From Halogeometricum rufum (GTDB lineage: Archaea; Halobacteriota; Halobacteria; Halobacteriales; Haloferacaceae): 64,000 nt of DNA. The notes beneath the pieces are model-generated. The model was not told where the DNA came from, did no database searches, and saw only the letters and a program-made list of their open reading frames with translations. The stretch is from positions 496,001 to 560,000 of the forward strand of contig NZ_FOYT01000001.1 of NCBI RefSeq assembly GCF_900112175.1, given 5' to 3'. Shown piece after piece: positions 1 through 64,000 of this stretch. A program made the position numbers and the translations under genes. Position 1 is the first letter of the stretch; each line of letters opens with the position of its first letter.

Positions 1-593
1 GCGATGCCGCCGACGTACTCCTCGAAGAGGAACTCCAGATACTCCTCGTACTTCTCGTTCACTCTCGACTTCTGTTTGTAGGAGATGTCGGGGTCCTCGT
101 CGTACGCGCCCTTCACGAGTCGAATCTTCCCCGGCACGTCGGACAGACGCTCCAGGTCCTCCTCGGTCCGCTTCAGGTTCGCCTGCACGCACTGCCCCAC
201 GTCGCCGTCGTACTCGCGGGCCACCTCCTCGAACACGTCGAGGGTCACGTCGGTGGTGTCGGCGTCCTCCATGTCGCACCAGACGAACACGTCGTGGTCC
301 GCACCCGCCTCGGCGATGCGGTGGTAGTTCTCGCGGAACGCCGCGTCGCTCACGTCGATGCCGATCTGCGAGGGCTTCACCGAGACGCAGGCGTCGAGTC
401 CAGAGCCGTCGATGTCTGCTATCAAGCGCTCGTACGCCGCCGTGTCGGCGTCCGCGGGCGCCCGTTCGTCGTAGTGTTCCCCGAGGAGGTTCAGGATGAC
501 CTTCACGCCCTCCTCGTTCGTCCGTCGCGCGTGGTCTAAGGCCGCCGCGGCCGTCTCCCCGGCGACGAACCGACTGGCGATTGGAGGAATCAT
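1..593 (-). CDS. Proline dehydrogenase (FAD-dependent), C-terminus outside the window
   Basis: The reading frame starts at ATG 593 (MIPPIASRFVAGETAAAALD) and runs leftward off the window edge, so only about 197 N-terminal residues are seen. The segment LVKGAYDE, with the preceding VQANLKRTEEDLERL, is the typical PRODH/PutA beta-barrel core, and VFVWCDMEDAD fits the flavin-barrel strand of archaeal proline dehydrogenases. The family oxidises L-proline to pyrroline-5-carboxylate using FAD and feeds electrons to the respiratory chain. The partner P5C dehydrogenase is not in view. The gene is divergent from carS. The call rests on these motifs only; the catalytic C-terminal half cannot be checked. 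Confidence 0.83.
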   Translation of the reverse strand, partial: MIPPIASRFVAGETAAAALDHARRTNEEGVKVILNLLGEHYDERAPADADTAAYERLIADIDGSGLDACVSVKPSQIGIDVSDAAFRENYHRIAEAGADHDVFVWCDMEDADTTDVTLDVFEEVAREYDGDVGQCVQANLKRTEEDLERLSDVPGKIRLVKGAYDEDPDISYKQKSRVNEKYEEYLEFLFEEYVGGI

Positions 594-676
594 CGGTCCC
601 GTCTTACGGTCGTCCAGTAATCAGGGTTTTCGTTCACCGTTTGGGAGGTGTCGGCGGCGCGACGGAATCACCGGGG

Positions 677-682
677 CTTTTG
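677..682 (+). promoter_or_regulatory. TATA box of carS
   Basis: CTTTTG lies 23-28 nt upstream of ATG 705, the spacing expected for a leaderless haloarchaeal transcript. It supports the internal ATG at 705 over an in-frame ATG at 648. Confidence 0.5.
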
Positions 683-704
683 TCCCGCGTGCCGACGCCC
701 CCGT

Positions 705-1247
705 ATGGTCATCGAACTCGTCGTCGGCGCGTTCTGGGCGATGCTCCCCGCCTACGTGCCGAACAACGCCGCCGTCCTCGCCGGCGGCGGCGCGCCAATC
801 GACGGCGGACGGACGTGGGGCGGTCGTCGAATCCTCGGCGACGGCAAGACGTGGCGCGGGACGGCAGTCGGAACGCTCGTCGGGTTCGCCCTCGCGTTCC
901 TCTGCAACGCCGCCGCCGACCCGGTGGGGTCCGCACTCGGCGTCACGCTCCCCCGTTTCTCGACGCTCGGCGCGTTCGGCCTCGCGTTCGGCGCAATGCT
1001 CGGCGACGTCGCCGCCTCGTTCCTCAAGCGTCGGACCGGCCGCGAACGCGGCGCGGCGTTCCCCGGACTCGACCAACTCGACTTCGTCGTCGGCGCACTC
1101 CTCCTCGCGGCCGCCCTCGACTTCGCGTGGTTCACGGGCACGTTCACGCTCCCCGTCCTCGGCGTCGTCCTCGTCGTCACCCCGATTCTCCACGTCACCA
1201 CGAACGTCGGCGCGTACTATCTGGGACTGAAGGACGAACCCTGGTAA
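705..1247 (+). CDS. carS: CDP-2,3-bis-(O-geranylgeranyl)-sn-glycerol synthase (CDP-archaeol synthase)
   Basis: A 180-residue integral membrane protein with about five hydrophobic segments. The polar loop [14 protein letters not shown] (residues about 42-55) and the second loop [18 protein letters not shown] are hallmarks of the CarS (former DUF46) family, related to CDP-alcohol phosphatidate cytidylyltransferases. It activates unsaturated archaetidic acid with CTP to give CDP-archaeol, the branch point of archaeal phospholipid synthesis. An ATG 57 nt upstream is in frame, but its N-terminal extension is Cys/Arg-rich and not membrane-like, and the TATA box at 677 fits the start chosen here. 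It is followed by a repeat-like spacer and pyrE. Confidence 0.93.
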
Positions 1248-1295
1248 CCCACCTTTTCGCAGGTTCGGCTCGCGCTTCGCGCGACCGCTCGTCGC

Positions 1296-1312
1296 AAAAA
1301 GCTGGACCAAAA
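1296..1312 (+). repeat. Dispersed intergenic repeat, copy 1
   Basis: The 17-nt stretch AAAAAGCTGGACCAAAA lies in the 194-bp gap between carS and pyrE. A 16-nt core of it recurs in inverted orientation at 6400-6415. The flanks hold GC-rich stretches such as GCTCGCGCTTCGCGCGACC. I recognise this as a commonly dispersed haloarchaeal intergenic motif; its function is unknown. Confidence 0.5.
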
Positions 1313-1407
1313 CCCTCCCGCGAGGCGGAGTCTCGCGGTACGGCATCGGTGTCCTCCCGCCACCGCACCACCTCCGCACTGCGTCGCCTTCGCCCCTGAA
1401 CCAACCC

Positions 1408-1414
1408 GTTTAAG
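1408..1414 (+). promoter_or_regulatory. TATA box of pyrE
   Basis: GTTTAAG lies 28-34 nt before ATG 1442, consistent with a leaderless or near-leaderless mRNA. Confidence 0.5.
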
Positions 1415-1441
1415 CGCCTCGGTGGTCCCTCTCGAAACGAC

Positions 1442-1978
1442 ATGGCGAACGACGAACTCATCGCGGCCCTTCGGGACGCCGACGCGGTCCGGTTCGGCGA
1501 GTTCGAGTTGTCCCACGGCGGCACCTCGAACTACTACGTGGACAAGTACCTGTTCGAGACGGACCCCCACTGCCTCCGTCTCATCGCCGAGGCGTTCGCG
1601 GAGAAACTCGCAGGCGCGGAGAAACTCGCGGGCGTCGCACTCGGCGCCGTCCCCCTCGTCGCCGTGACGGCCGCCGAGATGGACGTCCCCTACGTCATCG
1701 CCCGCAAGAAGGCCAAGGAGTACGGCACGGCCAAGCGCATCGAGGGGCGCCTGACGGAGGGCGAGGAAGTCGTCGTCCTCGAAGACATCGCCACCACCGG
1801 AAACAGCGCGCTCGACGCCGTCGAAGCGCTTCGCGAGGCGGGGGCCGTCGTGAACCGCGTCCTCGTCGTCGTCGACAGACAGGAGGGCGCCGCGGACCGA
1901 CTCGCCGAGGCCGACGTGGAACTCGACGCCCTCGTCACCGCCGAGGACCTCCTCGCGGACGCCGACCGACCGGAGTAA
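1442..1978 (+). CDS. pyrE: Orotate phosphoribosyltransferase
   Basis: 178 residues, normal for archaeal PyrE. The PRPP-binding signature [14 protein letters not shown] is at residues 110-123 and the basic catalytic loop [16 protein letters not shown] at about 87-102. It transfers ribose-5-phosphate from PRPP to orotate to give OMP in de novo pyrimidine synthesis. The next gene carries a PRPP-binding domain used for regulation, so two PRTase-fold proteins lie side by side, but they are 213 bp apart with separate promoters. Confidence 0.93.
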
Positions 1979-2155
1979 CCGCGTCCGCGACCCGCCGGTC
2001 CCGCGTCTCGCTTCACCGTCCCGCACCGTTTTCGCGCCGCTCCGGCCCCCGACGTAGTCGTTCTCCGCTGCGCCGTCACACCGCCGCGCGAACCGTCCGC
2101 GGCCGGAACGGTACTGATTCACGTACATGCTGATTCCCTCCTTCGAAACGTATCG

Positions 2156-2169
2156 AAGTATTCATACTT
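2156..2169. promoter_or_regulatory. Perfect palindrome over the GfcR promoter
   Basis: AAGTATTCATACTT, with 6-bp arms and a 2-nt spacer, lies 23-36 nt upstream of the GfcR-type gene start at 2192. It therefore overlaps the expected TATA position. This is a good layout for an autoregulatory operator; which protein binds it is inference. Confidence 0.45.
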
Positions 2170-2191
2170 GCGTAATCACGAGTCACGGGGT

Positions 2192-2911
2192 ATGAACAGA
2201 GCGGAGAAAGCGGCCCTCCAACTGCAGGCCGTCGCCGTCCTCCGGATGCTCAAGGAGACTCGGACGTACGACGAACTCGCCGACCTGACCGGACTCCCGG
2301 CGGGGGACCTCAACCGCTACGTCAACGGACACGTCCTCCCGGGCGTCGAACGCGCCCGCGACGTCGTGCAGGGCGTCGGCCGCGACGCACTCGCGACGGA
2401 GTTGGAGAGTCGCGTCGAGTTCGACGACGAGGGCTACGTGGACAACTCGGGCGTCGTCTTCGACCAGTCGTTCCTCGACCTCGTCGCGCCCGTCGCGGCG
2501 AACACGCTCGGCTTCGAACGCCCGGACGTGGTGCTCACGGCGGCGACGGACGGCATCACCCTCGGGGCCGCGATGGCGAGTTACTTCGACGCGCGCGTCG
2601 CCTACGCCAAGAAGTCAAAGGAGACGGCCGTCGAGGAGTTCATCGAGTCCCGACAGCGTCTCGCCTCCGGCATCGAACTGACGTACTACCTCCCCGCCCG
2701 CGCCATCTCGGCGGGCGAGAGCGTCCTCATCGTGGACGACCTCATCCGGTCGGGCGAGACGCAGGAACTCCTCCTCGACATCGCCCTCCAGTCGGAGGCG
2801 AACGTCACGGGCGTCTTCGCCCTCATCTCCGTCGGCACCGAGGGCATCGACCGGGCGCGCGACATCACGGAGGCGCCCGTCGGCGCACTCACCACGTTCG
2901 ACGCCGACTGA
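2192..2911 (+). CDS. gfcR: GfcR-type transcriptional regulator (HTH plus phosphoribosyltransferase-like domain)
   Basis: 239 residues. Residues about 12-55 form a helix-turn-helix (YDELADLTGLPAGDLNRYVNGHVLPG). Residues about 85-239 form a type-I PRTase-like domain with the PRPP loop VLIVDDLIRSGET at 178-190. The Haloferax homologue GfcR is known as a regulator of sugar catabolism; PRTase-fused regulators generally sense PRPP or nucleobases. ATG 2192 is preferred over the in-frame ATG at 2168 because the latter adds eight residues lying on the promoter palindrome. The next gene is a purine-type permease in the same direction, so a role in nucleobase uptake here is plausible but inferred. Confidence 0.85.
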   Translation: MNRAEKAALQLQAVAVLRMLKETRTYDELADLTGLPAGDLNRYVNGHVLPGVERARDVVQGVGRDALATELESRVEFDDEGYVDNSGVVFDQSFLDLVAPVAANTLGFERPDVVLTAATDGITLGAAMASYFDARVAYAKKSKETAVEEFIESRQRLASGIELTYYLPARAISAGESVLIVDDLIRSGETQELLLDIALQSEANVTGVFALISVGTEGIDRARDITEAPVGALTTFDAD

Positions 2912-2959
2912 CCCGCCGGCCGCGCGGCGGGTCGCCGGATCCCCACTCGTTGCGAACAC

Positions 2960-2978
2960 CACGAATTGCATATTCGTG
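2960..2978. promoter_or_regulatory. Inverted repeat between gfcR and the permease
   Basis: CACGAAT-TGCAT-ATTCGTG, with 7-bp perfect arms, lies 49 nt after the gfcR stop and 120 nt before the permease start. It could be an operator or part of a gfcR terminator; no T-run follows directly, which slightly favours operator. Confidence 0.35.
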
Positions 2979-3021
2979 GTTCGGTTTCGGCTCTCACACC
3001 GTCAGATGACGGGATTCTATA

Positions 3022-3031
3022 CACGTACGTG
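3022..3031. promoter_or_regulatory. Palindrome upstream of the permease TATA box
   Basis: CACGTACGTG is a perfect 10-bp palindrome about 30 nt upstream of the presumed TATA element CTTATGTTT (3060-3068), the place where activators often bind in haloarchaea. Function is inferred. Confidence 0.3.
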
Positions 3032-3059
3032 CTCAAAAACCGCCGATTAGATGGTAACG

Positions 3060-3068
3060 CTTATGTTT
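3060..3068 (+). promoter_or_regulatory. TATA box of the NCS2 permease gene
   Basis: CTTATGTTT lies 30-38 nt upstream of ATG 3098. Confidence 0.45.
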
Positions 3069-3097
3069 GAAATCGTGATTATGCTCAGACGTGCATT

Positions 3098-4504
3098 ATG
3101 GGGCTCACTGAGACGCTCGAAGACTACTTCGATGTGCAAGAACACGGGTCGTCCGTCGGGACCGAACTCGTCGCGGGGCTAACGACGTTCCTGACGATGT
3201 CCTACATCGTCGTCGTCAACCCGGATATCCTGGCGGCGATTCCGGACGTCAAGCCGGGCATCGCCATCGCGGGCTACTCGCCCGCGGAGGTGCAGTCGAT
3301 GCTCGCCGTCGTGACCATCCTCGCCGGCGCCGTCGCCACGTTCGTGATGGCCGTCTACGCGAACCGGCCGTTCGCGCAGGCGCCCGGCCTCGGTCTGAAC
3401 GCCTTCTTCGCCTTCACCGTCGTCGGCGCGTTGGGCGTCCCGTGGCAGACGGCCCTGGCCGCCGTCGTCGTGGAGGGTATCCTGTTCATCGTCCTCACCG
3501 TCGTCGGGGCGCGCGAGTACGTCATCAACCTCTTTCCCGAACCGGTGAAGTTCGCCGTCGGGACCGGTATCGGACTGTTCCTCGCCATCATCGGCCTGCA
3601 GGCGATGGGACTCGTCGTGGACGACCCCGCGACGCTCATCACGCTCGGGTCCGTCGCGTCGAGTCCGGTCGCCATCCTCTCGGTGGTCGGCCTGTTCGCC
3701 ACGTTCGTCCTCTACGCCCGCGGGATTCCCGGGTCCATCATCATCGGCATCCTCGGCACCTCCGGGGCGGGGTGGCTCCTGACGACGCTCGGCGTCGTCG
3801 CGCCCGACGCCGGACTCGTCGCCGGGTCCGCGAGCACGACGTACGACATCACGCCGCTCGTCGGCGCGTTCGTCTCCGGCCTCGGAAACGTCGAGGCGTT
3901 CACGTTCGCGCTCATCGTCTTCACGTTCTTCTTCGTCGACTTCTTCGACACCGCGGGGACGCTCGTCGGCGTCTCACAGGTTGCCGGCTTCCTCGACGAC
4001 GACGGCAACCTCCCCGACATCGACAGACCGCTGATGGCCGACGCCGTCGGCACCACCGTCGGCGGGATGCTCGGCACCTCGACGGTGACGACGTACATCG
4101 AGTCCGCCTCGGGCGTCGAGGAGGGCGGCCGGACGGGGCTGACGGCGCTGACCGTCTCCGCCCTGTTCCTCGTCTCCCTCGCGTTCGTCCCCGTCGCGGC
4201 CGCGATTCCGCAGTACGCCTCCCACATCGCGCTGGTCGTCATCGGCGTCGTGATGCTCGGGAACGTCGTCGACATCGACTGGAGCGACATCACGAACACC
4301 ATCCCCGCCGGGATGACCATCCTCGTGATGCCGTTCACCTACTCCATCGCGTACGGCATCGCCGCCGGCATCGTCTCCTACCCCGTCGTGAAGGCGGCGG
4401 CCGGCGAACTCGACGAGGTGCGACTCGGCCACTGGGCGCTCGCAGTCGCCTTCGTCGTCTACTTCTTCGTCCGCACCAGCGGCTTCATCCAGGCGCAGGT
4501 CTGA
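3098..4504 (+). CDS. NCS2-family nucleobase permease (AzgA/PbuG-like purine transporter)
   Basis: 468 residues with about 12-14 membrane segments. The N-terminus (EDYFDVQEHGSSVGTELVAGLTTFLTMSYI) and the segment FFFVDFFDTAGTLVGVSQVAG match the AzgA/PbuG branch of nucleobase-cation symporters, which take up hypoxanthine, guanine or adenine with protons. DAVGTTVGGMLGTSTVTTYIESASGVEEGGRTG is the second conserved substrate-site block. It lies behind the GfcR-type regulator with a separate promoter and palindromes in between. Exact substrate cannot be read from the sequence. Confidence 0.88.
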   Translation: MGLTETLEDYFDVQEHGSSVGTELVAGLTTFLTMSYIVVVNPDILAAIPDVKPGIAIAGYSPAEVQSMLAVVTILAGAVATFVMAVYANRPFAQAPGLGLNAFFAFTVVGALGVPWQTALAAVVVEGILFIVLTVVGAREYVINLFPEPVKFAVGTGIGLFLAIIGLQAMGLVVDDPATLITLGSVASSPVAILSVVGLFATFVLYARGIPGSIIIGILGTSGAGWLLTTLGVVAPDAGLVAGSASTTYDITPLVGAFVSGLGNVEAFTFALIVFTFFFVDFFDTAGTLVGVSQVAGFLDDDGNLPDIDRPLMADAVGTTVGGMLGTSTVTTYIESASGVEEGGRTGLTALTVSALFLVSLAFVPVAAAIPQYASHIALVVIGVVMLGNVVDIDWSDITNTIPAGMTILVMPFTYSIAYGIAAGIVSYPVVKAAAGELDEVRLGHWALAVAFVVYFFVRTSGFIQAQV

Positions 4505-4658
4505 GACGGCGCCGTTGGGACCGCTCGCTGCTCTCGTTCTCCGCTCGCCGCCGCGTCGTGTCTTCGAACTGTCGTCTCCCATCGGTTGACGCCGAGTCAC
4601 AGCGCCCGTCGGAGACCGCAAGAGATTCACCTCTCAGACGGGTGACCTCAGAGTAGTG

Positions 4659-6050
4659 ATGGATACGCCCTCCCGAAAGACGGCGTTGCGGGTGGTCGCA
4701 CTCGTCCTCGTCGTCGCGCTCGTGACGCCGGCGGCGGTGTCGGCGGTCACGTACGACTCGAACGACGAAACGACGCTCACCCGCGGGACGGTGACGAGTC
4801 CGGCGAACGGGTCCACCATCGTCAGCGTGCAGGGGTACACCTTCCAAGGTAACACGAACCGGAAGAAGCCGGCGCGCCTCATCTCCGTCGGCGAACGCGG
4901 GCAGACGCAGTGGGTCCACAACGACTCCGTCGACAAGGGCGCGTGGTTCTTCGACGTGGACCCGATGCCGAACGGCAACCTCCTCGTCTCCTCGCCGCGC
5001 GCCGGACAGACCGTCGTCTACGAGTTGAACCCCGAGACGCAGGAACGCGTCTGGCAGAAGCGGTTCAACATCACGGACACGCACGACGTGGACGTGTTGA
5101 GCGAGGACGAAATCGTCGTCGCCAACATGCGCGAGTGGAACAGTTCGTCGAAAACAAGCAACGACCGCATCTTCGTCTACAACCGCACCACCGAGGAGGT
5201 GACGTGGGAGTGGTACTTCAAGAACCACTACCCGGAGAACACCGACGGCGGGCACAACGCCGACTGGTCGCACGTCAACGACGTCGACCCCATCGGCGAC
5301 GGGAAACTGATGCTCTCGCCGCGGAACTTCGACCAGGTGGTCGTCGTGGACATGGAGACGAAGAACATCACCTACCGCCTCGGGGAGGACGACGACTACT
5401 CGGTGATGAACGAACAGCACAACCCCGACTGGATGCTGAGCGACAACGGGACGCCGACGATAATCGTCGCCGACAGCGGGAACAACCGCATCGTCGAGTA
5501 CGCCCGCGAGAACGGCGAGTGGGTCCGCACGTGGACGGTCGGCCAGAACACGCTCAACTGGCCGCGCGACGCCGACCGCCTGCCGAACGGCAACACGCTG
5601 GTCGTGGACACGCTGAACCACCGCGTCGTCGAAATCACGCCGACCGGCGAAGTCGTCTGGGAGTACTACGCCACCTGGGGTCCCTACGACGCCGAACGCG
5701 TCGCCCACGGCGACGAGTCCTCGAACGGACCCACCATCCGCGACATGAACGCCAGCGGGAAGTACGCCATCACCGGGAGCGCGAACCTCACCGCCGGGTC
5801 CGGCGAGGGCGTCGGCTTCGCCGGGCGGATGCGCGCGACGTTCTCGGGGACGGTCCTCGAAGAACCGATGAACGAGTTCGCGACGCGGTGGTCGCACGTC
5901 ACCCCGTGGCTCCGCCCCGTGTGGATGTCCGGGTGGGACTTCGTCTGGGCCATCACCGCCCTCCTGGTCGGACTCGTCTGGGGCGGAACGGAACTCGTCG
6001 CCGGGCGACGGCGCATCGTCACGGCGGTGCAGAGTTACCGGCGCGACTGA
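4659..6050 (+). CDS. Arylsulfotransferase-like (ASST) beta-propeller membrane protein
   Basis: 463 residues from ATG 4659 (a GTG one codon earlier is possible). A hydrophobic N-terminal segment at about 7-33 looks like a signal or anchor. The body repeats blade motifs such as DVDPMPNGNLLVSSPRAGQTVVYELN and DADRLPNGNTLVVDTLNHRVVEI, typical of NHL/ASST propellers. GHNADWSHVNDVDPIGDGKLMLSPRN and HNPDWML carry the His-containing loops of the family. A second hydrophobic segment near residues 425-448 could anchor the C-terminus, leaving a large extracellular propeller. Bacterial members transfer sulfate between phenols; the archaeal substrate is unknown. Confidence 0.68.
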   Translation: MDTPSRKTALRVVALVLVVALVTPAAVSAVTYDSNDETTLTRGTVTSPANGSTIVSVQGYTFQGNTNRKKPARLISVGERGQTQWVHNDSVDKGAWFFDVDPMPNGNLLVSSPRAGQTVVYELNPETQERVWQKRFNITDTHDVDVLSEDEIVVANMREWNSSSKTSNDRIFVYNRTTEEVTWEWYFKNHYPENTDGGHNADWSHVNDVDPIGDGKLMLSPRNFDQVVVVDMETKNITYRLGEDDDYSVMNEQHNPDWMLSDNGTPTIIVADSGNNRIVEYARENGEWVRTWTVGQNTLNWPRDADRLPNGNTLVVDTLNHRVVEITPTGEVVWEYYATWGPYDAERVAHGDESSNGPTIRDMNASGKYAITGSANLTAGSGEGVGFAGRMRATFSGTVLEEPMNEFATRWSHVTPWLRPVWMSGWDFVWAITALLVGLVWGGTELVAGRRRIVTAVQSYRRD

Positions 6051-6141
6051 CCCGCACTCGCCGCCGCCGTCGACCCGCGCTGTGCATCTCCGGCGCACGC
6101 GACCACCGGACTCTTTATCGGCCGACTCGTAGTCGCCGCCG

Positions 6142-6396
6142 ATGGCGAATCTCACTCTGTACGAAGTGGACGGCTGTCCCTACTGCGCGAAAGTGAAGAA
6201 CACGCTCTCGGACCTCGGACTGGAGTACGACTCCGTCACGGTCCCGCGGTCGCACGGCGAGCGGACGGAAGTGAAAGAGATCAGCGGACAGACGGGCGTC
6301 CCCGTCCTCGTGGACGAAGCACACGACGTCGAGGGGATGCCCGAGAGCGACGACATCGTGGCGTACCTGGAAGAGACGTACGGGAACGCGAGCTAA
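6142..6396 (+). CDS. Glutaredoxin-like protein with CPYC motif
   Basis: 84 residues with a thioredoxin fold: LYEVDGCPYCAKVKNTL carries the CxxC redox pair at residues 12-15, and TGVPVLVDE provides the cis-proline. The C-terminal MPESDDIVAYLEETYG matches the glutaredoxin/GST N-terminal fold. Haloarchaea use gamma-glutamylcysteine rather than glutathione, so the thiol partner is an inference. CTCTTTATC at 6111-6119 is a good TATA box for a leaderless start at 6142. Confidence 0.85.
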   Translation: MANLTLYEVDGCPYCAKVKNTLSDLGLEYDSVTVPRSHGERTEVKEISGQTGVPVLVDEAHDVEGMPESDDIVAYLEETYGNAS

Positions 6397-6399
6397 CGT

Positions 6400-6415
6400 T
6401 TTTGGTCCAGCTTTT
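6400..6415 (-). repeat. Dispersed intergenic repeat, copy 2 (inverted)
   Basis: TTTTGGTCCAGCTTTT is the reverse complement of the 16-nt core at 1296-1312. It begins directly after the glutaredoxin-like stop and lies between two convergent genes. Its T-run (6399-6403) may also help termination. Confidence 0.5.
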
Positions 6416-6460
6416 GGAGCGAGGGCGTCGCCCGAGCGCTCGCGCTCCCCGACGCGCCGG

Positions 6461-7438
6461 TCAGGCTTCGCCCGGTTCGCCGGCGCGTTCGCGGATGAGG
6501 TCCCGAATCACGTCGGGGTCGTCGATGGCGGCGAGTTCGTCACAGCTGACGAGCGCCGTCCCCTCCACGGAGTCGCGCTTCGACTGCTCCTCGGTGAAGT
6601 AGACCGACCGCGTGCGCGTCACCTCGCCGAGCGAGGACATGATGCGGGCGCGCTTCTTCGCGCTCCGGGTGAGCGCGGAGTGGCCCGTGAGCATCGGTAT
6701 CTGGTCCGAGCGTCTGTCGTCGTCCTCGCTGACGGCCTTGAACGGCGCTCGGGCGGTCGGGTGGACGGTGAACCCCGCCCGCGTGAGGATGTGGACGACG
6801 TGTTCGTCGTCCGGGTCCGCGTCGGGGTCGTCGGGCGTCGGTTCGGCGTCGCGGACCTCTTCGGCGCCGTCGAGGACGGACACCGGACTGGAGAACGGCT
6901 GGTCGAACAGCTCTTCGAGGTGAATCGCGACTTCGATGCTGGCGTTCATGCCGTCCTCGTACTTCGAGACGGTCCGGCGCGAGACGCCGAGTTCGGTCGC
7001 CAGTCGGCCGAGACTCCATCCCCGCTCCTGCCGTTCGTCGGCGAGCAAGTCGCCGTCGATGTTGACGTACAGGCCGCCGGGCGCGGCGTAGATGAGCGGC
7101 GGTACGTCCTCGATGAACAGGTCCATCGCGGTGTCCGGGTTCATCACCGGGACGCCGTGTCGGAAGTACACCACGCCCGGCTTCAGGTCCTCGTCGCGAG
7201 TGCGCAGTCCGACCACGAGCGGCGTCGCCGAGAGGTAGTCGCCGAGACGCCGCATCTCCGCGCCCGTCGCCGCGTCGAACGCGTCGATGTTGCCGAGAAC
7301 CTTCAGGAGGGTCAGGTCCTCGCCGCGACGGGCGGCGAGGTCGAAGCTCTTGGGCCGGATGGCACAGCGGTCGCTGACGACGAACCCGGCGTCTTCCAGC
7401 ATCGCTGTGATGTTTCCAACCAGAGCTGACCGAGACAT
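6461..7438 (-). CDS. Archaeal HTH-type transcriptional regulator (conserved archaeal XRE family, MF_00584-like)
   Basis: 325 residues. Residues 1-120 resemble the conserved archaeal N-terminal nuclease-like fold ([23 protein letters not shown]). At about 130-190 there is an XRE/Cro helix-turn-helix ([34 protein letters not shown]). This domain order matches the HAMAP family of putative HTH regulators found throughout Euryarchaeota. A Ser/Asp/Glu/Pro-rich linker at about 205-220 is typical of halophile adaptation. Targets are unknown. It is divergent from tiaS; on the minus strand AGCTATATGTC (7460-7470) is a TATA box 22-32 nt before the start. Confidence 0.8.
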
Positions 7439-7527
7439 ACCGGTAGATAAGCGATTTGGGACATATAGCTGTTTTGGGGCTCTCTCACTCCCCCGTCTCC
7501 CGATTAGACTCCGTAGCCACCGACATC

Positions 7528-7536
7528 GTTATATAG
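7528..7536 (+). promoter_or_regulatory. Probable TATA box for tiaS
   Basis: GTTATATAG lies 62-70 nt upstream of ATG 7598, predicting a short leader of about 35-40 nt. Confidence 0.35.
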
Positions 7537-7597
7537 CGCTTGCGCGTCGCGGTAACGACTCGAAAGGGGTTACTCCGCGGGGACGGTACGGGTGGAC

Positions 7598-8908
7598 ATG
7601 ACCGTCGTTGGGCTGGACGACACCGATTCGCGCGAGCGCGGGATGTGCACCACGTACCTCGCGACGCTGGTCGCGGACGCCATCGAGGCGGCCGGCGGCC
7701 GCGTCGACCGTCGCCTCCTCGTCCGCCTCAACCCCGCCGTCGAGTACAAGACGCGCGGCAACGCCGCCCTCGCCCTCCACACCGACCTCGACCCCGAAGA
7801 CGCCCTCGCCCTCGCCGTCGACGAACTCGAACCGTTGGCGGAGACGGACGACCCGCGGACGAGTCCCGGCGTCGTCGTCGCCCCCGGCGACCCCGCGGCG
7901 GTGCCGGCCGACGTGTCGTCGTTCACCACCCGCGCGATTCGTTCGCTCGTCGCCACCGACGACGCCGTCGAACTCGCCGAGGCGGCGGGGTACGCCCACC
8001 GCGGGTGGGACGGCGGCCGCGGCCGAATCGGGGCGCTCGCGGCCGTCGGCGCGTGGGCCGCCCTCGACGAGTGGACGTACGAGCACATCGCCTACCGCGA
8101 GTTCGACCGGTGCGGCACGCCCCGCGACGTGGACCGCGACTCGGTGTTCGACGCGGCGGCCGACCACTACCCGGCGGCGTGGGACACCGTCGACACCGTC
8201 GAGGGACAGGCCGTCTGCGTGCCGAACGCGCCCGGTCCGATCCTGCACGGCATCCGCGGCGACGACGCCGACGCGGTGGCGTCGCTGTCGGCCGCCATCG
8301 AGTCCGAACCCGTCGAACGGCGCGCGACGTTCCTCACGAACCAGGGGACGGACGTCCACCTCCGCGAGGGGTCGCTGGACGAACTCGAAGCCGACGGCGC
8401 GTACCGCGTGGACGGCGTCGTGGCCTCGGACCCGGAGACGAGACGCGGCGGCCACGTCTTCTTCGAACTCGCCCCGCCGGAGGCGAGTGCGGGCGACGGC
8501 GATGACACCGCGAGCGACGGTGCCGACGCCGTCACCTGCGCCGCCTTCGAACCGACGAAGCGCTTCCGCGACCGAGTGCGGGCGCTCCGACCGGGCGACG
8601 AACTGACCGTCTGCGGCGAGTTCACCGACGGGACGCTGAAACTGGAGAAGTTCGCCGTTCGCTCGCTGAACCGCACCGAACTGGTGACGCCCACCTGCCT
8701 CGACTGCGACCGGACGATGGAGAGTGCGGGACGGAATCAGGGCTATCGGTGCCGCGACTGCGGGACGACGGCCCCCGGTAGAGTCGAAGCCGAGGTGGAC
8801 CGCGACGTCGAACGCGGGTGGTACGAGGTCCCGCCCTGCGCCCGGCGTCACGTGGCCAAACCGCTGATTCGCGGCGGATTCGACGCGACGGTCCACCCCG
8901 AGCGGTGA
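7598..8908 (+). CDS. tiaS: tRNA(Ile2) 2-agmatinylcytidine synthetase TiaS
   Basis: 436 residues. The N-terminal GLDDTDSRERGMCTTYLA is the signature kinase-like motif of TiaS. The middle contains RGWDGGRGRIGALAAVGAWA, and the C-terminus has a zinc ribbon CLDCDRTMESAGRNQGYRCRDCG. TiaS conjugates agmatine to C34 of tRNA-Ile(CAU) with ATP so that it reads AUA, an essential archaeal modification. ATG 7598 is preferred over GTG 7592 (adds only MD). The OB-like domain at about 290-360 carries a short acidic insertion. Confidence 0.93.
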   Translation: MTVVGLDDTDSRERGMCTTYLATLVADAIEAAGGRVDRRLLVRLNPAVEYKTRGNAALALHTDLDPEDALALAVDELEPLAETDDPRTSPGVVVAPGDPAAVPADVSSFTTRAIRSLVATDDAVELAEAAGYAHRGWDGGRGRIGALAAVGAWAALDEWTYEHIAYREFDRCGTPRDVDRDSVFDAAADHYPAAWDTVDTVEGQAVCVPNAPGPILHGIRGDDADAVASLSAAIESEPVERRATFLTNQGTDVHLREGSLDELEADGAYRVDGVVASDPETRRGGHVFFELAPPEASAGDGDDTASDGADAVTCAAFEPTKRFRDRVRALRPGDELTVCGEFTDGTLKLEKFAVRSLNRTELVTPTCLDCDRTMESAGRNQGYRCRDCGTTAPGRVEAEVDRDVERGWYEVPPCARRHVAKPLIRGGFDATVHPER

Positions 8909-8953
8909 CGCCTTCGAGTCGCCGTGGAGCGGTCGGCGGCCGGGACGCCGCGA

Positions 8954-9424
8954 CTATCGGGACGCCACGACCAGTATCTCGGTGTTCGCGCGGCGGTCCA
9001 CGAACTGGCTCCCGGCGGGCGGTTTCACGTCGACGACGAGCGTTCCGTCCTCCTGATTCGAGCGCAGGTCGGGCGCGAGCGTGACCGTCGCAGTCCCGTC
9101 TGGCCCCGTCTCGTTCGTCGCCACGCCGTCGATGTCCGCGGTGCCGTCCTTCACGACGACCGTCGCCCCCTCCACCGGGTCGCCGTCGGGGTCGACGACG
9201 AGGAGCGAGACGTCCCGTTCGCCGGCCGTCTCGCCGTCGAGCGTCATCACGTCGGGCGTCGGCTTCACGTCGAGTTCGGTGACGGCGAGTCCCTGCACGC
9301 CCGAGAGCATGTTCAGCATCACGCTCATCGTCGCCACGCCCACCACGAGGGCGACGACGAGGCGAATCGGGAGTCCCTCTATCGCGCGGTCGTCTGCGGC
9401 GAACCGTCGGAGTTCGTCGAGCAT
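8954..9424 (-). CDS. Pilin-like or secreted membrane protein with Ig-like domain
   Basis: 156 residues. The N-terminus DDRAIEGLPIRLVVALVVGVATMSVMLNML resembles archaeal type-IV pilin/archaellin-like signal segments: a charged leader and then a hydrophobic helix at about 18-42. The remainder reads as one beta-sandwich with the carboxypeptidase-regulatory-like phrase VDPDGDPVEGATVVVKDGTADIDGVATNETGPDG. It may be a minor pilin or anchored surface protein. No pilus assembly genes lie nearby and no classic prepilin cleavage motif can be asserted. Confidence 0.55.
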   Translation of the reverse strand: MLDELRRFAADDRAIEGLPIRLVVALVVGVATMSVMLNMLSGVQGLAVTELDVKPTPDVMTLDGETAGERDVSLLVVDPDGDPVEGATVVVKDGTADIDGVATNETGPDGTATVTLAPDLRSNQEDGTLVVDVKPPAGSQFVDRRANTEILVVASR

Positions 9425-9499
9425 GGCGTGGCTGGTCCCGTCTCGGTATATAAACCTCCGGCCGACGGTTCAAGTCCGAAGGCGCGACCAGACCGCGGC

Positions 9500-10621
9500 A
9501 TGGAGATGGACGTTCTCGGCCGACGGACCGACGGCGACGAGTCGACGGACGCGGCGACGCTCTCGAATCGCTCCCGTCCGGTCGCCCGCTTCGGGCACCA
9601 CCGCGCCCGCGACGGCAGCGACGGCGCACCGGTCGGAATCGACGTCGACGGTCCGCACGCCGCCCTCGTCGTCGGCAAGCGCGGCTACGGGAAGTCCCAC
9701 ACGCTCGGCGTCCTCGCCGAGGGAGTGGGCCGCGCGTCGGGCGTCGCGCCCGTCGTCCTCGACCCCGTGGGCGTCTTCGACGGCCTCGTCGAGTCGGCGG
9801 ACTTCGACGCCCGCGTCGTCCGCACGCCGACCGTCCGGGCCGACGCGATTCCGCCGTCGGCGTGGCCCGAACTCGTCGGCTGCGACCCGGACTCGCCGGT
9901 CGGGTCGATGGTGTGGCGGGCCGCGAGCGAGACGGCGACGCTCGCGGCGATGCGCGCGTTCGCCGAAGTCCCCGCCGAATCCGCGAACGTCGCGCCCGAG
10001 ACGGTGCGTGCGGTGCAGAACCGCCTCCGCCGGGCGGCGTCGTGGGGCGTCTTCGACCCCGACGGACTGACCGCGACGACGCTGTGCGGTCCGGACGTCA
10101 CCGTCCTCCACTGCGCCGGACTCGACCCCGCGCCGGCGAACGCCGTCGCCTACGCCGTCGCGCGGACGCTGTACGACGCCCGCGTCCGCGACGCCGTCGC
10201 TCGCCTGCCGTGGTTGCTGCTCGACGAGGCGCACGTCTTCTTCGACGGCCTCGCCGCGCCCGCACTCCGGACGATTCTCACGCGGGGGCGCGCGCCGGGC
10301 GTGTCGCTCGTCGCGGCGACGCAGCGACCCAGCGCGCTCCCCGACGTGGCCCTCTCGCAGGCCGACCTCCGAGTCGTCCACCGACTCACCGCCGGGCCCG
10401 ACGTGCGGGCGCTGACCGCCGCCGACCCGACGTACCTCTCGACGGGCGTCGGCGACCGACTCCCCTCCCGACCGGGCGACGCGCTCGTCGTGGACGACAC
10501 GGCCGAAGCCGCGTACGACGTTCGCGTTCGCGGCCGGGACACGCCGCACGGCGGCGACAGCCCCCGAGCGAGCGACGTCGAGACGGTGGCCGATTCGGCC
10601 GGAACCGAAACGGCCGAGTGA
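9500..10621 (+). CDS. HerA/FtsK-superfamily P-loop ATPase (DUF87-like)
   Basis: 373 residues. Walker A is VGKRGYGKSHTLG (about residues 58-70) and Walker B is LPWLLLDEAHVFF (about 236-248). LTRGRAPGVSLVAATQRPSALPD provides the sensor and arginine-containing region seen in HerA-type hexameric ATPases. It lacks the HAS-barrel and nearby nurA, so it is probably not the classic resection helicase; small haloarchaeal HerA-like ATPases are common and poorly characterised. ATG 9500 follows TATA-like TATATAAACC (9446-9455). Fluoride-channel genes follow within 5-22 nt. Confidence 0.68.
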   Translation: MEMDVLGRRTDGDESTDAATLSNRSRPVARFGHHRARDGSDGAPVGIDVDGPHAALVVGKRGYGKSHTLGVLAEGVGRASGVAPVVLDPVGVFDGLVESADFDARVVRTPTVRADAIPPSAWPELVGCDPDSPVGSMVWRAASETATLAAMRAFAEVPAESANVAPETVRAVQNRLRRAASWGVFDPDGLTATTLCGPDVTVLHCAGLDPAPANAVAYAVARTLYDARVRDAVARLPWLLLDEAHVFFDGLAAPALRTILTRGRAPGVSLVAATQRPSALPDVALSQADLRVVHRLTAGPDVRALTAADPTYLSTGVGDRLPSRPGDALVVDDTAEAAYDVRVRGRDTPHGGDSPRASDVETVADSAGTETAE

Positions 10622-10643
10622 CCGCGTGAGCGAGGGGGCAGCG

Positions 10644-10985
10644 ATGGAACACAGGTTCGACCCGCTCCTCGTCGCGGCGGGCGGCTTCGTCGGCGCGGTG
10701 CTCAGGTACGGCGTCGACGTCGCGGTGCCGGGCGTCGGCGGCACCCTCGCGGTGAACGTCCTCGGCAGTTTCGCGCTCGGTGCGCTTCTCGTCGTCGTCC
10801 GACGACACCACGTCCGCCTCCTCCTCGGCACGGGCCTGCTCTCCTCCTTTACGACCTACAGCACGTTCGCCGTCCAGACGGCGGCGCTCGGGCCGCGGTG
10901 GGGACTGGTGAACGTCGGCGCGAACTACGCGCTCGGCTTCGCCGCCGCGGTCCTCGGCCTCTCCGTCGGGGGACGGCTCAGATGA
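10644..10985 (+). CDS. crcB: Fluoride channel subunit CrcB/Fluc, first copy
   Basis: 113 residues from ATG 10644 (118-119 from GTG 10626, 4 nt after the previous stop). Four membrane helices are visible. GGFVGAVLRYGVD, VNVLGSFALGALL and LLSSFTTYSTFAVQ are the Fluc signature with the phenylalanine box. Fluc channels export toxic fluoride as dual-topology dimers. It overlaps the second crcB gene by ATGA (10982-10985), implying coupled translation and probably a heterodimer. No fluoride riboswitch is apparent. Confidence 0.87.
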   Translation: MEHRFDPLLVAAGGFVGAVLRYGVDVAVPGVGGTLAVNVLGSFALGALLVVVRRHHVRLLLGTGLLSSFTTYSTFAVQTAALGPRWGLVNVGANYALGFAAAVLGLSVGGRLR

Positions 10986-11353
10986 CCGCTCTCGAACCCT
11001 TCGCGGCCCTTCCCGTGCCGGTGCTCGTCGGCCTCGGCGGGACGCTCGGTGCACTCGCCAGGTACGGCGTCGACCGCGCGCTCTCGGGCGGGCGCCGGAG
11101 CACCGTCGCGGTGAACGTCCTCGGCAGCGTCGCGCTCGGCGCTCTCGTCGCCTCGCCGACCTCCGCGGCGGCGGTGGCGGTGTTCGGCACGGGGTTTTGC
11201 GGCGCGTTCACCACCTTCTCCTCGTTCGCCGTGAGCGTCGCCGAGGACGCGACAGACGGGGAACGAGGGCGGGCGGTACGGTACGCGCTCGGGACGCTCC
11301 TCGCCGCGCTTCTCGGCGTCGCCGTCGGCGGCGGACTGGTCGAACTGGTGTGA
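10982..11353 (+). CDS. crcB: Fluoride channel subunit CrcB/Fluc, second copy
   Basis: 123 residues, starting inside the stop of the first copy. GGTLGALARYGVDRAL, VNVLGSVALGALV and GAFTTFSSFAVSV repeat the Fluc signature. Tandem divergent crcB copies usually encode subunits of fixed opposite orientation in a heterodimer. Homology to the preceding gene is obvious across all four helices. Confidence 0.88.
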   Translation: MTALEPFAALPVPVLVGLGGTLGALARYGVDRALSGGRRSTVAVNVLGSVALGALVASPTSAAAVAVFGTGFCGAFTTFSSFAVSVAEDATDGERGRAVRYALGTLLAALLGVAVGGGLVELV

Positions 11354-11398
11354 CCGCTCCGGGAACGACGCCTCGCCGAAGGAAGTAGAGTCACAGGA

Positions 11399-11464
11399 CG
11401 CCCGGAGCGGGATTTGAACCCGGCACAGACGTTCCGGGGTGCTCGCTTCGCTGCGCTCCCGGGC
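11399..11464 (-). pseudogene. Truncated tRNA-Asp-like sequence (acceptor stem and T-arm retained)
   Basis: On the minus strand the last 24 nt (complement of 11399-11422) are identical to the 3' end of the two tRNA-Asp genes at 11565 and 11652, covering discriminator, acceptor 3' strand and part of the T-arm. A 5' strand GCCCGGG (complement of 11458-11464) can pair with it over 7 bp including one G-T. The D- and anticodon arms are missing, replaced by unrelated GC-rich sequence. It looks like a decayed tRNA or an integration scar. Confidence 0.55.
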
Positions 11465-11564
11465 GTGCGACTGCTGGTGTTCAAATCCCTTCGTAGTACA
11501 TTTCGACGCTCACGGATACCGATCACACGCTACGCGGTGCTCGGAGAGTAGTTCGCGTCAGAAA

Positions 11565-11637
11565 CGCCCGGAGCGGGATTTGAACCCGCGTCACGACCGT
11601 GACAGGGTCGTATGATGGGCCACTACACCATCCGGGC
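11565..11637 (-). tRNA. tRNA-Asp(GTC), copy 1
   Basis: 73 nt on the minus strand, beginning GCCCGGATGGTGTAGTGG and ending GGGTTCAAATCCCGCTCCGGGCG. The seven-base anticodon loop CTGTCAC gives anticodon GTC for aspartate. The acceptor stem is fully paired. CCA is not encoded. Confidence 0.96.
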
Positions 11638-11651
11638 ACGCAGAGAGCTAG

Positions 11652-11724
11652 CGCCCGGAGCGGGATTTGAACCCGCGTCACGACCGTGACAGGGTCGTAT
11701 GATGGGCCACTACACCATCCGGGC
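11652..11724 (-). tRNA. tRNA-Asp(GTC), copy 2
   Basis: Identical over all 73 nt to the copy at 11565-11637, separated by 14 nt, so it is a recent or gene-converted tandem duplication. Both copies would be read leftward from a promoter in the 11725-11800 region, where CTTAATTAGTG (minus strand, about 11751-11761) is AT-rich. Confidence 0.96.
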
Positions 11725-12071
11725 TTGCTCTACTCCTCCGTAACGCGGTTCACTAATTAAGACTTATCATCTGGAACCCGCGTGGTAGCGACTCCCGCGT
11801 CACTCGCCCCCGCCGGCTGACCGGATGGGAACCTCGTCTCTCGGCGACACGTGCCGACGTACGAGGCGTCTCCCGATGCTGCGCGAGCGAGTTCACGACC
11901 TGCAGTCGCCGGAAGGCATTTATCCGATTCTTGCGTTGTTCACGGCAACGCGAGTGCTGGGGGTACTCGTGACGAAGAGCGGCGCTTCTCGAACCCAGTT
12001 GGCAAGCGTTAAATGGGTCGCTTCCGAATTAGCCTGTAGTATCTCGTGAGAACTTCTTCCCCCACCCATAC
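11725..12071. other. Intergenic region between tRNA-Asp and the RNA polymerase operon
   Basis: 347 bp. A 74-codon frame at 11825-12049 has a basic, unfamiliar translation and no support. The only clear element is the rpoH promoter (12007-12015). The leftward part must hold the tRNA-Asp promoter. Confidence 0.5.
12007..12015 (+). promoter_or_regulatory. TATA box of the rpo operon
   Basis: CGTTAAATG lies about 60 nt before rpoH, implying a leader of roughly 30-35 nt. There is no comparable AT-rich element closer to the start. Confidence 0.4.
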
Positions 12072-12299
12072 ATGGTAGACGTAAGCCAACACAAGCTCGT
12101 TCCAGAGCACATCCTCCTCGAGGAAGAGGAGGTACAGGAGATGCTGGACGAGTACGACGTCAAGCGCACGAACCTTCCGAAGATCAAGCGAACCGACCCG
12201 GCGGCGCCCGACGACGCGGAACTGGGCGACGTCGTCAAAATCGTCCGTGACTCCCGGACCACGGACACAGCGGTCACATACCGACTGGTGATCGAATGA
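12072..12299 (+). CDS. rpoH: DNA-directed RNA polymerase subunit H (Rpo5)
   Basis: 75 residues, the normal archaeal size, homologous to the C-terminal domain of eukaryotic Rpb5. [24 protein letters not shown] and [11 protein letters not shown].....[10 protein letters not shown] are the family blocks. It forms part of the downstream-DNA jaw. It heads the operon; its stop overlaps the rpoB2 start as ATGA (12296-12299). Confidence 0.97.
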
Positions 12300-13867
12300 A
12301 CCGACAGGACCGACGCGCGGTATCACGACAGTACTTCTCACAGGAACGGCTCGCAGAACACCACTTCCGTTCGTTCAACAACTTCCTCGAACGGGGCATG
12401 CAGGAGGTCGTCAGCGAGAAGGCGACCATCGACACGGACATCGGCGACAAGGAGGGCGAGGAACCCGTCTTCGTCGAACTCGGTGACATCCGCGTCGAGA
12501 CCCCCCGCGTCCGCGAGGCTGACGGCTCCGAGGAACTCCTGTTCCCGCAGGAGGCCCGCCTGCGCAACATCACCTACGCCGCCCCCGTGTTCATGGAGAT
12601 GTCCATCGTCCGCGGCGGCGAGGAGGAGGAAGAGGTCGTCGTCGACACGACCGAGACCAAGGTGGGTCGGATGCCCATCATGGTCGGCTCCACGAAGTGC
12701 AACATCGCGGGGCTCACCGACGAGGAACTCGTCGAAATCGGCGAGGACCCCGTCGACCCCGGCGGCTACTTCATCGTCAACGGCTCCGAGCGGGTGCTGA
12801 TGACCTCCGAGGACCTGGCGCCGAACAAGATTCTCGCCGAGTACGACACGAAGTACGGCGACGAGATTCAGGTGGCGAAGACGTTCTCTCAGCGCCGCGG
12901 CTACCGAGCGCTCGTCCTCTGTGAACGGAACCGCGAGGGCATCCTCGAGGTGTCGTTCCCCTCGGTCTCCGGCAGCGTCGAGTTCGTCACGCTCGTGCGC
13001 GCACTCGGGTTGGAGTCCGACGAGGAGATCGTCCACCGCGTCTCCGACGACCCCGAAATCGTCAAGTACATGCTGGAGAACCTCGAGGAAGCCGAGGTTC
13101 AGACCGAAGCCGAGGCCATCGAGAGCCTCGGCAAGCGCGTCGCCAGCGGGCAGGGCAAGAACTACCAGCTGAAACGCGCGAACTACGTCATCGACCGCTA
13201 CCTCCTCCCGCACCTCCACGAGGACGGCGTCGAGGAGGAGGACGTCCGCATCAACAAGGCGTTCTACCTCTGCCGGATGGCCGAGGCGTGTTTCGAACTC
13301 GCGCTGGAACGCCGCGACTCCGACGACAAGGACCACTACGCCAACAAGCGCCTGAAGGTGTCCGGCGACCTGATGAAGGACCTGTTCCGGACGGCGCTGA
13401 ACAAGCTGGCCCGCGACGTGAAGTACCAGCTCGAACGCGCGAACATGCGTAACCGGCAACTGACGGTCAACACCGTCGTCCGTTCGGACGTGCTGACCGA
13501 ACGGCTCGAACACCCCATCGCCACCGGGAACTGGGTCGGCGGACGCTCGGGCGTCTCCCAACTCGTCGACCGGACCGACTACATGGGCGTGCTGTCCCAC
13601 CTGCGCCGTCTCCGCAGTCCGCTCTCGCGGAGTCAGCCGCACTTCGAGGCCCGCGACCTGCACGCGACCCAGTGGGGTCGCATCTGCCCCTCCGAGACGC
13701 CGGAGGGACCGAACTGCGGGCTCGTGAAGAACTTCGCGCAGGCGATGGAGCTGTCGCAGAACATCGAGGACGAACAGGGACTCAAACGAGAACTGGCGTC
13801 GATGGGCGTCGAAGGCATCCCCGGCATCGAGGGCCCCGACCCCACGAACACGCCCGCGGACGACTAA
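12296..13867 (+). CDS. rpoB2: RNA polymerase subunit B'' (Rpo2 N-terminal part)
   Basis: 523 residues: the protrusion, lobe and fork portions of the second-largest subunit, split from B' as in haloarchaea and methanogens. [16 protein letters not shown]-like and [23 protein letters not shown] are conserved, and the C-terminus [32 protein letters not shown] is the fork region just before the split. The next gene follows after 3 nt. Confidence 0.97.
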
Positions 13868-13870
13868 ACA

Positions 13871-15703
13871 ATGGCTCAGACTCAGCAACGCGAAGCGAAG
13901 GTGTACGTCAACGGAAGTCTGGTCGGGACGCACCCTGACCCCGAACAGCTCGCCGAACAGATCCGGGAGGCGCGTCGCCGCGGCGACGTGAGCGCGATGG
14001 TGAACGTCTCCGTCAAGGAGCGCACCCGCGAGGTCATCATCAACGCCGACGCGGGCCGCGCCCGCCGCCCCCTCATCGTCGTCGAGGACGGCGAACCGCT
14101 CCTCTCCGACGAGGAGATTTCGGCCGTCAAGAACGACGAACTCGACTTCGAGGACCTCATCGACCGCGGGTACATCGAGTTCATCGACGCCGAGGAGGAG
14201 GAGGACATCTACGTCGCCGTCGACGAGGACGACCTGAACGAGGACCACACGCACCTCGAAATCGACCCGCAACTCATCTTCGGCATCGGCGCCGGGATGA
14301 TTCCGTACCCCGAGCACAACGCGTCGCCGCGCATCACCATGGGCGCGGGGATGATGAAGCAGTCGCTCGGCCTGCCGTCGGCGAACTACCGCATCCGCCC
14401 CGACACGCGTCAGCACCTCCTGCACTACCCGCAGTTGTCGATGGTGAAGACGCAGACGACCGAACAGATCGGCTTCGACGAGCGCCCGGCGGCGCAGAAC
14501 TTCACCGTCGCCGTGATGTCCTACGAGGGGTTCAACATCGAGGACGCACTCGTCATGAACAAGGGGTCCGTGGACCGCGCGATGGCGCGGTCGCACTTCT
14601 TCCGCACCTACGAGGGTGAGGAACGCCGCTACCCCGGCGGACAGGAGGACCGCTTCGAGGTCCCGAGTCAGGACGTGCGCGGTGCGCGCGGGGAAGACGC
14701 GTACACCCACCTCGACGAGGACGGCCTGGTCAACCCCGAGACGGTTGTCGACGAGAACTCCGTCCTCCTCGGCAAGACGTCGCCGCCCCGGTTCCTCGAA
14801 GAGCCCGACGACATGGGCGGGCTCTCGCCGCAGAAGCGCCGCGAGACGTCCGTCACGATGCGCTCGGGCGAGAACGGCGTCGTGGACACGGTGACGCTGA
14901 TGGAGGGCGAAGACGGCTCAAAACTGGCGAAGGTGTCCGTCCGCGACCAGCGCATCCCCGAACTCGGGGACAAGTTCGCGTCCCGACACGGCCAGAAGGG
15001 CGTCGTCGGCCACCTGGCGCCGCAGGAGGACATGCCGTTCACCTCGGACGGCGTGGTGCCGGACCTCGTCCTCAACCCGCACGCCCTGCCGTCGCGCATG
15101 ACGGTCGGCCACGTGCTGGAGATGCTCGGCGGGAAGGTCGGTGCGCTCGAAGGCCGCCGCGTGGACGGCACCGCCTTCCAGGGCGAAGACGAGGAGGAAC
15201 TCCGGAGCGCGCTGGAGGAGCACGGCTTCAAGTCCTCCGGGAAGGAGGTCATGTACTCCGGCGTCACCGGCGAGAAGATCGAGGCCGAGATATTCGTCGG
15301 CATCATCTTCTACCACAAGCTGTACCACATGGTGAGCAACAAGCTGCACGCCCGTTCGCGCGGGCCGGTGCAGGTGCTCACCCGCCAACCGACCGAGGGT
15401 CGCGCCCGCGAGGGTGGGCTCCGCCTCGGGGAGATGGAGCGCGACACCGTCATCGGGCACGGCGCCGCGATGGTCCTGCAGGAACGCCTGCTCGACTCCT
15501 CCGACAAGGAGGAGGTGTACGTCTCCGCGGACACCGGGATGGTCGCCGTCGAGGACCGCGACCAGCGCCGCATCTACGACCCGGTCACCGGCGACGAGGA
15601 CAACATCCACGAGATTGAGATCAGCTACGCGTTCAAACTGCTGTTGGACGAGATGATCGCACTCGGCATCCGACCGCGCCTGAACCTCGACGACGCAGTC
15701 TAA
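13871..15703 (+). CDS. rpoB1: RNA polymerase subunit B' (Rpo2 C-terminal part)
   Basis: 610 residues: hybrid-binding, wall and clamp/anchor parts of the beta-like subunit. [21 protein letters not shown]-type sequence, [13 protein letters not shown] with the conserved active-site lysines, and the C-terminal [32 protein letters not shown] are diagnostic. No intein is present. The gene ends 7 nt before rpoA1. Confidence 0.97.
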
Positions 15704-15710
15704 CACAACA

Positions 15711-18647
15711 ATGTCAATGCAGACACCCAAAGAGATCGGGGCCATCCAGTTCGGGCTGATGGACCCGGAGACGTACCGTGACATGTCCGCCACGAAGGTC
15801 ATCACCGCGGACACCTACGACGACGACGGCTACCCCATCGACATGGGGCTGATGGACCCCCGTCTCGGCGTCATCGACCCCGGGCTGGAGTGTCGGACCT
15901 GCGGGTCTCACTCCGGGTCGTGTAACGGCCACTTCGGCCACATCGAACTGGCCGCGCCCGTCATCCACGTCGGCTTCACGAAGCTCATCCGCCGACTCCT
16001 CCGCTCGACGTGCCGCGACTGCGGCCGTCTCTCCCTCACGGACGAGGAGGCCGAGGAGTTCCGCGACAGCCTCCAGCGAACCGAGGAACTCGGCGAGGAC
16101 TGGACGGACGTGCTGAAGTCCGCCGTCCGGCAGGCCCGGAAGGCCAAGCGCTGCCCGCACTGCGGCGCGCCCCAGCACGACATCAAACACGAGAAGCCGA
16201 CCACGTACTACGAGGTGCAGGACGTGCTCGCGGGCGACTTCTCCGAGCGCATCGCCTCGGCGATGCAGCCCGACGAGGACGACGAGGACGACACGGGGAT
16301 GGCCCCCTCGCAACTCGCCGACGAGACGGGCATCGCCCTCCAGCGCGTCAACGAGATTCTCTCCGGCGAGTTCCGACCGGTCGGCGACGACCGGAAGAAG
16401 CTGGAGAAGGCGCTGGACGTGGACCTCACGGAGGAGGACATGAACAAGCTGATGCCCTCGGACATCCGCGACTGGTTCGAGGACATCCCGGACGACGACA
16501 TCGTCACGCTCGGCATCGACCCCTCGCGGGCGCGCCCCGAGTGGATGATTCTGACCGTCCTCCCCGTCCCGCCGGTGACCGCTCGGCCGTCCATCACGCT
16601 GGACAACGGCCAGCGTTCCGAGGACGACCTGACGCACAAACTCGTCGACATCATCCGAATCAACCAGCGGTTCATGGAGAACCGCGAGGCGGGCGCTCCG
16701 CAACTCATCATCGAGGACCTGTGGGAACTGCTGCAGTACCACGTGACGACGTTCATCGACAACGAGATTTCGGGCACGCCGCCCGCACGCCACCGATCCG
16801 GGCGTCCGCTGAAGACGCTCAGCCAGCGCCTGAAGGGCAAGGAGGGTCGCTTCCGCGGGTCGCTGTCCGGGAAGCGCGTGAACTTCTCCGCGCGGACCGT
16901 CATCTCGCCGGACCCGACGCTCTCGCTGAACGAAGTCGGCGTCCCCGAACGCGTCGCCCGCGAGATGACGCAGACGATGAACGTGACCGAACGGAACCTC
17001 GAACAGGCCCAGCAGTACGTCCGCAACGGGCCCGAGGGCCACCCCGGCGCGAACTACGTCAAGCGACCCGACGGCCGCCGACTGAAGGTGACCGAGAAGA
17101 ACTGCGAGGAACTCGCGGAGAAGGTGCAGGCCGGCTGGGAGGTCAACCGACACCTCATCGACGGCGACATCGTCATCTTCAACCGCCAGCCGTCGCTGCA
17201 CCGGATGTCCATCATGGCCCACGAGGTGGTCGTGATGCCGTACAAGACGTTCCGACTGAACACCGTCGTCTGTCCCCCGTACAACGCCGACTTCGACGGG
17301 GACGAGATGAACATGCACGCCCTCCAGACGGAGGAGGCTCGCGCCGAGGCGCGCGTCCTCATGCGCGTCCAGGAGCAGATTCTCAGCCCGCGCTTCGGAG
17401 AGAACATCATCGGCGCGATTCAGGACCACATCTCCGGGACGTACCTGCTGACGAACGGCAACCCCCACTTCACGGAGACGCAGGCGCTGGACCTGCTCCG
17501 CGCGACGAGCATCGACACGCTCCCCGAACCCGCGGGCGAACGCGAGGACGGCCGGCCGTACTGGACGGGGCAGCAACTGTTCAGCGAACTGCTGCCGGAC
17601 GACCTGAACCTCGAGTTCACCTCCTCGACGGGCGACGCCGTCGTCATCGAGGACGGTCAGCTGATCGAGGGGACCATCGACGAGGACGCCGTCGGCGCGT
17701 TCGGCGGCGAAGTCGTGGACACGCTGGCGAAGATGTACTCGAAGACCCGCGCCCGCGTGTTCATCAACGAAGTCGCCTCGCTGGCGATGCGCGCCATCAT
17801 GCACTTCGGGTTCTCCATCGGTATCGACGACGAGTCGATTCCGGCGGAGGCCGGCGAGCAGGTGGACGAGGCCATCGGAAGCGCCTACGAACGCGTCGAG
17901 GAACTCATCGACATCTACGAGGCGGGCGAACTGGAGTCGCTGCCGGGCCGCACCGTCGACGAGACGCTGGAGATGAAGATCATGCAGCAACTCGGCAAGG
18001 CGCGTGACTCCGCCGGCGAAATCGCCGACGACCACTTCACCGACGACAACCCGGCCGTCGTCATGGCCCGCTCCGGTGCGCGTGGGTCGATGCTGAACCT
18101 CACGCAGATGGCCGGCTGCGTCGGCCAGCAGGCAGTTCGCGGCGAGCGAATCAACCGCGGGTACGAGGGGCGCACGCTCAGCCACTACCAGAAGGGTGAC
18201 CTCTCGGCCGACGCGCACGGCTTCGTGGAGAACAGTTACCGCGGCGGCCTGACGCCGCGGGAGTTCTTCTTCCACGCGATGGGTGGCCGCGAGGGCCTCG
18301 TGGACACGGCAGTCCGGACGTCGAAGTCCGGCTACCTGCAGCGTCGTCTCATCAACGCGCTCTCCGAACTGGAGGCGCAGTACGACGGCACCGTCCGCGA
18401 CACCTCGGGCACCATCGTCCAGTTCGAGTTCGGCGAGGACGGCACCTCGCCCGTGAAAGTCTCCTCCAGCGACACGGACGGCATCGACGTGGAGAACATC
18501 GCCGACCGCGTCGTGGACGCCGAGTTCAACTCCGCCGAGGAGAAAGAGCGCTTCCTCGGACGCCGCGAACCGCCGACGAACCTCTCCGAGTACGCCGGCC
18601 CCGGCCTCGACAAGGCGCAGGGCACGGAGGTCCAATCAGATGACTGA
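15711..18647 (+). CDS. rpoA1: RNA polymerase subunit A' (Rpo1 N-terminal part)
   Basis: 978 residues. The N-terminal zinc sites are [20 protein letters not shown] and CRDCG...CPHCG. The absolutely conserved magnesium-binding motif [12 protein letters not shown] is at residues 525-536. There is a haloarchaeal acidic insertion near residues 180-260. The catalytic large subunit is split before the trigger-loop half, which the next gene (A'') supplies with an 8-nt overlap. No intein. Confidence 0.97.
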
Positions 18648-19899
18648 GTACGAACACGTGACGGACGACATCGAAGCGCTCGTCGAGGACCGCGACATCC
18701 CTCGACGACTGAAGATAGAGATCTACGAGACCATCGAGGCGCGTGAGGGCGTCCCGGCCGCACAGGCCGACGAGATAGCGCAGGCCGTCGAGGCGCGCTA
18801 CCTCGACACCCGCGTGGACCCGCTGGACCCCGTCGGCACCGTCTCCGCGCAGTCCATCGGGGAGCCGGGGACGCAGATGACGATGAACACGTTCCACTAC
18901 GCGGGCGTCGCCGAGATCGACGTGACGCAGGGGCTCCCCCGCCTCATCGAACTGGTGGACGCGCGGAAGACGCCGGACACGCCGATGATGACGGTGTTCC
19001 TCGAGGGCGAGTACGCCACCGAACGCGAACGCGCCCACGAGGTCGTCTGGTCGATGGAGGCGACGAAGATTCTCGCACTCGGCGACGTATCGACGAACGT
19101 CGCCGACATGGTCGTCCGCATCGACCTGAACGAGGACACCCTGATGGAGCGGTGGCCCACGGTGAACGACGTGGACACCGTCGCACAGGAGATCGCAGAG
19201 ACCATCGAGGACGCTCTCGGCGTGACGACGCAGCGCTCGGGCACCGTCGTCGAGTTCGGTCCCGAGTCGCCGAGTTACCGGCGTCTCCTCCAGTTGGTCG
19301 AGGAACTCCGCGACATCGTCTTCAAGGGCATCGAGGACATCACGCGCGTCGTCATCCGGAAGGAGGAGAACGAGGACACCGACGAGGAGGAATTCGTCCT
19401 CTACACCGAGGGGTCGGCGTTCGGCGACGTGCTCTCCATCGAGGGCGTGGACGCCTCGCGCACGACGAGTAACAACATCCACGAGATTCACCGCAACCTC
19501 GGCATCGAGGCGGCGCGGGAGGCCATCATCGACGAGACGATGAACACGCTCCGCGAACAGGGTCTCGACGACGTGAACGTCCGGCACCTGATGCTCGTCG
19601 CCGACATCATGACGAACCGCGGCGAGATAGAGTCCATCGGCCGCCACGGCATCTCGGGGTCGAAGGACTCCGTCCTCGCCCGTGCGGCGTTCGAGGTGAC
19701 GGTCAACCACCTGCTCGACGCCGCCATCCACGGCGAGGAGGACGACCTGGACGGCGTCATCGAGAACGTCATCGTCGGCAAGCCCATCTCCATCGGGACC
19801 GGCGACGTGGACCTCCGGATGGGGTCCATCGAGGCGTCGAGCGACGCCGACGTCGACGTCGAGACGGACGCGGCCGCACCCGAACCCTCCGACGACTGA
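18640..19899 (+). CDS. rpoA2: RNA polymerase subunit A'' (Rpo1 C-terminal part)
   Basis: 419 residues, with the trigger-loop/bridge region [43 protein letters not shown] and the C-terminal [39 protein letters not shown] haloarchaeal acidic tail follows (about 395-419). Translation is coupled to rpoA1 by overlap. nusA follows after 3 nt. Confidence 0.97.
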
Positions 19900-19902
19900 C
19901 GC

Positions 19903-20322
19903 ATGACTGTCACGCTGTCGGACACGGCACGGCGCTACATCGCCCTCTTCGAGGACGAGACCGAGGCGGTCGCTCGCGACTGCCTCGTGTTCGACGACCG
20001 CGTGGTCATCCTCGTCGCCGCCGGGCAGATGGGACAGGCCATCGGTCCGCGCGGACAGCACGTCCACGCCGTCGAGGAGAAACTCGGTCGGTCGGTCGAA
20101 CTCGTCGAGAACGCCGACACCGCGGAGGCGTTCGTCGAGAGCATGCTCGCACCCGCCGCCGTCCGCCACGTGACCATCTCCGAACAGGACGACCGCGTGG
20201 CCTACGTCGAAGTCGCGAGCGAAGACCGCGGCGTGGCCATCGGCAAGGAGGGCCGGAACATCGAGACGGCCCGGACGCTCGCCGAACGACACTACGGCGT
20301 GGACGACATCCAGTTGACGTAG
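19903..20322 (+). CDS. nusA: NusA-like transcription factor (tandem KH domains)
   Basis: 139 residues, the short archaeal form with only the two KH domains. GQAIGPRGQHVHAVEEKLGRSVELVE (KH1) and GVAIGKEGRNIETARTLAERHYGVDDIQL (KH2) show the GxxG loops. It binds RNA during elongation or termination. It sits at its classical place behind rpoA2; the ribosomal genes that normally follow directly are displaced here by a channel gene. Confidence 0.94.
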   Translation: MTVTLSDTARRYIALFEDETEAVARDCLVFDDRVVILVAAGQMGQAIGPRGQHVHAVEEKLGRSVELVENADTAEAFVESMLAPAAVRHVTISEQDDRVAYVEVASEDRGVAIGKEGRNIETARTLAERHYGVDDIQLT

Positions 20323-20388
20323 CCGTCGCCGCCGGCGACGCCGTCGCCGGGCACACGCTTTTGTGGTCCGCCGTCTCCCTTCTGAGAC

Positions 20389-21384
20389 ATGTCGCAGTCG
20401 GTCGCGTTCGTGCGCCTCGCGGGCCGGTTCCAACAGACGACGCCGTCGGCCCCCGAGGAGATAGTCGATACCTACGAGCAACTCGCCGGCACCGCCGTCG
20501 GGTTCGTCCTCGGCGCGGCGGTGGTGTACACGGTCGGCCGCCTGTTGATAGTTCCCGGCGTGGTCCGCGTCGTCGGGTCGCGGAACCGCAACAACCCCAC
20601 GGTCGTCTCGGCGGTGGAGACGTACGCGCACCTCTCGGTGGTCTTGCTCGCGGCGGTCGTGGGCGTCATCAGCGCGGGATACGGCAGCGTCTTTACGAAT
20701 ACCGCACTCGTCATCGCCGCGCTGACGGTGGTGTTCGGCGTCGCCGGGCAGGAGGTCATCGGCTCTCTGATAAGCGGGATGTTCCTCGTCTCCGACCCCG
20801 ACTTCAACGTCGGCGACTGGATATCGTGGCCCGGCGGCGAGGGCGTCGTCGAGGCGGTGGACTTCCGCGTCACCCGCGTCCGGACGCTCAACAACGAGAC
20901 CATCACCGTCCCGAACACGGAACTGACGACGAACACGCTGAACCGGCCGTACGGGCGCGACCAGTACCGCAACGTCGAACGACTGTTCGTCGCCTACGAC
21001 GACGACGTCGAACTGGCTCTGAAGGAACTCGTCGACGTCGCCCGGACCGACGACCGAATCCTGGCGGACCCCCCGCCGAACTCCCGCATCGTGGAACTCG
21101 GCGGGACGGCCATCACCCTCCGGGCGGAGTTCTGGGTCGCGGACCCGATGGACCTCGACCTGGTGGACATCCGCTCGTCGTTCAGGCGGCGGGTGAAAGC
21201 CCGGTTCGACGAGGTGGGACTGACGCTCGGACCGCCCTCGACGCACGAGATGAGCGGTGAACTCGACGTCGGCCTGCCGGACGGCCGGCGGGTCGAACGC
21301 CGGCCCGACGGGGCGGGGACGGACGCCGACGCGCCTGCGGGCGGTCCGTTCGTCCCCGACGCGACGGACGAGGACGGCCGCTGA
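20389..21384 (+). CDS. MscS-family mechanosensitive ion channel
   Basis: 331 residues. Three hydrophobic helices (about 33-55, 75-98 and 103-130), then the pore helix and beta domain: GVAGQEVIGSLISGMFLVSDPDFNVGDWISWPGGEGVVEAVDFRVTRVRTLNNETITVPN is the MscS signature. It releases solutes on hypo-osmotic shock. A TATA box GCTTTTGTG (20357-20365) sits 24-32 nt upstream of ATG 20389, so it has its own promoter although it interrupts the nusA-rpsL order. The C-terminal 50 residues are acidic and low-complexity. Confidence 0.88.
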   Translation: MSQSVAFVRLAGRFQQTTPSAPEEIVDTYEQLAGTAVGFVLGAAVVYTVGRLLIVPGVVRVVGSRNRNNPTVVSAVETYAHLSVVLLAAVVGVISAGYGSVFTNTALVIAALTVVFGVAGQEVIGSLISGMFLVSDPDFNVGDWISWPGGEGVVEAVDFRVTRVRTLNNETITVPNTELTTNTLNRPYGRDQYRNVERLFVAYDDDVELALKELVDVARTDDRILADPPPNSRIVELGGTAITLRAEFWVADPMDLDLVDIRSSFRRRVKARFDEVGLTLGPPSTHEMSGELDVGLPDGRRVERRPDGAGTDADAPAGGPFVPDATDEDGR

Positions 21385-21530
21385 CTCCCCGGAGCGACCG
21401 ATTCTCTGCGGCGTTCAGTCGCTCTTCGTCTCGGAGCGGCCGTAACTCCAGCACCGAAACCGCCTCAGAACCGTCCTTAGGGGGTGCTAATCGAACCTGC
21501 GGCCGTCTCGCCGAGATTCGAAAAGGGAGG

Positions 21531-21537
21531 CTTAAGT
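21531..21537 (+). promoter_or_regulatory. TATA box of rpsL-rpsG
   Basis: CTTAAGT lies 27-33 nt upstream of ATG 21564, giving the ribosomal pair its own leaderless promoter. Confidence 0.5.
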
Positions 21538-21563
21538 AGCTCCGTCGGGAAGTCCGTGTTACT

Positions 21564-21992
21564 ATGGCGAACGGCAAATACGCCGCGCGCAAACTCAAAC
21601 AGGACCGGCAGAAGCGACGCTGGTCCGACTCCGAGTACGCGCGCCGCGAACGCGGTCTTCGCAAGAAGTCCGACCCGCTCGAAGGCGCACCGCAGGCACG
21701 CGGTATCGTCCTCGAGAAGGTCGGTATCGAGGCAAAGCAGCCGAACTCGGCCATCCGAAAGTGCGTCCGTGTTCAGCTCATCAAGAACGGGAAGCAGGTC
21801 ACTGCGTTCTGTCCCGGCGACGGCGCCATCTCGTTCATCGACGAACACGACGAAGTCACCATCGCCGGCATCGGCGGGGCGAAGGGTCGTGCGATGGGCG
21901 ACCTCTCGGGTGTCAACTACAAGGTCGAGAAGGTCAACGGCGTGTCGATGATCGAACTGGTCCGCGGAAACGCTGAGAAGCCGGTGCGATAA
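21564..21992 (+). CDS. rpsL: 30S ribosomal protein uS12
   Basis: 142 residues. [31 protein letters not shown] is the universal uS12 decoding-centre loop in its archaeal/eukaryotic form. The N-terminal [22 protein letters not shown] is the archaeal extension. The stop codon TAA overlaps the rpsG start by one base (21992). Confidence 0.97.
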
Positions 21993-22606
21993 TGTCGGAG
22001 AGCGACCAACCCGAGCCGGAGTCGCCGGCCGACTCCGAGGAGGCCTCGGCGAACGCACAGCTGTTCGGCGTCTGGGAAATCGTCGAGATAGAGTACGCAG
22101 ACCCCTCGACGCAGCGGTACATCAACGTGACGCCCATCGCGCACACGATGGGCCGCCACGCGTCGAAGCAGTTCAAGAAGTCCGAGATCAGCATCGTCGA
22201 GCGACTCGTCAACCGCCTCATGCAGTCCGAGGACAACACGGGTCACAAGCAGAAGACGATGAAGATCGTGAAGGAGGCGTTCGAACTCGTCCACGAGCGG
22301 ACGGACGAGAACCCGATTCAGGTGCTCGTCACCGCCGTCGAGAACGCCGCGCCCCGCGAGGAGACCGTCCGCCTCAAGTACGGGGGCATCTCCGTCCCGC
22401 AGGCCGTCGACGTCGCGCCTCAGCGTCGCGTCGACCAGGCGCTGAAGTTCATCGCCGACGGCACCGCGAGCGGTTCCTACAAGTCGACGACGAGCGCCGC
22501 CGAGTCGCTCGCCCAGCAACTCGTCGGCGCGTCGAACTACGACGTACAGACGTACGCGATCAGCCAGAAAGAAGAGCGCGAACGCGTCGCGGAAGCGGCC
22601 CGGTAG
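21992..22606 (+). CDS. rpsG: 30S ribosomal protein uS7
   Basis: 204 residues. RYINVTPIAHTMGRHASKQFKKSEISIVERLVNRLMQ and VLVTAVENAAPREETVRLKYGGISVPQAVDVAPQRRVDQALK are the uS7 core contacting 16S rRNA. The N-terminal 25 residues are an acidic haloarchaeal extension. A pyrimidine-rich tract at 22616-22636 just after the stop may serve termination. Confidence 0.97.
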   Translation: MSESDQPEPESPADSEEASANAQLFGVWEIVEIEYADPSTQRYINVTPIAHTMGRHASKQFKKSEISIVERLVNRLMQSEDNTGHKQKTMKIVKEAFELVHERTDENPIQVLVTAVENAAPREETVRLKYGGISVPQAVDVAPQRRVDQALKFIADGTASGSYKSTTSAAESLAQQLVGASNYDVQTYAISQKEERERVAEAAR

Positions 22607-22737
22607 TCGCGCAGTCTCTCTCCCTCTCTCCGTTCTCGACCGCGTAGCGGTGCCGCCGTTCGTCCGCGGCGAGCGTTCGTTTCGGCGAGCCGTTCGGTCC
22701 CCTCTCCACCGGTCGGTTTCCTCCCCTCGTTCGTTCA

Positions 22738-23505
22738 GTCGGCCGCCGCCGGCCCGCCGCGTTCGGTCGTCTCGACGGCGTACGCCCGGGTCACGTCGAC
22801 GAGCGCCTTCCGGTAGTCGCTCTCGGTGGGGTCCGCCGCCAGCGACCGGAAGCGCTCTTTGAACGCGGGGAGTTCGACGCTCGGCGCGTCGTCGGCGGCG
22901 GCGTGGGCCAGGTCGTAGATGCGGTGGTCCGGGTCGACCAGGTCGTGCCGTTCGACGAGTGCGAGGGCGAACGCGGCGTTCACGGCGGTTATCTCCGGGT
23001 CGGCGTTCGCGGTGACGAGGCGGGAGTCCGGCCACGGCGAGGGCCCCGGGTTGGCGGCGACGGCCCGCGCCAACTCCGATTCGAGGAAGTGGACGAGTTT
23101 CTCCGTCGGCCCCAGCGAGAGGGTGATGTCGTCGGCGTAGATGTCCTTCATGTGGTTCGCTATCTGGTAGCAGTGCGCCAGCTTCCGCCGTTCGACCGAC
23201 CGCCCCGAGAGCGCGAGGTAGAGCGCTTCCTCCGTCGACTGCACGTGCGAGGCGTGGCGCTCCTCGTTGCGGACCATGTGCGAGAGTTCGTGCAGGACGA
23301 GTTCGCGACCCATCGCGCTCGTGGCGGCCTGTCGGGAGATGTTCAGTTCGTGTCTGTCGTCGTAGTGTGCGGCCCAGGTCCGTTCGTCGGGGTCGTCGCG
23401 CACGCTGACGTGGACGGGTCGGTCGAGGTCGTACTCCGTCTCGAACAGGTCGGCGGCGCTGAGAAACGGGTCCGTCGGCGCGGACCCGAGCACTCGGAGA
23501 TCCAT
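22738..23505 (-). CDS. Conserved haloarchaeal protein with HExxH-like metalloprotease motif (probably DUF5781)
   Basis: About 255 residues from ATG 23505 ([26 protein letters not shown]). [30 protein letters not shown] contains HELSH followed by an acidic residue in TEEALY, the layout of zincin-type metalloproteases, although no activity is documented to my knowledge. The start at 23505 is chosen over 23520 because TCTTTGTT on the minus strand lies at the right distance (-32 to -25) for a leaderless start there. It lies convergent with rpsG and divergent from fusA, amid translation genes. Confidence 0.7.
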
Positions 23506-23671
23506 GCGTACCGTTACCATAGTCCGCGCAACAAAGACTCTTGTGCCGAGTGACGGGTCTGCCGGCTTCGCCAGCCGTGCGGTCCCGTCCGAGCGCGATT
23601 GTGTCAAAAAGGGACATACCACGCCGAGAACGGCGCGTACGCGGCCGTTTCGCCACCGGCAAAACACTACC

Positions 23672-23678
23672 CTTTTGA
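23672..23678 (+). promoter_or_regulatory. TATA box of fusA
   Basis: CTTTTGA lies 27-33 nt upstream of ATG 23705. Confidence 0.5.
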
Positions 23679-23704
23679 CCCTCCTGCCGGTACGGGTCTG
23701 TATA

Positions 23705-25894
23705 ATGGGCCGACGCAAGAAAATCGTCCAGGAATGTGAGAAGTTGATGGACAAGCCGGAGCAGATCCGGAACATCGCCATCGCTGCTCACGTCGATCAC
23801 GGAAAGACGACACTCACCGACAACCTCCTCGCCGGTGCGGGGATGATCGCCGACGAGGGTGAGGCGACGCGCCTCATGATGGACACCGAGGAAGACGAGC
23901 AGGAACGCGGTATCACCATCGACGCGGCGAACGTCTCGATGACGCACGAGTACAACGACCGGAATCACCTCATCAACCTCATCGACACGCCGGGCCACGT
24001 CGACTTCGGTGGCGACGTGACGCGTGCGATGCGCGCCGTCGACGGTGCACTCGTCGTCGTCGACGCCGTCGAGGGCGCGATGCCGCAGACCGAGACGGTC
24101 GTCCGGCAGGCGCTCCGCGAGGGCGTCAAGCCCGCGCTGTTCATCAACAAGGTCGACCGCCTCATCTCGGAACTGCAGGAGGGTCCCGAGGAGATGCAGC
24201 AGCGCCTCACCGACGTCATCGGCGACGTCAACGAACTCATCCGCGGGATGACGCAGGACATGGACGACGTGGACGACTGGACCGTCTCCGTCGAGGACGG
24301 CACCGTCGCCTTCGGGTCCGCCCTCTACAAGTGGGGCGTCTCGCTCCCGTCGATGCAGGAGACGGGCATGTCGTTCGGCGACATCATCGAACTCGAACAG
24401 GACGGCAAGCGGCAGGAACTCCACGAGCGGACGCCCCTGTCGGACGTCGTCCTCGACATGGTCGCCGAGCACTTCCCCGACCCGCTCGATGCGCAGCCCC
24501 GTCGTATCCCCCGCGTCTGGCGCGGTGACGACCAGACCGAACTCGCAAAGCAGATGCGCGAAGTGGACGACGACGGCGAAGTCGTCTTCATGGCGACCGA
24601 CATCGGGATGGACCCGCACGCGGGCGAAATCGCGACCGGTCGCGTCTTCTCGGGCACCATCAAGAAGGGACAGGAGCTGTACGTCTCCGGGACCGCGGGC
24701 AAGAACCGCGTCCAGTCCGTCGGTATCTTCATGGGCGGCGAACGCGAGGAACTCGACCGCGGCGTCCCCGCGGGGAACATCGCGGCCGTCACGGGCCTCC
24801 GCGACGCCATCGCCGGTTCCACCGTCTCCTCCGTCGAGATGACGCCGTTCGAGTCCATCGAGCACATCTCCGAGCCCGTCATCACGAAGTCCGTCGAGGC
24901 GAAGAACATGGACGACCTGCCGAAGCTCATCCAGACGCTCCAGCAGGTCGCCAAGGAGGACCCCACCATCCGCGTCGAGATTAACGAGGACACGGGCGAG
25001 CACCTCATCAGCGGGCAGGGCGAACTCCACCTCGAGGTCATCACCCAGCGCATCCAGAAGAACCAGGGCATCCCGGTCGTGACGGGCGAACCCATCGTCG
25101 TCTACCGCGAGGCGGCGCAGAACGCCTCCCGCGAGGTCGAGGGCGTCTCGCCGAACCGCCACAACAAGTTCTACATCACGGTCGAACCCCTCTCGCAGGA
25201 CATCGTCGACCAGATCAAGCTCGGCGAAGTCTCGATGGACATGCCCGAACTGGAGCGCCGCGAGGCGCTGCAGGAGGCCGGCATGGACAAGGACACCTCC
25301 CAGAACGTCGAGCACATCCACGGGACGAACATCCTCATCGACGACACGAAGGGTATCCAGCACCTGAACGAGACGATGGAACTCGTCATCGAGGGTCTCG
25401 AAGAGGCGCTCGACGACGGTCCGCTGGCCGCCGAACCCGTGCAGGGGTCGCTGCTCCGCCTGCACGACGCGAAACTCCACGAGGACACCATCCACCGCGG
25501 TCCCGCACAGGTCATCCCCGCGGTCCGCGAAGCCGTCCACCGCGCGCTCATCGACGCCGACATCAAGATGCTCGAACCCATCCAGAACGTCCGCATCGAC
25601 GTTCCGTCCGAGCACATGGGCTCTGCGTCCGGCGAGATTCAGGGTCGCCGCGGCCGCGTGGACGACATGTACCAGGAGGGTGACCTCATGGTCATCGAGG
25701 GCATCGCGCCCGTCGAAGAGATGATCGGCTTCTCCTCGGACATCCGCTCTGCGACCGAGGGTCGCGCGTCGTGGAACACCGAGAACGCCGGCTTCCGCGT
25801 CCTCGCGGACAACCTCCAGCGCGAGATCATCATGGACATCCGCGAGCGGAAGGGCATGAAGCTCGAACTGCCGCAGTCCATCGACCAGTTCTGA
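23705..25894 (+). CDS. fusA: Translation elongation factor aEF-2
   Basis: 729 residues. GTP-binding motifs: [10 protein letters not shown] (G1), DTPGHVDF (G3), INKVDR (G4). [18 protein letters not shown] is the switch-I region. The diphthamide target histidine is H597 in [10 protein letters not shown]. aEF-2 drives ribosomal translocation. The length is typical and no intein is present. The in-frame extension upstream of 23705 lacks homologous character, and the TATA box supports this start. Confidence 0.97.
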
Positions 25895-26032
25895 GACCGC
25901 CCGGTGCCGGCGCTCCGGCACCGATTCGCCGCCGCACGACGTGCGGCGACCGTCGGCCCAGCGCCGTTCAGTTATTCGATTCGATAATTCACCCGAAGGA
26001 TACATTCTCTCTCACCCGCTCTGTTCGGCCGT

Positions 26033-27208
26033 ATGCTCACGAGGGTTCTCACACTCGCCGAACGGGTCGGATTCGGCTCGCCGCCCGAGGCCGTCGCGCC
26101 GCAGTCCGCCTCGACCGTTCGGGTCGCCGCCAGCGGCGTCGTCACGCTGACCGGACTCGTCCTGTTGATTCCGAACTTCACGCCCCTGTTGGGCGGCCCC
26201 GGGGACGCGCTCGTCGCGGTGCTGGCGCTCGTGGGGTCGGTCGTCTCCGTCGGACTCGTCGCCGCCGGCGGGCTCCTCTACTGGAGTCGCTTCGGCGACC
26301 GCAACGCGGTCAGAATCGCGGTCTGGAACCTGTTGGGCGTCGTCGTCCTCGGAAGCGTGATGGTGGCTCACGCCGCCACGCAGGGGGCGTTCGCGGACGG
26401 CGTCGCCGCGTCGACGTTCACCGTCGGGAACCTGCTGGCCATCGGCGCGGCGGCGCACGTCGTCATCGGCGTCTACGACGCCCGCCGAGTCCGCGCCGAG
26501 CAACTCGCCCGCCAGCGCCGGCAGACGGCCGTCCTGAACCGCGTCCTCCGGCACAACCTCCGCAACGAGGCGCAGGTGCTCACCGGCCACGCCGACATCG
26601 TCGCCGGTGCCGCCGAGGACGACGACGGACTCGCCGCCTCCGCGGCGGCGCTCCAGCGCAGTTCCGAGAAGGTGAGCAACCTCGCCGACGGCGCGAAGGC
26701 CATCGTCAGGGCGCAGGAACGCGACGCCGACGACTACGTCCCGACGGACCTCACCGACGTGGTCAGGGCCGCGGCGGCCGACGCGCGGGAGCGACACCCC
26801 GAGGCGACGGTCAACGTCAACGTCGCGGAGGAGGCGGCACCGGTCCGCGCCAGCGACGGCCTCCGGACGGCGCTCGACGAACTGGTGGACAACGCCGTCG
26901 AGCACGGTTCGGCGGGTAGTCGGACGGGGTCTCGTGACACCGCGGACCACGGCGGCCCGTCGGTCGAACTCGGCGTCTTCGCGACGAGTGACCGCGTCGA
27001 ACTCCGCGTCGCCGACGACGGTCCGGGCATCCCGGAACACGAACGCGACGTCGTCACCGGCGACGCCGAGATAACGCAGCTCACCCACGGTAGCGGACTC
27101 GGTCTCTGGGTGGTCGAGGCCGTCGCCTCGGCGCACGGCGCGGGGCTCTCCTTCGCGGACCGCGAGGGGGGCGGCGCGGTCGTCTCGCTCGACTTCCCGC
27201 GAGCGTAG
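26033..27208 (+). CDS. Membrane-anchored sensor histidine kinase
   Basis: 391 residues. Four membrane helices (about 31-54, 60-84, 94-114 and 127-148) are followed by a dimerisation helix with the phospho-acceptor H174 in VLRHNLRNEAQVLTGHAD, the haloarchaeal HisKA-type box. The HATPase domain carries the N box ALDELVDNAVEHG, the G1 box VADDGPGIP and the G2 box HGSGLGLWVVEAVASAHG. There is no PAS or GAF domain and no response regulator next door, so stimulus and partner are unknown. A 16-residue low-complexity loop follows the N box. Confidence 0.87.
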   Translation: MLTRVLTLAERVGFGSPPEAVAPQSASTVRVAASGVVTLTGLVLLIPNFTPLLGGPGDALVAVLALVGSVVSVGLVAAGGLLYWSRFGDRNAVRIAVWNLLGVVVLGSVMVAHAATQGAFADGVAASTFTVGNLLAIGAAAHVVIGVYDARRVRAEQLARQRRQTAVLNRVLRHNLRNEAQVLTGHADIVAGAAEDDDGLAASAAALQRSSEKVSNLADGAKAIVRAQERDADDYVPTDLTDVVRAAAADARERHPEATVNVNVAEEAAPVRASDGLRTALDELVDNAVEHGSAGSRTGSRDTADHGGPSVELGVFATSDRVELRVADDGPGIPEHERDVVTGDAEITQLTHGSGLGLWVVEAVASAHGAGLSFADREGGGAVVSLDFPRA

Positions 27209-27343
27209 CCGCGCGTCGGAACGCTCGGTCCCGGCTCGGACCCGCGGCGACGGTTGCCGGCGTTTCTCTCTTTCTTTCTTCGACGCGCGCCACCTCGTCG
27301 TCACGTGACACCAAACGCCGGACAGATTTGCAACCGACGAAGG

Positions 27344-27350
27344 CTTATAA
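27344..27350 (+). promoter_or_regulatory. TATA box of the leader-ACT-hom operon
   Basis: CTTATAA is a strong TATA box. It is 25-31 nt upstream of the leader-peptide ATG at 27375, so transcription should begin at or next to that codon, about 100 nt before the ACT gene. Confidence 0.6.
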
Positions 27351-27374
27351 CGCGCGCACCGAGTGGTCGATAGT

Positions 27375-27479
27375 ATGCTGACGGGGTCACACCGCCCGGC
27401 ACGCATCGGTACGGAGCCACAGCGCAGTCTCTCCTTGCCGACAACACCGACAGGGCGTGTCGCGGAGGTGCGGCGATGA
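27375..27479 (+). CDS. Upstream leader peptide (34 aa) coupled to the ACT gene
   Basis: ATG 27375 opens a 34-residue frame (MLTGSHRPARIGTEPQRSLS, then [14 protein letters not shown]) whose TGA overlaps the next start as ATGA (27476-27479). The TATA box at 27344 places transcription initiation at this ATG, so the peptide would be the first, leaderless reading frame of the operon. It contains five threonines, three of them in TTPT. Product and function are unknown; see findings for a possible attenuation role. Confidence 0.5.
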   Translation: MLTGSHRPARIGTEPQRSLSLPTTPTGRVAEVRR

Positions 27480-28030
27480 CCGACGCGGAGTCCGTCCCGG
27501 AGACGGACGGCGGCGAACAGCCGAAGCCGCACACGGTCCGTCTGGAACTGGCCGACGAACCGGGCCAGCTCCTCGCCGCGCTGCGCCCCATCGCGGAGAA
27601 CGGCGGCAACCTCCTCTCGATATTCCACGAGCGGGGGAACCTGACGCCGCGCGGCCGCATCCCCGTCGAGGTGGACTTAGAGTGCCCGCCGGACCGCTTC
27701 GACACCATCGTCGACGCGCTCCGCTCGGAGGGGGTGAACGTCATCCAGGCCGGCGCGGAACACTACGGCGAGACGCTCACCGTCGTGCTGGTGGGCCACC
27801 TCGTCGACACCGACCTCTCGGACACGCTCCGGCGCATCGAGCAGTGCTCGTCGGCGTCGCTCTCGGACGTCTCGCTGAACGCGCCCGAGGGCCGCGACGA
27901 CGTGTCGAGCGCGAGCCTGCGGCTCGCCACCCACACGGGCCGCACCGAAGCCGCCCTCGACGTGATTCGCGAGGTGGCGGCCGAGAAAGACCTGCACGTC
28001 GTCGAACCCCTCACGGAGGCGAGCCTATGA
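27476..28030 (+). CDS. Tandem ACT-domain amino-acid-binding protein
   Basis: 184 residues. After an acidic N-terminus, residues about 18-95 ([29 protein letters not shown]) and about 100-175 form ACT folds; the DEPGQLL phrase is the classical ACT ligand-site loop. ACT domains sense amino acids. The gene is coupled by ATGA (28027-28030) to homoserine dehydrogenase, which itself has no ACT domain, so this is probably its regulatory partner. Confidence 0.83.
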
Positions 28031-28983
28031 GCGGCAAGCGCCTCGCCGTCCTCGGCGCCGGCGCCGTCGGCGGGTCGGTCGTCGAACTCGCCGCGTCGTA
28101 CGGCCACACCGTGACCGCGTTCGCCGACTCGTCCTCGGCCGCCGTCGCCGCCGACGGCGTGGACGCGGCGTCCGCGCTCGCGCGGAAGAACGACGAGGGC
28201 GTCGTCGGCGGCGCGGACCCCGAGGACGCGCTCTCGGCCGACTACGACGTGCTGGTGGAGGCGACGCCGACGACGCTCGGCGACGCCGAACCCGGCTTCT
28301 CGCACGTACGCCACGCGCTCGAACGCGACGCCGACGTGGTGCTGGCGAACAAGGGACCGGTCGCAGAGCGCTACGCGGACGTGATGGCGCTCGAACGCGA
28401 GAGCGAGGGCGCGGTGCGCTTCGAGGCCACCGTCGGCGGCGCCATCCCCGTCCTCTCGACCATCGAGGACCTCTCGCCGTCGCACGTCTCCGCCGCGCGC
28501 GGCGTCCTCAACGGGACGGCCAACTTCGTCCTCTCGCGGATGGCCACCGAGGGGCTGGACTACGAACACGTCCTCGCGGAGGCGCAGGACCTCGGCGTCG
28601 CCGAGGCCGACCCCTCCTTCGACGTGGAAGGGACCGACGCGGCGCTGAAGTGCGTCATCCTCTCGAACGTCCTCGCCGAGGGCGAACGGGAGTACACGCT
28701 GGCAGACGCCGACGTGGAGGGCATCACGAACGTGCCCGGCAGCGCGCTGGAACTCGCGGCCGACGAGGGACAGACGATTCGACTCATCGGCGAGGCCACG
28801 CCCGACAGCGTGCGCGTCAGCCCGCGACTCGTGCCGCAGAACGCCGCGCTCGCCGTCTCGGGGACGCGCAACATCGTCCAGTTGGAGACCGAACACGCGG
28901 GCCAGTTGAACATCAGCGGTCGCGGCGCGGGCGGTCCGGAGACGGCGTCGGCGGTGCTGTCGGACGTCGGCCGGCTCGACTGA
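28027..28983 (+). CDS. hom: Homoserine dehydrogenase (catalytic domain only)
   Basis: 318 residues. The N-terminal Rossmann motif is [17 protein letters not shown]. The catalytic domain contains [31 protein letters not shown] and [16 protein letters not shown]-type sequence (the conserved NGT...FIL block). It reduces aspartate semialdehyde to homoserine for threonine and methionine synthesis. At this length the C-terminal ACT domain of bacterial enzymes is missing; the adjacent ACT protein may supply feedback sensing. Confidence 0.93.
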
Positions 28984-29171
28984 CCGGCAGACCGCCGGCT
29001 CGGACGCCCTATCGAGCGAACTGCACGGGTCGTGGCACGCGTTCGCATTCGTGCGATACGCTCCCAAGAAACGCGATACGCGGCCGTCTCGGCGCGTGTA
29101 CGTATCGAAATGGTTTTAGTGCATTCAGGCCAAAGCAGGCACCACAGAGCGCCTTAGCGCGTGACCTATCC

Positions 29172-30437
29172 ATGAGTGACAAACCGCACCAGAACTTGGC
29201 CATCATCGGCCACGTTGACCACGGTAAGAGTACGCTGGTCGGACGACTCCTGTTCGAGACAGGGTCGGTTCCGGAACACGTAATCGAGCAGCACCGAGAA
29301 GAAGCAGAAGAGAAGGGCAAGGGCGGCTTCGAGTTCGCCTACGTGATGGACAACCTCGCCGAAGAGCGCGAGCGTGGTGTCACCATCGACATCGCCCACC
29401 AAGAGTTCGACACGGACGAGTACTACTTCACCATCGTCGACTGTCCGGGCCACCGTGACTTCGTGAAGAACATGATCACGGGCGCCTCGCAGGCCGACAA
29501 CGCCGTCCTCGTCGTCGCCGCCGACGACGGTGTCGCGCCGCAGACCCGAGAGCACGTCTTCCTCGCCCGCACGCTGGGGATCAACGAGCTCATCATCGCG
29601 GTCAACAAGATGGACGTCGTCGACTACGCCGAGGACACCTACAAGGAAGTCAAAGAGGAGGTCCAGCAGCTCCTCAAGCAGGTTCGCTTCCGCTCGGACG
29701 ACGCGACCTACATCCCGATCTCCGCCTTCGAGGGCGACAACATCGCGGACCGCTCGGACAACACGTCGTGGTACGACGGTCCGACCCTCCTCGAAGCGCT
29801 CAACGACCTGCCGGAGGCCGAGCCGCCGACGGACGCGCCGCTCCGCCTCCCCATCCAGGACGTCTACACCATCTCGGGCATCGGTACCGTCCCCGTCGGA
29901 CGTATCGAGACGGGTACGCTCAACCCCGGTGACAACGTCTCCTTCCAGCCGTCGGACGTCGGCGGCGAAGTGAAGACGGTCGAGATGCACCACGAGGAAG
30001 TCGACCGCGCCGGTCCCGGTGACAACGTCGGGTTCAACGTCCGCGGCGTCGGCAAGGACGACATCCGTCGCGGTGACGTCTGTGGTCCCGCCGACGACCC
30101 GCCGACGGTCGCCGAGACGTTCAAGGCGCAGGTCGTCGTCATGCAGCACCCGTCGGTCATCACCGCCGGGTACACGCCGGTCTTCCACGCGCACACCGCG
30201 CAGGTCGCGTGTACCATCGAGGAGATCAACCAGAAGCTCGACCCCTCCTCGGGTGAGGTCGCAGAAGAGAACCCGGACTTCATCAAGTCCGGCGACGCGG
30301 CAGTCGTCACCGTGCGACCGCAGAAGCCGCTCAGCATCGAACCGTCCGGCGAGATTCCGGAACTCGGTTCCTTCGCGGTCCGCGACATGGGTCAGACCAT
30401 CGCGGCCGGGAAGGTCCTCGAGGTCAACGAGCGATAG
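29172..30437 (+). CDS. tef1a: Translation elongation factor aEF-1alpha
   Basis: 421 residues. GTPase motifs: [10 protein letters not shown] (G1), [12 protein letters not shown] (G3), VNKMD (G4). Switch region [17 protein letters not shown]. It delivers aminoacyl-tRNA to the ribosome. A TATA-like GGTTTTAGTG (29112-29121) about 50-60 nt upstream predicts a short leader. The gene abuts rpsJ with no gap (30437/30438). Confidence 0.97.
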
Positions 30438-30746
30438 ATGCAGCAGGCACGCGTTCGTCTCGCCGGGACCAGCCCGGACGACCTCGACGACATCTGCGAC
30501 GACGTCCGCGAAATCGCGAACAAGACGGGCGTCAACCTCAGCGGACCGATTCCGCTGCCGACGAAGACCCTCGAAGTTCCCGCCCGCAAGTCCCCCGACG
30601 GTGAGGGGACGGCGACGTGGGAGCACTGGGAGATGCGCGTCCACAAGCGTCTCATCGACATCGACGCTGACGAACGCGCCCTGCGCCAGCTGATGCGGAT
30701 TCAGGTTCCCAGCGACGTCAGCATCGAGATCGTCCTCGAAGACTGA
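30438..30746 (+). CDS. rpsJ: 30S ribosomal protein uS10
   Basis: 102 residues. [40 protein letters not shown] and [39 protein letters not shown] cover the whole uS10 family. Cotranscribed with tef1a in the standard archaeal arrangement. Confidence 0.97.
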
Positions 30747-30999
30747 CGACGCTCCTCCCGCATCGCCCGCACGTCGAGTCGACGCTCGACGACGAACAGG
30801 CGCACGTCTGACCGCTTCGCGCGGTCCACGACGCTAAGGCGCACGCGCCGTTCTTCTCCGCGTCTCAGTCCGTGAGCGTCGCCGCTCGACACGCTCTGTC
30901 TCCGTCCCGGCGAGTGACGACGCCGCCACCGTGCGACGCCGTGTCGATCCGGACGCGAAACAGAAGGTACAAATGACCGCACGCCTTCGAAGCGAATGC

Positions 31000-31071
31000 G
31001 GGCTCGTAGATCAGTGGCAGATCGCTTCCTTCGCAAGGAAGAGGCCCGGGGTTCAAATCCCCGCGAGTCCA
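31000..31071 (+). tRNA. tRNA-Ala(CGC)
   Basis: 72 nt beginning GGGCTCGTAGATCAGTGG. The anticodon stem-loop CTTCC-TTCGCAA-GGAAG gives anticodon CGC (alanine). T-arm GGGGTTCAAATCCCC; discriminator A at 31071; CCA not encoded. The 3' end serves as the left attachment site of the integrated element: 31059-31075 recurs exactly at 43709-43725. Confidence 0.95.
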
Positions 31072-31075
31072 CTCG
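31059..31075 (+). repeat. Left attachment core (tRNA-Ala 3' end)
   Basis: CCCCGCGAGTCCACTCG covers the end of the tRNA-Ala T-arm and acceptor strand plus 4 nt of flank. An identical 17-mer is at 43709-43725 and a 13-nt partial copy at 43628-43640. With the integrase at the right end this defines the element. Confidence 0.75.
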
Positions 31076-31251
31076 AATTTTAAACAGTCACGAACTGCGA
31101 CAGTAGAGACGCCGTTCTCCGCGAAGTCGGTAGACTGCACCCGATTCTCTACTGGAAATAGAGGGGTTCAAAATCGATGGAATCTCTTAACAGCGTCGCC
31201 GTCCCCGCCGTCCCGCGGTCTGCGGAGTGAAACCGGGGGCGAGTCGGCGTG

Positions 31252-31404
31252 ATGCACCACGTCGAGTGCAAGCAGTGCGACTTCGAACGCGACGCGCACG
31301 ACTGGCTCGCCGCGGAGATCGTCGCGGAGGACCACCGCGACCGAGAGGGCCACGTCGTCACCGCGAGTCAGCCGGACGGTTCGCTCCTCGGGAGGTACGC
31401 ATGA
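31252..31404 (+). CDS. Small zinc-finger-like protein, first gene of the element
   Basis: 50 residues starting MHHVECKQCDFERDAHDWLA. A CxxC pair at residues 6 and 9 with two His at 2-3 and further His near 29 and 34 could bind zinc. Its stop overlaps the next start (ATGA 31401-31404), which argues that it is a real gene. TATA-like CTCTTAACA (31183-31191) lies upstream. No family recognised. Confidence 0.5.
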   Translation: MHHVECKQCDFERDAHDWLAAEIVAEDHRDREGHVVTASQPDGSLLGRYA

Positions 31405-31973
31405 GCGTCGAGACGAACGTCCCGGTCGAGGAGATGGAGCGAGACGAACTCGAAGCCAGGGTTCGGACGCTCGAAACCCGGTTGCAGGACCTCGAAGAAC
31501 GGGTAGAACGGAACAGCGAGGGCACCGTCTCGAAGACCGCACTGAACCACCTCCTCGACGCGCTGACGAACGCCGAGATAGACGACTACCGAGACGACCC
31601 GATGCGTCTCCGCGAGGAAGTCGCCGAAGTCGGGTCGATGGTCTACCGGCACGAGTCCATCGTCGAGGAACAGCAGTCCGCGGTGGACGACCCGATGGGC
31701 GAGAACTGGTCGAAGATCGTCGAGGCGGCGAACAACCTCGCTGGGACGGCCGGTCACACGCGCCCGGACAACCACGTCGCCCTGTACGGGTCGGACATCG
31801 TACAGGCGACGGGTCACACGGAACGCTACGCGCTGAACCTCATCGAGAAGTTCGGACAGGACGACTCGAAGAAGGGCGTGACGTGGCAGCCGCACGAACC
31901 GGCACAGCCGTCGAACAACCACAGTGCGAAGCGGAAGGCTCTGCTCGTCGATCTCGACGTGTGGGGCAACTGA
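31401..31973 (+). CDS. Coiled-coil protein of the provirus left end, function unknown
   Basis: 190 residues. Residues about 8-42 are a heptad-rich coiled coil (MERDELEARVRTLETRLQDL). The centre contains NNLAGTAGHTRPDNHVALYG followed by a helix-rich stretch, and the C-terminus is polar with an N/S/Q linker. Proteins of this look are frequent at the ends of haloarchaeal integrated elements. A DNA-binding or partition role is possible but unproven. Confidence 0.6.
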   Translation: MSVETNVPVEEMERDELEARVRTLETRLQDLEERVERNSEGTVSKTALNHLLDALTNAEIDDYRDDPMRLREEVAEVGSMVYRHESIVEEQQSAVDDPMGENWSKIVEAANNLAGTAGHTRPDNHVALYGSDIVQATGHTERYALNLIEKFGQDDSKKGVTWQPHEPAQPSNNHSAKRKALLVDLDVWGN

Positions 31974-31988
31974 GCGTCCTCGACGCTC

Positions 31989-32031
31989 GCCCGTCCCGGT
32001 GGACACGCGGGTTCGACTCCCGCGACGGGCA
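31989..32031 (+). other. tRNA-like minihelix (acceptor stem plus T-arm)
   Basis: GCCCGTC (31989-31995) pairs perfectly with GACGGGC (32024-32030). Directly inside lies a perfect T-arm, GCGGG-TTCGACT-CCCGC (32007-32023), with a canonical T-loop, and A follows as discriminator. An 11-nt linker replaces the D-arm and anticodon arm. It starts 16 nt after the coiled-coil gene. It could be a truncated tRNA captured during integration or a functional tRNA-like element. Confidence 0.55.
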
Positions 32032-32032
32032 T

Positions 32033-32055
32033 GGGGTGAACTCGGAGTTCACCCC
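32033..32055. promoter_or_regulatory. Perfect 10-bp inverted repeat GGGGTGAACT/AGTTCACCCC
   Basis: GGGGTGAACT-CGG-AGTTCACCCC forms a perfect 10-bp hairpin or operator with a 3-nt spacer. The half-site recurs directly at 32086-32095 and partially further right (GTTCATCACC and GGGTGAAC near 32096-32120). It may be an operator, integrase arm site, replication iteron, or a terminator for the upstream genes. Confidence 0.55.
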
Positions 32056-32413
32056 GTCCGGCCCGGATAGCCCGGCCGGTTGCGGGGGGTGAACTCGTTC
32101 ATCACCTCGTTCGGGTGAACGTCGCCCTCGACGGAGGCAAGCAAACGACGCCGCCGTCCCGCGATTCCGTGCTTGCACTCGCTGCACGCACGCAAGCAAC
32201 TCTCCGCTACTGTGGGGTGCGTCTTTTCGTGCGGTTTTCGTGCGGTAGAGTGGTTGTTTCGGCCGGTTTCGGGAGGTGTGGGTTTTGCTGAATTGGGGTG
32301 ATGAAGTTGTTCACCAGTCTCGTCATTTCACATATATTGAGAGTGTCTATTAGTGGTGATTTGGGTGTGTCTGATAAGCGATATCATATTGTGTGTGACA
32401 TAGTACCAATAGC
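32056..32413. other. Non-coding control-like region of the provirus
   Basis: This stretch holds no supported gene. It contains further GGTGAAC-type half-sites (32086-32095 and about 32096-32120), GCAAGCAA direct repeats (about 32137 and 32191), and then a sharp drop in GC from about 32220. The AT-rich part includes several possible TATA elements (for example CATATATTG at 32331-32339) for the gene at 32414. Confidence 0.45.
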
Positions 32414-33094
32414 ATGGTGTCAGAGTATCTCTTGGGGGTCATAATTGGTGGTGGAATTGGGTTGCTGAGTTCTCTGTTCGTGAGTCACGTGCAGAGAAAA
32501 ACTATCGAGCTTCAAATTAAAGAAGAAACCAAACGGCTCCATAGTGAATATTTTCTGAGTGCAAAAGTGGATGCTTTAGTCAAACTCACTAAAGAGATAG
32601 ATTCTATCTATAACTTCTATAACATTCATATCAAATGGGCATTAGAAGGAGAATTAGCTAGTGACGAATACTACTCAGAAGTAATCGGGGCGGGTCTATC
32701 GTTCCCAAGTACTATTGAGGAAACACGGTTGTTTCTTGATTCTTCTCTTGAAGAAGCAGTAGATAATTTCGCACAACAAGTAATATTAGCCGATCTATTG
32801 CTTCGAGACCTATCGAAACTAGATCTTGATCAGGGCCAGAATAGCAGCAATCGACTAGAGAAATCGCTTCGAGAGTTGCTAGATCTCGATATTCCTCCAG
32901 ACGCACGAGATATTCTGGATAGGGAGCTCGCCAAAAGAGACCCTGAAGATCCAAAAATGCCCTCTCTGGATGTGCTCGTGGCCGTATCAAATGCTGAATT
33001 CCGGATTGCTGAGTTCAATGAGGCATACGATCAGTGTAGAACACTATTGAAACAGGAGGTACAAGGTCCACTAGAAATATTCGACGAAAATTAA
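32414..33094 (+). CDS. AT-rich cargo gene: membrane-anchored coiled-coil protein, unknown
   Basis: 226 residues. An N-terminal hydrophobic helix (about 4-24, YLLGVIIGGGIGLLSSLFVS) is followed by a charged helical region (HVQRKTIELQIKEETKRLHSE). The rest is helix-rich and acidic with no recognised motif. Codon use is AT-rich, unlike the structural genes beside it, indicating separate acquisition. It is convergent with the structural operon, ending 4 nt past its last stop. An immunity or superinfection-exclusion role is possible but unsupported. Confidence 0.6.
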   Translation: MVSEYLLGVIIGGGIGLLSSLFVSHVQRKTIELQIKEETKRLHSEYFLSAKVDALVKLTKEIDSIYNFYNIHIKWALEGELASDEYYSEVIGAGLSFPSTIEETRLFLDSSLEEAVDNFAQQVILADLLLRDLSKLDLDQGQNSSNRLEKSLRELLDLDIPPDARDILDRELAKRDPEDPKMPSLDVLVAVSNAEFRIAEFNEAYDQCRTLLKQEVQGPLEIFDEN

Positions 33095-33333
33095 TTCTCA
33101 GACAGCTTCTCTGTTTGATCTACCTCTGCAGGTGTAACTACTGATTCCAATCTCTCAACAGATCCAATTAAACCATCATCCGTCTCGACTCGGTCGTCCC
33201 CAAACAGCACCCGGTCGTGATCCTCGACGAGTTCCGTCCGCTTGTCGATCCGACGGACGAGCCAGCCGATCCAGCCGAGGACGACCGGCACGGCGGCGAT
33301 GAAGACGTTCATCACGACGTCGAGGAGCGTCAT
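33091..33333 (-). CDS. Small membrane protein at the end of the structural-type operon
   Basis: 80 residues. An N-terminal transmembrane helix (MTLLDVVMNVFIAAVPVVLG) is followed by a charged cytoplasmic-type tail. Its start overlaps the upstream stop (ATGA 33330-33333). In tailless membrane-containing haloviruses such short one-helix proteins are commonly virion membrane proteins; this is inference from position. Confidence 0.6.
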   Translation of the reverse strand: MTLLDVVMNVFIAAVPVVLGWIGWLVRRIDKRTELVEDHDRVLFGDDRVETDDGLIGSVERLESVVTPAEVDQTEKLSEN

Positions 33334-33722
33334 GCGCCACCTCCGGCGAGTAGTTCGAGCAACGGACGGAGTAGCCACAGGACGAGCAGCAAGACGACGC
33401 CGACCAGGAAGAGCGTCGTTCCCATCTCGCCCTGGTGCGACTCGCCCTCCTCGTCGACGGCGACATCCGCTACCGAACCCTCGGTTCCCCACGCGGTCGG
33501 ACCGAACACGTCGATGGTGTCCCCGTCGTGACCCGACCAGGCTACGTCTATCACCGTATCGACCGGCCCGCGAGACGCCGCTTCGTCCACGTCGCCCGCG
33601 AGATGGTCGCCCACGCCCGCCCAGTCGCCTTCGCCGGCCGCCTCGGTCGCACGCCCGACCGCTTCGTCCGTCGAGCCTGCGAGGTGGTCAGCGACGCCTG
33701 CGACGGTCTGATACAGTCCCAT
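33330..33722 (-). CDS. Small protein with C-terminal transmembrane helix (virion membrane protein candidate)
   Basis: 130 residues. Residues 1-60 contain a repeated motif (VADHLAGSTDEAVGRA and GVGDHLAGDVDEAASRG), two DHLAG units about 27 residues apart. A hydrophobic helix lies near residues 101-124 (TTLFLVGVVLLLVLWLLRPLL). It lies 3 nt after the previous gene. Candidate internal-membrane protein of the virion. Confidence 0.6.
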   Translation of the reverse strand: MGLYQTVAGVADHLAGSTDEAVGRATEAAGEGDWAGVGDHLAGDVDEAASRGPVDTVIDVAWSGHDGDTIDVFGPTAWGTEGSVADVAVDEEGESHQGEMGTTLFLVGVVLLLVLWLLRPLLELLAGGGA

Positions 33723-33725
33723 CGG

Positions 33726-34415
33726 TCACGCCTCCGTGGAGAGGACGCCGAGCAGCACGACGACTAGGCCGACGGCCGCCGCGACCACGCCGGCGGAGTA
33801 GCCGCCGACCGACAGAGAGTCGGCGTCGAGGCCGTCGAGACGAGCGTTCATCGCCTGCGCGAACGCCTGCATCTGTGCTTGCATCTGCGCCCGGTAGTCG
33901 TCGAGGGCGTCGGTCGGGATACTCGGCATCTCCGGCATCGTCGGCGTCTGTTCGTTCGAGGACGACCCGCCGGACGTGGTGGTCGAGCCGTCGCCGTCGG
34001 CGTCGATTCCGTCGTCCGTGACGAACCCGTCGCCGTCGGACGCCGAAATGGTGCCGTCGTCGCCTATCTCGACGTTCACGGCGTCGCCGCCGCCCGAGAA
34101 CGTCCCGTCCGACCCGCCGTCGTCGCCGGTGGTCGGATCGTAGGTGACGGTCGTGTTCTCGTCGTCGTCGTTCCGATCGCTGATGATGACCCCGCCGCCG
34201 CCGGTGTTCCCGCCGGTCGAGATACCGCCGGAGTCGCTGTCGTCGTCGTAGTCGAGGCCGTCGTCTCGCTCGCGCGTGACCGAGCCGTAGCCCAGGTCCA
34301 CGCCCACGTCGTCGTCGTTCGACGAGGACGAGCCGTCGCCTCCGCTGCTGCTACCGCCGGACGAGTAGTCGCCGCCGGTGAGCCGATTCATGTACTCTGA
34401 GTAGGATTCTCCCAT
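33726..34415 (-). CDS. Gly/Ser/Asp-rich protein with C-terminal transmembrane helix
   Basis: 229 residues. The N-terminal two thirds is low-complexity (GGSSSGGDGSSSSNDDD, then several DGDG stretches). About 160-200 is a helix with MQAQMQAFAQAMNARL repeats, and a transmembrane helix near 205-225 (GVVAAAVGLVVVLLG) ends the protein. It resembles virion proteins with a flexible stalk on a membrane anchor. SH1-type viruses also encode a Gly-rich repeat protein in this position; homology is not established. Confidence 0.6.
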   Translation of the reverse strand: MGESYSEYMNRLTGGDYSSGGSSSGGDGSSSSNDDDVGVDLGYGSVTRERDDGLDYDDDSDSGGISTGGNTGGGGVIISDRNDDDENTTVTYDPTTGDDGGSDGTFSGGGDAVNVEIGDDGTISASDGDGFVTDDGIDADGDGSTTTSGGSSSNEQTPTMPEMPSIPTDALDDYRAQMQAQMQAFAQAMNARLDGLDADSLSVGGYSAGVVAAAVGLVVVLLGVLSTEA

Positions 34416-34419
34416 TCTA

Positions 34420-34734
34420 TCACTCTCCTATCGTCTCGCCAGTCAGAATCCGATACAACACGTCTATCTGCGCCTGCGTATCGCCTGCGCTCCGCGCGTC
34501 AGCGAACGCTCGCTTCGTCGTCGAGCCGACGCGGTCCCGTCGGACAGGCTCTTTCGAGAGGGTAGACGAACGGAACTGACGGACCGTCTCGTCTGCCTCC
34601 CCGTAGTCTCGACTCCCGAGGACCGACCGGATGTCGGATACGCGGGGTGCGTCACCCGACGGTGACGCGCCTTCCTCGGCGAACAGTTCTAACAGCGCGT
34701 TCAGCCGTTCCTGTGTCTCTTGAGTGCGTCTCAT
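34420..34734 (-). CDS. Small soluble protein of the structural-type operon, unknown
   Basis: 104 residues, charged and helical (MRRTQETQERLNALLELFAE). No motif recognised. It is translationally coupled to the spike-like gene by ATGA (34731-34734) and followed 4 nt later by the Gly/Ser-rich gene, so it is part of the same transcript. Confidence 0.55.
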   Translation of the reverse strand: MRRTQETQERLNALLELFAEEGASPSGDAPRVSDIRSVLGSRDYGEADETVRQFRSSTLSKEPVRRDRVGSTTKRAFADARSAGDTQAQIDVLYRILTGETIGE

Positions 34735-35231
34735 AGTGTGTGCGTGTGCTGCGGTAGTCCGACGATGTGGAGGGCACCGTTGTTCACGCTCGCGTCCTGC
34801 GAGCTACCGTTCTGGTTGTCGATGGTGAACCGAATCCGCGTGACCGCCCGCCCGGAGAAGTTCACCACCTTCCCGTTCCCCTTCGACATGGAACCGGACC
34901 ACACCGTGCTGAAACCGCTCCCGTCGTCAACCTCGACGCGGGAGAGGTAGGTGTCGTTCCAGCTTGTCGAGTAGTCGAAGCGGATTCCGTCGGCGAAACC
35001 CCCTGCTTCGACGGTGAACGACCCGGTTCCTCCGCCGCCGGACACGTTCGAGACGCTTCCGCTCCAGGTCGATTGCTCCTGGTAGCCGCCACCGCGCGAG
35101 GACGAGTTCGTCTCGCTCGGTGCGTCGAACGCCGACGGCGGTTGGCCGCCGAGGGTCGCGGCGTCGATCTGTCCGTCCGCCGCGGCGCGGGCGTCCGCGT
35201 CGGTGTACGGCGGACCGGCGAAGTCACTCAC
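34731..35231 (-). CDS. Spike- or fibre-like virion protein candidate
   Basis: 166 residues from GTG 35231, which overlaps the upstream stop by 8 nt. SDFAGPPYTDADARAAADGQID at the N-terminus is the 'YTDADARAA' attachment motif often seen in haloviral fibre and spike proteins. The rest is a Gly/Ser-rich beta sandwich (SGSVSNVSGGGGTGSFTVEA) ending GLPQHTHTL; a His-Thr-His terminus occurs in some phage fibres. A host-recognition role is inferred. A longer frame from 35276 exists but covers the preceding gene's end. Confidence 0.5.
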   Translation of the reverse strand: MSDFAGPPYTDADARAAADGQIDAATLGGQPPSAFDAPSETNSSSRGGGYQEQSTWSGSVSNVSGGGGTGSFTVEAGGFADGIRFDYSTSWNDTYLSRVEVDDGSGFSTVWSGSMSKGNGKVVNFSGRAVTRIRFTIDNQNGSSQDASVNNGALHIVGLPQHTHTL

Positions 35232-35568
35232 CGGCCCACCCCCCGCCGAGTCGGGCCTGCGTGCCCTTCGGGTCACTGAAGACCACCTTGTCGATCTCCC
35301 ACTTGTCGAACGACCCGGTCCCTCCGGCGAGCGGGACGGTGAACACGTCTCCGCCGGAAGTGTGGACTTCCATCATCACGTCGCCCGCGGCGGTGATGAT
35401 GAGTTCCTGAATCGTCTCCGCGGGGTTCAGCGAAACGGGATAGGTCGTTCCGTCCTCGTCGAACGCACCGCCGTTGGGGTAGTTGTCCGTCTCCATCGTC
35501 CCCGTCGCGTTCGTCGCGAGCGTTCCGCCGGAGCCGCGGACGGTCTGACTGAACTGCTCGACGCCCAT
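35224..35568 (-). CDS. Beta-rich structural protein candidate
   Basis: 114 residues (MGVEQFSQTVRGSGGTLATN). Predicted mostly beta with Gly/Thr-rich loops and ITAAGDVMMEVHTSGGDVFTVPLAGGTG in the centre; no family recognised. It starts directly at the previous stop and overlaps the next start by 8 nt (35224-35231), which suggests stoichiometric expression with the spike-like protein. It may form a complex or vertex component. Confidence 0.5.
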   Translation of the reverse strand: MGVEQFSQTVRGSGGTLATNATGTMETDNYPNGGAFDEDGTTYPVSLNPAETIQELIITAAGDVMMEVHTSGGDVFTVPLAGGTGSFDKWEIDKVVFSDPKGTQARLGGGWAGE

Positions 35569-35991
35569 TCAGAACCACCCCGCGACTCGCTCGACGATTC
35601 CGACGGCGGCGCGTTCGGTGCCACCGGCGTAGTCGAGGGTCATGTCCACCGCGTAGTCGTAGCCGTTCGACCCGTCGGTGTTCTCCACCTCGACGCCGAC
35701 GACTTCGCCGTCCTCGACGCCTTCGCTCGCGTCGAACACCCACAGGTCGTTGTCGCCGTCCACGTACTCCTTCCCGCGGAAGTTGACGAGTTCGACCCGT
35801 CGCCCGCGGTCGGTGCCGTCCTCGACGAACGGAACGACGTGCAGCGAGAGGCGCGGCCCCTGGTAGAACCGGACCTTCACCTCTTCGACGGTGCAGTCCT
35901 CGGAGACTTCGAACGTCTCCGTCTCGGTGTCGCCGGGGTTCACGTTGCCCGCGAAGCGGACGCTCTCCCGGCGTTCGTGTGTCTCAGACAT
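35569..35991 (-). CDS. Second small major-capsid candidate (single beta-barrel type)
   Basis: 140 residues. VRFAGNVNPGDTETETFEVSEDCTVEEVKVRFYQGPRLSLHVVPFVEDGTDRGRRVELV alternates strands and turns as in a jelly-roll, and the end is hydrophobic-amphipathic (GIVERVAGWF). It lies directly after the larger capsid candidate, as the paired capsid genes do in the SH1/P23-77 virus group. The assignment is from size, order and predicted strand content only. Confidence 0.45.
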   Translation of the reverse strand: MSETHERRESVRFAGNVNPGDTETETFEVSEDCTVEEVKVRFYQGPRLSLHVVPFVEDGTDRGRRVELVNFRGKEYVDGDNDLWVFDASEGVEDGEVVGVEVENTDGSNGYDYAVDMTLDYAGGTERAAVGIVERVAGWF

Positions 35992-36015
35992 GAAAAATCA
36001 CCTCCGTAGGAGGGG

Positions 36016-36519
36016 TTAGTTCGAGACCTCCGAGTAGTAGAGCCGAGCCTCGGAGTTCGCCGGGTCGACCTCGACGCCGTCCGAACCGGCGTCGGGGAAG
36101 ACGCGGAACTCCAGGTGCCGACCGGGCTTCGCGAACGGCGCGATGGCCGCCATGATCGGCCGGTCGGTTCGGTCGCTGTTGAGGGCGTCCGCCAGGTCAC
36201 CGAGGTTGCCGACGACGAACGACGCGAGAACGCGGCGCTGGTCGGAGTCGGTGATGGCGACGATGAGGTCACCGTCGATGATGTCGCCGGAGGTGCCCGA
36301 CCCGTTGCCGGAGGCGACGAGCTTCGCGTGGATGAACGCCTTCGCGTAGTCGCGGACCTGCGGCCCGTGACCGGGGAAGAGCTTCTTGTCCTGTGCGACC
36401 TGCTTCGCCCAGATCGTGTTCTCCTGTCCGGCCTTCAGCGTCACCTGGTCGAGCTGCGACGCGACGACAGAACGCTTCTGTCCTTCAGCGAACAGCGGGG
36501 GGTACTGCTTCATCTCCAT
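36016..36519 (-). CDS. Major capsid protein candidate (single beta-barrel type)
   Basis: 167 residues. The region GHGPQVRDYAKAFIHAKLVASGNGSGTSGDIIDGDLIVAITDSDQRRVLASF has the look of the small capsid subunits of SH1/SNJ1-type viruses, followed by DRTDRPIMAAIAPFAKPGRHLEFRVFPDA. It is the second gene of the leftward operon, 3 nt after a one-helix membrane protein and next to a divergent ATPase operon, matching the conserved capsid block of that group. A structure-based comparison is needed for certainty. Confidence 0.5.
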   Translation of the reverse strand: MEMKQYPPLFAEGQKRSVVASQLDQVTLKAGQENTIWAKQVAQDKKLFPGHGPQVRDYAKAFIHAKLVASGNGSGTSGDIIDGDLIVAITDSDQRRVLASFVVGNLGDLADALNSDRTDRPIMAAIAPFAKPGRHLEFRVFPDAGSDGVEVDPANSEARLYYSEVSN

Positions 36520-36522
36520 GAT

Positions 36523-36720
36523 TCAGACCCCCGGAACCGACACTTCGTCTTCGTCCACGCCGGCCGCGTTCCGGGCCTTGTTGTAGACGTACATCCCGGC
36601 ACCGACGACGCCCGCGGTGAGCGCGACGCCGACGGTAGCGGCTCCGAGGTTGCTTGCCGATTCTGCTGGATCGTCCGTATCGACCTCCGTACCGAGGAGT
36701 TCGAGCGGTATCTTCGCCAT
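36523..36720 (-). CDS. One-helix membrane protein heading the structural-type operon
   Basis: 65 residues with a transmembrane helix at about 24-46 (NLGAATVGVALTAGVVGAGMYVYNKA) flanked by an acidic N-terminus and a polar tail. A small membrane protein at the head of the capsid block is also typical of SH1-type viruses (VP12-like). Homology is unproven. Confidence 0.55.
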   Translation of the reverse strand: MAKIPLELLGTEVDTDDPAESASNLGAATVGVALTAGVVGAGMYVYNKARNAAGVDEDEVSVPGV

Positions 36721-36849
36721 TGCACTCGGTCGGTGGTCGGATATGGAAAAAGCAGGAAGTGTAGTGGACTACGCTTGGTGATTGAACTATTGAGAGTCCG
36801 ATACTGGTCGAATCTTTACATTCTCGGCTCTGTGAATGTAGGACACTCC
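36721..36849. promoter_or_regulatory. Divergent promoter region between the two virion blocks
   Basis: 129 bp separate the leftward structural-type operon and the rightward ATPase operon. AT-rich tracts near 36741-36752 (GATATGGAAAAA) and 36808-36822 (GAATCTTTACATTCT) are TATA candidates for the left and right transcripts respectively, 20-42 nt from the starts. Both blocks could be switched on together from here. Confidence 0.45.
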
Positions 36850-37053
36850 ATGATTGGGTATCCGACACTCGTTCTCGGCACCGTCGCCGCCTATCTCCGC
36901 GGCTCGGAGGAGACGCGCCCGTTCGTCCGCGGCGCGTTCGGCATCGGCGTCTTGGGCGAGTGTGGCGCACTGACCGGTATCGTACAGTTCACTCAGACGA
37001 CGGGGGCGACAGTCGCCTCGACGCTCTCTCACCTCGCGGGGATGGTCGCGTGA
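36850..37053 (+). CDS. Small membrane protein, first gene of the ATPase operon
   Basis: 67 residues (MIGYPTLVLGTVAAYLRGSE). One or two hydrophobic segments (about 3-16 and 28-60). It overlaps the next gene by GTGA (37050-37053). No family recognised. Confidence 0.5.
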   Translation: MIGYPTLVLGTVAAYLRGSEETRPFVRGAFGIGVLGECGALTGIVQFTQTTGATVASTLSHLAGMVA

Positions 37054-37505
37054 GCGGCACGTACGAACCCGAGAGTCCGACGGACCAGCAGTGTCGGCAC
37101 TGCGGACTCTACTTCCGCGCACAGGGGATTCACAACCACGAGTCCTCGTGCTACCTCGACGGCCACGACGCGATGATTCAGCCCGTGGACGAGAGTCGAG
37201 GCGAAGTCGAAGACCCGGAGCGAGTGGGGCGCACTGAGTCACCGACACTCGACGAACCGGACGAGACGCCCACGCCGGACCCCGAGCAGGCGGTAACCGA
37301 CGGCGGAAACCCCGCCCTCGACGCGCCGGAACCGGTCGCCACCGACGGCGGACAGGACGAATCGGCATGCCCGGACTGCGGGTCGAGGGACTACTTCGAT
37401 GCTGACGACGTGCGACGGGCGCGTGACTGCGGTGGCTCCGCCGCGGAACTCCTCGACGAACACGACCGAGTGTGCGCGGACTGCGGCGAGGTGTACGATG
37501 CCTGA
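37050..37505 (+). CDS. Zinc-finger protein of the ATPase operon
   Basis: 151 residues from GTG 37050. The N-terminal finger is CRHCGLYFRAQGIHNHESSC (C2HC spacing) and the C-terminal ribbon is CPDCGSRDYF ... CADCGEVYD. A long acidic, proline-rich linker (about 45-110) joins the two. This domain pairing suggests nucleic-acid binding, perhaps a regulator of late genes. It overlaps its neighbours at both ends. Confidence 0.6.
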   Translation: MSGTYEPESPTDQQCRHCGLYFRAQGIHNHESSCYLDGHDAMIQPVDESRGEVEDPERVGRTESPTLDEPDETPTPDPEQAVTDGGNPALDAPEPVATDGGQDESACPDCGSRDYFDADDVRRARDCGGSAAELLDEHDRVCADCGEVYDA

Positions 37506-37923
37506 GGACGGCGAGGCTCCGCCGTCGCTCTCCGACGGCTTCCCGATGGACCGTGACCCGTCGGCGGCAGTCGCGCCCGACCACGCGGCCGCAGAGGGCG
37601 CTCCCGAGGAAACCACGGTCGGTTCGTCCAACGTGCGGGAGATGCTGTTCTCGACGGAGCCTGAACGCTCCCTCGACGCCATCGAATCGCCGTGGGACCC
37701 CGACCGCGGCGGACCGACGCGCGTCTACCGCGGGTTGCAGAAGATGGCCGAGGTAGAGGGGATGCCCGCTATCTTCGACGTGGGCGTGGGAATCGCGGAG
37801 ACGGTCGTCTGGATCCAACGCGAACGGGAGGAAGCCGCGTCGGACCAGGAGGACGACGCCGACCAGGAGGGCGAGCAGTTCGACGAGGATCTGGGCGCAC
37901 TCGCCGGCGCGGGAGGCGTGTGA
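37498..37923 (+). CDS. Acidic protein upstream of the packaging ATPase, unknown
   Basis: 141 residues, overlapping the zinc-finger gene by 8 nt. N-terminal and C-terminal tails are disordered and acidic; the middle (VYRGLQKMAEVEGMPAIFDVGVGIAETVVW) is helical and partly hydrophobic, possibly membrane-associated. It overlaps the ATPase start by one base. No recognised family. Confidence 0.55.
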   Translation: MPEDGEAPPSLSDGFPMDRDPSAAVAPDHAAAEGAPEETTVGSSNVREMLFSTEPERSLDAIESPWDPDRGGPTRVYRGLQKMAEVEGMPAIFDVGVGIAETVVWIQREREEAASDQEDDADQEGEQFDEDLGALAGAGGV

Positions 37924-38561
37924 TGGACAGGTATCACTGCACGGTCGTCGGCGACTCCGGGTCGGGGAAGACGACGTTCCTCCGCGAGATGCACGACACG
38001 TTCCCCGGCCTGTCCATCTGGATCGACGACACGGACGCGGGCGGTATCTCCGGCCGCGACCTCGAGGACGCCACGACCGTTCGCTCGGCGTCGGAGGCGA
38101 GAGCAGCGACCGCTTCCCGTATCCGGTGGGTGTGCGACTCGGCGATGGAAGTCATCGACGCGGTGCGCGAGATAGCGCACACGTACCACGAGACGACGGG
38201 CTACCCCGTCCAGGTCGTCGTCGACGAGGCGCACCGGCACCTGCCCGACTCTGAGTCGAAGTCGTCGGCGTCGGAGAACACGCTGGCCGCGATGCTGCAC
38301 GAGGACCGAGACAAGGGCGTGAAGGTGGTGATAGCGTCGCAGGACCCGCAGGACTTCTACTACCCGCCGGTCAAGCAGTGCAAGTATCTCGTGTGGGTCG
38401 GCCCGCCCTCGACGTTCCACCGGGGGTTCATCCGCTACTACAACCTGAAGGACCTCGACGGCGGCGGGTTGCCGTCGGACCGCTTCGAGTACGCGGTGAT
38501 CCGTCCGACGGAGCCACCGCACGCGGTGTACCGCGGTGAGACGCGGGAGGTGTACGGATGA
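37923..38561 (+). CDS. Genome-packaging-type ATPase of the provirus (A32/HerA-like)
   Basis: 212 residues, the size typical of FtsK/HerA-clade packaging ATPases in tailless membrane viruses. Walker A is VVGDSGSGKTTF (residues 8-19). Walker B is VQVVVDEAH (96-104). MLHEDRDKGVKVVIASQDPQDFYYP contains the post-Walker-B sensor and candidate arginine finger. It would pump DNA through a vesicle or capsid vertex during assembly. It lies in a chain of overlapping genes (TGATG before, ATGA after), opposite the capsid candidates. Confidence 0.75.
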   Translation: MDRYHCTVVGDSGSGKTTFLREMHDTFPGLSIWIDDTDAGGISGRDLEDATTVRSASEARAATASRIRWVCDSAMEVIDAVREIAHTYHETTGYPVQVVVDEAHRHLPDSESKSSASENTLAAMLHEDRDKGVKVVIASQDPQDFYYPPVKQCKYLVWVGPPSTFHRGFIRYYNLKDLDGGGLPSDRFEYAVIRPTEPPHAVYRGETREVYG

Positions 38562-39040
38562 GCTTCGACGTGACCCGCTCCGACATGCGCCGCATCGACA
38601 AACACGCGCAGGGAGACAACGGCGAGTACGCCGAGCGACTGGTGGCCGCGCACTACGGCGTCGAACACGCGCCCGACGAAGCGTCGTGGTACGACTGCGT
38701 GAACCGCGACACGGGTACGAAGTTCGAGGTGAAGGCCGCGCAGACGATCATTGACGGTCGCGACGAGAGTTCGTTCGTGCCCGTCGAGGGGCGGTTCAGA
38801 CTGTGGAAGAGTCAAACTCGGTCGCTGGTCAACTCGGATGCGCAGAACACGGCGTGGTTCGTGTTCGTACTGCTGGACCGCGACGGGAGTCCGTTGGAGA
38901 TGCGTCGGATGCGTCCCTCGACGGTGTGGTCACTTGTGCAGGAGGAAGGTGGATGGTACGATTCGGGTCACGAGAAAGGAGAACAGAAGAAAATGTCTTT
39001 CTTCTACATATTCGGATCTGTTGAAAACGCCGACTACTGA
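38558..39040 (+). CDS. Nuclease-like protein with possible PD-(D/E)xK fold
   Basis: 160 residues. Core motif: D46 in YDCVNRDTG followed by FEVKAAQ (E57-x-K59), preceded by an acidic helix NGEYAERLVAAHYG, which matches the PD-(D/E)xK layout of restriction- and resolvase-like nucleases. QTRSLVNSDAQNTAWFVFVLLD is the fourth-strand region. It could be a packaging or repair nuclease. Coupled to the ATPase by ATGA. The last 25 codons turn AT-rich, marking the beginning of the cargo region. Confidence 0.6.
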   Translation: MSFDVTRSDMRRIDKHAQGDNGEYAERLVAAHYGVEHAPDEASWYDCVNRDTGTKFEVKAAQTIIDGRDESSFVPVEGRFRLWKSQTRSLVNSDAQNTAWFVFVLLDRDGSPLEMRRMRPSTVWSLVQEEGGWYDSGHEKGEQKKMSFFYIFGSVENADY

Positions 39041-39142
39041 TCGTTCATTGATTCTGTACGCAATACTCAGCGTATATTTTGCACCGCCGTTCTTTAAAAT
39101 TTCACAGGAATACTTTCCTTGGGTTCAGCAAACATGGCGAGT

Positions 39143-39820
39143 TTACAGCTTCCGTCGGTAGGCCGAAACAGGATCGTATTCCGTGAAATGCTTTCCAACA
39201 CCATAGTAATCGCCCTTAATACTGGAGCGATCCTCCATCGGACCTTCTAACCCAGTAGGTCTATTTGCCCTCGGCAATTCACCTGTTGAAATCGAATCAA
39301 TGACGGCATCGGAGATACGTAGCGCCGTGACAGCACTTTCCAAGATGGCTTCATACTCGCCATCATCAACGATTTGATTCGGTGGTAACTGGAAGTCCGG
39401 GTCGTCTATACCATAATACGCGAGTGTGTACATATTACCATACATCTCACACAAAAACATCAGCCTCGCCACCGCGCGGACATGTATTCGCTCAACGTCG
39501 CGTTCGGTAAAGGGACCCCGAACCATTTGAGGAAAGTCGAGATCAGTGACTTCGTCTGCAACAGCATTTAACAAATTTTTACCTGCATTAGACCCGGGAC
39601 TGATGCTATGGTCAGTTGGGTGATTTACTTCCATTAGCTTGAAGATTGACTTCGTGCTTTTCTCTATCGACCGTTGAGCATCGACAAAGCAATCAGCGTG
39701 GTTTATTTCCTCCCCTTCTCTGGTATACCGCATGACTGAATCTAGCTTGGATTCAGCCATCTCAAACTCTCCATGGGCTCTCTTGACCCGATTTCGATCG
39801 ATATCTGCCCTTATCTCCAT
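39143..39820 (-). CDS. AT-rich cargo gene, HEPN-like protein
   Basis: 225 residues. NHADCFVDAQRSIEKSTKSIFKLMEVNHPTDHS resembles the HEPN helical core with its conserved EK-K helix and His, and RDVERIH offers an Rx5H motif like the RNase site of HEPN toxins, although its position is not confirmed. HEPN proteins are frequent in defence and toxin-antitoxin systems. No antitoxin or MNT nucleotidyltransferase partner is visible next door. Codon use is AT-rich compared with the virion genes. Confidence 0.45.
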   Translation of the reverse strand: MEIRADIDRNRVKRAHGEFEMAESKLDSVMRYTREGEEINHADCFVDAQRSIEKSTKSIFKLMEVNHPTDHSISPGSNAGKNLLNAVADEVTDLDFPQMVRGPFTERDVERIHVRAVARLMFLCEMYGNMYTLAYYGIDDPDFQLPPNQIVDDGEYEAILESAVTALRISDAVIDSISTGELPRANRPTGLEGPMEDRSSIKGDYYGVGKHFTEYDPVSAYRRKL

Positions 39821-40134
39821 GTTTCTTAGTTATCTGAACAGTATCTATAACCCATTGTTTGTTCTTTGACTTACAGAAGTTAGGAGATTCAGTCACAGGA
39901 AAGACGCTGGAATCGATGGCCCACAAGCGCGTGATATTCTGATGAAAGCCCCAATCAATAGAGGTCTCAGCCTCCTGCTGCATACGTCCTCTGTATTCAG
40001 CACACAATTTACATAAGGTAATCAGAGTGCTTTAACAGAGCCATTTCTCCAATCTAGCACGCTCAGAATCTAGCCCCGGTATTCAATTTTTGGGACCCTC
40101 AAGATTATTAGAAAGTAACTTTTACTTGTTCGAA
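39821..40134. other. AT-rich spacer between two divergent cargo genes
   Basis: 314 bp. It holds likely promoters for the HEPN-like gene (AT-rich tract about 39830-39860) and the rhomboid-like gene (tract about 40087-40130, with GATTATTAG and TTTTACTTG). A minus-strand frame at 39762-40007 translates to a short protein containing WAIDSSVFP; it may be a decayed transposase fragment but is unsupported. Confidence 0.4.
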
Positions 40135-40809
40135 ATGAAGCAACTCAGCCGATTCCCTGAACCATTTTCTATTGATACTCTTGCCTCCGAACTTAGAGAG
40201 TATGAATCTCCCATTACTCTCTATCTGAGTACGGCGATCGCCACGATATTTACTGTACAGCTTATCCTCACTATTCAGTGGGGGTCACCATCTATCTACG
40301 CGACCACCGGCTTTCTATTTCTGAATGGGCCAGAGATTGCATGGATTTTGTCGCCACTCCTTCATCGAGGACCGTTTCATTTCCTCGCGAATATACTCTT
40401 GCTGCTCCTCATAGGGCGAGTTACCGAATCTCACCTGTCTAGAACGCGGTTCCTAGCACTGGCTGTTCTCTCTTCAATTATCTCAATAGCTGCGTTGGCG
40501 GCTTTTGCACTAGAATTTGGTTCCAAAGAATATGTTGCAGCGTACGGGATTAGTGGACTAGTTTTTGCTCTTCTTGGATTCAGCCTCGTTCATCTTCAAA
40601 TCCACGAGGAATGGAATGAACCGGATGCCTTAGTATATCTACTCGCAATATGTGCTGTTCTGCTAATCGTGTTTGAGGTGGGGAAGGTAATCATACTCCA
40701 AGATCCGCTTCAAGTCAACGCTGGTCATGTCTCTGGTTGGATCCTGGGTATCGTCTTCGCTTACGCTCAATCACAAGAACACTGTTCGGTTCTCAATAGA
40801 GCCTTCTGA
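40135..40809 (+). CDS. Rhomboid-like intramembrane serine protease (cargo)
   Basis: 224 residues with about six membrane helices. Rhomboid signatures are all present: HRGPFHFLANILLLL (H-x4-H-x3-N in helix 2), the catalytic serine in AYGISGLVF (GxSG) and the catalytic histidine in NAGHVSGW. Such proteases cut membrane proteins within the bilayer. ATG 40135 fits better than TTG 40090. The gene is AT-rich, unlike its surroundings, and was probably acquired with the element. Substrate unknown; it could act on neighbouring cargo or virion proteins. Confidence 0.7.
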   Translation: MKQLSRFPEPFSIDTLASELREYESPITLYLSTAIATIFTVQLILTIQWGSPSIYATTGFLFLNGPEIAWILSPLLHRGPFHFLANILLLLLIGRVTESHLSRTRFLALAVLSSIISIAALAAFALEFGSKEYVAAYGISGLVFALLGFSLVHLQIHEEWNEPDALVYLLAICAVLLIVFEVGKVIILQDPLQVNAGHVSGWILGIVFAYAQSQEHCSVLNRAF

Positions 40810-40861
40810 ATTCACTGTCGGGTGGGGGCTGGTTAACTAATTATTACTGTAGAGGGACTAT

Positions 40862-41638
40862 TCAGTTATCCTCGTCGTTTCCTGACAACCTAGCAATATT
40901 CAAAACCAGAACTGCTATGAACACTACTCCAAATATAATATCCAAAATTTCTAGAGATGATGCCGCAAATGCCGGAAGAATTGCCAATGGTTTGTTTAGT
41001 GGTTCGTATGTTTGTGCAGGGATGACTACATAGCTTTCTTCCACTACTATACGGAATTCAGTAATGAACCACTGTATTATACCTAGTCCTGTGATTTCAG
41101 CTAATCTGTACCAAGAATTTGGCTTGATTGGCCTGTATTCTCCGTATTGTCCCACTAGCCAGATGAAGAACCAAAGCGAAGCGAGTACTGTTCCTCCTGT
41201 AATTATGAAAGAATAAACAATCTCGTTTCTCTGTAGTATCGTCCAAACAAACGTTGATGCGACAAGCAGTAGTGATACACAAAGAATGACGAGGTCAGCA
41301 TTCTTCCAAGATTGAATTGAGGTCGCAAAGGAAGGCAACCCACCGAGATCTCGAAGTAGAACTCTGATTATCTCCACGGATAGGACTACTACGCCCAACA
41401 GTGCCCCAACAAACCCGTACTTGATAGCCCATATCGACTCAGCGATGGGTACTCGAGAGATATTTGTGATATAGATTGCAGTGGCCGCGAAAACACCAAG
41501 CACCACAAAGAGAGACGAAGTTGAATCGATGAACTCTGCGAGGGAGAAATATTCTATCTCCTCCTCTTGTTGTTCTGCATCTCTTGATGACCTATAACGC
41601 GTTGAGGGCTTCCCTTTCTCCGAATTCCTATTTCTCAT
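40862..41638 (-). CDS. AT-rich cargo membrane protein, unknown
   Basis: 258 residues. A polar N-terminus is followed by about six hydrophobic helices (about 40-60, 70-92, 112-134, 140-165 and 205-250 among them). No motif recognised. It is convergent with the rhomboid-like gene (52 bp between stops) and has the same AT-rich composition, suggesting that they arrived together. Confidence 0.55.
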   Translation of the reverse strand: MRNRNSEKGKPSTRYRSSRDAEQQEEEIEYFSLAEFIDSTSSLFVVLGVFAATAIYITNISRVPIAESIWAIKYGFVGALLGVVVLSVEIIRVLLRDLGGLPSFATSIQSWKNADLVILCVSLLLVASTFVWTILQRNEIVYSFIITGGTVLASLWFFIWLVGQYGEYRPIKPNSWYRLAEITGLGIIQWFITEFRIVVEESYVVIPAQTYEPLNKPLAILPAFAASSLEILDIIFGVVFIAVLVLNIARLSGNDEDN

Positions 41639-41804
41639 TCTCAGCCCTCACCTATGCAGTATTCTGTTGGGTAGCAACCGAACAAGGATTAAGAGCGTTT
41701 GGATTTCACTTTCACTTTCACTCCGCATCCATGGCTCGCATTGAAGTCCAAACAGACATTCAGTAATTCGTGCTGGTGTCGAGACCCGCAGGTGGCACTC
41801 CGGG

Positions 41805-42020
41805 CTAGTCGTCTTCCTCGACGCCAGTCAGAATCGAAGGATCGTCGATGGCGAGGCGCATGAGACGCCGCAGGGCTTCAGCACGCGACATGTCGAGCGG
41901 AACGACGCCGTCGAGCTGAGCCTGCTTGAGGGCGCGGTCGAAGTCGTCCAGCAACTCTCTATCGACCCGGGCAGAGATGTTGACCGCGTCACCGTCGTCA
42001 TCGTCGTAGGTGGCACTCAT
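41805..42020 (-). CDS. Ribbon-helix-helix regulator, leftward
   Basis: 71 residues from ATG 42020 (a longer frame exists up to 42065 but covers the operator). DAVNISARVDRELLDDFDRALKQAQ is the ribbon and first helix, and MSRAEALRRLMRLAIDD the second helix of a CopG/NikR-type RHH DNA-binding fold. It is divergent from another RHH gene across a palindromic region, an arrangement expected for a viral switch controlling the integrase operon. Confidence 0.65.
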   Translation of the reverse strand: MSATYDDDDGDAVNISARVDRELLDDFDRALKQAQLDGVVPLDMSRAEALRRLMRLAIDDPSILTGVEEDD

Positions 42021-42062
42021 ACGCCGTTGTAGTCTCTGACTCAATGAATAACCCTGTGCAGT

Positions 42063-42114
42063 CACTTAATCAATTATTGAGTGATATGCTCAGAAAGCTA
42101 TAAGTGATTAAGTG
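42063..42114. promoter_or_regulatory. Palindromic operator region between divergent RHH genes
   Basis: CACTTAATCA (42063-42072) is matched by its exact complement TGATTAAGTG (42105-42114). An overlapping near-palindrome (42063-42083, centred on AATT) carries the related half-site TTGAGTG. It lies 17-68 nt before the rightward RHH start and 43-94 nt before the leftward one, over both promoters. A binding site for one or both RHH proteins is inferred. Confidence 0.5.
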
Positions 42115-42130
42115 AATAAGCGGAGGACGA

Positions 42131-42310
42131 ATGGCTCTATCAGTAAACGTGACTATCTCGATGCCGCCGGAGATGGTCGAGAAGATAGACGAACAGGCGA
42201 AGAATCACGGGATGAGTCGCGCCGAGTACGTGCGACATCTCGCACGCGAGGCTCCGTCGTCGCCGTTCGACGCGCCCGCTCAAGAACTCACCACGAACGC
42301 AGAGGTATGA
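42131..42310 (+). CDS. Small ribbon-helix-helix regulator of the integrase operon
   Basis: 59 residues starting MALSVNVTISMPPEMVEKID. The strand VNVTISMPPEM and two helices (EKIDEQAKNHG, SRAEYVRHLARE) are a textbook RHH fold. Four small genes follow head to tail with overlaps, ending with the integrase, so this may repress excision or integration. Overlaps the next short frame as ATGA (42307-42310). Confidence 0.65.
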   Translation: MALSVNVTISMPPEMVEKIDEQAKNHGMSRAEYVRHLAREAPSSPFDAPAQELTTNAEV

Positions 42311-42417
42311 ATGGGGACCCACGAATGAAGCCTACAAGCAACCCCGAGGGTCCCGTTCTGAACTCGCGCACCCGCGCACGTAAGCGTACTGACTACGCTG
42401 GAGGGACGCGCCCGTGA
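42307..42417 (+). CDS. Very small basic protein (36 aa) within the integrase operon
   Basis: Starts inside the RHH stop codon and ends inside the next start (GTGA 42414-42417). The product (MNGDPRMKPTSNPEGPVLNS, then an Arg/Lys-rich tail) has no known family; it may be a recombination-directionality factor or simply a coupling frame. Confidence 0.35.
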   Translation: MNGDPRMKPTSNPEGPVLNSRTRARKRTDYAGGTRP

Positions 42418-42605
42418 CGATGGTCTGTGGCGAACCCATCACCGTCGTCACGAACGGCGTCGCGTGGTACACCGACGCGGGAAGCGACGCGACGGTCCGG
42501 CACGAGGGTCGGATCGAACTCTACGACGCGTACGTGCGTCTGTGTGACCCGGTCGGCGCGTCGTGGGTCCCGCGCGAGAACGTCGAGATGGTGAGCGAGG
42601 TATGA
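42414..42605 (+). CDS. Small protein upstream of the integrase, unknown
   Basis: 63 residues from GTG 42414 (ATG 42420 possible). VCGEPITVVTNGVAWYTDAGSDATVRHEGRIELYDAYVRL looks like a compact beta fold. It overlaps the integrase start by ATGA (42602-42605), so translation is probably coupled. No family recognised. Confidence 0.5.
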   Translation: MTMVCGEPITVVTNGVAWYTDAGSDATVRHEGRIELYDAYVRLCDPVGASWVPRENVEMVSEV

Positions 42606-43612
42606 GGGACCGCGAACTCGAACCGCTCGACCCCGAGGTGGCGGTGGAACAGTACCTCGACTCCCGCCGACCGAGCGTCACGGACTCGACGTACCGGAAC
42701 TCGAAGAACCGTCTCGGTCACTTCCTCGACTTCCTCGAAGAGGAAGAGATCGACGACATGAACGACCTCACCGGGCGGACGCTCTACAACTTCGTGGCGT
42801 GGCGCCGCGGTGACATCGCGCCCATCACGCTCCAGAAGCAACTCTCGTCGCTCCGCGTGTTCCTGCGGTGGGCCGCGGACGTGGAGGCCGTGCCGGAGGG
42901 ACTGGCCGAGAAAGTCCACTCGCCGGAACTCCCCGACGGCGCGGAAGCGCGGACCGTCGTTCTCGAAGAGGAGCGAGCGGAAGCCATCCTCGAACACCTG
43001 AACCGCTACGAGTACGCGAGCAGGCGGCACGTCTGTTTCTCGCTCCTGTGGCGGACGGGGATGCGTATCTCGTCGCTGCACGCCCTCGACCTCCAAGACC
43101 TGCGGCCCGACGACTGCGCCGTGGACCTCGTGAACCGGCCGGAGACCGACACCCGGCTGAAGAACGGGAACAGCGGCGAGCGCTGGGTGTACCTCGGTCC
43201 GCGGTGGTACCAGGTCGTCGAGGACTACGTGGACGCGAACCGCTACGACGTGACCGACGACCACGGCCGCGAACCGCTCGTGACGACGAAGCAGGGGCGG
43301 GCGCACAAGCTCACCGTCCAGAAGTGGATCTACTCGACGACGCGGCCGTGCATGATGCACGACTGTCCGCACGACGAGGACCCGCAGACGTGCGAGGCGA
43401 TGGAGGGCTACCAGCAGGCGAGCAAGTGCCCGTCGTCTCGGTCGCCGCACACGCTCCGCCGCGGAGCCATCACGTCGCACCTCCTCGACGGCGTCCCGCC
43501 GGAGGTTGCCTCCGAACGGATGGACGTCTCACTCGAAGTGCTGTACCGCCACTACGACGCTCGGTCGCCGGGCGAGAAAATGAACCAGCGGAAGAAGTTC
43601 CTACGTCAATGA
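42602..43612 (+). CDS. Site-specific tyrosine recombinase (integrase)
   Basis: 336 residues. The N-terminal SAM-like core-binding domain is at about 12-110. Catalytic residues: R155 (RTGMRISSLH), K230 (VTTKQGRAHK), H283-x-x-R286 (HTLRRGAI) and nucleophile Y318 (HYDAR). The region 250-276 carries Cys at 250, 255, 264 and 276, a zinc-binding insertion also seen in other haloarchaeal integrases. It would recombine the tRNA-Ala 3' end with attP; the right attachment repeats begin 15 nt downstream of its stop. Confidence 0.9.
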   Translation: MRDRELEPLDPEVAVEQYLDSRRPSVTDSTYRNSKNRLGHFLDFLEEEEIDDMNDLTGRTLYNFVAWRRGDIAPITLQKQLSSLRVFLRWAADVEAVPEGLAEKVHSPELPDGAEARTVVLEEERAEAILEHLNRYEYASRRHVCFSLLWRTGMRISSLHALDLQDLRPDDCAVDLVNRPETDTRLKNGNSGERWVYLGPRWYQVVEDYVDANRYDVTDDHGREPLVTTKQGRAHKLTVQKWIYSTTRPCMMHDCPHDEDPQTCEAMEGYQQASKCPSSRSPHTLRRGAITSHLLDGVPPEVASERMDVSLEVLYRHYDARSPGEKMNQRKKFLRQ

Positions 43613-43627
43613 CCCGAAATTCGCCAC

Positions 43628-43640
43628 CCCCGCGAGTCCA
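43628..43640 (+). repeat. Partial attachment core, copy 2
   Basis: CCCCGCGAGTCCA is identical to 31059-31071, the last 13 nt of tRNA-Ala. It lies 15 nt downstream of the integrase stop. Together with the 17-bp copy at 43709-43725, 68 nt further on, it indicates two nested ends. Confidence 0.65.
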
Positions 43641-43708
43641 TCTCCTTCCGTCGCTACGCTCCGTCAGTCGACGGACTCGCTCGCCCCCGTTCGCGTCGCT
43701 CACGGGGA

Positions 43709-43725
43709 CCCCGCGAGTCCACTCG
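43709..43725 (+). repeat. Right attachment core (17 bp)
   Basis: CCCCGCGAGTCCACTCG is identical to 31059-31075. Its longer match than 43628-43640 suggests that this is the outer, chromosomal-side att site. Confidence 0.7.
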
Positions 43726-43767
43726 CACTCCCTCGGCGTCGCTATCCCGTGCAGTCGTCCCGACCGA

Positions 43768-43956
43768 CTACCGACGCTCGTCGGTCGGCTTCTCGAAGAC
43801 GCGCCGGAGTTCGCCCGTCACGCCCTCCTGCCACTTCCGGCCGCAGTCGTCGCAGACGTAGTCGGCGCCGTCCGCGCCGTGGTCGTCGGCGTCGTCCATC
43901 GCCGCGCCGCAGTTGGGGCAGTCGGTCACGTGCAGAGCGAGAGCGCTCACGGGCAT
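43768..43956 (-). CDS. Small zinc-ribbon protein
   Basis: 62 residues from ATG 43956. A zinc ribbon CPNCGAAMDD...YVCDDCGRKW occupies residues 13-43, with a charged C-terminus. A longer in-frame extension up to 44205 is Arg/Thr/Ser-rich, overlaps the HNH gene in another frame and is probably not translated. It lies 83 nt after the HNH gene on the same strand. Confidence 0.55.
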   Translation of the reverse strand: MPVSALALHVTDCPNCGAAMDDADDHGADGADYVCDDCGRKWQEGVTGELRRVFEKPTDERR

Positions 43957-44038
43957 CAGTCTGGTGGGGGTCGGTTCGTCGTCGGTCCGCGACCGAGTGC
44001 GGTCGCTATCGGCGACTGGGGAACTCACGTCGGTGGAA

Positions 44039-44545
44039 TCATCCGTCCACGAGGTCCCAAAATTCGTCGACCGACTGGTAGGGGAGCACGCCGTGCCACG
44101 ACCCGCCGTGTACGTCTTTGTGACAATCCCGACAGAGTGTTGCGAGGTTCGACGGCGTCGACTCGCCGCGCCGGATGTGATGGACCTGTAGATTCGTCTC
44201 GGCACCGCAGGCGACGCACTCGCGGCCGTCCCGGTCGAGAACGTCGTTCCGGACTGTCTCGGAAACCTCCTCGGAGGGGCGCTCCCACCTCGTCTCGCCC
44301 TCTCCCGGTGACCACCCGACCTTGCTCACGTAGCTTCCCGCACAGTCGACGGCTTCCGCGACCGTCTTCCGCGTTATCTTCCCGTAGAACCGCTTCTTGA
44401 GGGCGACGATCTGATCTTTCTTGCTCGCGGCGTCGAGGTCATCGAAGCGCGTTCCCAAGTACGACTCCGCGTCCGCGACGGAGGCGAATCCCAACTCGGA
44501 CTTCGGGGACGTCGTGTCCGGCTCCGCTTCGGGTTCGTCGACCAT
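44039..44545 (-). CDS. HNH endonuclease-domain protein
   Basis: 168 residues from ATG 44545. The C-terminal HNH is VLDRDGRECVACGAETNLQVHHIRRGESTPSNLATLCRDCHKDVHGG, with the zinc pairs CxxC and CxxC and the HH catalytic dyad. Upstream is a helical region (AESYLGTRFDDLDAASKKDQIVALKKRFYGKIT) and a GSYVSKVGW stretch reminiscent of a helix-turn-helix. It may be a homing or restriction nuclease. It lies just outside the outer att site, so it could be host accessory DNA or part of an older element. Confidence 0.7.
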   Translation of the reverse strand: MVDEPEAEPDTTSPKSELGFASVADAESYLGTRFDDLDAASKKDQIVALKKRFYGKITRKTVAEAVDCAGSYVSKVGWSPGEGETRWERPSEEVSETVRNDVLDRDGRECVACGAETNLQVHHIRRGESTPSNLATLCRDCHKDVHGGSWHGVLPYQSVDEFWDLVDG

Positions 44546-44631
44546 CTCTACTCCCCGTTCGCTCGGAACAGTTGAAATTCTTGGGTGTGGATAGGTAGCG
44601 GTGGGTTTCGTGCGACCGGAGGCGGTGATAG

Positions 44632-44778
44632 TCATTGGGAGGGCCCGGAGAACGACCGGCCGCACTCCTGACACCCATAGACCCCCATGTCCTGCTCGTT
44701 CTCTCGAAACGCGGTTTCACGTGAACCGCAGTACGGACAAATGGGGTCTTCACCCTGATATGGCACGGTAAGAGTCAC
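44632..44778 (-). CDS. Small zinc-ribbon protein (48 aa)
   Basis: Starts at GTG 44778. CPYCGSRETAFRENEQDMGVYGCQECGRSF gives two CxxC pairs 18 residues apart, a complete zinc ribbon like those of many small haloarchaeal zinc-finger proteins. A longer frame up to 44991 is Arg/Ser-rich and lacks homologous character. Function unknown. Confidence 0.5.
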   Translation of the reverse strand: MTLTVPYQGEDPICPYCGSRETAFRENEQDMGVYGCQECGRSFSGPSQ

Positions 44779-44970
44779 GGAATCCGACCCGAATAGAAGT
44801 ACCGTTAGCGTCTCCCGCCTACTACTGCGGTCCGATGTGGCGGTGGGAGCTACACTTTGTTCGTCTCGACTTGGTCGTCGTATCTTCGAGACGTCGCTCC
44901 GCCCACGCTGTCTCGGTGAACGGGGACGAAGAGAAGACGCGCACCGCCGAAACCGCGCTCCGGCGCTACG

Positions 44971-44977
44971 TTTATCA
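44971..44977 (+). promoter_or_regulatory. TATA box of the CBS gene
   Basis: TTTATCA lies 23-29 nt upstream of ATG 45000, indicating a leaderless mRNA and supporting that start against upstream in-frame codons. Confidence 0.5.
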
Positions 44978-44999
44978 GCCGAGACTGTCACGTACGTGC

Positions 45000-45404
45000 A
45001 TGGACGATATTTTCGTCGCGCGCCTGATGTCGACGTCGCTCCACACCGTCTCGGCCGACACGCTGGTCGAGGACGCCGCGAAACTGATGATGGAGGAGGG
45101 AATCGGCTCCGTCGTCGTGGTGGACGACGACAACCAGTTGAGCGGCATCCTGACGACGACGGACTTCGTGCGCATCGTCGCCGAACGCAAGCCGAAGGAC
45201 CGGACGCCCGTCTCGGAGTACATGACGGCGGACGTGGTGACGACGACGGCGCAGGTGCCCATCCGCGAGGTGGCGGACACGATGATGAACCACGGGTTCC
45301 ACCACGTCCCCGTCGTCGACGAGGACGAGGGCGTCATCGGCATGATAACCACGACGGACCTCGCCGCCTACCTCTCGACGGCCGAAGCGCCCAGTCCGTC
45401 GTAG
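45000..45404 (+). CDS. Tandem CBS-domain protein
   Basis: 134 residues with two CBS domains: VARLMSTSLHTVSADTLVEDAAKLMMEEGIGSVVVVDDDNQLSGILTTTDFVRIVAE and VSEYMTADVVTTTAQVPIREVADTMMNHGFHHVPVVDEDEGVIGMITTTDLAAYL. CBS pairs bind adenine nucleotides and act as energy or ionic sensors. Stand-alone CBS proteins are common in haloarchaea; target unknown. Confidence 0.88.
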   Translation: MDDIFVARLMSTSLHTVSADTLVEDAAKLMMEEGIGSVVVVDDDNQLSGILTTTDFVRIVAERKPKDRTPVSEYMTADVVTTTAQVPIREVADTMMNHGFHHVPVVDEDEGVIGMITTTDLAAYLSTAEAPSPS

Positions 45405-45501
45405 CGCAGTCGTTCGCCGGCCCTCTAACTCCCGTCCGGATTCGGTGTCCCCCGTCGTGGCCATCGGTACCACTAAGCGTTCGGTCCACGCACGGGTGTG
45501 T

Positions 45502-45735
45502 ATGGACGACGCGGAGTACGACGAACTCACCACCTCGTTGACGCCGAACGAGTCCGTCGACGGGGTGACGACGTACCGAAACACCGTGAGCATCGCCTGT
45601 CCGGCCTGCGAGGAACCGTTCGACGACCTGGTGGTCTGCGAGGAGGAGTACAGCAGCCTCGAGTTGAGCCGGTTGCTCGACCTGTGCGTGACGACGCACG
45701 ACGACGAAGTCGTGCTGTTCACGCACAAGAAGTAG
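45502..45735 (+). CDS. Small haloarchaeal protein with CPAC motif
   Basis: 77 residues from ATG 45502 (MDDAEYDELTTSLTPNESVD). ACPACEEPFDDLVVCEE has a CxxC and a third Cys, suggesting partial zinc binding; the C-terminus VVLFTHKK is typical of small conserved haloarchaeal proteins. Convergent with the RNase R gene, 35 bp apart. Function unknown. Confidence 0.6.
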   Translation: MDDAEYDELTTSLTPNESVDGVTTYRNTVSIACPACEEPFDDLVVCEEEYSSLELSRLLDLCVTTHDDEVVLFTHKK

Positions 45736-45770
45736 ACGAGGCGTCGCTTAGAAGTAGACGAGAAGTAGCC

Positions 45771-47099
45771 TTACGCCGCTTCTTCTTCGGGCGGAAGACC
45801 GTTCTCGTCGAGGACGTCCCCGTCCTCGTCCACGGTGACGATACCGCGGTTGTTCACCGCGTAGGGGTCCAGCCCCACCTCTTCGAGGAACTGCTTGTAC
45901 AGTCGCTCGGCGGTCTCGGCGTCCTTCTGCCGGTCCGAGGCGCGGTCGCAGAGTTCGACGAGGTCCTCGGGGACGTCGTTCTCGTGGACGATCCAGTGGT
46001 TGATGAGGTCCGACAGCCGACGGATGGGCGAGGTGAAGTGCCCGTAGATGTCGAAGTTCAGGGCGTGGTGCCCGCCGAACGGGTCGTTCATGTACTTCGC
46101 GCGGGGCATCACCTTCAGCACGGCGCGCTGAATCTTGTTGAGAGAGCGTCCCGGCGAGTCCTCCAACGCCGCGTTGACGGCCTTCCGCGGGTCGTCGAAC
46201 TTCGCGCTCGGAATCTTCACCCCGTCGAGTTCCATGATCTCTCGCAGCGCCTTGTCCCACTGGTCGGGCGTCGGTTGCGGGTGGACGCGGTACATCGCCT
46301 CGACGCCGCGACCCCACATGAGTTCGTGCGTGACGGCCTTGTTCGCCTTCAGCATGCACTCCTCGATGATGGTGTGCGCGCGGTCACGCCGCGGGTTGAG
46401 GACGAGCGACCCGTCCTCCTTTCGCTGTTCGTGCATCTGGTCGGCGAGTTCGAAGACGAGCGTACACTCGTCGTGGAGGGGGAGACTCTCGTCGTCGAGT
46501 CGTTTCTCGGCCTGCGAGTAAGTGAGGCGTTCGTCGGACTCGATGACGGACTTGTAGATGTCTATCTCCTCGAACGAGAGCGTCTCCTTGTCTATCTCCA
46601 TCTCCACCGTGTGGGCGAGACGGTCCTCGTTGGGGACGAGCGAACACACCGTCTCCGCCAGCATCGGCGGGAGCATGTGGATGGTGTAGGCGGGGAGGTA
46701 GACGGTGTTCCCGCGCTTGACGGCCTCGGCCCACATCTCCGACCCCGGGTGGACGTAGTGGGTCACGTCGGCGATGTGGACCCACAGCGTGTACGTCTCC
46801 TCGTTCTCGGCGATGGAGATGGCGTCGTCGAAGTCCTGAGCGTCGATGGGGTCCGTGGTCCACGTCGTCAGGTCCCGGAGGTCCTGCCGTACGTCCACTT
46901 CCTCCTGAATCTCCGCCTGAACGTCTTTCGTTCGTTCGCGCGCCTCGGAGAGCACCGGGCCGGGGAACGCGTCGCGAATCTCGAACTCCTCGAAGAGTTC
47001 CTCGCGTTTGTCCTGCAGTTGCCGGGCGACGTCGGGACTGATTTCGACGGGGCCTTGCCCCTCGGCCGTCCCGGCCTGCGCCTGCGCGTCGTTCGACAT
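45771..47099 (-). CDS. RNase R-like exoribonuclease (RNB domain only)
   Basis: 442 residues from ATG 47099. The RNB catalytic motif is TTDPIDAQDFDDAISI (metal-binding aspartates, about 85-100), followed by WVHIADVTHYV. The C-terminal half carries AKYMNDPFGGHHALNFDIYGHFTSPIRRLSDLINHW. Cold-shock and S1 domains are absent, as in the minimal haloarchaeal RNase R. It degrades RNA 3' to 5'; haloarchaea lack an exosome, so this enzyme is a main decay nuclease. Confidence 0.9.
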   Translation of the reverse strand: MSNDAQAQAGTAEGQGPVEISPDVARQLQDKREELFEEFEIRDAFPGPVLSEARERTKDVQAEIQEEVDVRQDLRDLTTWTTDPIDAQDFDDAISIAENEETYTLWVHIADVTHYVHPGSEMWAEAVKRGNTVYLPAYTIHMLPPMLAETVCSLVPNEDRLAHTVEMEIDKETLSFEEIDIYKSVIESDERLTYSQAEKRLDDESLPLHDECTLVFELADQMHEQRKEDGSLVLNPRRDRAHTIIEECMLKANKAVTHELMWGRGVEAMYRVHPQPTPDQWDKALREIMELDGVKIPSAKFDDPRKAVNAALEDSPGRSLNKIQRAVLKVMPRAKYMNDPFGGHHALNFDIYGHFTSPIRRLSDLINHWIVHENDVPEDLVELCDRASDRQKDAETAERLYKQFLEEVGLDPYAVNNRGIVTVDEDGDVLDENGLPPEEEAA

Positions 47100-47244
47100 G
47101 ACCTGCACTTAACGCGAGAGATAGTTAGTCGTGTCGCACGGCGTCGCGTGCGTCGCGCGGCGCCGAGCGTCCGCGTCGTCGTCGCGTCTTCCCACCGATG
47201 CCCGACGACGAAACTCCGGTACGTCGCCGTCCCCCGAGCGACGG

Positions 47245-47553
47245 TCAGCGTTCGCGTTCGGTCTCCTCGGTCGGGCCGTACCGCTCTTCGACCGCGTCGC
47301 GATACCGGTGCAGGAACTCCGTCTGGTCCAACCCGTCCTCCTCGATGTCGAGGATGAGCGACTCCAGTTCCGCCCGGGGCTGGTGACACAGCTCTCGGTA
47401 ACACTCCTTACAGAGGTGTTCGAACTCCTTGCCCTGTCGGTTCCACCGGTCGCCCTCCTTGTCGTACTCGCGGGCTTCCCCGCGGAGGACGGACGTGCCG
47501 CAGGCGATGCAGACGACCGTTTTCCGGTCCCGGTTGGTCCGGGAACGCCACAT
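47245..47553 (-). CDS. Zinc-finger-containing haloarchaeal protein
   Basis: 102 residues. CIACGTSVLRGEAREYDKEGDRWNRQGKEFEHLCKECYRELCHQPR contains two CxxC pairs (treble-clef-like spacing). The C-terminal half is a charged helix (ESLILDIEEDGLDQTEFLHRYRDAVEERYG). Conserved-looking, function unknown. It is divergent from the PUA gene. Confidence 0.65.
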   Translation of the reverse strand: MWRSRTNRDRKTVVCIACGTSVLRGEAREYDKEGDRWNRQGKEFEHLCKECYRELCHQPRAELESLILDIEEDGLDQTEFLHRYRDAVEERYGPTEETERER

Positions 47554-47692
47554 AAGAACCAGCAGGAACCCCCGTTACTTAGCGTTTGTTCCCCGTCAGA
47601 CACGTGATAGATAGGATGTATGTCACGGACGACTTCGAAAACTCGGTTCGAATAACGGTCGATTTATTCACCACGATACCGTCTGCGGTGAT

Positions 47693-48175
47693 ATGAACGT
47701 CAAGTCCCGTCACCACCTTCGCTCCGACGAGATTTCGGAGTTGGAGGCGGCGATTGCCGAACAGACCGGCGTGGAGTTGGACGGCGACGCGTACGAGATG
47801 GTCGAACTCGCGGACGCCGACTTCGACGTCGTCCTCGTGGACGGCGACCCGGTGGTCGTCTACATGGACGACGAACGCCCCTTCCTCACCGTCGCGGGCG
47901 CGAACGCGTACGAACCGACGACGCACGTCGTCACCGTCGACGCCGGCGCCGTCTCGTTCGTCAGCGACGGCGCGGACGTGATGCGCCCCGGCATCGTGGA
48001 CGCCGACGAGGACATCGAACCCGGTGACCTCGTCCTCGTCGCCGAGGAGACGCACGGGAAGGTGCTCGCCATCGGCCGCGCTCTCGAACCCGGCGCGGAG
48101 ATGGCCGGCGACTCGGGCAAGGTCGTCGAGTCGCTGCACCACGTCGGCGACGACCTGTTCGAATTCTCGGTCTGA
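47693..48175 (+). CDS. PUA-domain RNA-binding protein
   Basis: 160 residues. MNVKSRHHLRSDEISELEAAIAEQTG is the pre-PUA domain, and TVDAGAVSFVSDGADVMRPGIVDADEDIEPGDLVLVAEETHGKVLAIGRAL is the C-terminal PUA fold. This MCT-1/Tma20-like architecture suggests binding to rRNA or tRNA in translation. TATA box TTTATT (47663-47668) lies 25-30 nt upstream, confirming the start. Confidence 0.88.
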   Translation: MNVKSRHHLRSDEISELEAAIAEQTGVELDGDAYEMVELADADFDVVLVDGDPVVVYMDDERPFLTVAGANAYEPTTHVVTVDAGAVSFVSDGADVMRPGIVDADEDIEPGDLVLVAEETHGKVLAIGRALEPGAEMAGDSGKVVESLHHVGDDLFEFSV

Positions 48176-48242
48176 GGCGCACTCGGTCCCGCTTCGTTCC
48201 GGTTCGACCCTCGCTCGGGCCCGCCCCGCGTCGGTCCGAGCC

Positions 48243-49019
48243 TCACTCCCCGTCCTGATACTTCGCCACCGCCGTCTCGTAGCCCTCCTTGGCCAGTTCG
48301 TACGTCTCGCGGAGGTCCGCTATCGGCGTCCGCGTCGCGTCCACGCGCAGGTCGTCGTAGTACGGTCGCGGCGCCTCCTCGGCCGTCGTCGTCACGAGGA
48401 GCGCCGCACTCTGTACCTCCAACTCCTCCCGCTTGTCACCCCCCGCCTCGTGGCCCGCTTCGAGTGCGTCTATCAACCGTTTGGCGAGGGTATCCTCGCC
48501 GCCGTCGCCACCGTCACCGTTCTCTCCGTCGGCGCGGTCATCGTTCCCGCCGCCGTCGTTCTCGTCGCGGTCACCGCTCCCGCCGTCGCCGCCAGCGAGG
48601 CCGGACTCGTACGCCGCCGCGGTGGCGTCCAGCACGGACTCGCCCGTGAGGAGGTTGCCGGCGACGGTGTAGTTCTCGCCGACGCGGTGGCCGAACCAGC
48701 CCTGACACTCCGCGCCGGAGAACGCGAACGTCCCCTCGGCGTCCACGCCGTGCAGTTGGCGCTGCTCGCGTCCCTCGTCGGCGTTCAGGAGGGCCTGCAG
48801 GGCGTCCTCGACGGCGAGTCCGTCGTCGAGGTACTCGACGCCCCGTCGCCCCAACTCGACGTTCACGAGGCTCTGTGTCGCCACCGCGCCGTTCTCGGAG
48901 GCGAACGGGCAGAGCGTGCCGACGGCCGGGAGGCGCGTCGTCACCGCGACGCCGAACCGCGTCTGTTCCTCGCCCGTCTCGTCGGTGTCCGTCTCGCGGA
49001 CGCAGATGCTGAAGGTCAC
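48243..49019 (-). CDS. DUF1028-family protein (Ntn-hydrolase-like)
   Basis: 258 residues from GTG 49019 (TFSICVRETD). ETGEEQTRFGVAVTTRLPAVGTLCPFASENGAVATQSLVNVELGRRGVEYL is the DUF1028 signature, and HGVDAEGTFAFSGAECQGWFGHRVGENYTVAGNLLTG the second block. The family has an Ntn-hydrolase-like fold of uncertain activity. A 25-residue Gly/Asp-rich insertion near 160-190 is a haloarchaeal disordered linker. Confidence 0.83.
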   Translation of the reverse strand: MTFSICVRETDTDETGEEQTRFGVAVTTRLPAVGTLCPFASENGAVATQSLVNVELGRRGVEYLDDGLAVEDALQALLNADEGREQRQLHGVDAEGTFAFSGAECQGWFGHRVGENYTVAGNLLTGESVLDATAAAYESGLAGGDGGSGDRDENDGGGNDDRADGENGDGGDGGEDTLAKRLIDALEAGHEAGGDKREELEVQSAALLVTTTAEEAPRPYYDDLRVDATRTPIADLRETYELAKEGYETAVAKYQDGE

Positions 49020-49140
49020 GTCGGAGGCGACGGTGCCGCGTCGCAAAAATCCCGCTCTGTCGACACACAGCAGTCGTATCGACCGCGTCTGACGGCCGTC
49101 TGACGTAAGAACTAACCCCGCCGTAGCGATTGTAGCGTGT

Positions 49141-49494
49141 ATGGGTATCATGAGCAAAATCCTCAGTGGCGGAGAGAACCACTCGACTGAGGACTACGTC
49201 GAACTCGACCTCGACGACTTCGACACCGCGCGCGGCGAGGCGGGGATGAGCGTTCGCATCGCCACCATCAACGACAAACAGGACGTCATCGGCATCAAGG
49301 ACGCCGTCTACGACGGCGACCTGGTCATCGCGGACATCACGCGCCACACCACCTCCGACAGCACGATGGAGCACATCATCGACGACCTGCGACAGGTCGC
49401 CGACGAGGTGGACGGCGACATCGTCCAGAAGGGCGACGACCAACTCATCATCACGCCCACGGGCGTCACCGTCGGCCGCGAAAAGCTCTCGTAA
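49141..49494 (+). CDS. sepF: Cell division protein SepF (archaeal)
   Basis: 117 residues. The N-terminal amphipathic membrane-targeting helix (MGIMSKILSGG) is followed by STEDYVELDLDDFDTARGEAGMSVRIATI and a SepF core with DAVYDGDLVIADITRHTTSDSTMEHIIDDLRQVADEVDGDIVQKGDDQLIITP. Archaeal SepF tethers FtsZ rings to the membrane; Haloferax depends on it for division. uvrA is a frequent neighbour; here a methyltransferase gene lies between. Confidence 0.93.
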   Translation: MGIMSKILSGGENHSTEDYVELDLDDFDTARGEAGMSVRIATINDKQDVIGIKDAVYDGDLVIADITRHTTSDSTMEHIIDDLRQVADEVDGDIVQKGDDQLIITPTGVTVGREKLS

Positions 49495-49702
49495 GCCGCT
49501 CTCGCCCCGCCGACACGGACCGCGCCACGACCGCGCCACCTCCGCGTCGACACTCTCTCTCCTCCCCGCGGCCAGCCACGCCTCTCTGTATCCCGTCCAG
49601 TCGGGCGTCGCTCTTCCCCACGTCCAGCCACGCGTCTCTCCGTCGCCGTGCGCCCCGGATAGCAAGGAGTATTCGGTGGGGCCGGCAACAGGGAGGTGAC
49701 AG

Positions 49703-50581
49703 ATGGAGACCCTCACAGTCGAGGACCAGACCGTCTACTTCAAGAGTTCCGAGGAGATGGACGAGGTGGACGACGCCGACCTCGTGGTCACGAGCCCCCC
49801 CTACTGGAACCTGAAGGACTACGGCCACGAGAACCAGATCGGACACGCCGAGACCTACGAGGACTACCTCGACAGGCTCCAGACGGTGTGGGACGCCTGT
49901 TACGAGGCCACCGCCGAGGACGCCATCATGGTCGTCAACGTCGGCGACCGACGGCACGAGAAGCGCTTCTACCCCATCGCGATGGACATCTACAACCGGA
50001 TGGAGCGGTGGAACCTCCTCGACAACCTCGTCTGGTACATCCCCAACTCGCTCCCCCAACCCGCCTACTACCTCGACAAACTGTTCGACGACAAGTACGA
50101 GAACCTGCTCGTCTTCGCGAAGAACCACGACTACGAGTACACGTTCAACAAGATTCGGGTCGAACAGAAGTACAAGGGCGTCGACCCGCGCGAGGAGAAG
50201 ATGAACGACGCGGGCCGCAGCGTCGGTAACGTGTTGAAGATGCGGGCGTACCGACCGCCGACCATCAAGCAGGGCAACTACCACGCCGCCGCCTACCCCG
50301 AGGAACTCGTCTACGCGCTGCTGTACACCTTCTCGAACCCGGGCGACACGGTGCTTGACCCGTTCCTCGGCTCCGGGACGACCCTGAAAGTCGCCCGGAA
50401 GATGGACCGCGTCGGCGTCGGCTACGAGATAGACGCGGACTACCGGGACCTCATCGCCGAACGCGTCCGCGAGGACATGGACGTGCCCGCGTGGGAGCAG
50501 TTCGACGTCCTCTCGGACGCGAGTCCGACGAACGAGAGGAAGGGGACCACTGAGTCGTCGCTCTCGGACTTCTCGGAGTAG
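49703..50581 (+). CDS. DNA methyltransferase (N4-cytosine/N6-adenine type)
   Basis: 292 residues. Catalytic motif IV is VVTSPPYWNLKDYGHENQIG (SPPY, most often m4C) and the SAM motif I is VLDPFLGSGTTLKVARKMDRVGVGYEID, in the circularly permuted beta-class order. The middle contains the target-recognition-like region with NYHAAAYPEELVYALLYTF. No restriction endonuclease lies nearby, so it is a solitary (orphan) methyltransferase; recognition sequence unknown. Confidence 0.88.
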   Translation: METLTVEDQTVYFKSSEEMDEVDDADLVVTSPPYWNLKDYGHENQIGHAETYEDYLDRLQTVWDACYEATAEDAIMVVNVGDRRHEKRFYPIAMDIYNRMERWNLLDNLVWYIPNSLPQPAYYLDKLFDDKYENLLVFAKNHDYEYTFNKIRVEQKYKGVDPREEKMNDAGRSVGNVLKMRAYRPPTIKQGNYHAAAYPEELVYALLYTFSNPGDTVLDPFLGSGTTLKVARKMDRVGVGYEIDADYRDLIAERVREDMDVPAWEQFDVLSDASPTNERKGTTESSLSDFSE

Positions 50582-50637
50582 GCTCGAATCGGTGCAACCG
50601 ACAGGTACACGTCCATCAGTTCCCTAGCCGAGCGTAG

Positions 50638-53586
50638 ATGAGCAAGGACTTCATCGAGGTTCGAGGTGCGGAAGAACACAACCTCAAAGACCTCGACGTC
50701 CAGATTCCTCGCGAAGCGTTCACCGTCGTCACCGGGCTCTCGGGGTCGGGTAAGTCGTCGCTCGCGTTCGAGACGATTTACGCCGAGGGGCAACGGCGGT
50801 ACATCGAGTCGCTGTCGGCGTACGCCCGCAACTTCCTCGGGCAGATGGACAAGCCGCAGGTGGAGGCCGTCGAGGGTCTCTCGCCCGCCATCTCCATCGA
50901 CCAGAAGAACGCGGCGAACAACCCGCGTTCGACCGTCGGCACCGTCACCGAACTGCACGACTACCTCCGCCTCCTGTACGCCCGCGTCGGGACGCAGTAC
51001 GACCCCATCACGGGCGAAGAGGTCGGCGAGCAGTCCGCACAGGACATGGTCACGCAGATTCTCTCGCTCCCGGCGGGCACCCGCGCGAAGATCGTCGCGC
51101 CGGTCGTCCGCGACCAGAAGGGGGCGTTCGAGGACCTGTTCGACGAACTCGTCGCCGACGGTTACGCCCGCGTCGAGGTGGACGGCGAGGAGTTCGACCT
51201 GACGGTCGAGCGTCCGGACCTCGACAAGAACTACGACCACACCGTCGACGTGGTAGTCGACCGGGTGAAGATTCGCCCCGAGGACCGCTCCAGAATCGCC
51301 GACAGCGTCGAGACGGCGCTGGAGGAGGCCGACGGCGTGCTGCAACTCGTCGTGCCCGACCCACCCGAGGACGTGCCGTTCGCGTCGAACACGCGGTCGA
51401 CGGGTGACCTCGCGGGCGAGGGCGACGACCGACTCGTCGTGCAGTTCTCCGAGGAACTCGGCAACCCGAACTCCGAGTTCCAGTTCTCCGAGATAGAGAC
51501 GCGGTCGTTCTCGTTCAACAGCCCGCACGGCGCGTGTCCGTCGTGTGAGGGCCTCGGCCAGACGAAGGAGATAGACGAGGTCCTCGTCGTCGTCGACCCC
51601 TCGAAGCCCCTCAAGCACGTCTTCGAACCGTGGTCGTACAACCGGTCGTACTACCGCACGCGGCTGGACTCGGTGGCCGAGCACTTCGGCGTCTCGCTGG
51701 ACACGCCGTTCGAGGAGGTGGACGACGACGTGCAGCGACAGTTCCTCTACGGCACCGACCGAGAGGTCGTCTTCGAGCGACAGACGCGCAACGGGACCCG
51801 CCGGAAACAGAAGCGCTTCGAGGGCGTCATCCCGAACCTCGAACGACGGCACGTCGAGACGGATTCGGAGTCGACGCGCGACCACATCGAGAAGTACATG
51901 GCGACCACCACCTGCCCCGACTGCGACGGCACGCGCCTGAAAGAGCAGTCGCGGCACGTCCTCGTCGCCGGCACCGCCATCACCGAGGTGAACCGGATGA
52001 GCATCGGCGACGCCCTCGAACACTTCGAGGGACTCGAAGCCGAACTCGGCGACCGGGAACGGACCATCGCCGAGGAGATTCTCAAGGAGATTCGCGCCCG
52101 TCTCGGCTTCATGGAGGAGGTGGGGCTGGAGTACCTGACGCTCGACCGCGAGGCGTCGACGCTGTCGGGCGGCGAGAGCCAGCGCATCCGCCTCGCGACG
52201 CAGGTGGGGTCGGGCCTCGTCGGCGTCCTCTACGTCCTCGACGAACCCTCCATCGGCCTGCACCAACGCGACAACGACCGCCTCCTGAACACTCTCGAAG
52301 GCCTGCGGGACCTCGGCAACACGCTCATCGTCGTCGAACACGACGAGGAGACGATGCGGCGCGCGGACAACGTCGTGGACATGGGTCCCGGCCCGGGCAA
52401 GCGCGGCGGCGAAATCGTCGTGCAGGGCGACTTCGACGACATCTGCGCGGCCGACGACTCCGTCACGGGCGAGTACCTCTCCGGCCGTCGGGAGATACCC
52501 GTCCCCGACGAACGCCGCACGTCCGAGGAGTTCCTCACCGTCCGCGGGGCGCGACAGCACAACCTGAAGAACCTCGACGTGGACCTGCCCATCGGGCAGT
52601 TCACCGCCATCACCGGCGTCTCCGGGTCGGGCAAGTCCACGCTGATGCACGAGATTCTCTACAAGGGGCTGGCGCGGACGATGAACGACAACACGTCGGT
52701 CCACCCCGGCGACCACGACGCCATCGAGGGCGTCGACAACATCGAGACGGTGCGCCTCATCGACCAGTCGCCCATCGGTCGGACGCCGCGGTCGAACCCC
52801 GCGACGTACACCGGCGTTTTCGACTACATCCGCGAACTGTTCGCCGAGACGAAACTGTCGAAACAGCGCGGCTACGAGAAGGGCCGCTTCTCGTTCAACG
52901 TGAAGGGCGGGCGCTGTGAGGCCTGCGGCGGGCAGGGGACGGTGAAGATAGAGATGAACTTCCTCTCGGACGTGTACGTCCCCTGCGAGGAGTGCGGCGG
53001 CGCGCGGTACAACGACGCCACCCTCGACGTGACGTACAAGGGCAAGACCATCTCCGACGTGCTGGACATGGAAGTCTCGGAGGCGCTGACGTTCTTCGAG
53101 GCGAACTCGCAGATTCGCCGCCGCCTGCAACTCCTGCAGGACGTCGGCCTCGGCTACATGACGCTCGGACAGCCCTCGACGACGCTGTCGGGCGGGGAGG
53201 CCCAGCGCATCAAACTCGCCGAGGAGTTGGGCAAGAAACAGACCGGCGACACGCTGTACCTCCTCGACGAACCGACGACGGGCCTCCACAAGGAGGACGA
53301 ACGGAAACTCATCGAGGTGCTGCAACGCCTCACCGACAACGGCAACACCGTGGTCGTCGTCGAACACGAACTCGACCTGGTGAAGAACGCCGACAACGTC
53401 CTCGACCTCGGTCCCGAGGGCGGCGAACACGGCGGCGAAATCGTCGCCACCGGCACGCCCGAGGCGGTGGCGCGCGTCGAGGAGTCGCACACGGGCCGCT
53501 ACCTCCGTGACCTCCTGCCCGACGTGGACATGGAGGGCCCGCGCTCGGACCGGCGCAAGCCCGCGAAGGCACCGAGCGACGACTGA
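50638..53586 (+). CDS. uvrA: Excinuclease ABC subunit A
   Basis: 982 residues with two ABC ATPase modules. Walker A sites are [10 protein letters not shown] (33-42) and [10 protein letters not shown] (660-669). ABC signatures [13 protein letters not shown] and [13 protein letters not shown] are each followed by LDEPS/LDEPT. The zinc modules include CPSCEGLG and [29 protein letters not shown]. It detects bulky DNA lesions in nucleotide excision repair; UvrB and UvrC are elsewhere. Haloarchaea probably acquired uvrABC from bacteria. Confidence 0.97.
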
Positions 53587-53700
53587 CCGGTCGTCGCTCC
53601 CGCCGCACCGAGGCGGTCCGACACGGCCGTGGTACGGGCCGCCGATTCTCACGTTCGAGAGTCGGCGCCGCTCCAGCCGCCAGTCGCTCTCGCGACGGAC

Positions 53701-53904
53701 TCACTCGACGACGGCGAGCAGCATCACCGCCGCGACGAGCGAGACGGCCAGCGCGAAGATGCCGACGCTCTTGGTCGCCGTGGCGGCGTTCGGCCCGGCC
53801 GCGACGCTCACCTCGGTGGAGAGCAGGAACCCGGCGAGCCAGAAGCCGCCGACGGCGACGCCACTCATCCCGAGCGCGTACTTCGCCGTCACGTTCGCGG
53901 ACAT
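53701..53904 (-). CDS. Small two-helix membrane protein
   Basis: 67 residues from ATG 53904. Two hydrophobic helices (about 11-35, GMSGVAVGGFWLAGFLL, and 48-66, SVGIFALAVSLVAAVMLLAV). It has no recognised family; length and composition are common among small haloarchaeal membrane proteins. It lies between uvrA and the propeller gene, on the opposite strand. Confidence 0.55.
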   Translation of the reverse strand: MSANVTAKYALGMSGVAVGGFWLAGFLLSTEVSVAAGPNAATATKSVGIFALAVSLVAAVMLLAVVE

Positions 53905-54036
53905 ACACTGCACGTCAGTTCGAAACACAATGAATCTGTGCTACCGGTTTTCGAAACTGATACTCACGTTCCGCCGCAGCTCCGACGGAAGTCACCCCGC
54001 ACAACCGTCAAGTCTCCGGGTACGCTACGGTGTGAC

Positions 54037-55068
54037 GTGACAACCTGCTACGTCGGGATGCGCGGCGGCGTCCTCGTCGTCGACGACCCGAACGGCGAGT
54101 CGCCGGCCGCACGCAGAGCGTTCGGCGGGCACGACGTGGAGTGTCTCGCGGCCGACGACGCCGCCCCCGCCCGGGCGTTCTGCGGGACGTTCGACGCCGG
54201 ACTGCACCGCACCGACGACGGCGGCGAGACGTGGCACCGCGTCGGCGGCGACGCCCTCCCCGAGTCGGTGACCAGCGTCGCCGTCTCGCTGCACGACGCC
54301 GCGACGGTGTACGCGGGGACGGAACCGAGCGCGGTGTTCCGCTCTCGGGACGCGGGAGAGACCTGGACGGAACTCGACGGCCTCACCGACCTCCCCTCCG
54401 CGTCGGGGTGGGCGTTCCCGCCGCGGCCGCACACCCACCACGTGCGCTGGGTCGAACCCGACCCGCACGACCCGGACCACCTGTACGTGAGCATCGAGGC
54501 GGGCGCGGTGGTTCAGACGCGCGACGGCGGCGAGACGTGGTCGGACCGGGTCCCGTCGGCCCGCCGCGACACGCACTCGATGGCGACGCACCCGGACGCG
54601 CCCGGACGGGCGTGGGCCGCCGCGGGCGACGGTTACGCAGAGACGCGCGACGGCGGCGAGACGTGGACGCACCCGCAGTCGGGACTCGACCACCGCTACT
54701 GCTGGAGCGTCGCCGTGGACGCCGCGGACCCCGCGCGCGTCCTCCTCTCGGCGGCGCGGGGGCCGGGCGTCGCGCACACCGCCGACCGGGCGGAGTCGTA
54801 TCTCTACCGGCGCGAGGGCGACGCGCCGTGGGAGCGACTCGGCGACGGCGCGTCGGCCGGCGGCGGCATCCCGACCGGCGACGGCGTCGTCCGCGCCGTC
54901 CTCGCCCGCGGACGCGCGGGCGGCGAGTTCTACGCGGTCACCAACCGCGGCCTGTACCGGACGGTCGACGGCGGCGACTCGTTCGCTCGCGTCGCCGTCG
55001 ACTGGCCCGAGGCTTTCGAACGACAGACGCCGCGGGGTCTCACCGTCGTCCCGTCGGTCACGGCTTGA
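54037..55068 (+). CDS. BNR/sialidase-type beta-propeller protein
   Basis: 343 residues from GTG 54037 (ATG 54058 possible). It contains at least five Asp-box repeats of the form S/T-x-D-x-G-x-T-W: RTDDGGETWHRV, RSRDAGETWTEL, QTRDGGETWSDR, ETRDGGETWTHP and RTVDGGDSFARV. Such proteins include photosynthesis-assembly and VPS10-like or sialidase-fold proteins; no catalytic residues are apparent. No signal peptide is obvious, so it may be cytosolic. Function unknown. Confidence 0.75.
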   Translation: MTTCYVGMRGGVLVVDDPNGESPAARRAFGGHDVECLAADDAAPARAFCGTFDAGLHRTDDGGETWHRVGGDALPESVTSVAVSLHDAATVYAGTEPSAVFRSRDAGETWTELDGLTDLPSASGWAFPPRPHTHHVRWVEPDPHDPDHLYVSIEAGAVVQTRDGGETWSDRVPSARRDTHSMATHPDAPGRAWAAAGDGYAETRDGGETWTHPQSGLDHRYCWSVAVDAADPARVLLSAARGPGVAHTADRAESYLYRREGDAPWERLGDGASAGGGIPTGDGVVRAVLARGRAGGEFYAVTNRGLYRTVDGGDSFARVAVDWPEAFERQTPRGLTVVPSVTA

Positions 55069-55828
55069 GCAGAGTCTTCACGCTCGACTCGCTGGTGTGT
55101 CGGCGTCGCACCCGGTGTTCCGCCTCCGCGGCGAGCAACGAGACGACGAACGGGAGGAGCCAGAAGACGGCGTACAGCGTCCCGAACGACGTGGCTCCGG
55201 TGCCGGGGACGACGAGGACGAGACCGAACCCGGTCCCCACCACGGCGGCGGGCGAGAGCCGACTCGTCTTGAGTGCGACGTAGATGGGGACGGCGCCGAG
55301 GAACACCAGTCCGGTCGTGACCCAGATTGCGAGTCCGACCGTCGCGGGGTCGAGCGTGGTGAACTGGAGGCCGGAGAAGCCGACGACGACGGCGGCGTGG
55401 AGGACGCCGACGGTGAGAGAGCCGACGCCCGTCTCGCCGTCGAGAGCGTCGTGCACGCGGGGGTCTCTGACGGCCAGATACTCGACGGCGGCGAGGGCGA
55501 GGACGACGGTGCCGGCGATGACGACGCCGACGAGGAAGTCCACGACGACGAGCGACTCGGGCGGCGTCGCTCGCGCGCCCGTCCCGACGCGCGGGCCGAA
55601 CCCGATCCACGGCACGAGCAGCAACAGCACCGTCGTGACCGGCAGGGGGGTGAGGAGGCCGCGTCGGTGCCCCTCGACCACCAGCAAGCCCACGGCCGAG
55701 AGGAGCGCGACGTACAACAGCCCTGTGCGTGGGTCGCCCATCGAACCTGCGCGGACACCGAGACTCAGGAGGTAGCTCGTGAACGCGACGGGGGCGAGGG
55801 CGGCGGCGAGGAGAGCGTCCCGGCGCAT
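55058..55828 (-). CDS. Multi-pass membrane protein, unknown
   Basis: 256 residues from ATG 55828. About eight hydrophobic helices (for example LLYVALLSAVGLLVV, VVDFLVGVVIAGTVVLALAAV, LLPFVVSLLAAEAEH). The C-terminal tail is basic. Its end overlaps the propeller gene end by 11 nt (tail to tail). No transporter signature recognised. Confidence 0.6.
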   Translation of the reverse strand: MRRDALLAAALAPVAFTSYLLSLGVRAGSMGDPRTGLLYVALLSAVGLLVVEGHRRGLLTPLPVTTVLLLLVPWIGFGPRVGTGARATPPESLVVVDFLVGVVIAGTVVLALAAVEYLAVRDPRVHDALDGETGVGSLTVGVLHAAVVVGFSGLQFTTLDPATVGLAIWVTTGLVFLGAVPIYVALKTSRLSPAAVVGTGFGLVLVVPGTGATSFGTLYAVFWLLPFVVSLLAAEAEHRVRRRHTSESSVKTLLKP

Positions 55829-55946
55829 ACGTCTGTATTCTCTATCTGTTGACTTATCGCTTCGGCCCGGTGTCAACTGCTGCGCTCGCTCCGAGTCGGT
55901 GCAGGACGACGAACGTATTTGTCCGCGCCCGAAAGAGTCCACAGCA

Positions 55947-57029
55947 ATGTACGACTTCGCCGTCGTCGGCGTCGGTCCCGCGGGTGCCCGCTTCGCCCGC
56001 CGGGCCGCCGAGGCAGGATACGACGTCGTCGCCTTCGAGAAGGGCGAGGTCGGAACACCGCTCGCCTGTTCCGGCCACGTCAGCACCGACATCTGGGCGT
56101 ACGTCCCCGACGAAGCCAAGTCGCGACTCCTCCAGAACCGCGTCTACGGCGCGAACTTCCACGTCGGCGGCGCGAGCAGTCGCGCCTACCCGTTCTACAA
56201 GACCGAGCAGGTGTCGAACGTCATCGACAGAGTGGAACTCGACCGGACGCTGGCCGACTGCGCGCGCGACGCCGGCGCCGACGTGCGCGAACGCCACACC
56301 GTCACGAGCGTGGACGAACGCCACGACGGCGTCGAACTCACCGTCTCCGCCGACGGCGACGAACGCACCGTCGAGGCGAAGATGGTCGCCGGGTGCGACG
56401 GCCCCGTCTCGCGCGTCCGCCGGCAGGCGGGCATCGACGAACCCGCGGAGATTCTCCACGGCGTCCTCGCGTTCGACGAGACGCCCGACGACGGCGACTA
56501 CGTCGACGTCCACCTCACCGTCCCGCGCTTCTTCGCGTGGCGCATCCCGCGGGGCGACGCGGGCGTCGAGTACGGACTGGCCGCCCCGCCGGGCGCGGAG
56601 GTCAACGAGATGTTCGACGTACTCACCGACCAGTACGACGTGGAGACGACGCACTTCTGCTCCGGGGGCATCCCCATCGACCCGCCCGAACGCGTCACCA
56701 CGCGCCGCGTCTTCCTCCTCGGCGACGCCGCCGCGCAGACGAAGCCGTTCACCGGCGGGGGAATTTTGTACGGCATGACCGCGGCCGACTGCGCCGTCGA
56801 CGCCATCGACCCGGACGACCCGGCGACGCTCCGCGACTACGAGTCGGCGTGGCGCGACGCGCTCTCGACGGAGATTTCGATGGGCCACTGGCTCCGCCGG
56901 GCGTACTCGCTGCCCGAACCCGTCCAGCACCTCGGCCTCCGGTCGCTGTCGGGCGAAATCGGCGTCCACATGGACAAGCCCACCTCGTTCTTCTCGCGGG
57001 AACACCTCGGGAAACTACTCGGGCGGTGA
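55947..57029 (+). CDS. Geranylgeranyl reductase-family flavoprotein
   Basis: 360 residues. N-terminal FAD-binding motif DFAVVGVGPAGARFARRAAEAGYDVVAFEKG, internal motif VAGCDGPVSRVRRQAG, and C-terminal RVFLLGDAAAQTKPFTGGGILYGMTAADCAVDAI (the GDAA block that contacts FAD). The family saturates geranylgeranyl chains, in archaea mostly of the unsaturated ether lipids. Close paralogues act on quinones or carotenoid-like molecules, so the exact substrate is uncertain. TATA-like TATTT (55916-55920) fits a leaderless start. Confidence 0.83.
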   Translation: MYDFAVVGVGPAGARFARRAAEAGYDVVAFEKGEVGTPLACSGHVSTDIWAYVPDEAKSRLLQNRVYGANFHVGGASSRAYPFYKTEQVSNVIDRVELDRTLADCARDAGADVRERHTVTSVDERHDGVELTVSADGDERTVEAKMVAGCDGPVSRVRRQAGIDEPAEILHGVLAFDETPDDGDYVDVHLTVPRFFAWRIPRGDAGVEYGLAAPPGAEVNEMFDVLTDQYDVETTHFCSGGIPIDPPERVTTRRVFLLGDAAAQTKPFTGGGILYGMTAADCAVDAIDPDDPATLRDYESAWRDALSTEISMGHWLRRAYSLPEPVQHLGLRSLSGEIGVHMDKPTSFFSREHLGKLLGR

Positions 57030-57053
57030 CTCGGGGCGACGCGCCCGCGACGC

Positions 57054-58148
57054 TCACTCCCGGCCGACGTACGTCGGCAGACGCCGCGAGGCGTCGCTGC
57101 CCTCCACGAACGGGAGCGACGCCACCTCGGCGGCCACCTCACGTTCGTTCACCCTGACCTGCACCGCGTCCGCGTCGAGTTCGAAGTCCACGAGGGCGAG
57201 GGCGACGGGCGCCTCCAGCGTCGGACTCTCGACGGCGCGGGTCACCTCGCCCACCGACGCGTCGCCGTCGAAGACGGCCGCGCCCGCCGCCGGCAGTTCC
57301 TCGGGTCGGAGGCCGACGAGGCGCTTACTCGGTTGTCCCCGGTTCTCCACCTTCGAGACGACTTCCTGCCCGACGTAACAGCCCTTCTCGAAGTCCAGCG
57401 CGTTCCGCAGGCCGAGGACGTTCGGCACCCGTCCCTGCAGTTCGGTGTCGAACAGGGGCGTCCCCGCCTCCGCGGTGAGCGTGTCCCACGTCGCGTAGCC
57501 GAACGGGACGGCGTTCATCCCGTTGGTGAGCAGGGTGTCGAACACGTCCGCGGCGGCGTCGGCGGCGCAGACGACTTCGTAGCCCTCTTCGCCCGCCAGC
57601 CCGTCGCCCGCGATGACCGTCACGCCGGCGTCGCCCATCGACCCGCGGACGAACGACAGCGCCGGTTCCGGCGCGCCCGCGCCGTTGAGGACGCTCGCCA
57701 CTTTCTCGGTGGACTTCGGGCCGTGGACGCCGAACACGCCGAACTCCGTGGAGGCGTCGCGTACCGCCACGTCCTGGATGAACACCTTCTCCGACCAGTC
57801 TTCGACCAGCGGTTCGGCGCGTTCGGGCGGCGTGAAGCAGAGCAGTCGCTCGCCCGCGTTGTAGACGTACATGTCCGTCTCGATGCGGCCCTGCGGGTCC
57901 AACAGGAGGGCGTAGACGCCCTCGCCGTCCGCGTCGGGGACGCGGTTCGACACCGCGTTGTCCACGAACGCCACCCGGTCGTCGCCCTCGACGGCGACGA
58001 CGCCGTAGCCCATCTCGATGACGGCCGCGCCCTTGCGGACGGCGCCGTGGGTCCGCGCCGGTCGGCCGTAGTCGCGGACCACGTCTCGGCCCGCGCGCGT
58101 CTCGAACGTCGCACCGTACCGCTCGTGCATCTCCTCGACGACAGTCAT
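57054..58148 (-). CDS. YgfZ/GcvT-family folate-binding protein
   Basis: 364 residues. The motif DFEKGCYVGQEVVSKVENRGQPSKRLVGL (KGCYxGQE) is diagnostic of the YgfZ/IbaG branch rather than the glycine-cleavage T protein. YgfZ proteins use folate to assist iron-sulfur cluster assembly or repair. GFGVHGPKSTEKVASVL-type and GEEGYEVVCAADAAADVFDTLL segments cover the GcvT fold. Some are annotated as aminomethyltransferase, which the KGCYxGQE motif argues against. Confidence 0.83.
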   Translation of the reverse strand: MTVVEEMHERYGATFETRAGRDVVRDYGRPARTHGAVRKGAAVIEMGYGVVAVEGDDRVAFVDNAVSNRVPDADGEGVYALLLDPQGRIETDMYVYNAGERLLCFTPPERAEPLVEDWSEKVFIQDVAVRDASTEFGVFGVHGPKSTEKVASVLNGAGAPEPALSFVRGSMGDAGVTVIAGDGLAGEEGYEVVCAADAAADVFDTLLTNGMNAVPFGYATWDTLTAEAGTPLFDTELQGRVPNVLGLRNALDFEKGCYVGQEVVSKVENRGQPSKRLVGLRPEELPAAGAAVFDGDASVGEVTRAVESPTLEAPVALALVDFELDADAVQVRVNEREVAAEVASLPFVEGSDASRRLPTYVGRE

Positions 58149-58212
58149 TACCTACGTCTGCGCACTCTGGGGTGAAAACGTCCGCGTCACCGGCGCGATT
58201 GCCGGGGGCCGG

Positions 58213-58512
58213 CTACAACCCCAACTTCTCGCGGATGGCGTCCACGATGCTCCGTTCCTCCTCGGGTTCCTCGCCGGGGTTCGGCACGACTCGGTCGTCG
58301 GGGAGGATGACGACCCGGTCTTCGTCGCTGTCGACGGTGATGAGTCCGTCCGACTTGAGCGACGACAACGCCTCCTCGATGGTGTCGATGTCGGCGTCGA
58401 CGGCCGCGCGCAACTCGAAGACGGTCATCCCCTCCTCAGTTCGGTCCACGAGTGCGTCGAGGAGGGCTACCTCCACGTCCCGCCGATTCCGAAACTCCCG
58501 CCGCGCTCTCAT
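58213..58512 (-). CDS. Small winged-helix protein (DUF6432-like)
   Basis: 99 residues from ATG 58512. RDVEVALLDALVDRTEEGMTVFELRAAVDADIDTIEEALSSLKSDGLITVDSDEDRVVILPD is a winged helix-turn-helix with its wing strand. The C-terminus is acidic and ends IVDAIREKLGL. Conserved haloarchaeal family, probably DNA-binding; targets unknown. Confidence 0.6.
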   Translation of the reverse strand: MRARREFRNRRDVEVALLDALVDRTEEGMTVFELRAAVDADIDTIEEALSSLKSDGLITVDSDEDRVVILPDDRVVPNPGEEPEEERSIVDAIREKLGL

Positions 58513-58654
58513 GGTCGCTACAACGTCCGCACTCGGTTTATACTGTCCCCTCAGCGTGCGACCCGCTGTCACATTCTTCCCGAGCGCACCTGTCTGCCGG
58601 GCGTCGGACAACGAGGGGGTACATTTTAGTCGCTGAGTTTCCGAAAAGCGGGTA

Positions 58655-59737
58655 ATGGGACTCAAGTGCCGTCTACTCGGGCATCAGTACGGGGACCCCG
58701 AGATAGAACGCGAACGCGAGGAGAACGGCGACGAGGTCGTCGCCACCATCCGGGAGATTCAGGTGTGCCAGCGGTGCGGGACCGAACACGTCGTCAGCGA
58801 GAACAAGGAAGTCACGTCCATCCGACGCCCCGAGGAGGTGGGACTGGAGACGGACGCTGCGCCCGAGGCGGCAGACCCCGTGGCCGCCGACGAGGCGCCG
58901 GCCGGACCCGAGACGACGCCGACGGGCGACGCGTCCGCACAGGCCGGCGACGCCGCGACGCCGACCGACGGCGACCCGACGCCCGCCGCCGACACCGGGA
59001 CGCACATCGCAGAGGCCGAACCCGACGAGTCGGCCGCCCCCGCCCCGCGCGAGGACGCCGCGGAGGCGTCCGCGGACTCCGACTCCGACTCCGCGTTCAA
59101 CGACGACGACTTCGAACCGCCGGAGTCGCCCGACGAGGACGACGCGGTCATCCTCGACGACGAGGGCAACGAACGGGACGAGACGCAGTGGCCCGAGGAC
59201 ACGGGCCCCGACCCGGCGATGGCGGCGCGGGAGTCCGCGGCGGCGGAGGACGGCCAACCCGTCGAACCCGAGACGCCCGACGAGGACGTCACCGACGACG
59301 CCGAGTTCATCGACGCCGAGGAGGACCCGGTGAACGACGACGTGGACGTGGACCGCGAACGCGGCGAGTGGCCCGAACGCGAGGACGTCGAGGACCGCGA
59401 ACCGTCCTGGCCCGTTCAGGAGGGCGAAGACGAGGGATTCGCGGCCGAACCGTCCGACGGGAGTCCGAGCGAGGACGTGTCGTTCGGCGGTCTCACGCCC
59501 GAGTCGAACGGCCACGTCGGCGACGACGCGGCGGAGGAAGACTACATCACCGCCGGCGACGACGGGTTCACCCGCGCGGAGCAACAGGGCGAACTGCAGT
59601 CCGACGTCCCCGACGACCGAATCGAGTTCTACTGTCCCAACTGCGGTCACGCCCGGTCGGCGGGCGCCTCTTCGATGCGGGCCGGCGACATCTGTCCGGA
59701 GTGCAAGCAGGGCTACATCGCGGAGCGACAACTGTAG
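58655..59737 (+). CDS. Large acidic haloarchaeal zinc-ribbon protein (DUF7093-like)
   Basis: 360 residues. An N-terminal domain (GLKCRLLGHQYGDPEIERERE...VCQRCGTEHVVSENKEVTSI) and a C-terminal zinc ribbon (FYCPNCGHARSAGASSMRAGDICPECKQGYIAERQL) flank about 260 residues of acidic low-complexity sequence (DAAPEAADPVAADEAP and similar). Such architecture suggests a scaffold that binds nucleic acid or proteins. TATA box CATTTTAGT (58622-58630) lies 25-33 nt upstream. Confidence 0.65.
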   Translation: MGLKCRLLGHQYGDPEIEREREENGDEVVATIREIQVCQRCGTEHVVSENKEVTSIRRPEEVGLETDAAPEAADPVAADEAPAGPETTPTGDASAQAGDAATPTDGDPTPAADTGTHIAEAEPDESAAPAPREDAAEASADSDSDSAFNDDDFEPPESPDEDDAVILDDEGNERDETQWPEDTGPDPAMAARESAAAEDGQPVEPETPDEDVTDDAEFIDAEEDPVNDDVDVDRERGEWPEREDVEDREPSWPVQEGEDEGFAAEPSDGSPSEDVSFGGLTPESNGHVGDDAAEEDYITAGDDGFTRAEQQGELQSDVPDDRIEFYCPNCGHARSAGASSMRAGDICPECKQGYIAERQL

Positions 59738-59800
59738 TCGCGGCGGCGAGTATATAACGCCCCCCGGCGCACTCGTAAATCGCTTATAGGCGCCCGGAGA

Positions 59801-59810
59801 CGCTTTTATA
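59801..59810 (+). promoter_or_regulatory. TATA box upstream of the DUF5611 gene
   Basis: CGCTTTTATA lies about 60 nt upstream of ATG 59870, predicting a leader of roughly 35 nt. Two further TATA-like runs (TATATAAC near 59752 and CGCTTATAGG at 59781) suggest tandem promoters in this 132-bp gap. Confidence 0.4.
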
Positions 59811-59869
59811 GGGCATAAGAGGCGACGAGGGACGAAACAGGTAAACCATCCCCTGTCAAACCACGGGTC

Positions 59870-60250
59870 ATGAAGGAGTACAAGATGCGTCGCGGAGAGA
59901 CCCTCGATGAGCGAGTTCCGGACATGGAGTCGTACGTCGAGGAGATGTTCGGCCCCATCACCGACACCGAGGAGTACAAGGGGAGCGACCTGTACGTCGT
60001 CGGCGAACCCTCGAACCCCGTCTTCGAGAAAGTCGTCGCCGGTGCGGTGGAGTACAGCGGCAAGAAGGACAAACTCGCCGTCGAGTTCCACGAACGCGAC
60101 CCGACCGAACTCGGCCCCGACGAACTCGAGGCGGCCGGCGAGGCCGTCGACGCGAAGAACACGTTCCTCCTCGAAGCGACCGGTCGAGACGCCAAGTCCC
60201 GCCGTGAGTCGCTGAAGCGGTCGGTCGAAGACGACGCACCCGACTACTGA
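59870..60250 (+). CDS. DUF5611-family protein
   Basis: 126 residues (MKEYKMRRGETLDERVPDME). YVEEMFGPITDTEEYKGSDLYVVGEPSNPVFEKVVAGAVEYSGKKDKLAVEFHERDP is the family core. Small soluble protein widespread in haloarchaea; function unknown. The multiple TATA-like elements upstream suggest strong or regulated expression. Confidence 0.7.
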   Translation: MKEYKMRRGETLDERVPDMESYVEEMFGPITDTEEYKGSDLYVVGEPSNPVFEKVVAGAVEYSGKKDKLAVEFHERDPTELGPDELEAAGEAVDAKNTFLLEATGRDAKSRRESLKRSVEDDAPDY

Positions 60251-60320
60251 ACGGTACCCCTTCTCCGCGCGAGCGTCGTTCGCCCACCCGCGGAGCGACC
60301 GGTACGGACGCGGCGCGGCC

Positions 60321-61061
60321 TCACAGGGTCTCGGGTAGCCAGCCGCCGTCGATTTCGACGTTCTCGCCGGAGATGTAGCCGGAGTCGTCGTCCCAGAAGA
60401 ACGCCACCGCGTGCGCGACGTCCTCGACGCTCGCCCACCGGCCGCGGGGGGCGTCGTCGGGGAACTCGTCGGAGGTGTCCACGACGTACGGCGAGACGGC
60501 GTTGACCGTGACGCCGTCGTCCTGCGTGTCCGCCGCGAGCATCCGCGTGAACATCAGCACGCCCGTCTTCGCCACGAAGTAGGGGAAGTTCTTCGGGTAG
60601 ACGAGTGCCTTCTCGCTGCCGGCGTAGCCGACGTTGACGATGCGCCCCCACGACTGCTCGCGCATCCCCGGGAGGGCGCGCTTCGCGCAGAGGACGGTGC
60701 CGTAGAAGTTCGTCTCGACCACGCGCTTCCACGTCTCGAACGGTATCTCCGCCCAGTGCTGGGGCGCGAAGTCGCCGACGTTGTTCACGAGGAGGTCCAC
60801 CGTGCCCAGTTTCGCCTCCACGTCCTCGAACATCGCGTCCACGGCGTCGGGGTCGGTCACGTCGCCCTGCACCGTCGTCGCGGCGGGCGCGCCGAGTTCG
60901 CGGGCCTCTGCGGCGGCCTCTGCGGCGGCCTCGTCGCTCGTGTGGTAGTGTATCGCGACGGCGGCGCCCGAGGCGGCCGCGCGGAGGGCGATGGCCCGTC
61001 CGACGCCTCGCGCACTGCCGGTCACCAGCGCGACGCGGTCGTTCAACTCCGGAGTGAGCAT
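60321..61061 (-). CDS. Short-chain dehydrogenase/reductase (SDR)
   Basis: 246 residues from ATG 61061. NAD(P)-binding motif TGSARGVGRAIA, structural NNVG, catalytic Tyr-Lys in PYFVAKTG with a serine about 12 residues before it, and the C-terminal GYISGENVEIDGGW of FabG-like SDRs. The motif ALRAAASGAAVAIHYHTSDEAA-type region favours NADPH. A role in fatty-acid or sugar metabolism is possible; the substrate is unknown. Confidence 0.87.
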   Translation of the reverse strand: MLTPELNDRVALVTGSARGVGRAIALRAAASGAAVAIHYHTSDEAAAEAAAEARELGAPAATTVQGDVTDPDAVDAMFEDVEAKLGTVDLLVNNVGDFAPQHWAEIPFETWKRVVETNFYGTVLCAKRALPGMREQSWGRIVNVGYAGSEKALVYPKNFPYFVAKTGVLMFTRMLAADTQDDGVTVNAVSPYVVDTSDEFPDDAPRGRWASVEDVAHAVAFFWDDDSGYISGENVEIDGGWLPETL

Positions 61062-61247
61062 ATCGGTCCGTGGGACGGCACGCATATAGCGATTCGCCGC
61101 CGCGCAGTCCGGACCGCAGTAACTTACTTGACGGTAGCACGTGACACGGACACGTGTGCCTCCGGCGCCGGTAGTCCGTAGAAAAGTTCATTCGGAACAG
61201 AGTAAAAAGTCGCTACAGTTAAGGTAGCGGAGAATCTTTCCTCCAGC

Positions 61248-61706
61248 ATGGCGATAGAAACCATTCTCTTAGCCGTCGGACCCGGCGACGAAGACAGACT
61301 CGAACGACTCGCCGAGGAGACGATAGACGTCGCTGGCCCCACCGGCGCCCGCGTCGTCCTCGGGCACGTGTTCACGCGCGAGGAGTACGATTCGGCCCTC
61401 GACAACCTCGACTTCGACACGAGGGCCGACGAGGTGTCCGCCGACGACGTGGCGACGCGGCACTCGACGGTCCGCGAACTGGTCGCCGCCCTCGACGAGG
61501 CGGGCGTCGAGTACGAGGTCCGCGGACGCGTCGGCGACCACGGCGAGTCCATCGTCACCCTCGCGAAGAACGTGAACGCCGACCGCGTCATCGTCGGGGG
61601 CCGCCGTCGGTCCCCCGCCGGCAAGGCCGTCTTCGGCAGCGTCGCACAGGAGGTCATGCTCTCTGCGCCCTGCCCGGTCACGTTCGTCCGCGCCGACACG
61701 AAGTGA
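61248..61706 (+). CDS. Universal stress protein (UspA family)
   Basis: 152 residues with the C-terminal nucleotide-binding signature VIVGGRRRSPAGKAVFGSVAQEVMLSAPCPVTFVR (G-x2-G-x9-G-S). The N-terminal ETILLAVGPGDEDRLERLAEETIDVA is the Usp beta-alpha start. Usp proteins bind ATP and respond to stress; haloarchaea have many paralogues. TATA-like CAGTTAAGG (61216-61224) precedes the start. Confidence 0.87.
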   Translation: MAIETILLAVGPGDEDRLERLAEETIDVAGPTGARVVLGHVFTREEYDSALDNLDFDTRADEVSADDVATRHSTVRELVAALDEAGVEYEVRGRVGDHGESIVTLAKNVNADRVIVGGRRRSPAGKAVFGSVAQEVMLSAPCPVTFVRADTK

Positions 61707-61780
61707 GCGTTCTCGGGACGCGGTGATCCGTCGCCTCGGCTTCGTCGCGCGAAACTCGTACTCGAATCCGCGTGAGAAAC

Positions 61781-61790
61781 CTCTTAGTTA
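61781..61790 (+). promoter_or_regulatory. TATA box of the ROK kinase gene
   Basis: CTCTTAGTTA lies 28-37 nt upstream of ATG 61818, fitting a leaderless start. Confidence 0.4.
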
Positions 61791-61817
61791 AGTGCCGGGC
61801 AAACGCGTACCCGTACA

Positions 61818-62786
61818 ATGGCTTACTACGTGGGTGTCGACCTCGGGGCGACCAACATCCGCGCGGTCGTAGCCGACGACGAGGGTACCGTCGTCGCCAG
61901 TCGAAGCGACGGGACGCCTCGCGGCCCGACGGGCATCGCGGTGACGGAGGCGGTTCTCCGCGTCGTCCGCGAGACGTGTTCGGAGGCGGGCATCCGTCCC
62001 GACGAGGCCGTCGCCGCGGGCGTGGCCTCCATCGGTCCGCTTGACTTGGCGGAGGGCGCCGTCGAGAACCCGGCGAACCTCCCGGACACCATCGACCGCA
62101 TCCCGCTCACGGGACCCATCTCGGTCCTCCTCGACACCGACCGCGTCTTTCTCCACAACGACACGAACGCGGGCGTCATCGGCGAACGGTTCCACTCCGA
62201 ACGCAACCCCGACGACATGGTGTACGTCACCATCTCCTCGGGCGTCGGCGCCGGCGTCTGCGTCGACGGCAACGTCCTCTCGGGGTGGGACGGCAACGCG
62301 GGCGAAGTCGGGCACATGACGCTCGACCCGCAGGGACTGCTCACCTGCGGATGCGGACACGACGGCCACTGGGAGGCGTACTGCTCCGGCAACAACATCC
62401 CGCGCTACGCCGAGTTCCTCCACAGCGAGGACGACGTGGAGACGTCGCTGCCCATCGAGGACCCCGACTTCTCCGCCGCCGACGTGTTCGACCACGCCGA
62501 AGACGACGAGTTCGCCCGGTACGTCGTCGACCAGGTCGGCCACTGGAACGCGATGGGCATCGCCAACATCGTCCACGCGTACGCACCGCTGACCATCTAC
62601 GTCGGCGGGGCCGTGGCCCTCAACAACCCGGACCTCGTTCTCGACCCCATCCGCGAACGGATGGACGACATGGTGATGGTGAACGTCCCGCAGATAGAGT
62701 TGACCACGCTCGGCGACGAGGTGGTGGTGCAGGGAGCGGTGGCGAGTGCGATGACCGGCGGGACTGGCGACCGGTCGCGCCTGTAG
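61818..62786 (+). CDS. ROK-family sugar kinase (glucokinase-like)
   Basis: 322 residues. ATP motif [15 protein letters not shown] (N-terminus), catalytic D115 in [11 protein letters not shown], sugar-binding EVGHM (163-167), and the zinc motif [13 protein letters not shown] (177-189). It phosphorylates glucose or a related hexose with ATP. ROK kinases of haloarchaea are often glucokinases; specificity needs assay. The last eight codons are repeated downstream (see the repeat at 62766). Confidence 0.85.
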
Positions 62787-62795
62787 GGCGCGAGG
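62766..62795 (+). repeat. 30-bp direct repeat, copy 1 (covers the ROK stop)
   Basis: A 30-nt sequence beginning GGCGACCGGTCGCGCCTGTA overlaps the last codons and stop of the ROK kinase. It is repeated exactly at 62852-62881, with two degenerate units between, spaced about 28 nt. Each unit can form a small hairpin. Confidence 0.7.
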
Positions 62796-62851
62796 CCTCG
62801 ACAGTCGCGTCGCAGGCGGGACCACTCGACGGTCGCGCCGTAGGAGGGACG

Positions 62852-62881
62852 GGCGACCGGTCGCGCCTGTAGGGCGCGAGG
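62852..62881 (+). repeat. 30-bp direct repeat, copy 2
   Basis: Identical to 62766-62795, in the 184-bp gap before the next gene. The gap otherwise holds only the promoter of the LVIVD gene (TATA-like CTTATC at 62942-62947). Confidence 0.7.
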
Positions 62882-62970
62882 AATCGCCCGTTCCCCTCGT
62901 ACCGAGTCTCCGACGAATCGCTCGGGTCGGCAGGCACCCGACTTATCCTTCCGGAACACCGAACGGGAGT

Positions 62971-64000
62971 ATGCATCGCCGTGAGTTCCTGCGCACGGGT
63001 GCCCTCCTCGGCGCGGCCGGTCTCTCGCTGTCGGCGTCCGGTCGCGTCGACGCTCACCCCGGCCCGTACGAACCCTACGGCTCCGTCGACGTCGACGGGA
63101 CGAAGGAGGCCGTCGTCTCGCCGGACGGGACCGTCGCCTACCTCGCGGCGTCGACGGGGTACGCCACCGTCGACGTCTCCGTCCCCGACCGGCCCCGCGT
63201 CCTCGCGGAGGTGCGCGAACCGGTCGACGAACACGAGAACGGCCCGCTTCGCGGTATCTACGACGTGAAACTCGACGCGACCGACCCCGAGACGCTGGTC
63301 GTCGTCGGCCCGGCCAACCCCCTCCCCGGCGCCGTCGCGGGCGTCCTCGTCGTCGACGTGTCGGACCCCGCCGCGCCCGAACGCGTCTCCTTCTTCGAGA
63401 CGGCGTACCCCATCCACAACTGCTTCGCCCGCGACGGCCACGCCTACCTGACGCGCAACGACGGCGACACGAACGTGCTGGTCGTGATGGACCTGCAGTC
63501 CGGCCGGGCGGTCGGTCGGTGGTCGCTCCCGGACGTCGACGAGGCGTGGACCGACGTGTCGAACGGACGGAAGTCGCTCCACGACGTGTACGTCCACGAG
63601 GACACCGCCTACCTCGCCCACTGGGACGCCGGCACGTGGATTCTCGACGTGTCGGACCCGACGGCGCCGACCCACGTGGGGAGCGTCGACGCGCCCGACC
63701 CGACCGAACTCGCCGGGTCCGGACGCGGCGAGGCCCTCGTCCCGCCGGGTAACCACCACTACGTCGCCACCGACGAGTCGGGCACGCTCCTCGGCGTCGG
63801 CAAGGAGTCGTGGGCGCGCCGCGTCGGCACGAACGACGACGACGAGGAGTCGCGTCTGGTCGGGGGACCGTCCGGCATCGACCTCTGGGACGTGTCGGAC
63901 CCCGCCGCGCCCGAACGCCACTCGACCATCGACCCGCCGCCGTCGCCGAACCCGACGTACGGCGGCGTCTGGACCACCGCGCACAACTTCGAGTTCCGCG
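62971..64000 (+). CDS. Tat-exported LVIVD-repeat propeller protein, C-terminus outside the window
   Basis: 343 residues are visible before the window ends. [24 protein letters not shown] is a twin-arginine signal (RREFL). Repeats of the form [31 protein letters not shown] and [16 protein letters not shown] are LVIVD units, which build a beta-propeller. The mature protein would be extracellular; its role is unknown, possibly binding or scaffolding. The gene is only partly contained. Confidence 0.75.

Follow-up and report, generated by a model that had tools for sequence, protein, structure and literature searches.

A compact probable provirus with predicted single jelly-roll capsid genes in a tRNA-Ala gene of Halogeometricum rufum

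Background

Halfvol2 of Haloferax volcanii is a 12,275-bp provirus in tRNA-Ala, attributed to a 'novel virus group', whose circular DNA was recovered from a virus stock and which showed no similarity to known viruses; a CDS bridges its integrase and a CxxC gene across attP, and its authors, who named no capsid protein, guessed that the virus has a lipid envelope (PMC7911831). Isolated single jelly-roll haloviruses amount to a handful and integrated compact relatives are hardly described. The Simuloviridae (SNJ1, HJIV1, NVIV1) are temperate viruses of haloarchaea that have a packaging ATPase and two major capsid proteins (MCPs) of the single jelly-roll type. The Sphaerolipoviridae (SH1, HHIV-2, HCIV-1, PH1) have linear genomes of about 30 kb and large spike genes and are not integrated, and related proviruses are known, HalaCibP1 among others (PMC5332951). 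ArcVen-P3 of Archaeoglobus veneficus, of 9.5 kb, has been proposed as a simpler relative of the sphaerolipoviruses (PMC4158269).

Here we consider an element integrated in a tRNA-Ala gene of Halogeometricum rufum, within a stretch of 64,000 nucleotides (the window; all positions refer to it). Its site, size and junction architecture match those of Halfvol2 as taken from the published description, including a provirus size of about 12 kb and a CDS bridging the integrase and a CxxC gene.

Integration site and boundaries

The features that define the ends of the element are:

31000..31072, +, tRNA-Ala(CGC), the integration target (ARAGORN; Rfam RF00005, 68 bits)
31059..31071, +, attL core CCCCGCGAGTCCA, reaching 31075 in the 17-bp form of the repeat
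43609..43627, +, 5' part of a 70-codon bridging ORF, which is complete only in the excised circle and has its end at 31252
43628..43640, +, attR core, the copy nearer the integrase and most likely the true right boundary
43641..43725, +, conserved unit on the host side, with the repeat copy 43709-43725 at its end, probably outside the element

The tRNA gene ends at 31071/31072 and, as the original prediction had it, its 3' end is duplicated exactly: the 17-bp CCCCGCGAGTCCACTCG is found at 31059-31075 and 43709-43725 and nowhere else, even with two mismatches allowed, for a chance expectation of 0.07 matches in dinucleotide shuffles, none of 100 of which contained two matches. A 13-bp copy of the repeat, overlooked in that prediction, lies at 43628-43640, 15 bp past the integrase stop.

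The 81 bp separating the two right-hand copies are also present at sites without the element, where the unit 43641..43725 again adjoins tRNA-Ala(CGC) and stays with the host flank; in this empty-site comparison, a contiguous 130-bp alignment, 94% identical to one such genome (G158), covers the unit. Furthermore, the bridging reading frame is kept in all relatives tested only when the ends are joined at the inner copy. Because of the empty-site comparison, the unit remaining with the host flank and the bridging ORF, 43628-43640 is the better right boundary and most likely the right att on these sequence comparisons, which therefore gives an element of about 12,569 bp. The 17-bp copy at 43709-43725, initially taken as the right end, was rejected as attR, since the 81-bp unit is part of the host flank; the end had thus been set about 81 bp too far out.

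Comparison of the tRNA-Ala locus with element-free relatives revealed the tRNA gene and the right-flank gene close together. In two congeneric genomes the distance from tRNA-Ala to the same right-flank host gene is only about 650-730 bp, and in a third it is about 760 bp, with a small remnant of the integrase end inside. This single locus is thus polymorphic for the insertion, with the element present here and the site empty of it in congeners. In five relatives from Haloferax the insertion is in this tRNA gene too and has these repeats. No intact tRNA-Ala is present on the right side; an intact copy there would have spoken against the repeat. The attributes of a tRNA-integrated provirus (a tRNA 3' end, direct repeats, an integrase and relatives with an empty site) are all found, and the view of a complete, site-specifically integrated element is upheld. 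That it is still mobile is plausible from the intact integrase, the intact repeats and the existence of circular relatives.

Candidate capsid and packaging genes

The candidate structural and packaging genes form two divergent blocks:

35224..35568, -, 114-aa conserved structural-type protein, possible minor capsid protein (alignment A3, 12 members)
35569..35991, -, predicted to be a second single jelly-roll protein, at the large-MCP position (AF2 pLDDT 80.4, eight strands)
36016..36519, -, MCP candidate, vertical single jelly-roll fold (AF2 pLDDT 90.8, pTM 0.88; Foldseek)
36523..36720, -, 65-aa membrane protein upstream of the MCP (TM segment; relative in 12 of 12 elements compared)
37923..38561, +, HerA/FtsK-type ATPase, predicted genome-packaging motor (HerA matches; hhalign)

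The 167-aa product of 36016..36519 is a candidate major capsid protein with a predicted vertical single jelly-roll fold. Using Foldseek, its model matched capsid proteins of SH1, HCIV-1, HHIV-2 and P23-77 with moderate E-values (5e-4 to 8e-3); the best PDB matches include VP17 of P23-77 and, from SH1, HCIV-1 and HHIV-2, the small MCP (TM 0.55-0.59 for these three), and the SPV1 capsid protein VP4 was also listed in BFVD. At the profile level there was no similarity to known single jelly-roll MCPs, those of the Simuloviridae included (hhalign probabilities below 1%). Both jelly rolls were aligned by hhalign with known small and large MCPs, and also with one another, and nothing was found.

At 140 aa the second jelly roll is short beside known large MCPs (232-291 aa), and of the two models it has the weaker one; by Foldseek it matches jelly-roll and other beta-sandwich domains, many of them non-capsid. 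Profile searches of PDB sequences with this protein and with the 114-aa protein returned nothing. The membrane protein is followed by the MCP and then the second jelly roll, in a block that diverges from that of the ATPase, as in SH1 and HHIV-2; the 65-aa protein stands where VP12 stands in SH1 and VP6 in SNJ1. The ATPase aligns with Halopanivirales packaging ATPases (hhalign 98%, E 2.5e-13) and is predicted from this similarity to be the packaging motor.

Integrase and other genes

The remaining genes are, from left to right:

31252..31404, +, small protein with a CxxC motif, the gene nearest attL (CKQC motif; relatives in five elements)
31401..31973, +, coiled-coil protein, possible helix-turn-helix (weak coiled-coil matches; ATGA overlap with the previous gene)
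32414..33094, +, AT-rich accessory gene without counterpart in relatives, membrane segment at the N-terminus
33091..33333, -, small membrane protein, N-terminal TM (relative in L024)
33330..33722, -, membrane protein with its TM at the C-terminus (conserved in 10 elements)
33726..34415, -, Gly/Asp-rich protein, C-terminal TM, putative virion membrane protein
34420..34734, -, small hypothetical protein without match in family searches
34731..35231, -, variable candidate spike or receptor-binding protein (weak relative in L021; GTG start overlapping the previous stop)
37050..37505, +, zinc-finger protein, start of the divergent ATPase operon
37498..37923, +, small conserved protein upstream of the ATPase (9 elements)
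38558..39040, +, nuclease-like protein (PHROG 2095, E 1.2e-11; weak restriction-enzyme match; conserved in 10 elements)
39143..39820, -, AT-rich accessory gene without match in family searches
40135..40809, +, rhomboid-family intramembrane protease, accessory gene (Pfam Rhomboid, 4e-16)
40862..41638, -, multi-TM membrane protein, accessory gene
41805..42020, -, small regulator-like protein, divergent from the next gene (weak repressor match; 6 tRNA-Ala elements)
42131..42310, +, ribbon-helix-helix regulator (Pfam RHH_1, 7.2e-07)
42420..42605, +, small gene that runs into the start of the integrase gene (ATGA)
42602..43612, +, tyrosine integrase, haloviral XerC/D-like type (Pfam, PHROG, relatives)

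The tight packing with short overlaps that had been described for the whole element holds for 31252-39040 and around the integrase, but not for the loosely packed AT-rich stretches at 39.1-41.9 kb (46% G+C) and 32.2-33.1 kb (43% G+C). An anti-phage defence island was considered and found no support, PADLOC giving only weak matches on the element. Neither a replication protein nor a RepA relative was recognised in this copy, and no lysis genes were recognised in the element.

The integrase, correctly identified at the outset just inside the right end, matches Phage_integrase and Phage_int_SAM_1 (PHROG 1, E 1.5e-29), and its catalytic-type residues R155, K187, H283, R286 and Y315 are invariant in six relatives. 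It is 43-58% identical to the pleolipovirus integrases of Harhisp1, SNJ2, HHPV-4 and HRPV-9. The MCP accompanies only 4 of 15 integrase relatives in named genomes; judged on sequence, the integrase is an exchangeable module, because it is found both with and without the capsid core.

Distribution of the group

Fifteen copies of the element group were found in 14 of 391 haloarchaeal genomes (about 1 in 28), belonging to nine genera. The MCP is intact in all 15, with the same core, and in many genera the genes for the MCP, second jelly roll, TM protein, ATPase and nuclease form a conserved set with intact frames. Group members of Hfx. mucosum, marisrubri, elongans and sp. Q22 are in tRNA-Ala, others are integrated in tRNA-Ile, tRNA-Lys and tRNA-Tyr, and repeats and tRNA targets were found for nine elements. 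Three copies are on stand-alone contigs of 11.6-12.1 kb, one of them an annotated circular plasmid, and two of the three (L021 and L022), the plasmid among them, carry an SNJ1-type RepA with 35-45% identity to that of the Simuloviridae. Scans of viral contigs with the MCP, ATPase and integrase and of genome contigs with the ATPase profile found no relatives, the MCP profile being too variable for use on genome contigs. Among phage records, tblastn with the MCP and ATPase yielded no more than a weak terminase match.

Nature of the element

The viral nature of the element, earlier only an inference, gains from the predicted capsid fold and the ATPase related to packaging ATPases, and we consider it likely that this is an integrated temperate virus with a tailless icosahedral capsid. 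Its virion would very probably have an internal membrane like those of SH1 and SNJ1.

A provirus of pleolipovirus type, that is, of a pleomorphic membrane-vesicle virus, would share the integrase and the tRNA-Ala site, a bridging CDS at attP is typical of such proviruses (PMC7911831), and several virion-type proteins here have TM segments. We nevertheless regard this as highly improbable: the element proteins match no pleolipovirus structural family in PHROGs, spike and membrane structural proteins included, a capsid-fold MCP and a packaging-related ATPase are present instead, and the one component in common with Harhisp1 and SNJ2, whose structural genes are unrelated, is the exchangeable integrase. 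An integrative plasmid or satellite with capsid-like genes, not making infectious particles of its own, would agree with the small size, the unrecognised lysis and replication genes and the circular plasmid-like relatives, but seems unlikely, as the set from MCP to nuclease is conserved with intact frames, which is what a self-encapsidating virus should show, plasmid-like proviruses include SNJ1 (PMC12642351), and lysis genes of archaeal viruses are generally poorly known.

We have similar doubts about a genuine provirus reduced to a defective remnant. Insertions of the unshared AT-rich genes could have inactivated it, and a replication initiator was not found; against this, the conserved core genes are all open and in order, the att repeats and integrase are intact, and the relatives vary in the same AT-rich region at similar lengths (10.8-14.0 kb).

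If the element is a temperate virus, the integrase would recombine attP with the tRNA 3' end and could excise a circle, in which the 70-codon ORF would become whole. Lying there between integrase and CxxC gene, this ORF may connect the integrase to the early genes. The ribbon-helix-helix gene and the divergent small gene would hold the lysogenic state; upon induction, the left-strand block would make the small membrane protein, the MCP, the second jelly roll and other virion proteins, and the divergent block the ATPase, by which DNA would be packaged. The AT-rich genes would be exchangeable cargo.

Relationships and implications

Two features of Helvetiavirae/Halopanivirales (realm Singelaviria) are found, a vertical single jelly-roll MCP in the predicted structure and an FtsK/HerA-type ATPase with a predicted packaging role, but sequence similarity of the MCP to known members is not. 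The Simuloviridae have their genes in the same order (TM protein, then the small and the large MCP) and share RepA with the circular relatives L021 and L022, but they are 16-19 kb circular episomes with an HUH RepA and a larger large MCP, whereas this copy is integrated and lacks RepA. The Sphaerolipoviridae resemble the element in the predicted MCP fold and in an ATPase block divergent from the VP12-VP7-VP4 block. ArcVen-P3 is likewise small and tRNA-integrated, with an FtsK-like ATPase, a VP16-like capsid protein and RHH and zinc-binding genes, but has a thermophile host, 55-bp att repeats, an SSV-type split integrase and one recognised capsid gene.

There is a slightly better than even chance that these elements represent a new family-level lineage of the Singelaviria single jelly-roll type, compact at 11-14 kb, in which the capsid core is paired with either a tRNA-targeting integrase or an SNJ1-type RepA episome module, and which would explain Halfvol2. 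If so, the model archaeon Haloferax volcanii carries an inducible member, a provirus group known only as 'novel' is given a capsid type that predicts icosahedral rather than vesicle-like particles, the size floor of this capsid lineage lies near 11-12 kb, and one capsid core naturally swaps integration for episomal maintenance. The group also bears on the origin of viruses with two jelly-roll capsid proteins, because compact forms like ArcVen-P3 have been proposed as the ancestral state.

In one relative (L027), the gene adjoining the tRNA has no Pfam match to a SWIM domain and contains a SWIM-like C-D-C...C-A-H motif; HVO_0362 of Halfvol2 carries a SWIM zinc-finger annotation (PMC11899642).

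Integration site in the window and in congeners

In Hfx. volcanii, HVO_0359 and HVO_0360 are presumably the EF-1-alpha and S10 genes; in the window these two genes lie directly upstream of the tRNA-Ala(CGC) in which the element resides. The window is C1:496001-560000 of a haloarchaeal genome of 4.19 Mb. The features of the site are as follows (window positions):

31000-31072, tRNA-Ala(CGC)
31059-31075, left copy of the 17-bp repeat
43628-43640, inner copy, the 13-bp repeat core
43641-43725, unit that follows the inner copy
43709-43725, outer copy, the 17-bp repeat

The original prediction of an exact 17-bp duplication of the tRNA-Ala 3' end (31059-31075 and 43709-43725) was confirmed, the match exceeding chance expectation, and the tyrosine integrase that it described is indeed intact, with catalytic-type residues invariant across six relatives. 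The third copy of the 13-bp core, at 43628-43640, begins 15 bp past the integrase stop.

Comparison of the tRNA-Ala locus with related genomes likewise bore out an insertion, as the tRNA is separated from the right-hand host gene (about 43754-43967 in the window) by only ~650 bp in the congener G358 and ~730 bp in the congener G392, both without the element. This distance is ~760 bp in a third congener, G158, where the interval still contains some hundreds of bases similar to the integrase end of such an element; behind tRNA-Ala, this otherwise element-free site (L039, G158:C8 about 486536-487300) has a piece like the ribbon-helix-helix/spacer region, apparently what is left of a lost provirus. 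The fourth congener, G391, has ~33 kb of other DNA at the same tRNA (G391:C6, L092 and L093), with the conserved unit retained at the far end of this different insert.

Right boundary of the element

Two core copies lie 81-83 bp apart behind the integrase in all six tRNA-Ala elements compared, and the stretch between them was assigned to the host because of three results. The unit also adjoins tRNA-Ala(CGC) at sites without the element (L036, L038, L039 and L048), G158 aligns over an unbroken 130 bp, at 94% identity, with the empty site predicted for a join at the inner copy, and in G358, G392 and G391 the unit adjoins the host flank. The unit also follows the flank among the elements: L027 and L029 have flank and unit in common and different elements, and L029 and L030 have similar elements and different flanks and units. 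Finally, closing the circle at the inner copy gives an ORF of 67-85 codons that spans from the integrase to the next gene in the six tRNA-Ala elements (6/6) and in the tRNA-Ile element L024, and closure at the outer copy breaks this bridging ORF in L026 and L028. On these three results the element was set at 31059-43640, 12,569 bp per unit; of the span 31059-43725 proposed originally, the left repeat stands and the right end moves to the inner copy.

The unit itself (43641-43725 in the window) is 81-89 bp long, lies between tRNA-Ala 3'-end copies and has inner inverted repeats. Several haloarchaeal genera have it next to tRNA-Ala(CGC), in some cases with three successive core copies (L036, L038); repeated integration may have left it as a scar, or it may be maintained as a multiple landing site.

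Relatives and conserved core

Searches with the 167-aa protein and with its profile each recovered 15 copies; these lie in 14 of the 391 genomes, from 9 of 86 genera. Matching repeats at a tRNA were found for nine elements, counting that of the window; the tRNA is Ala(CGC) in six cases and Ile, Lys or Tyr in the others. Among the other relatives, L021 (NZ_CP089467) is a complete circular plasmid of 11,599 bp from Halobacterium litoreum, L022 has 12,074 bp with a 48-bp terminal overlap and L023 has 11,562 bp with a 13-bp overlap, seen by eye. No integrase match was found in L021 and L022, which encode relatives of SNJ1 RepA (45% and 35% identity, respectively). Of the 12 elements compared, 8 to 12 share a core of small TM, 167-aa, 140-aa, 114-aa, C-terminal-TM, zinc-finger, small, ATPase and nuclease-like proteins, and 10 have the integrase; the ATPases of L021-L024 are of a second, divergent type.

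The genome G159 holds two members of the group, L023 and L024, one integrated in tRNA-Ile and the other an 11.56-kb contig with an integrase, possibly an episome. L120 (G113:C19:179009-179494), in a Haloferax genome that lacks the capsid gene, is a truncated group ATPase (profile positions 43-209), a decayed copy. Close integrase relatives (L100-L114, 51-61% identity) are found in many named haloarchaea, in most cases with no capsid genes; this gene is a module that can be exchanged and that pleolipoviruses share.

Inside the element, an AT-rich block (39041-41900, 46% G+C) encodes an unknown protein, a rhomboid protease and a multi-TM protein, which the relatives lack, and is probably recently acquired cargo. 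At 32006-32031, CGCGGGTTCGACTCCCGCGACGGGCA, with a hairpin behind it, resembles a tRNA 3' half (T-arm and acceptor). This genome has no tRNA from which it could derive, and the stretch may stem from a past host or be an alternative att site.

Capsid protein candidates and ATPase

The AlphaFold2 model of the 167-aa protein (36016-36519), the candidate major capsid protein (MCP), was built from the 15-member alignment with a pLDDT of 90.8. Its best PDB matches are P23-77 VP17, chains of SH1, HCIV-1 and HHIV-2, and P23-77 VP16; most of these, going by chain length, are the small MCP, and the archaeal viruses score TM 0.55-0.59. Comparison of sequence profiles showed no similarity to known MCPs. 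The model of the 140-aa protein (35569-35991; pLDDT 80.4) has eight strands. Birnavirus VP2, a plant virus capsid and subtilase P-domains are among its matches, which are jelly rolls and other beta-sandwich folds; the predicted fold is thus likely a jelly roll, and the capsid role is inferred. The ATPase (37923-38561) matches the packaging ATPases of Halopanivirales (hhalign 98%, E 2.5e-13), which shows homology within the HerA/FtsK class and by itself does not prove packaging. SH1 and HHIV-2 have the same layout as the element, with TM protein, small MCP and second jelly roll in this order, divergent from the ATPase block.

Comparison with known viruses

As a tRNA-integrated provirus the element is ordinary; it is unusual in capsid type and compactness. 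Simuloviridae combine two single jelly-roll MCPs with episomal genomes of 16-19 kb (PMC12642351), the tRNA provirus ArcVen-P3 has 9.5 kb and a single VP16-like capsid gene (PMC4158269), and SH1 relatives were already known in integrated form (PMC5332951); the kingdom Helvetiavirae was transferred to the realm Singelaviria in 2025 (PMC12714852). We place the element among the single jelly-roll viruses as a new form and do not assign it to any existing family, since neither MCP sequence similarity nor genome size, when tested, put it in one.

Halfvol2, a 12,275-bp tRNA-Ala provirus of Hfx. volcanii whose circle was recovered from a virus stock, was described as a novel group, with a lipid envelope as the guess, and its attP is bridged by a CDS (PMC7911831). 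We think that Halfvol2 is probably a member of the same group as the element. HVO_0362 and HVO_0373 are annotated as 'provirus' in a paper that mentions Halfvol1 and Halfvol2 by name (PMC11899642), and we take both as Halfvol2 genes because their tag numbers fall in the Halfvol2 region.
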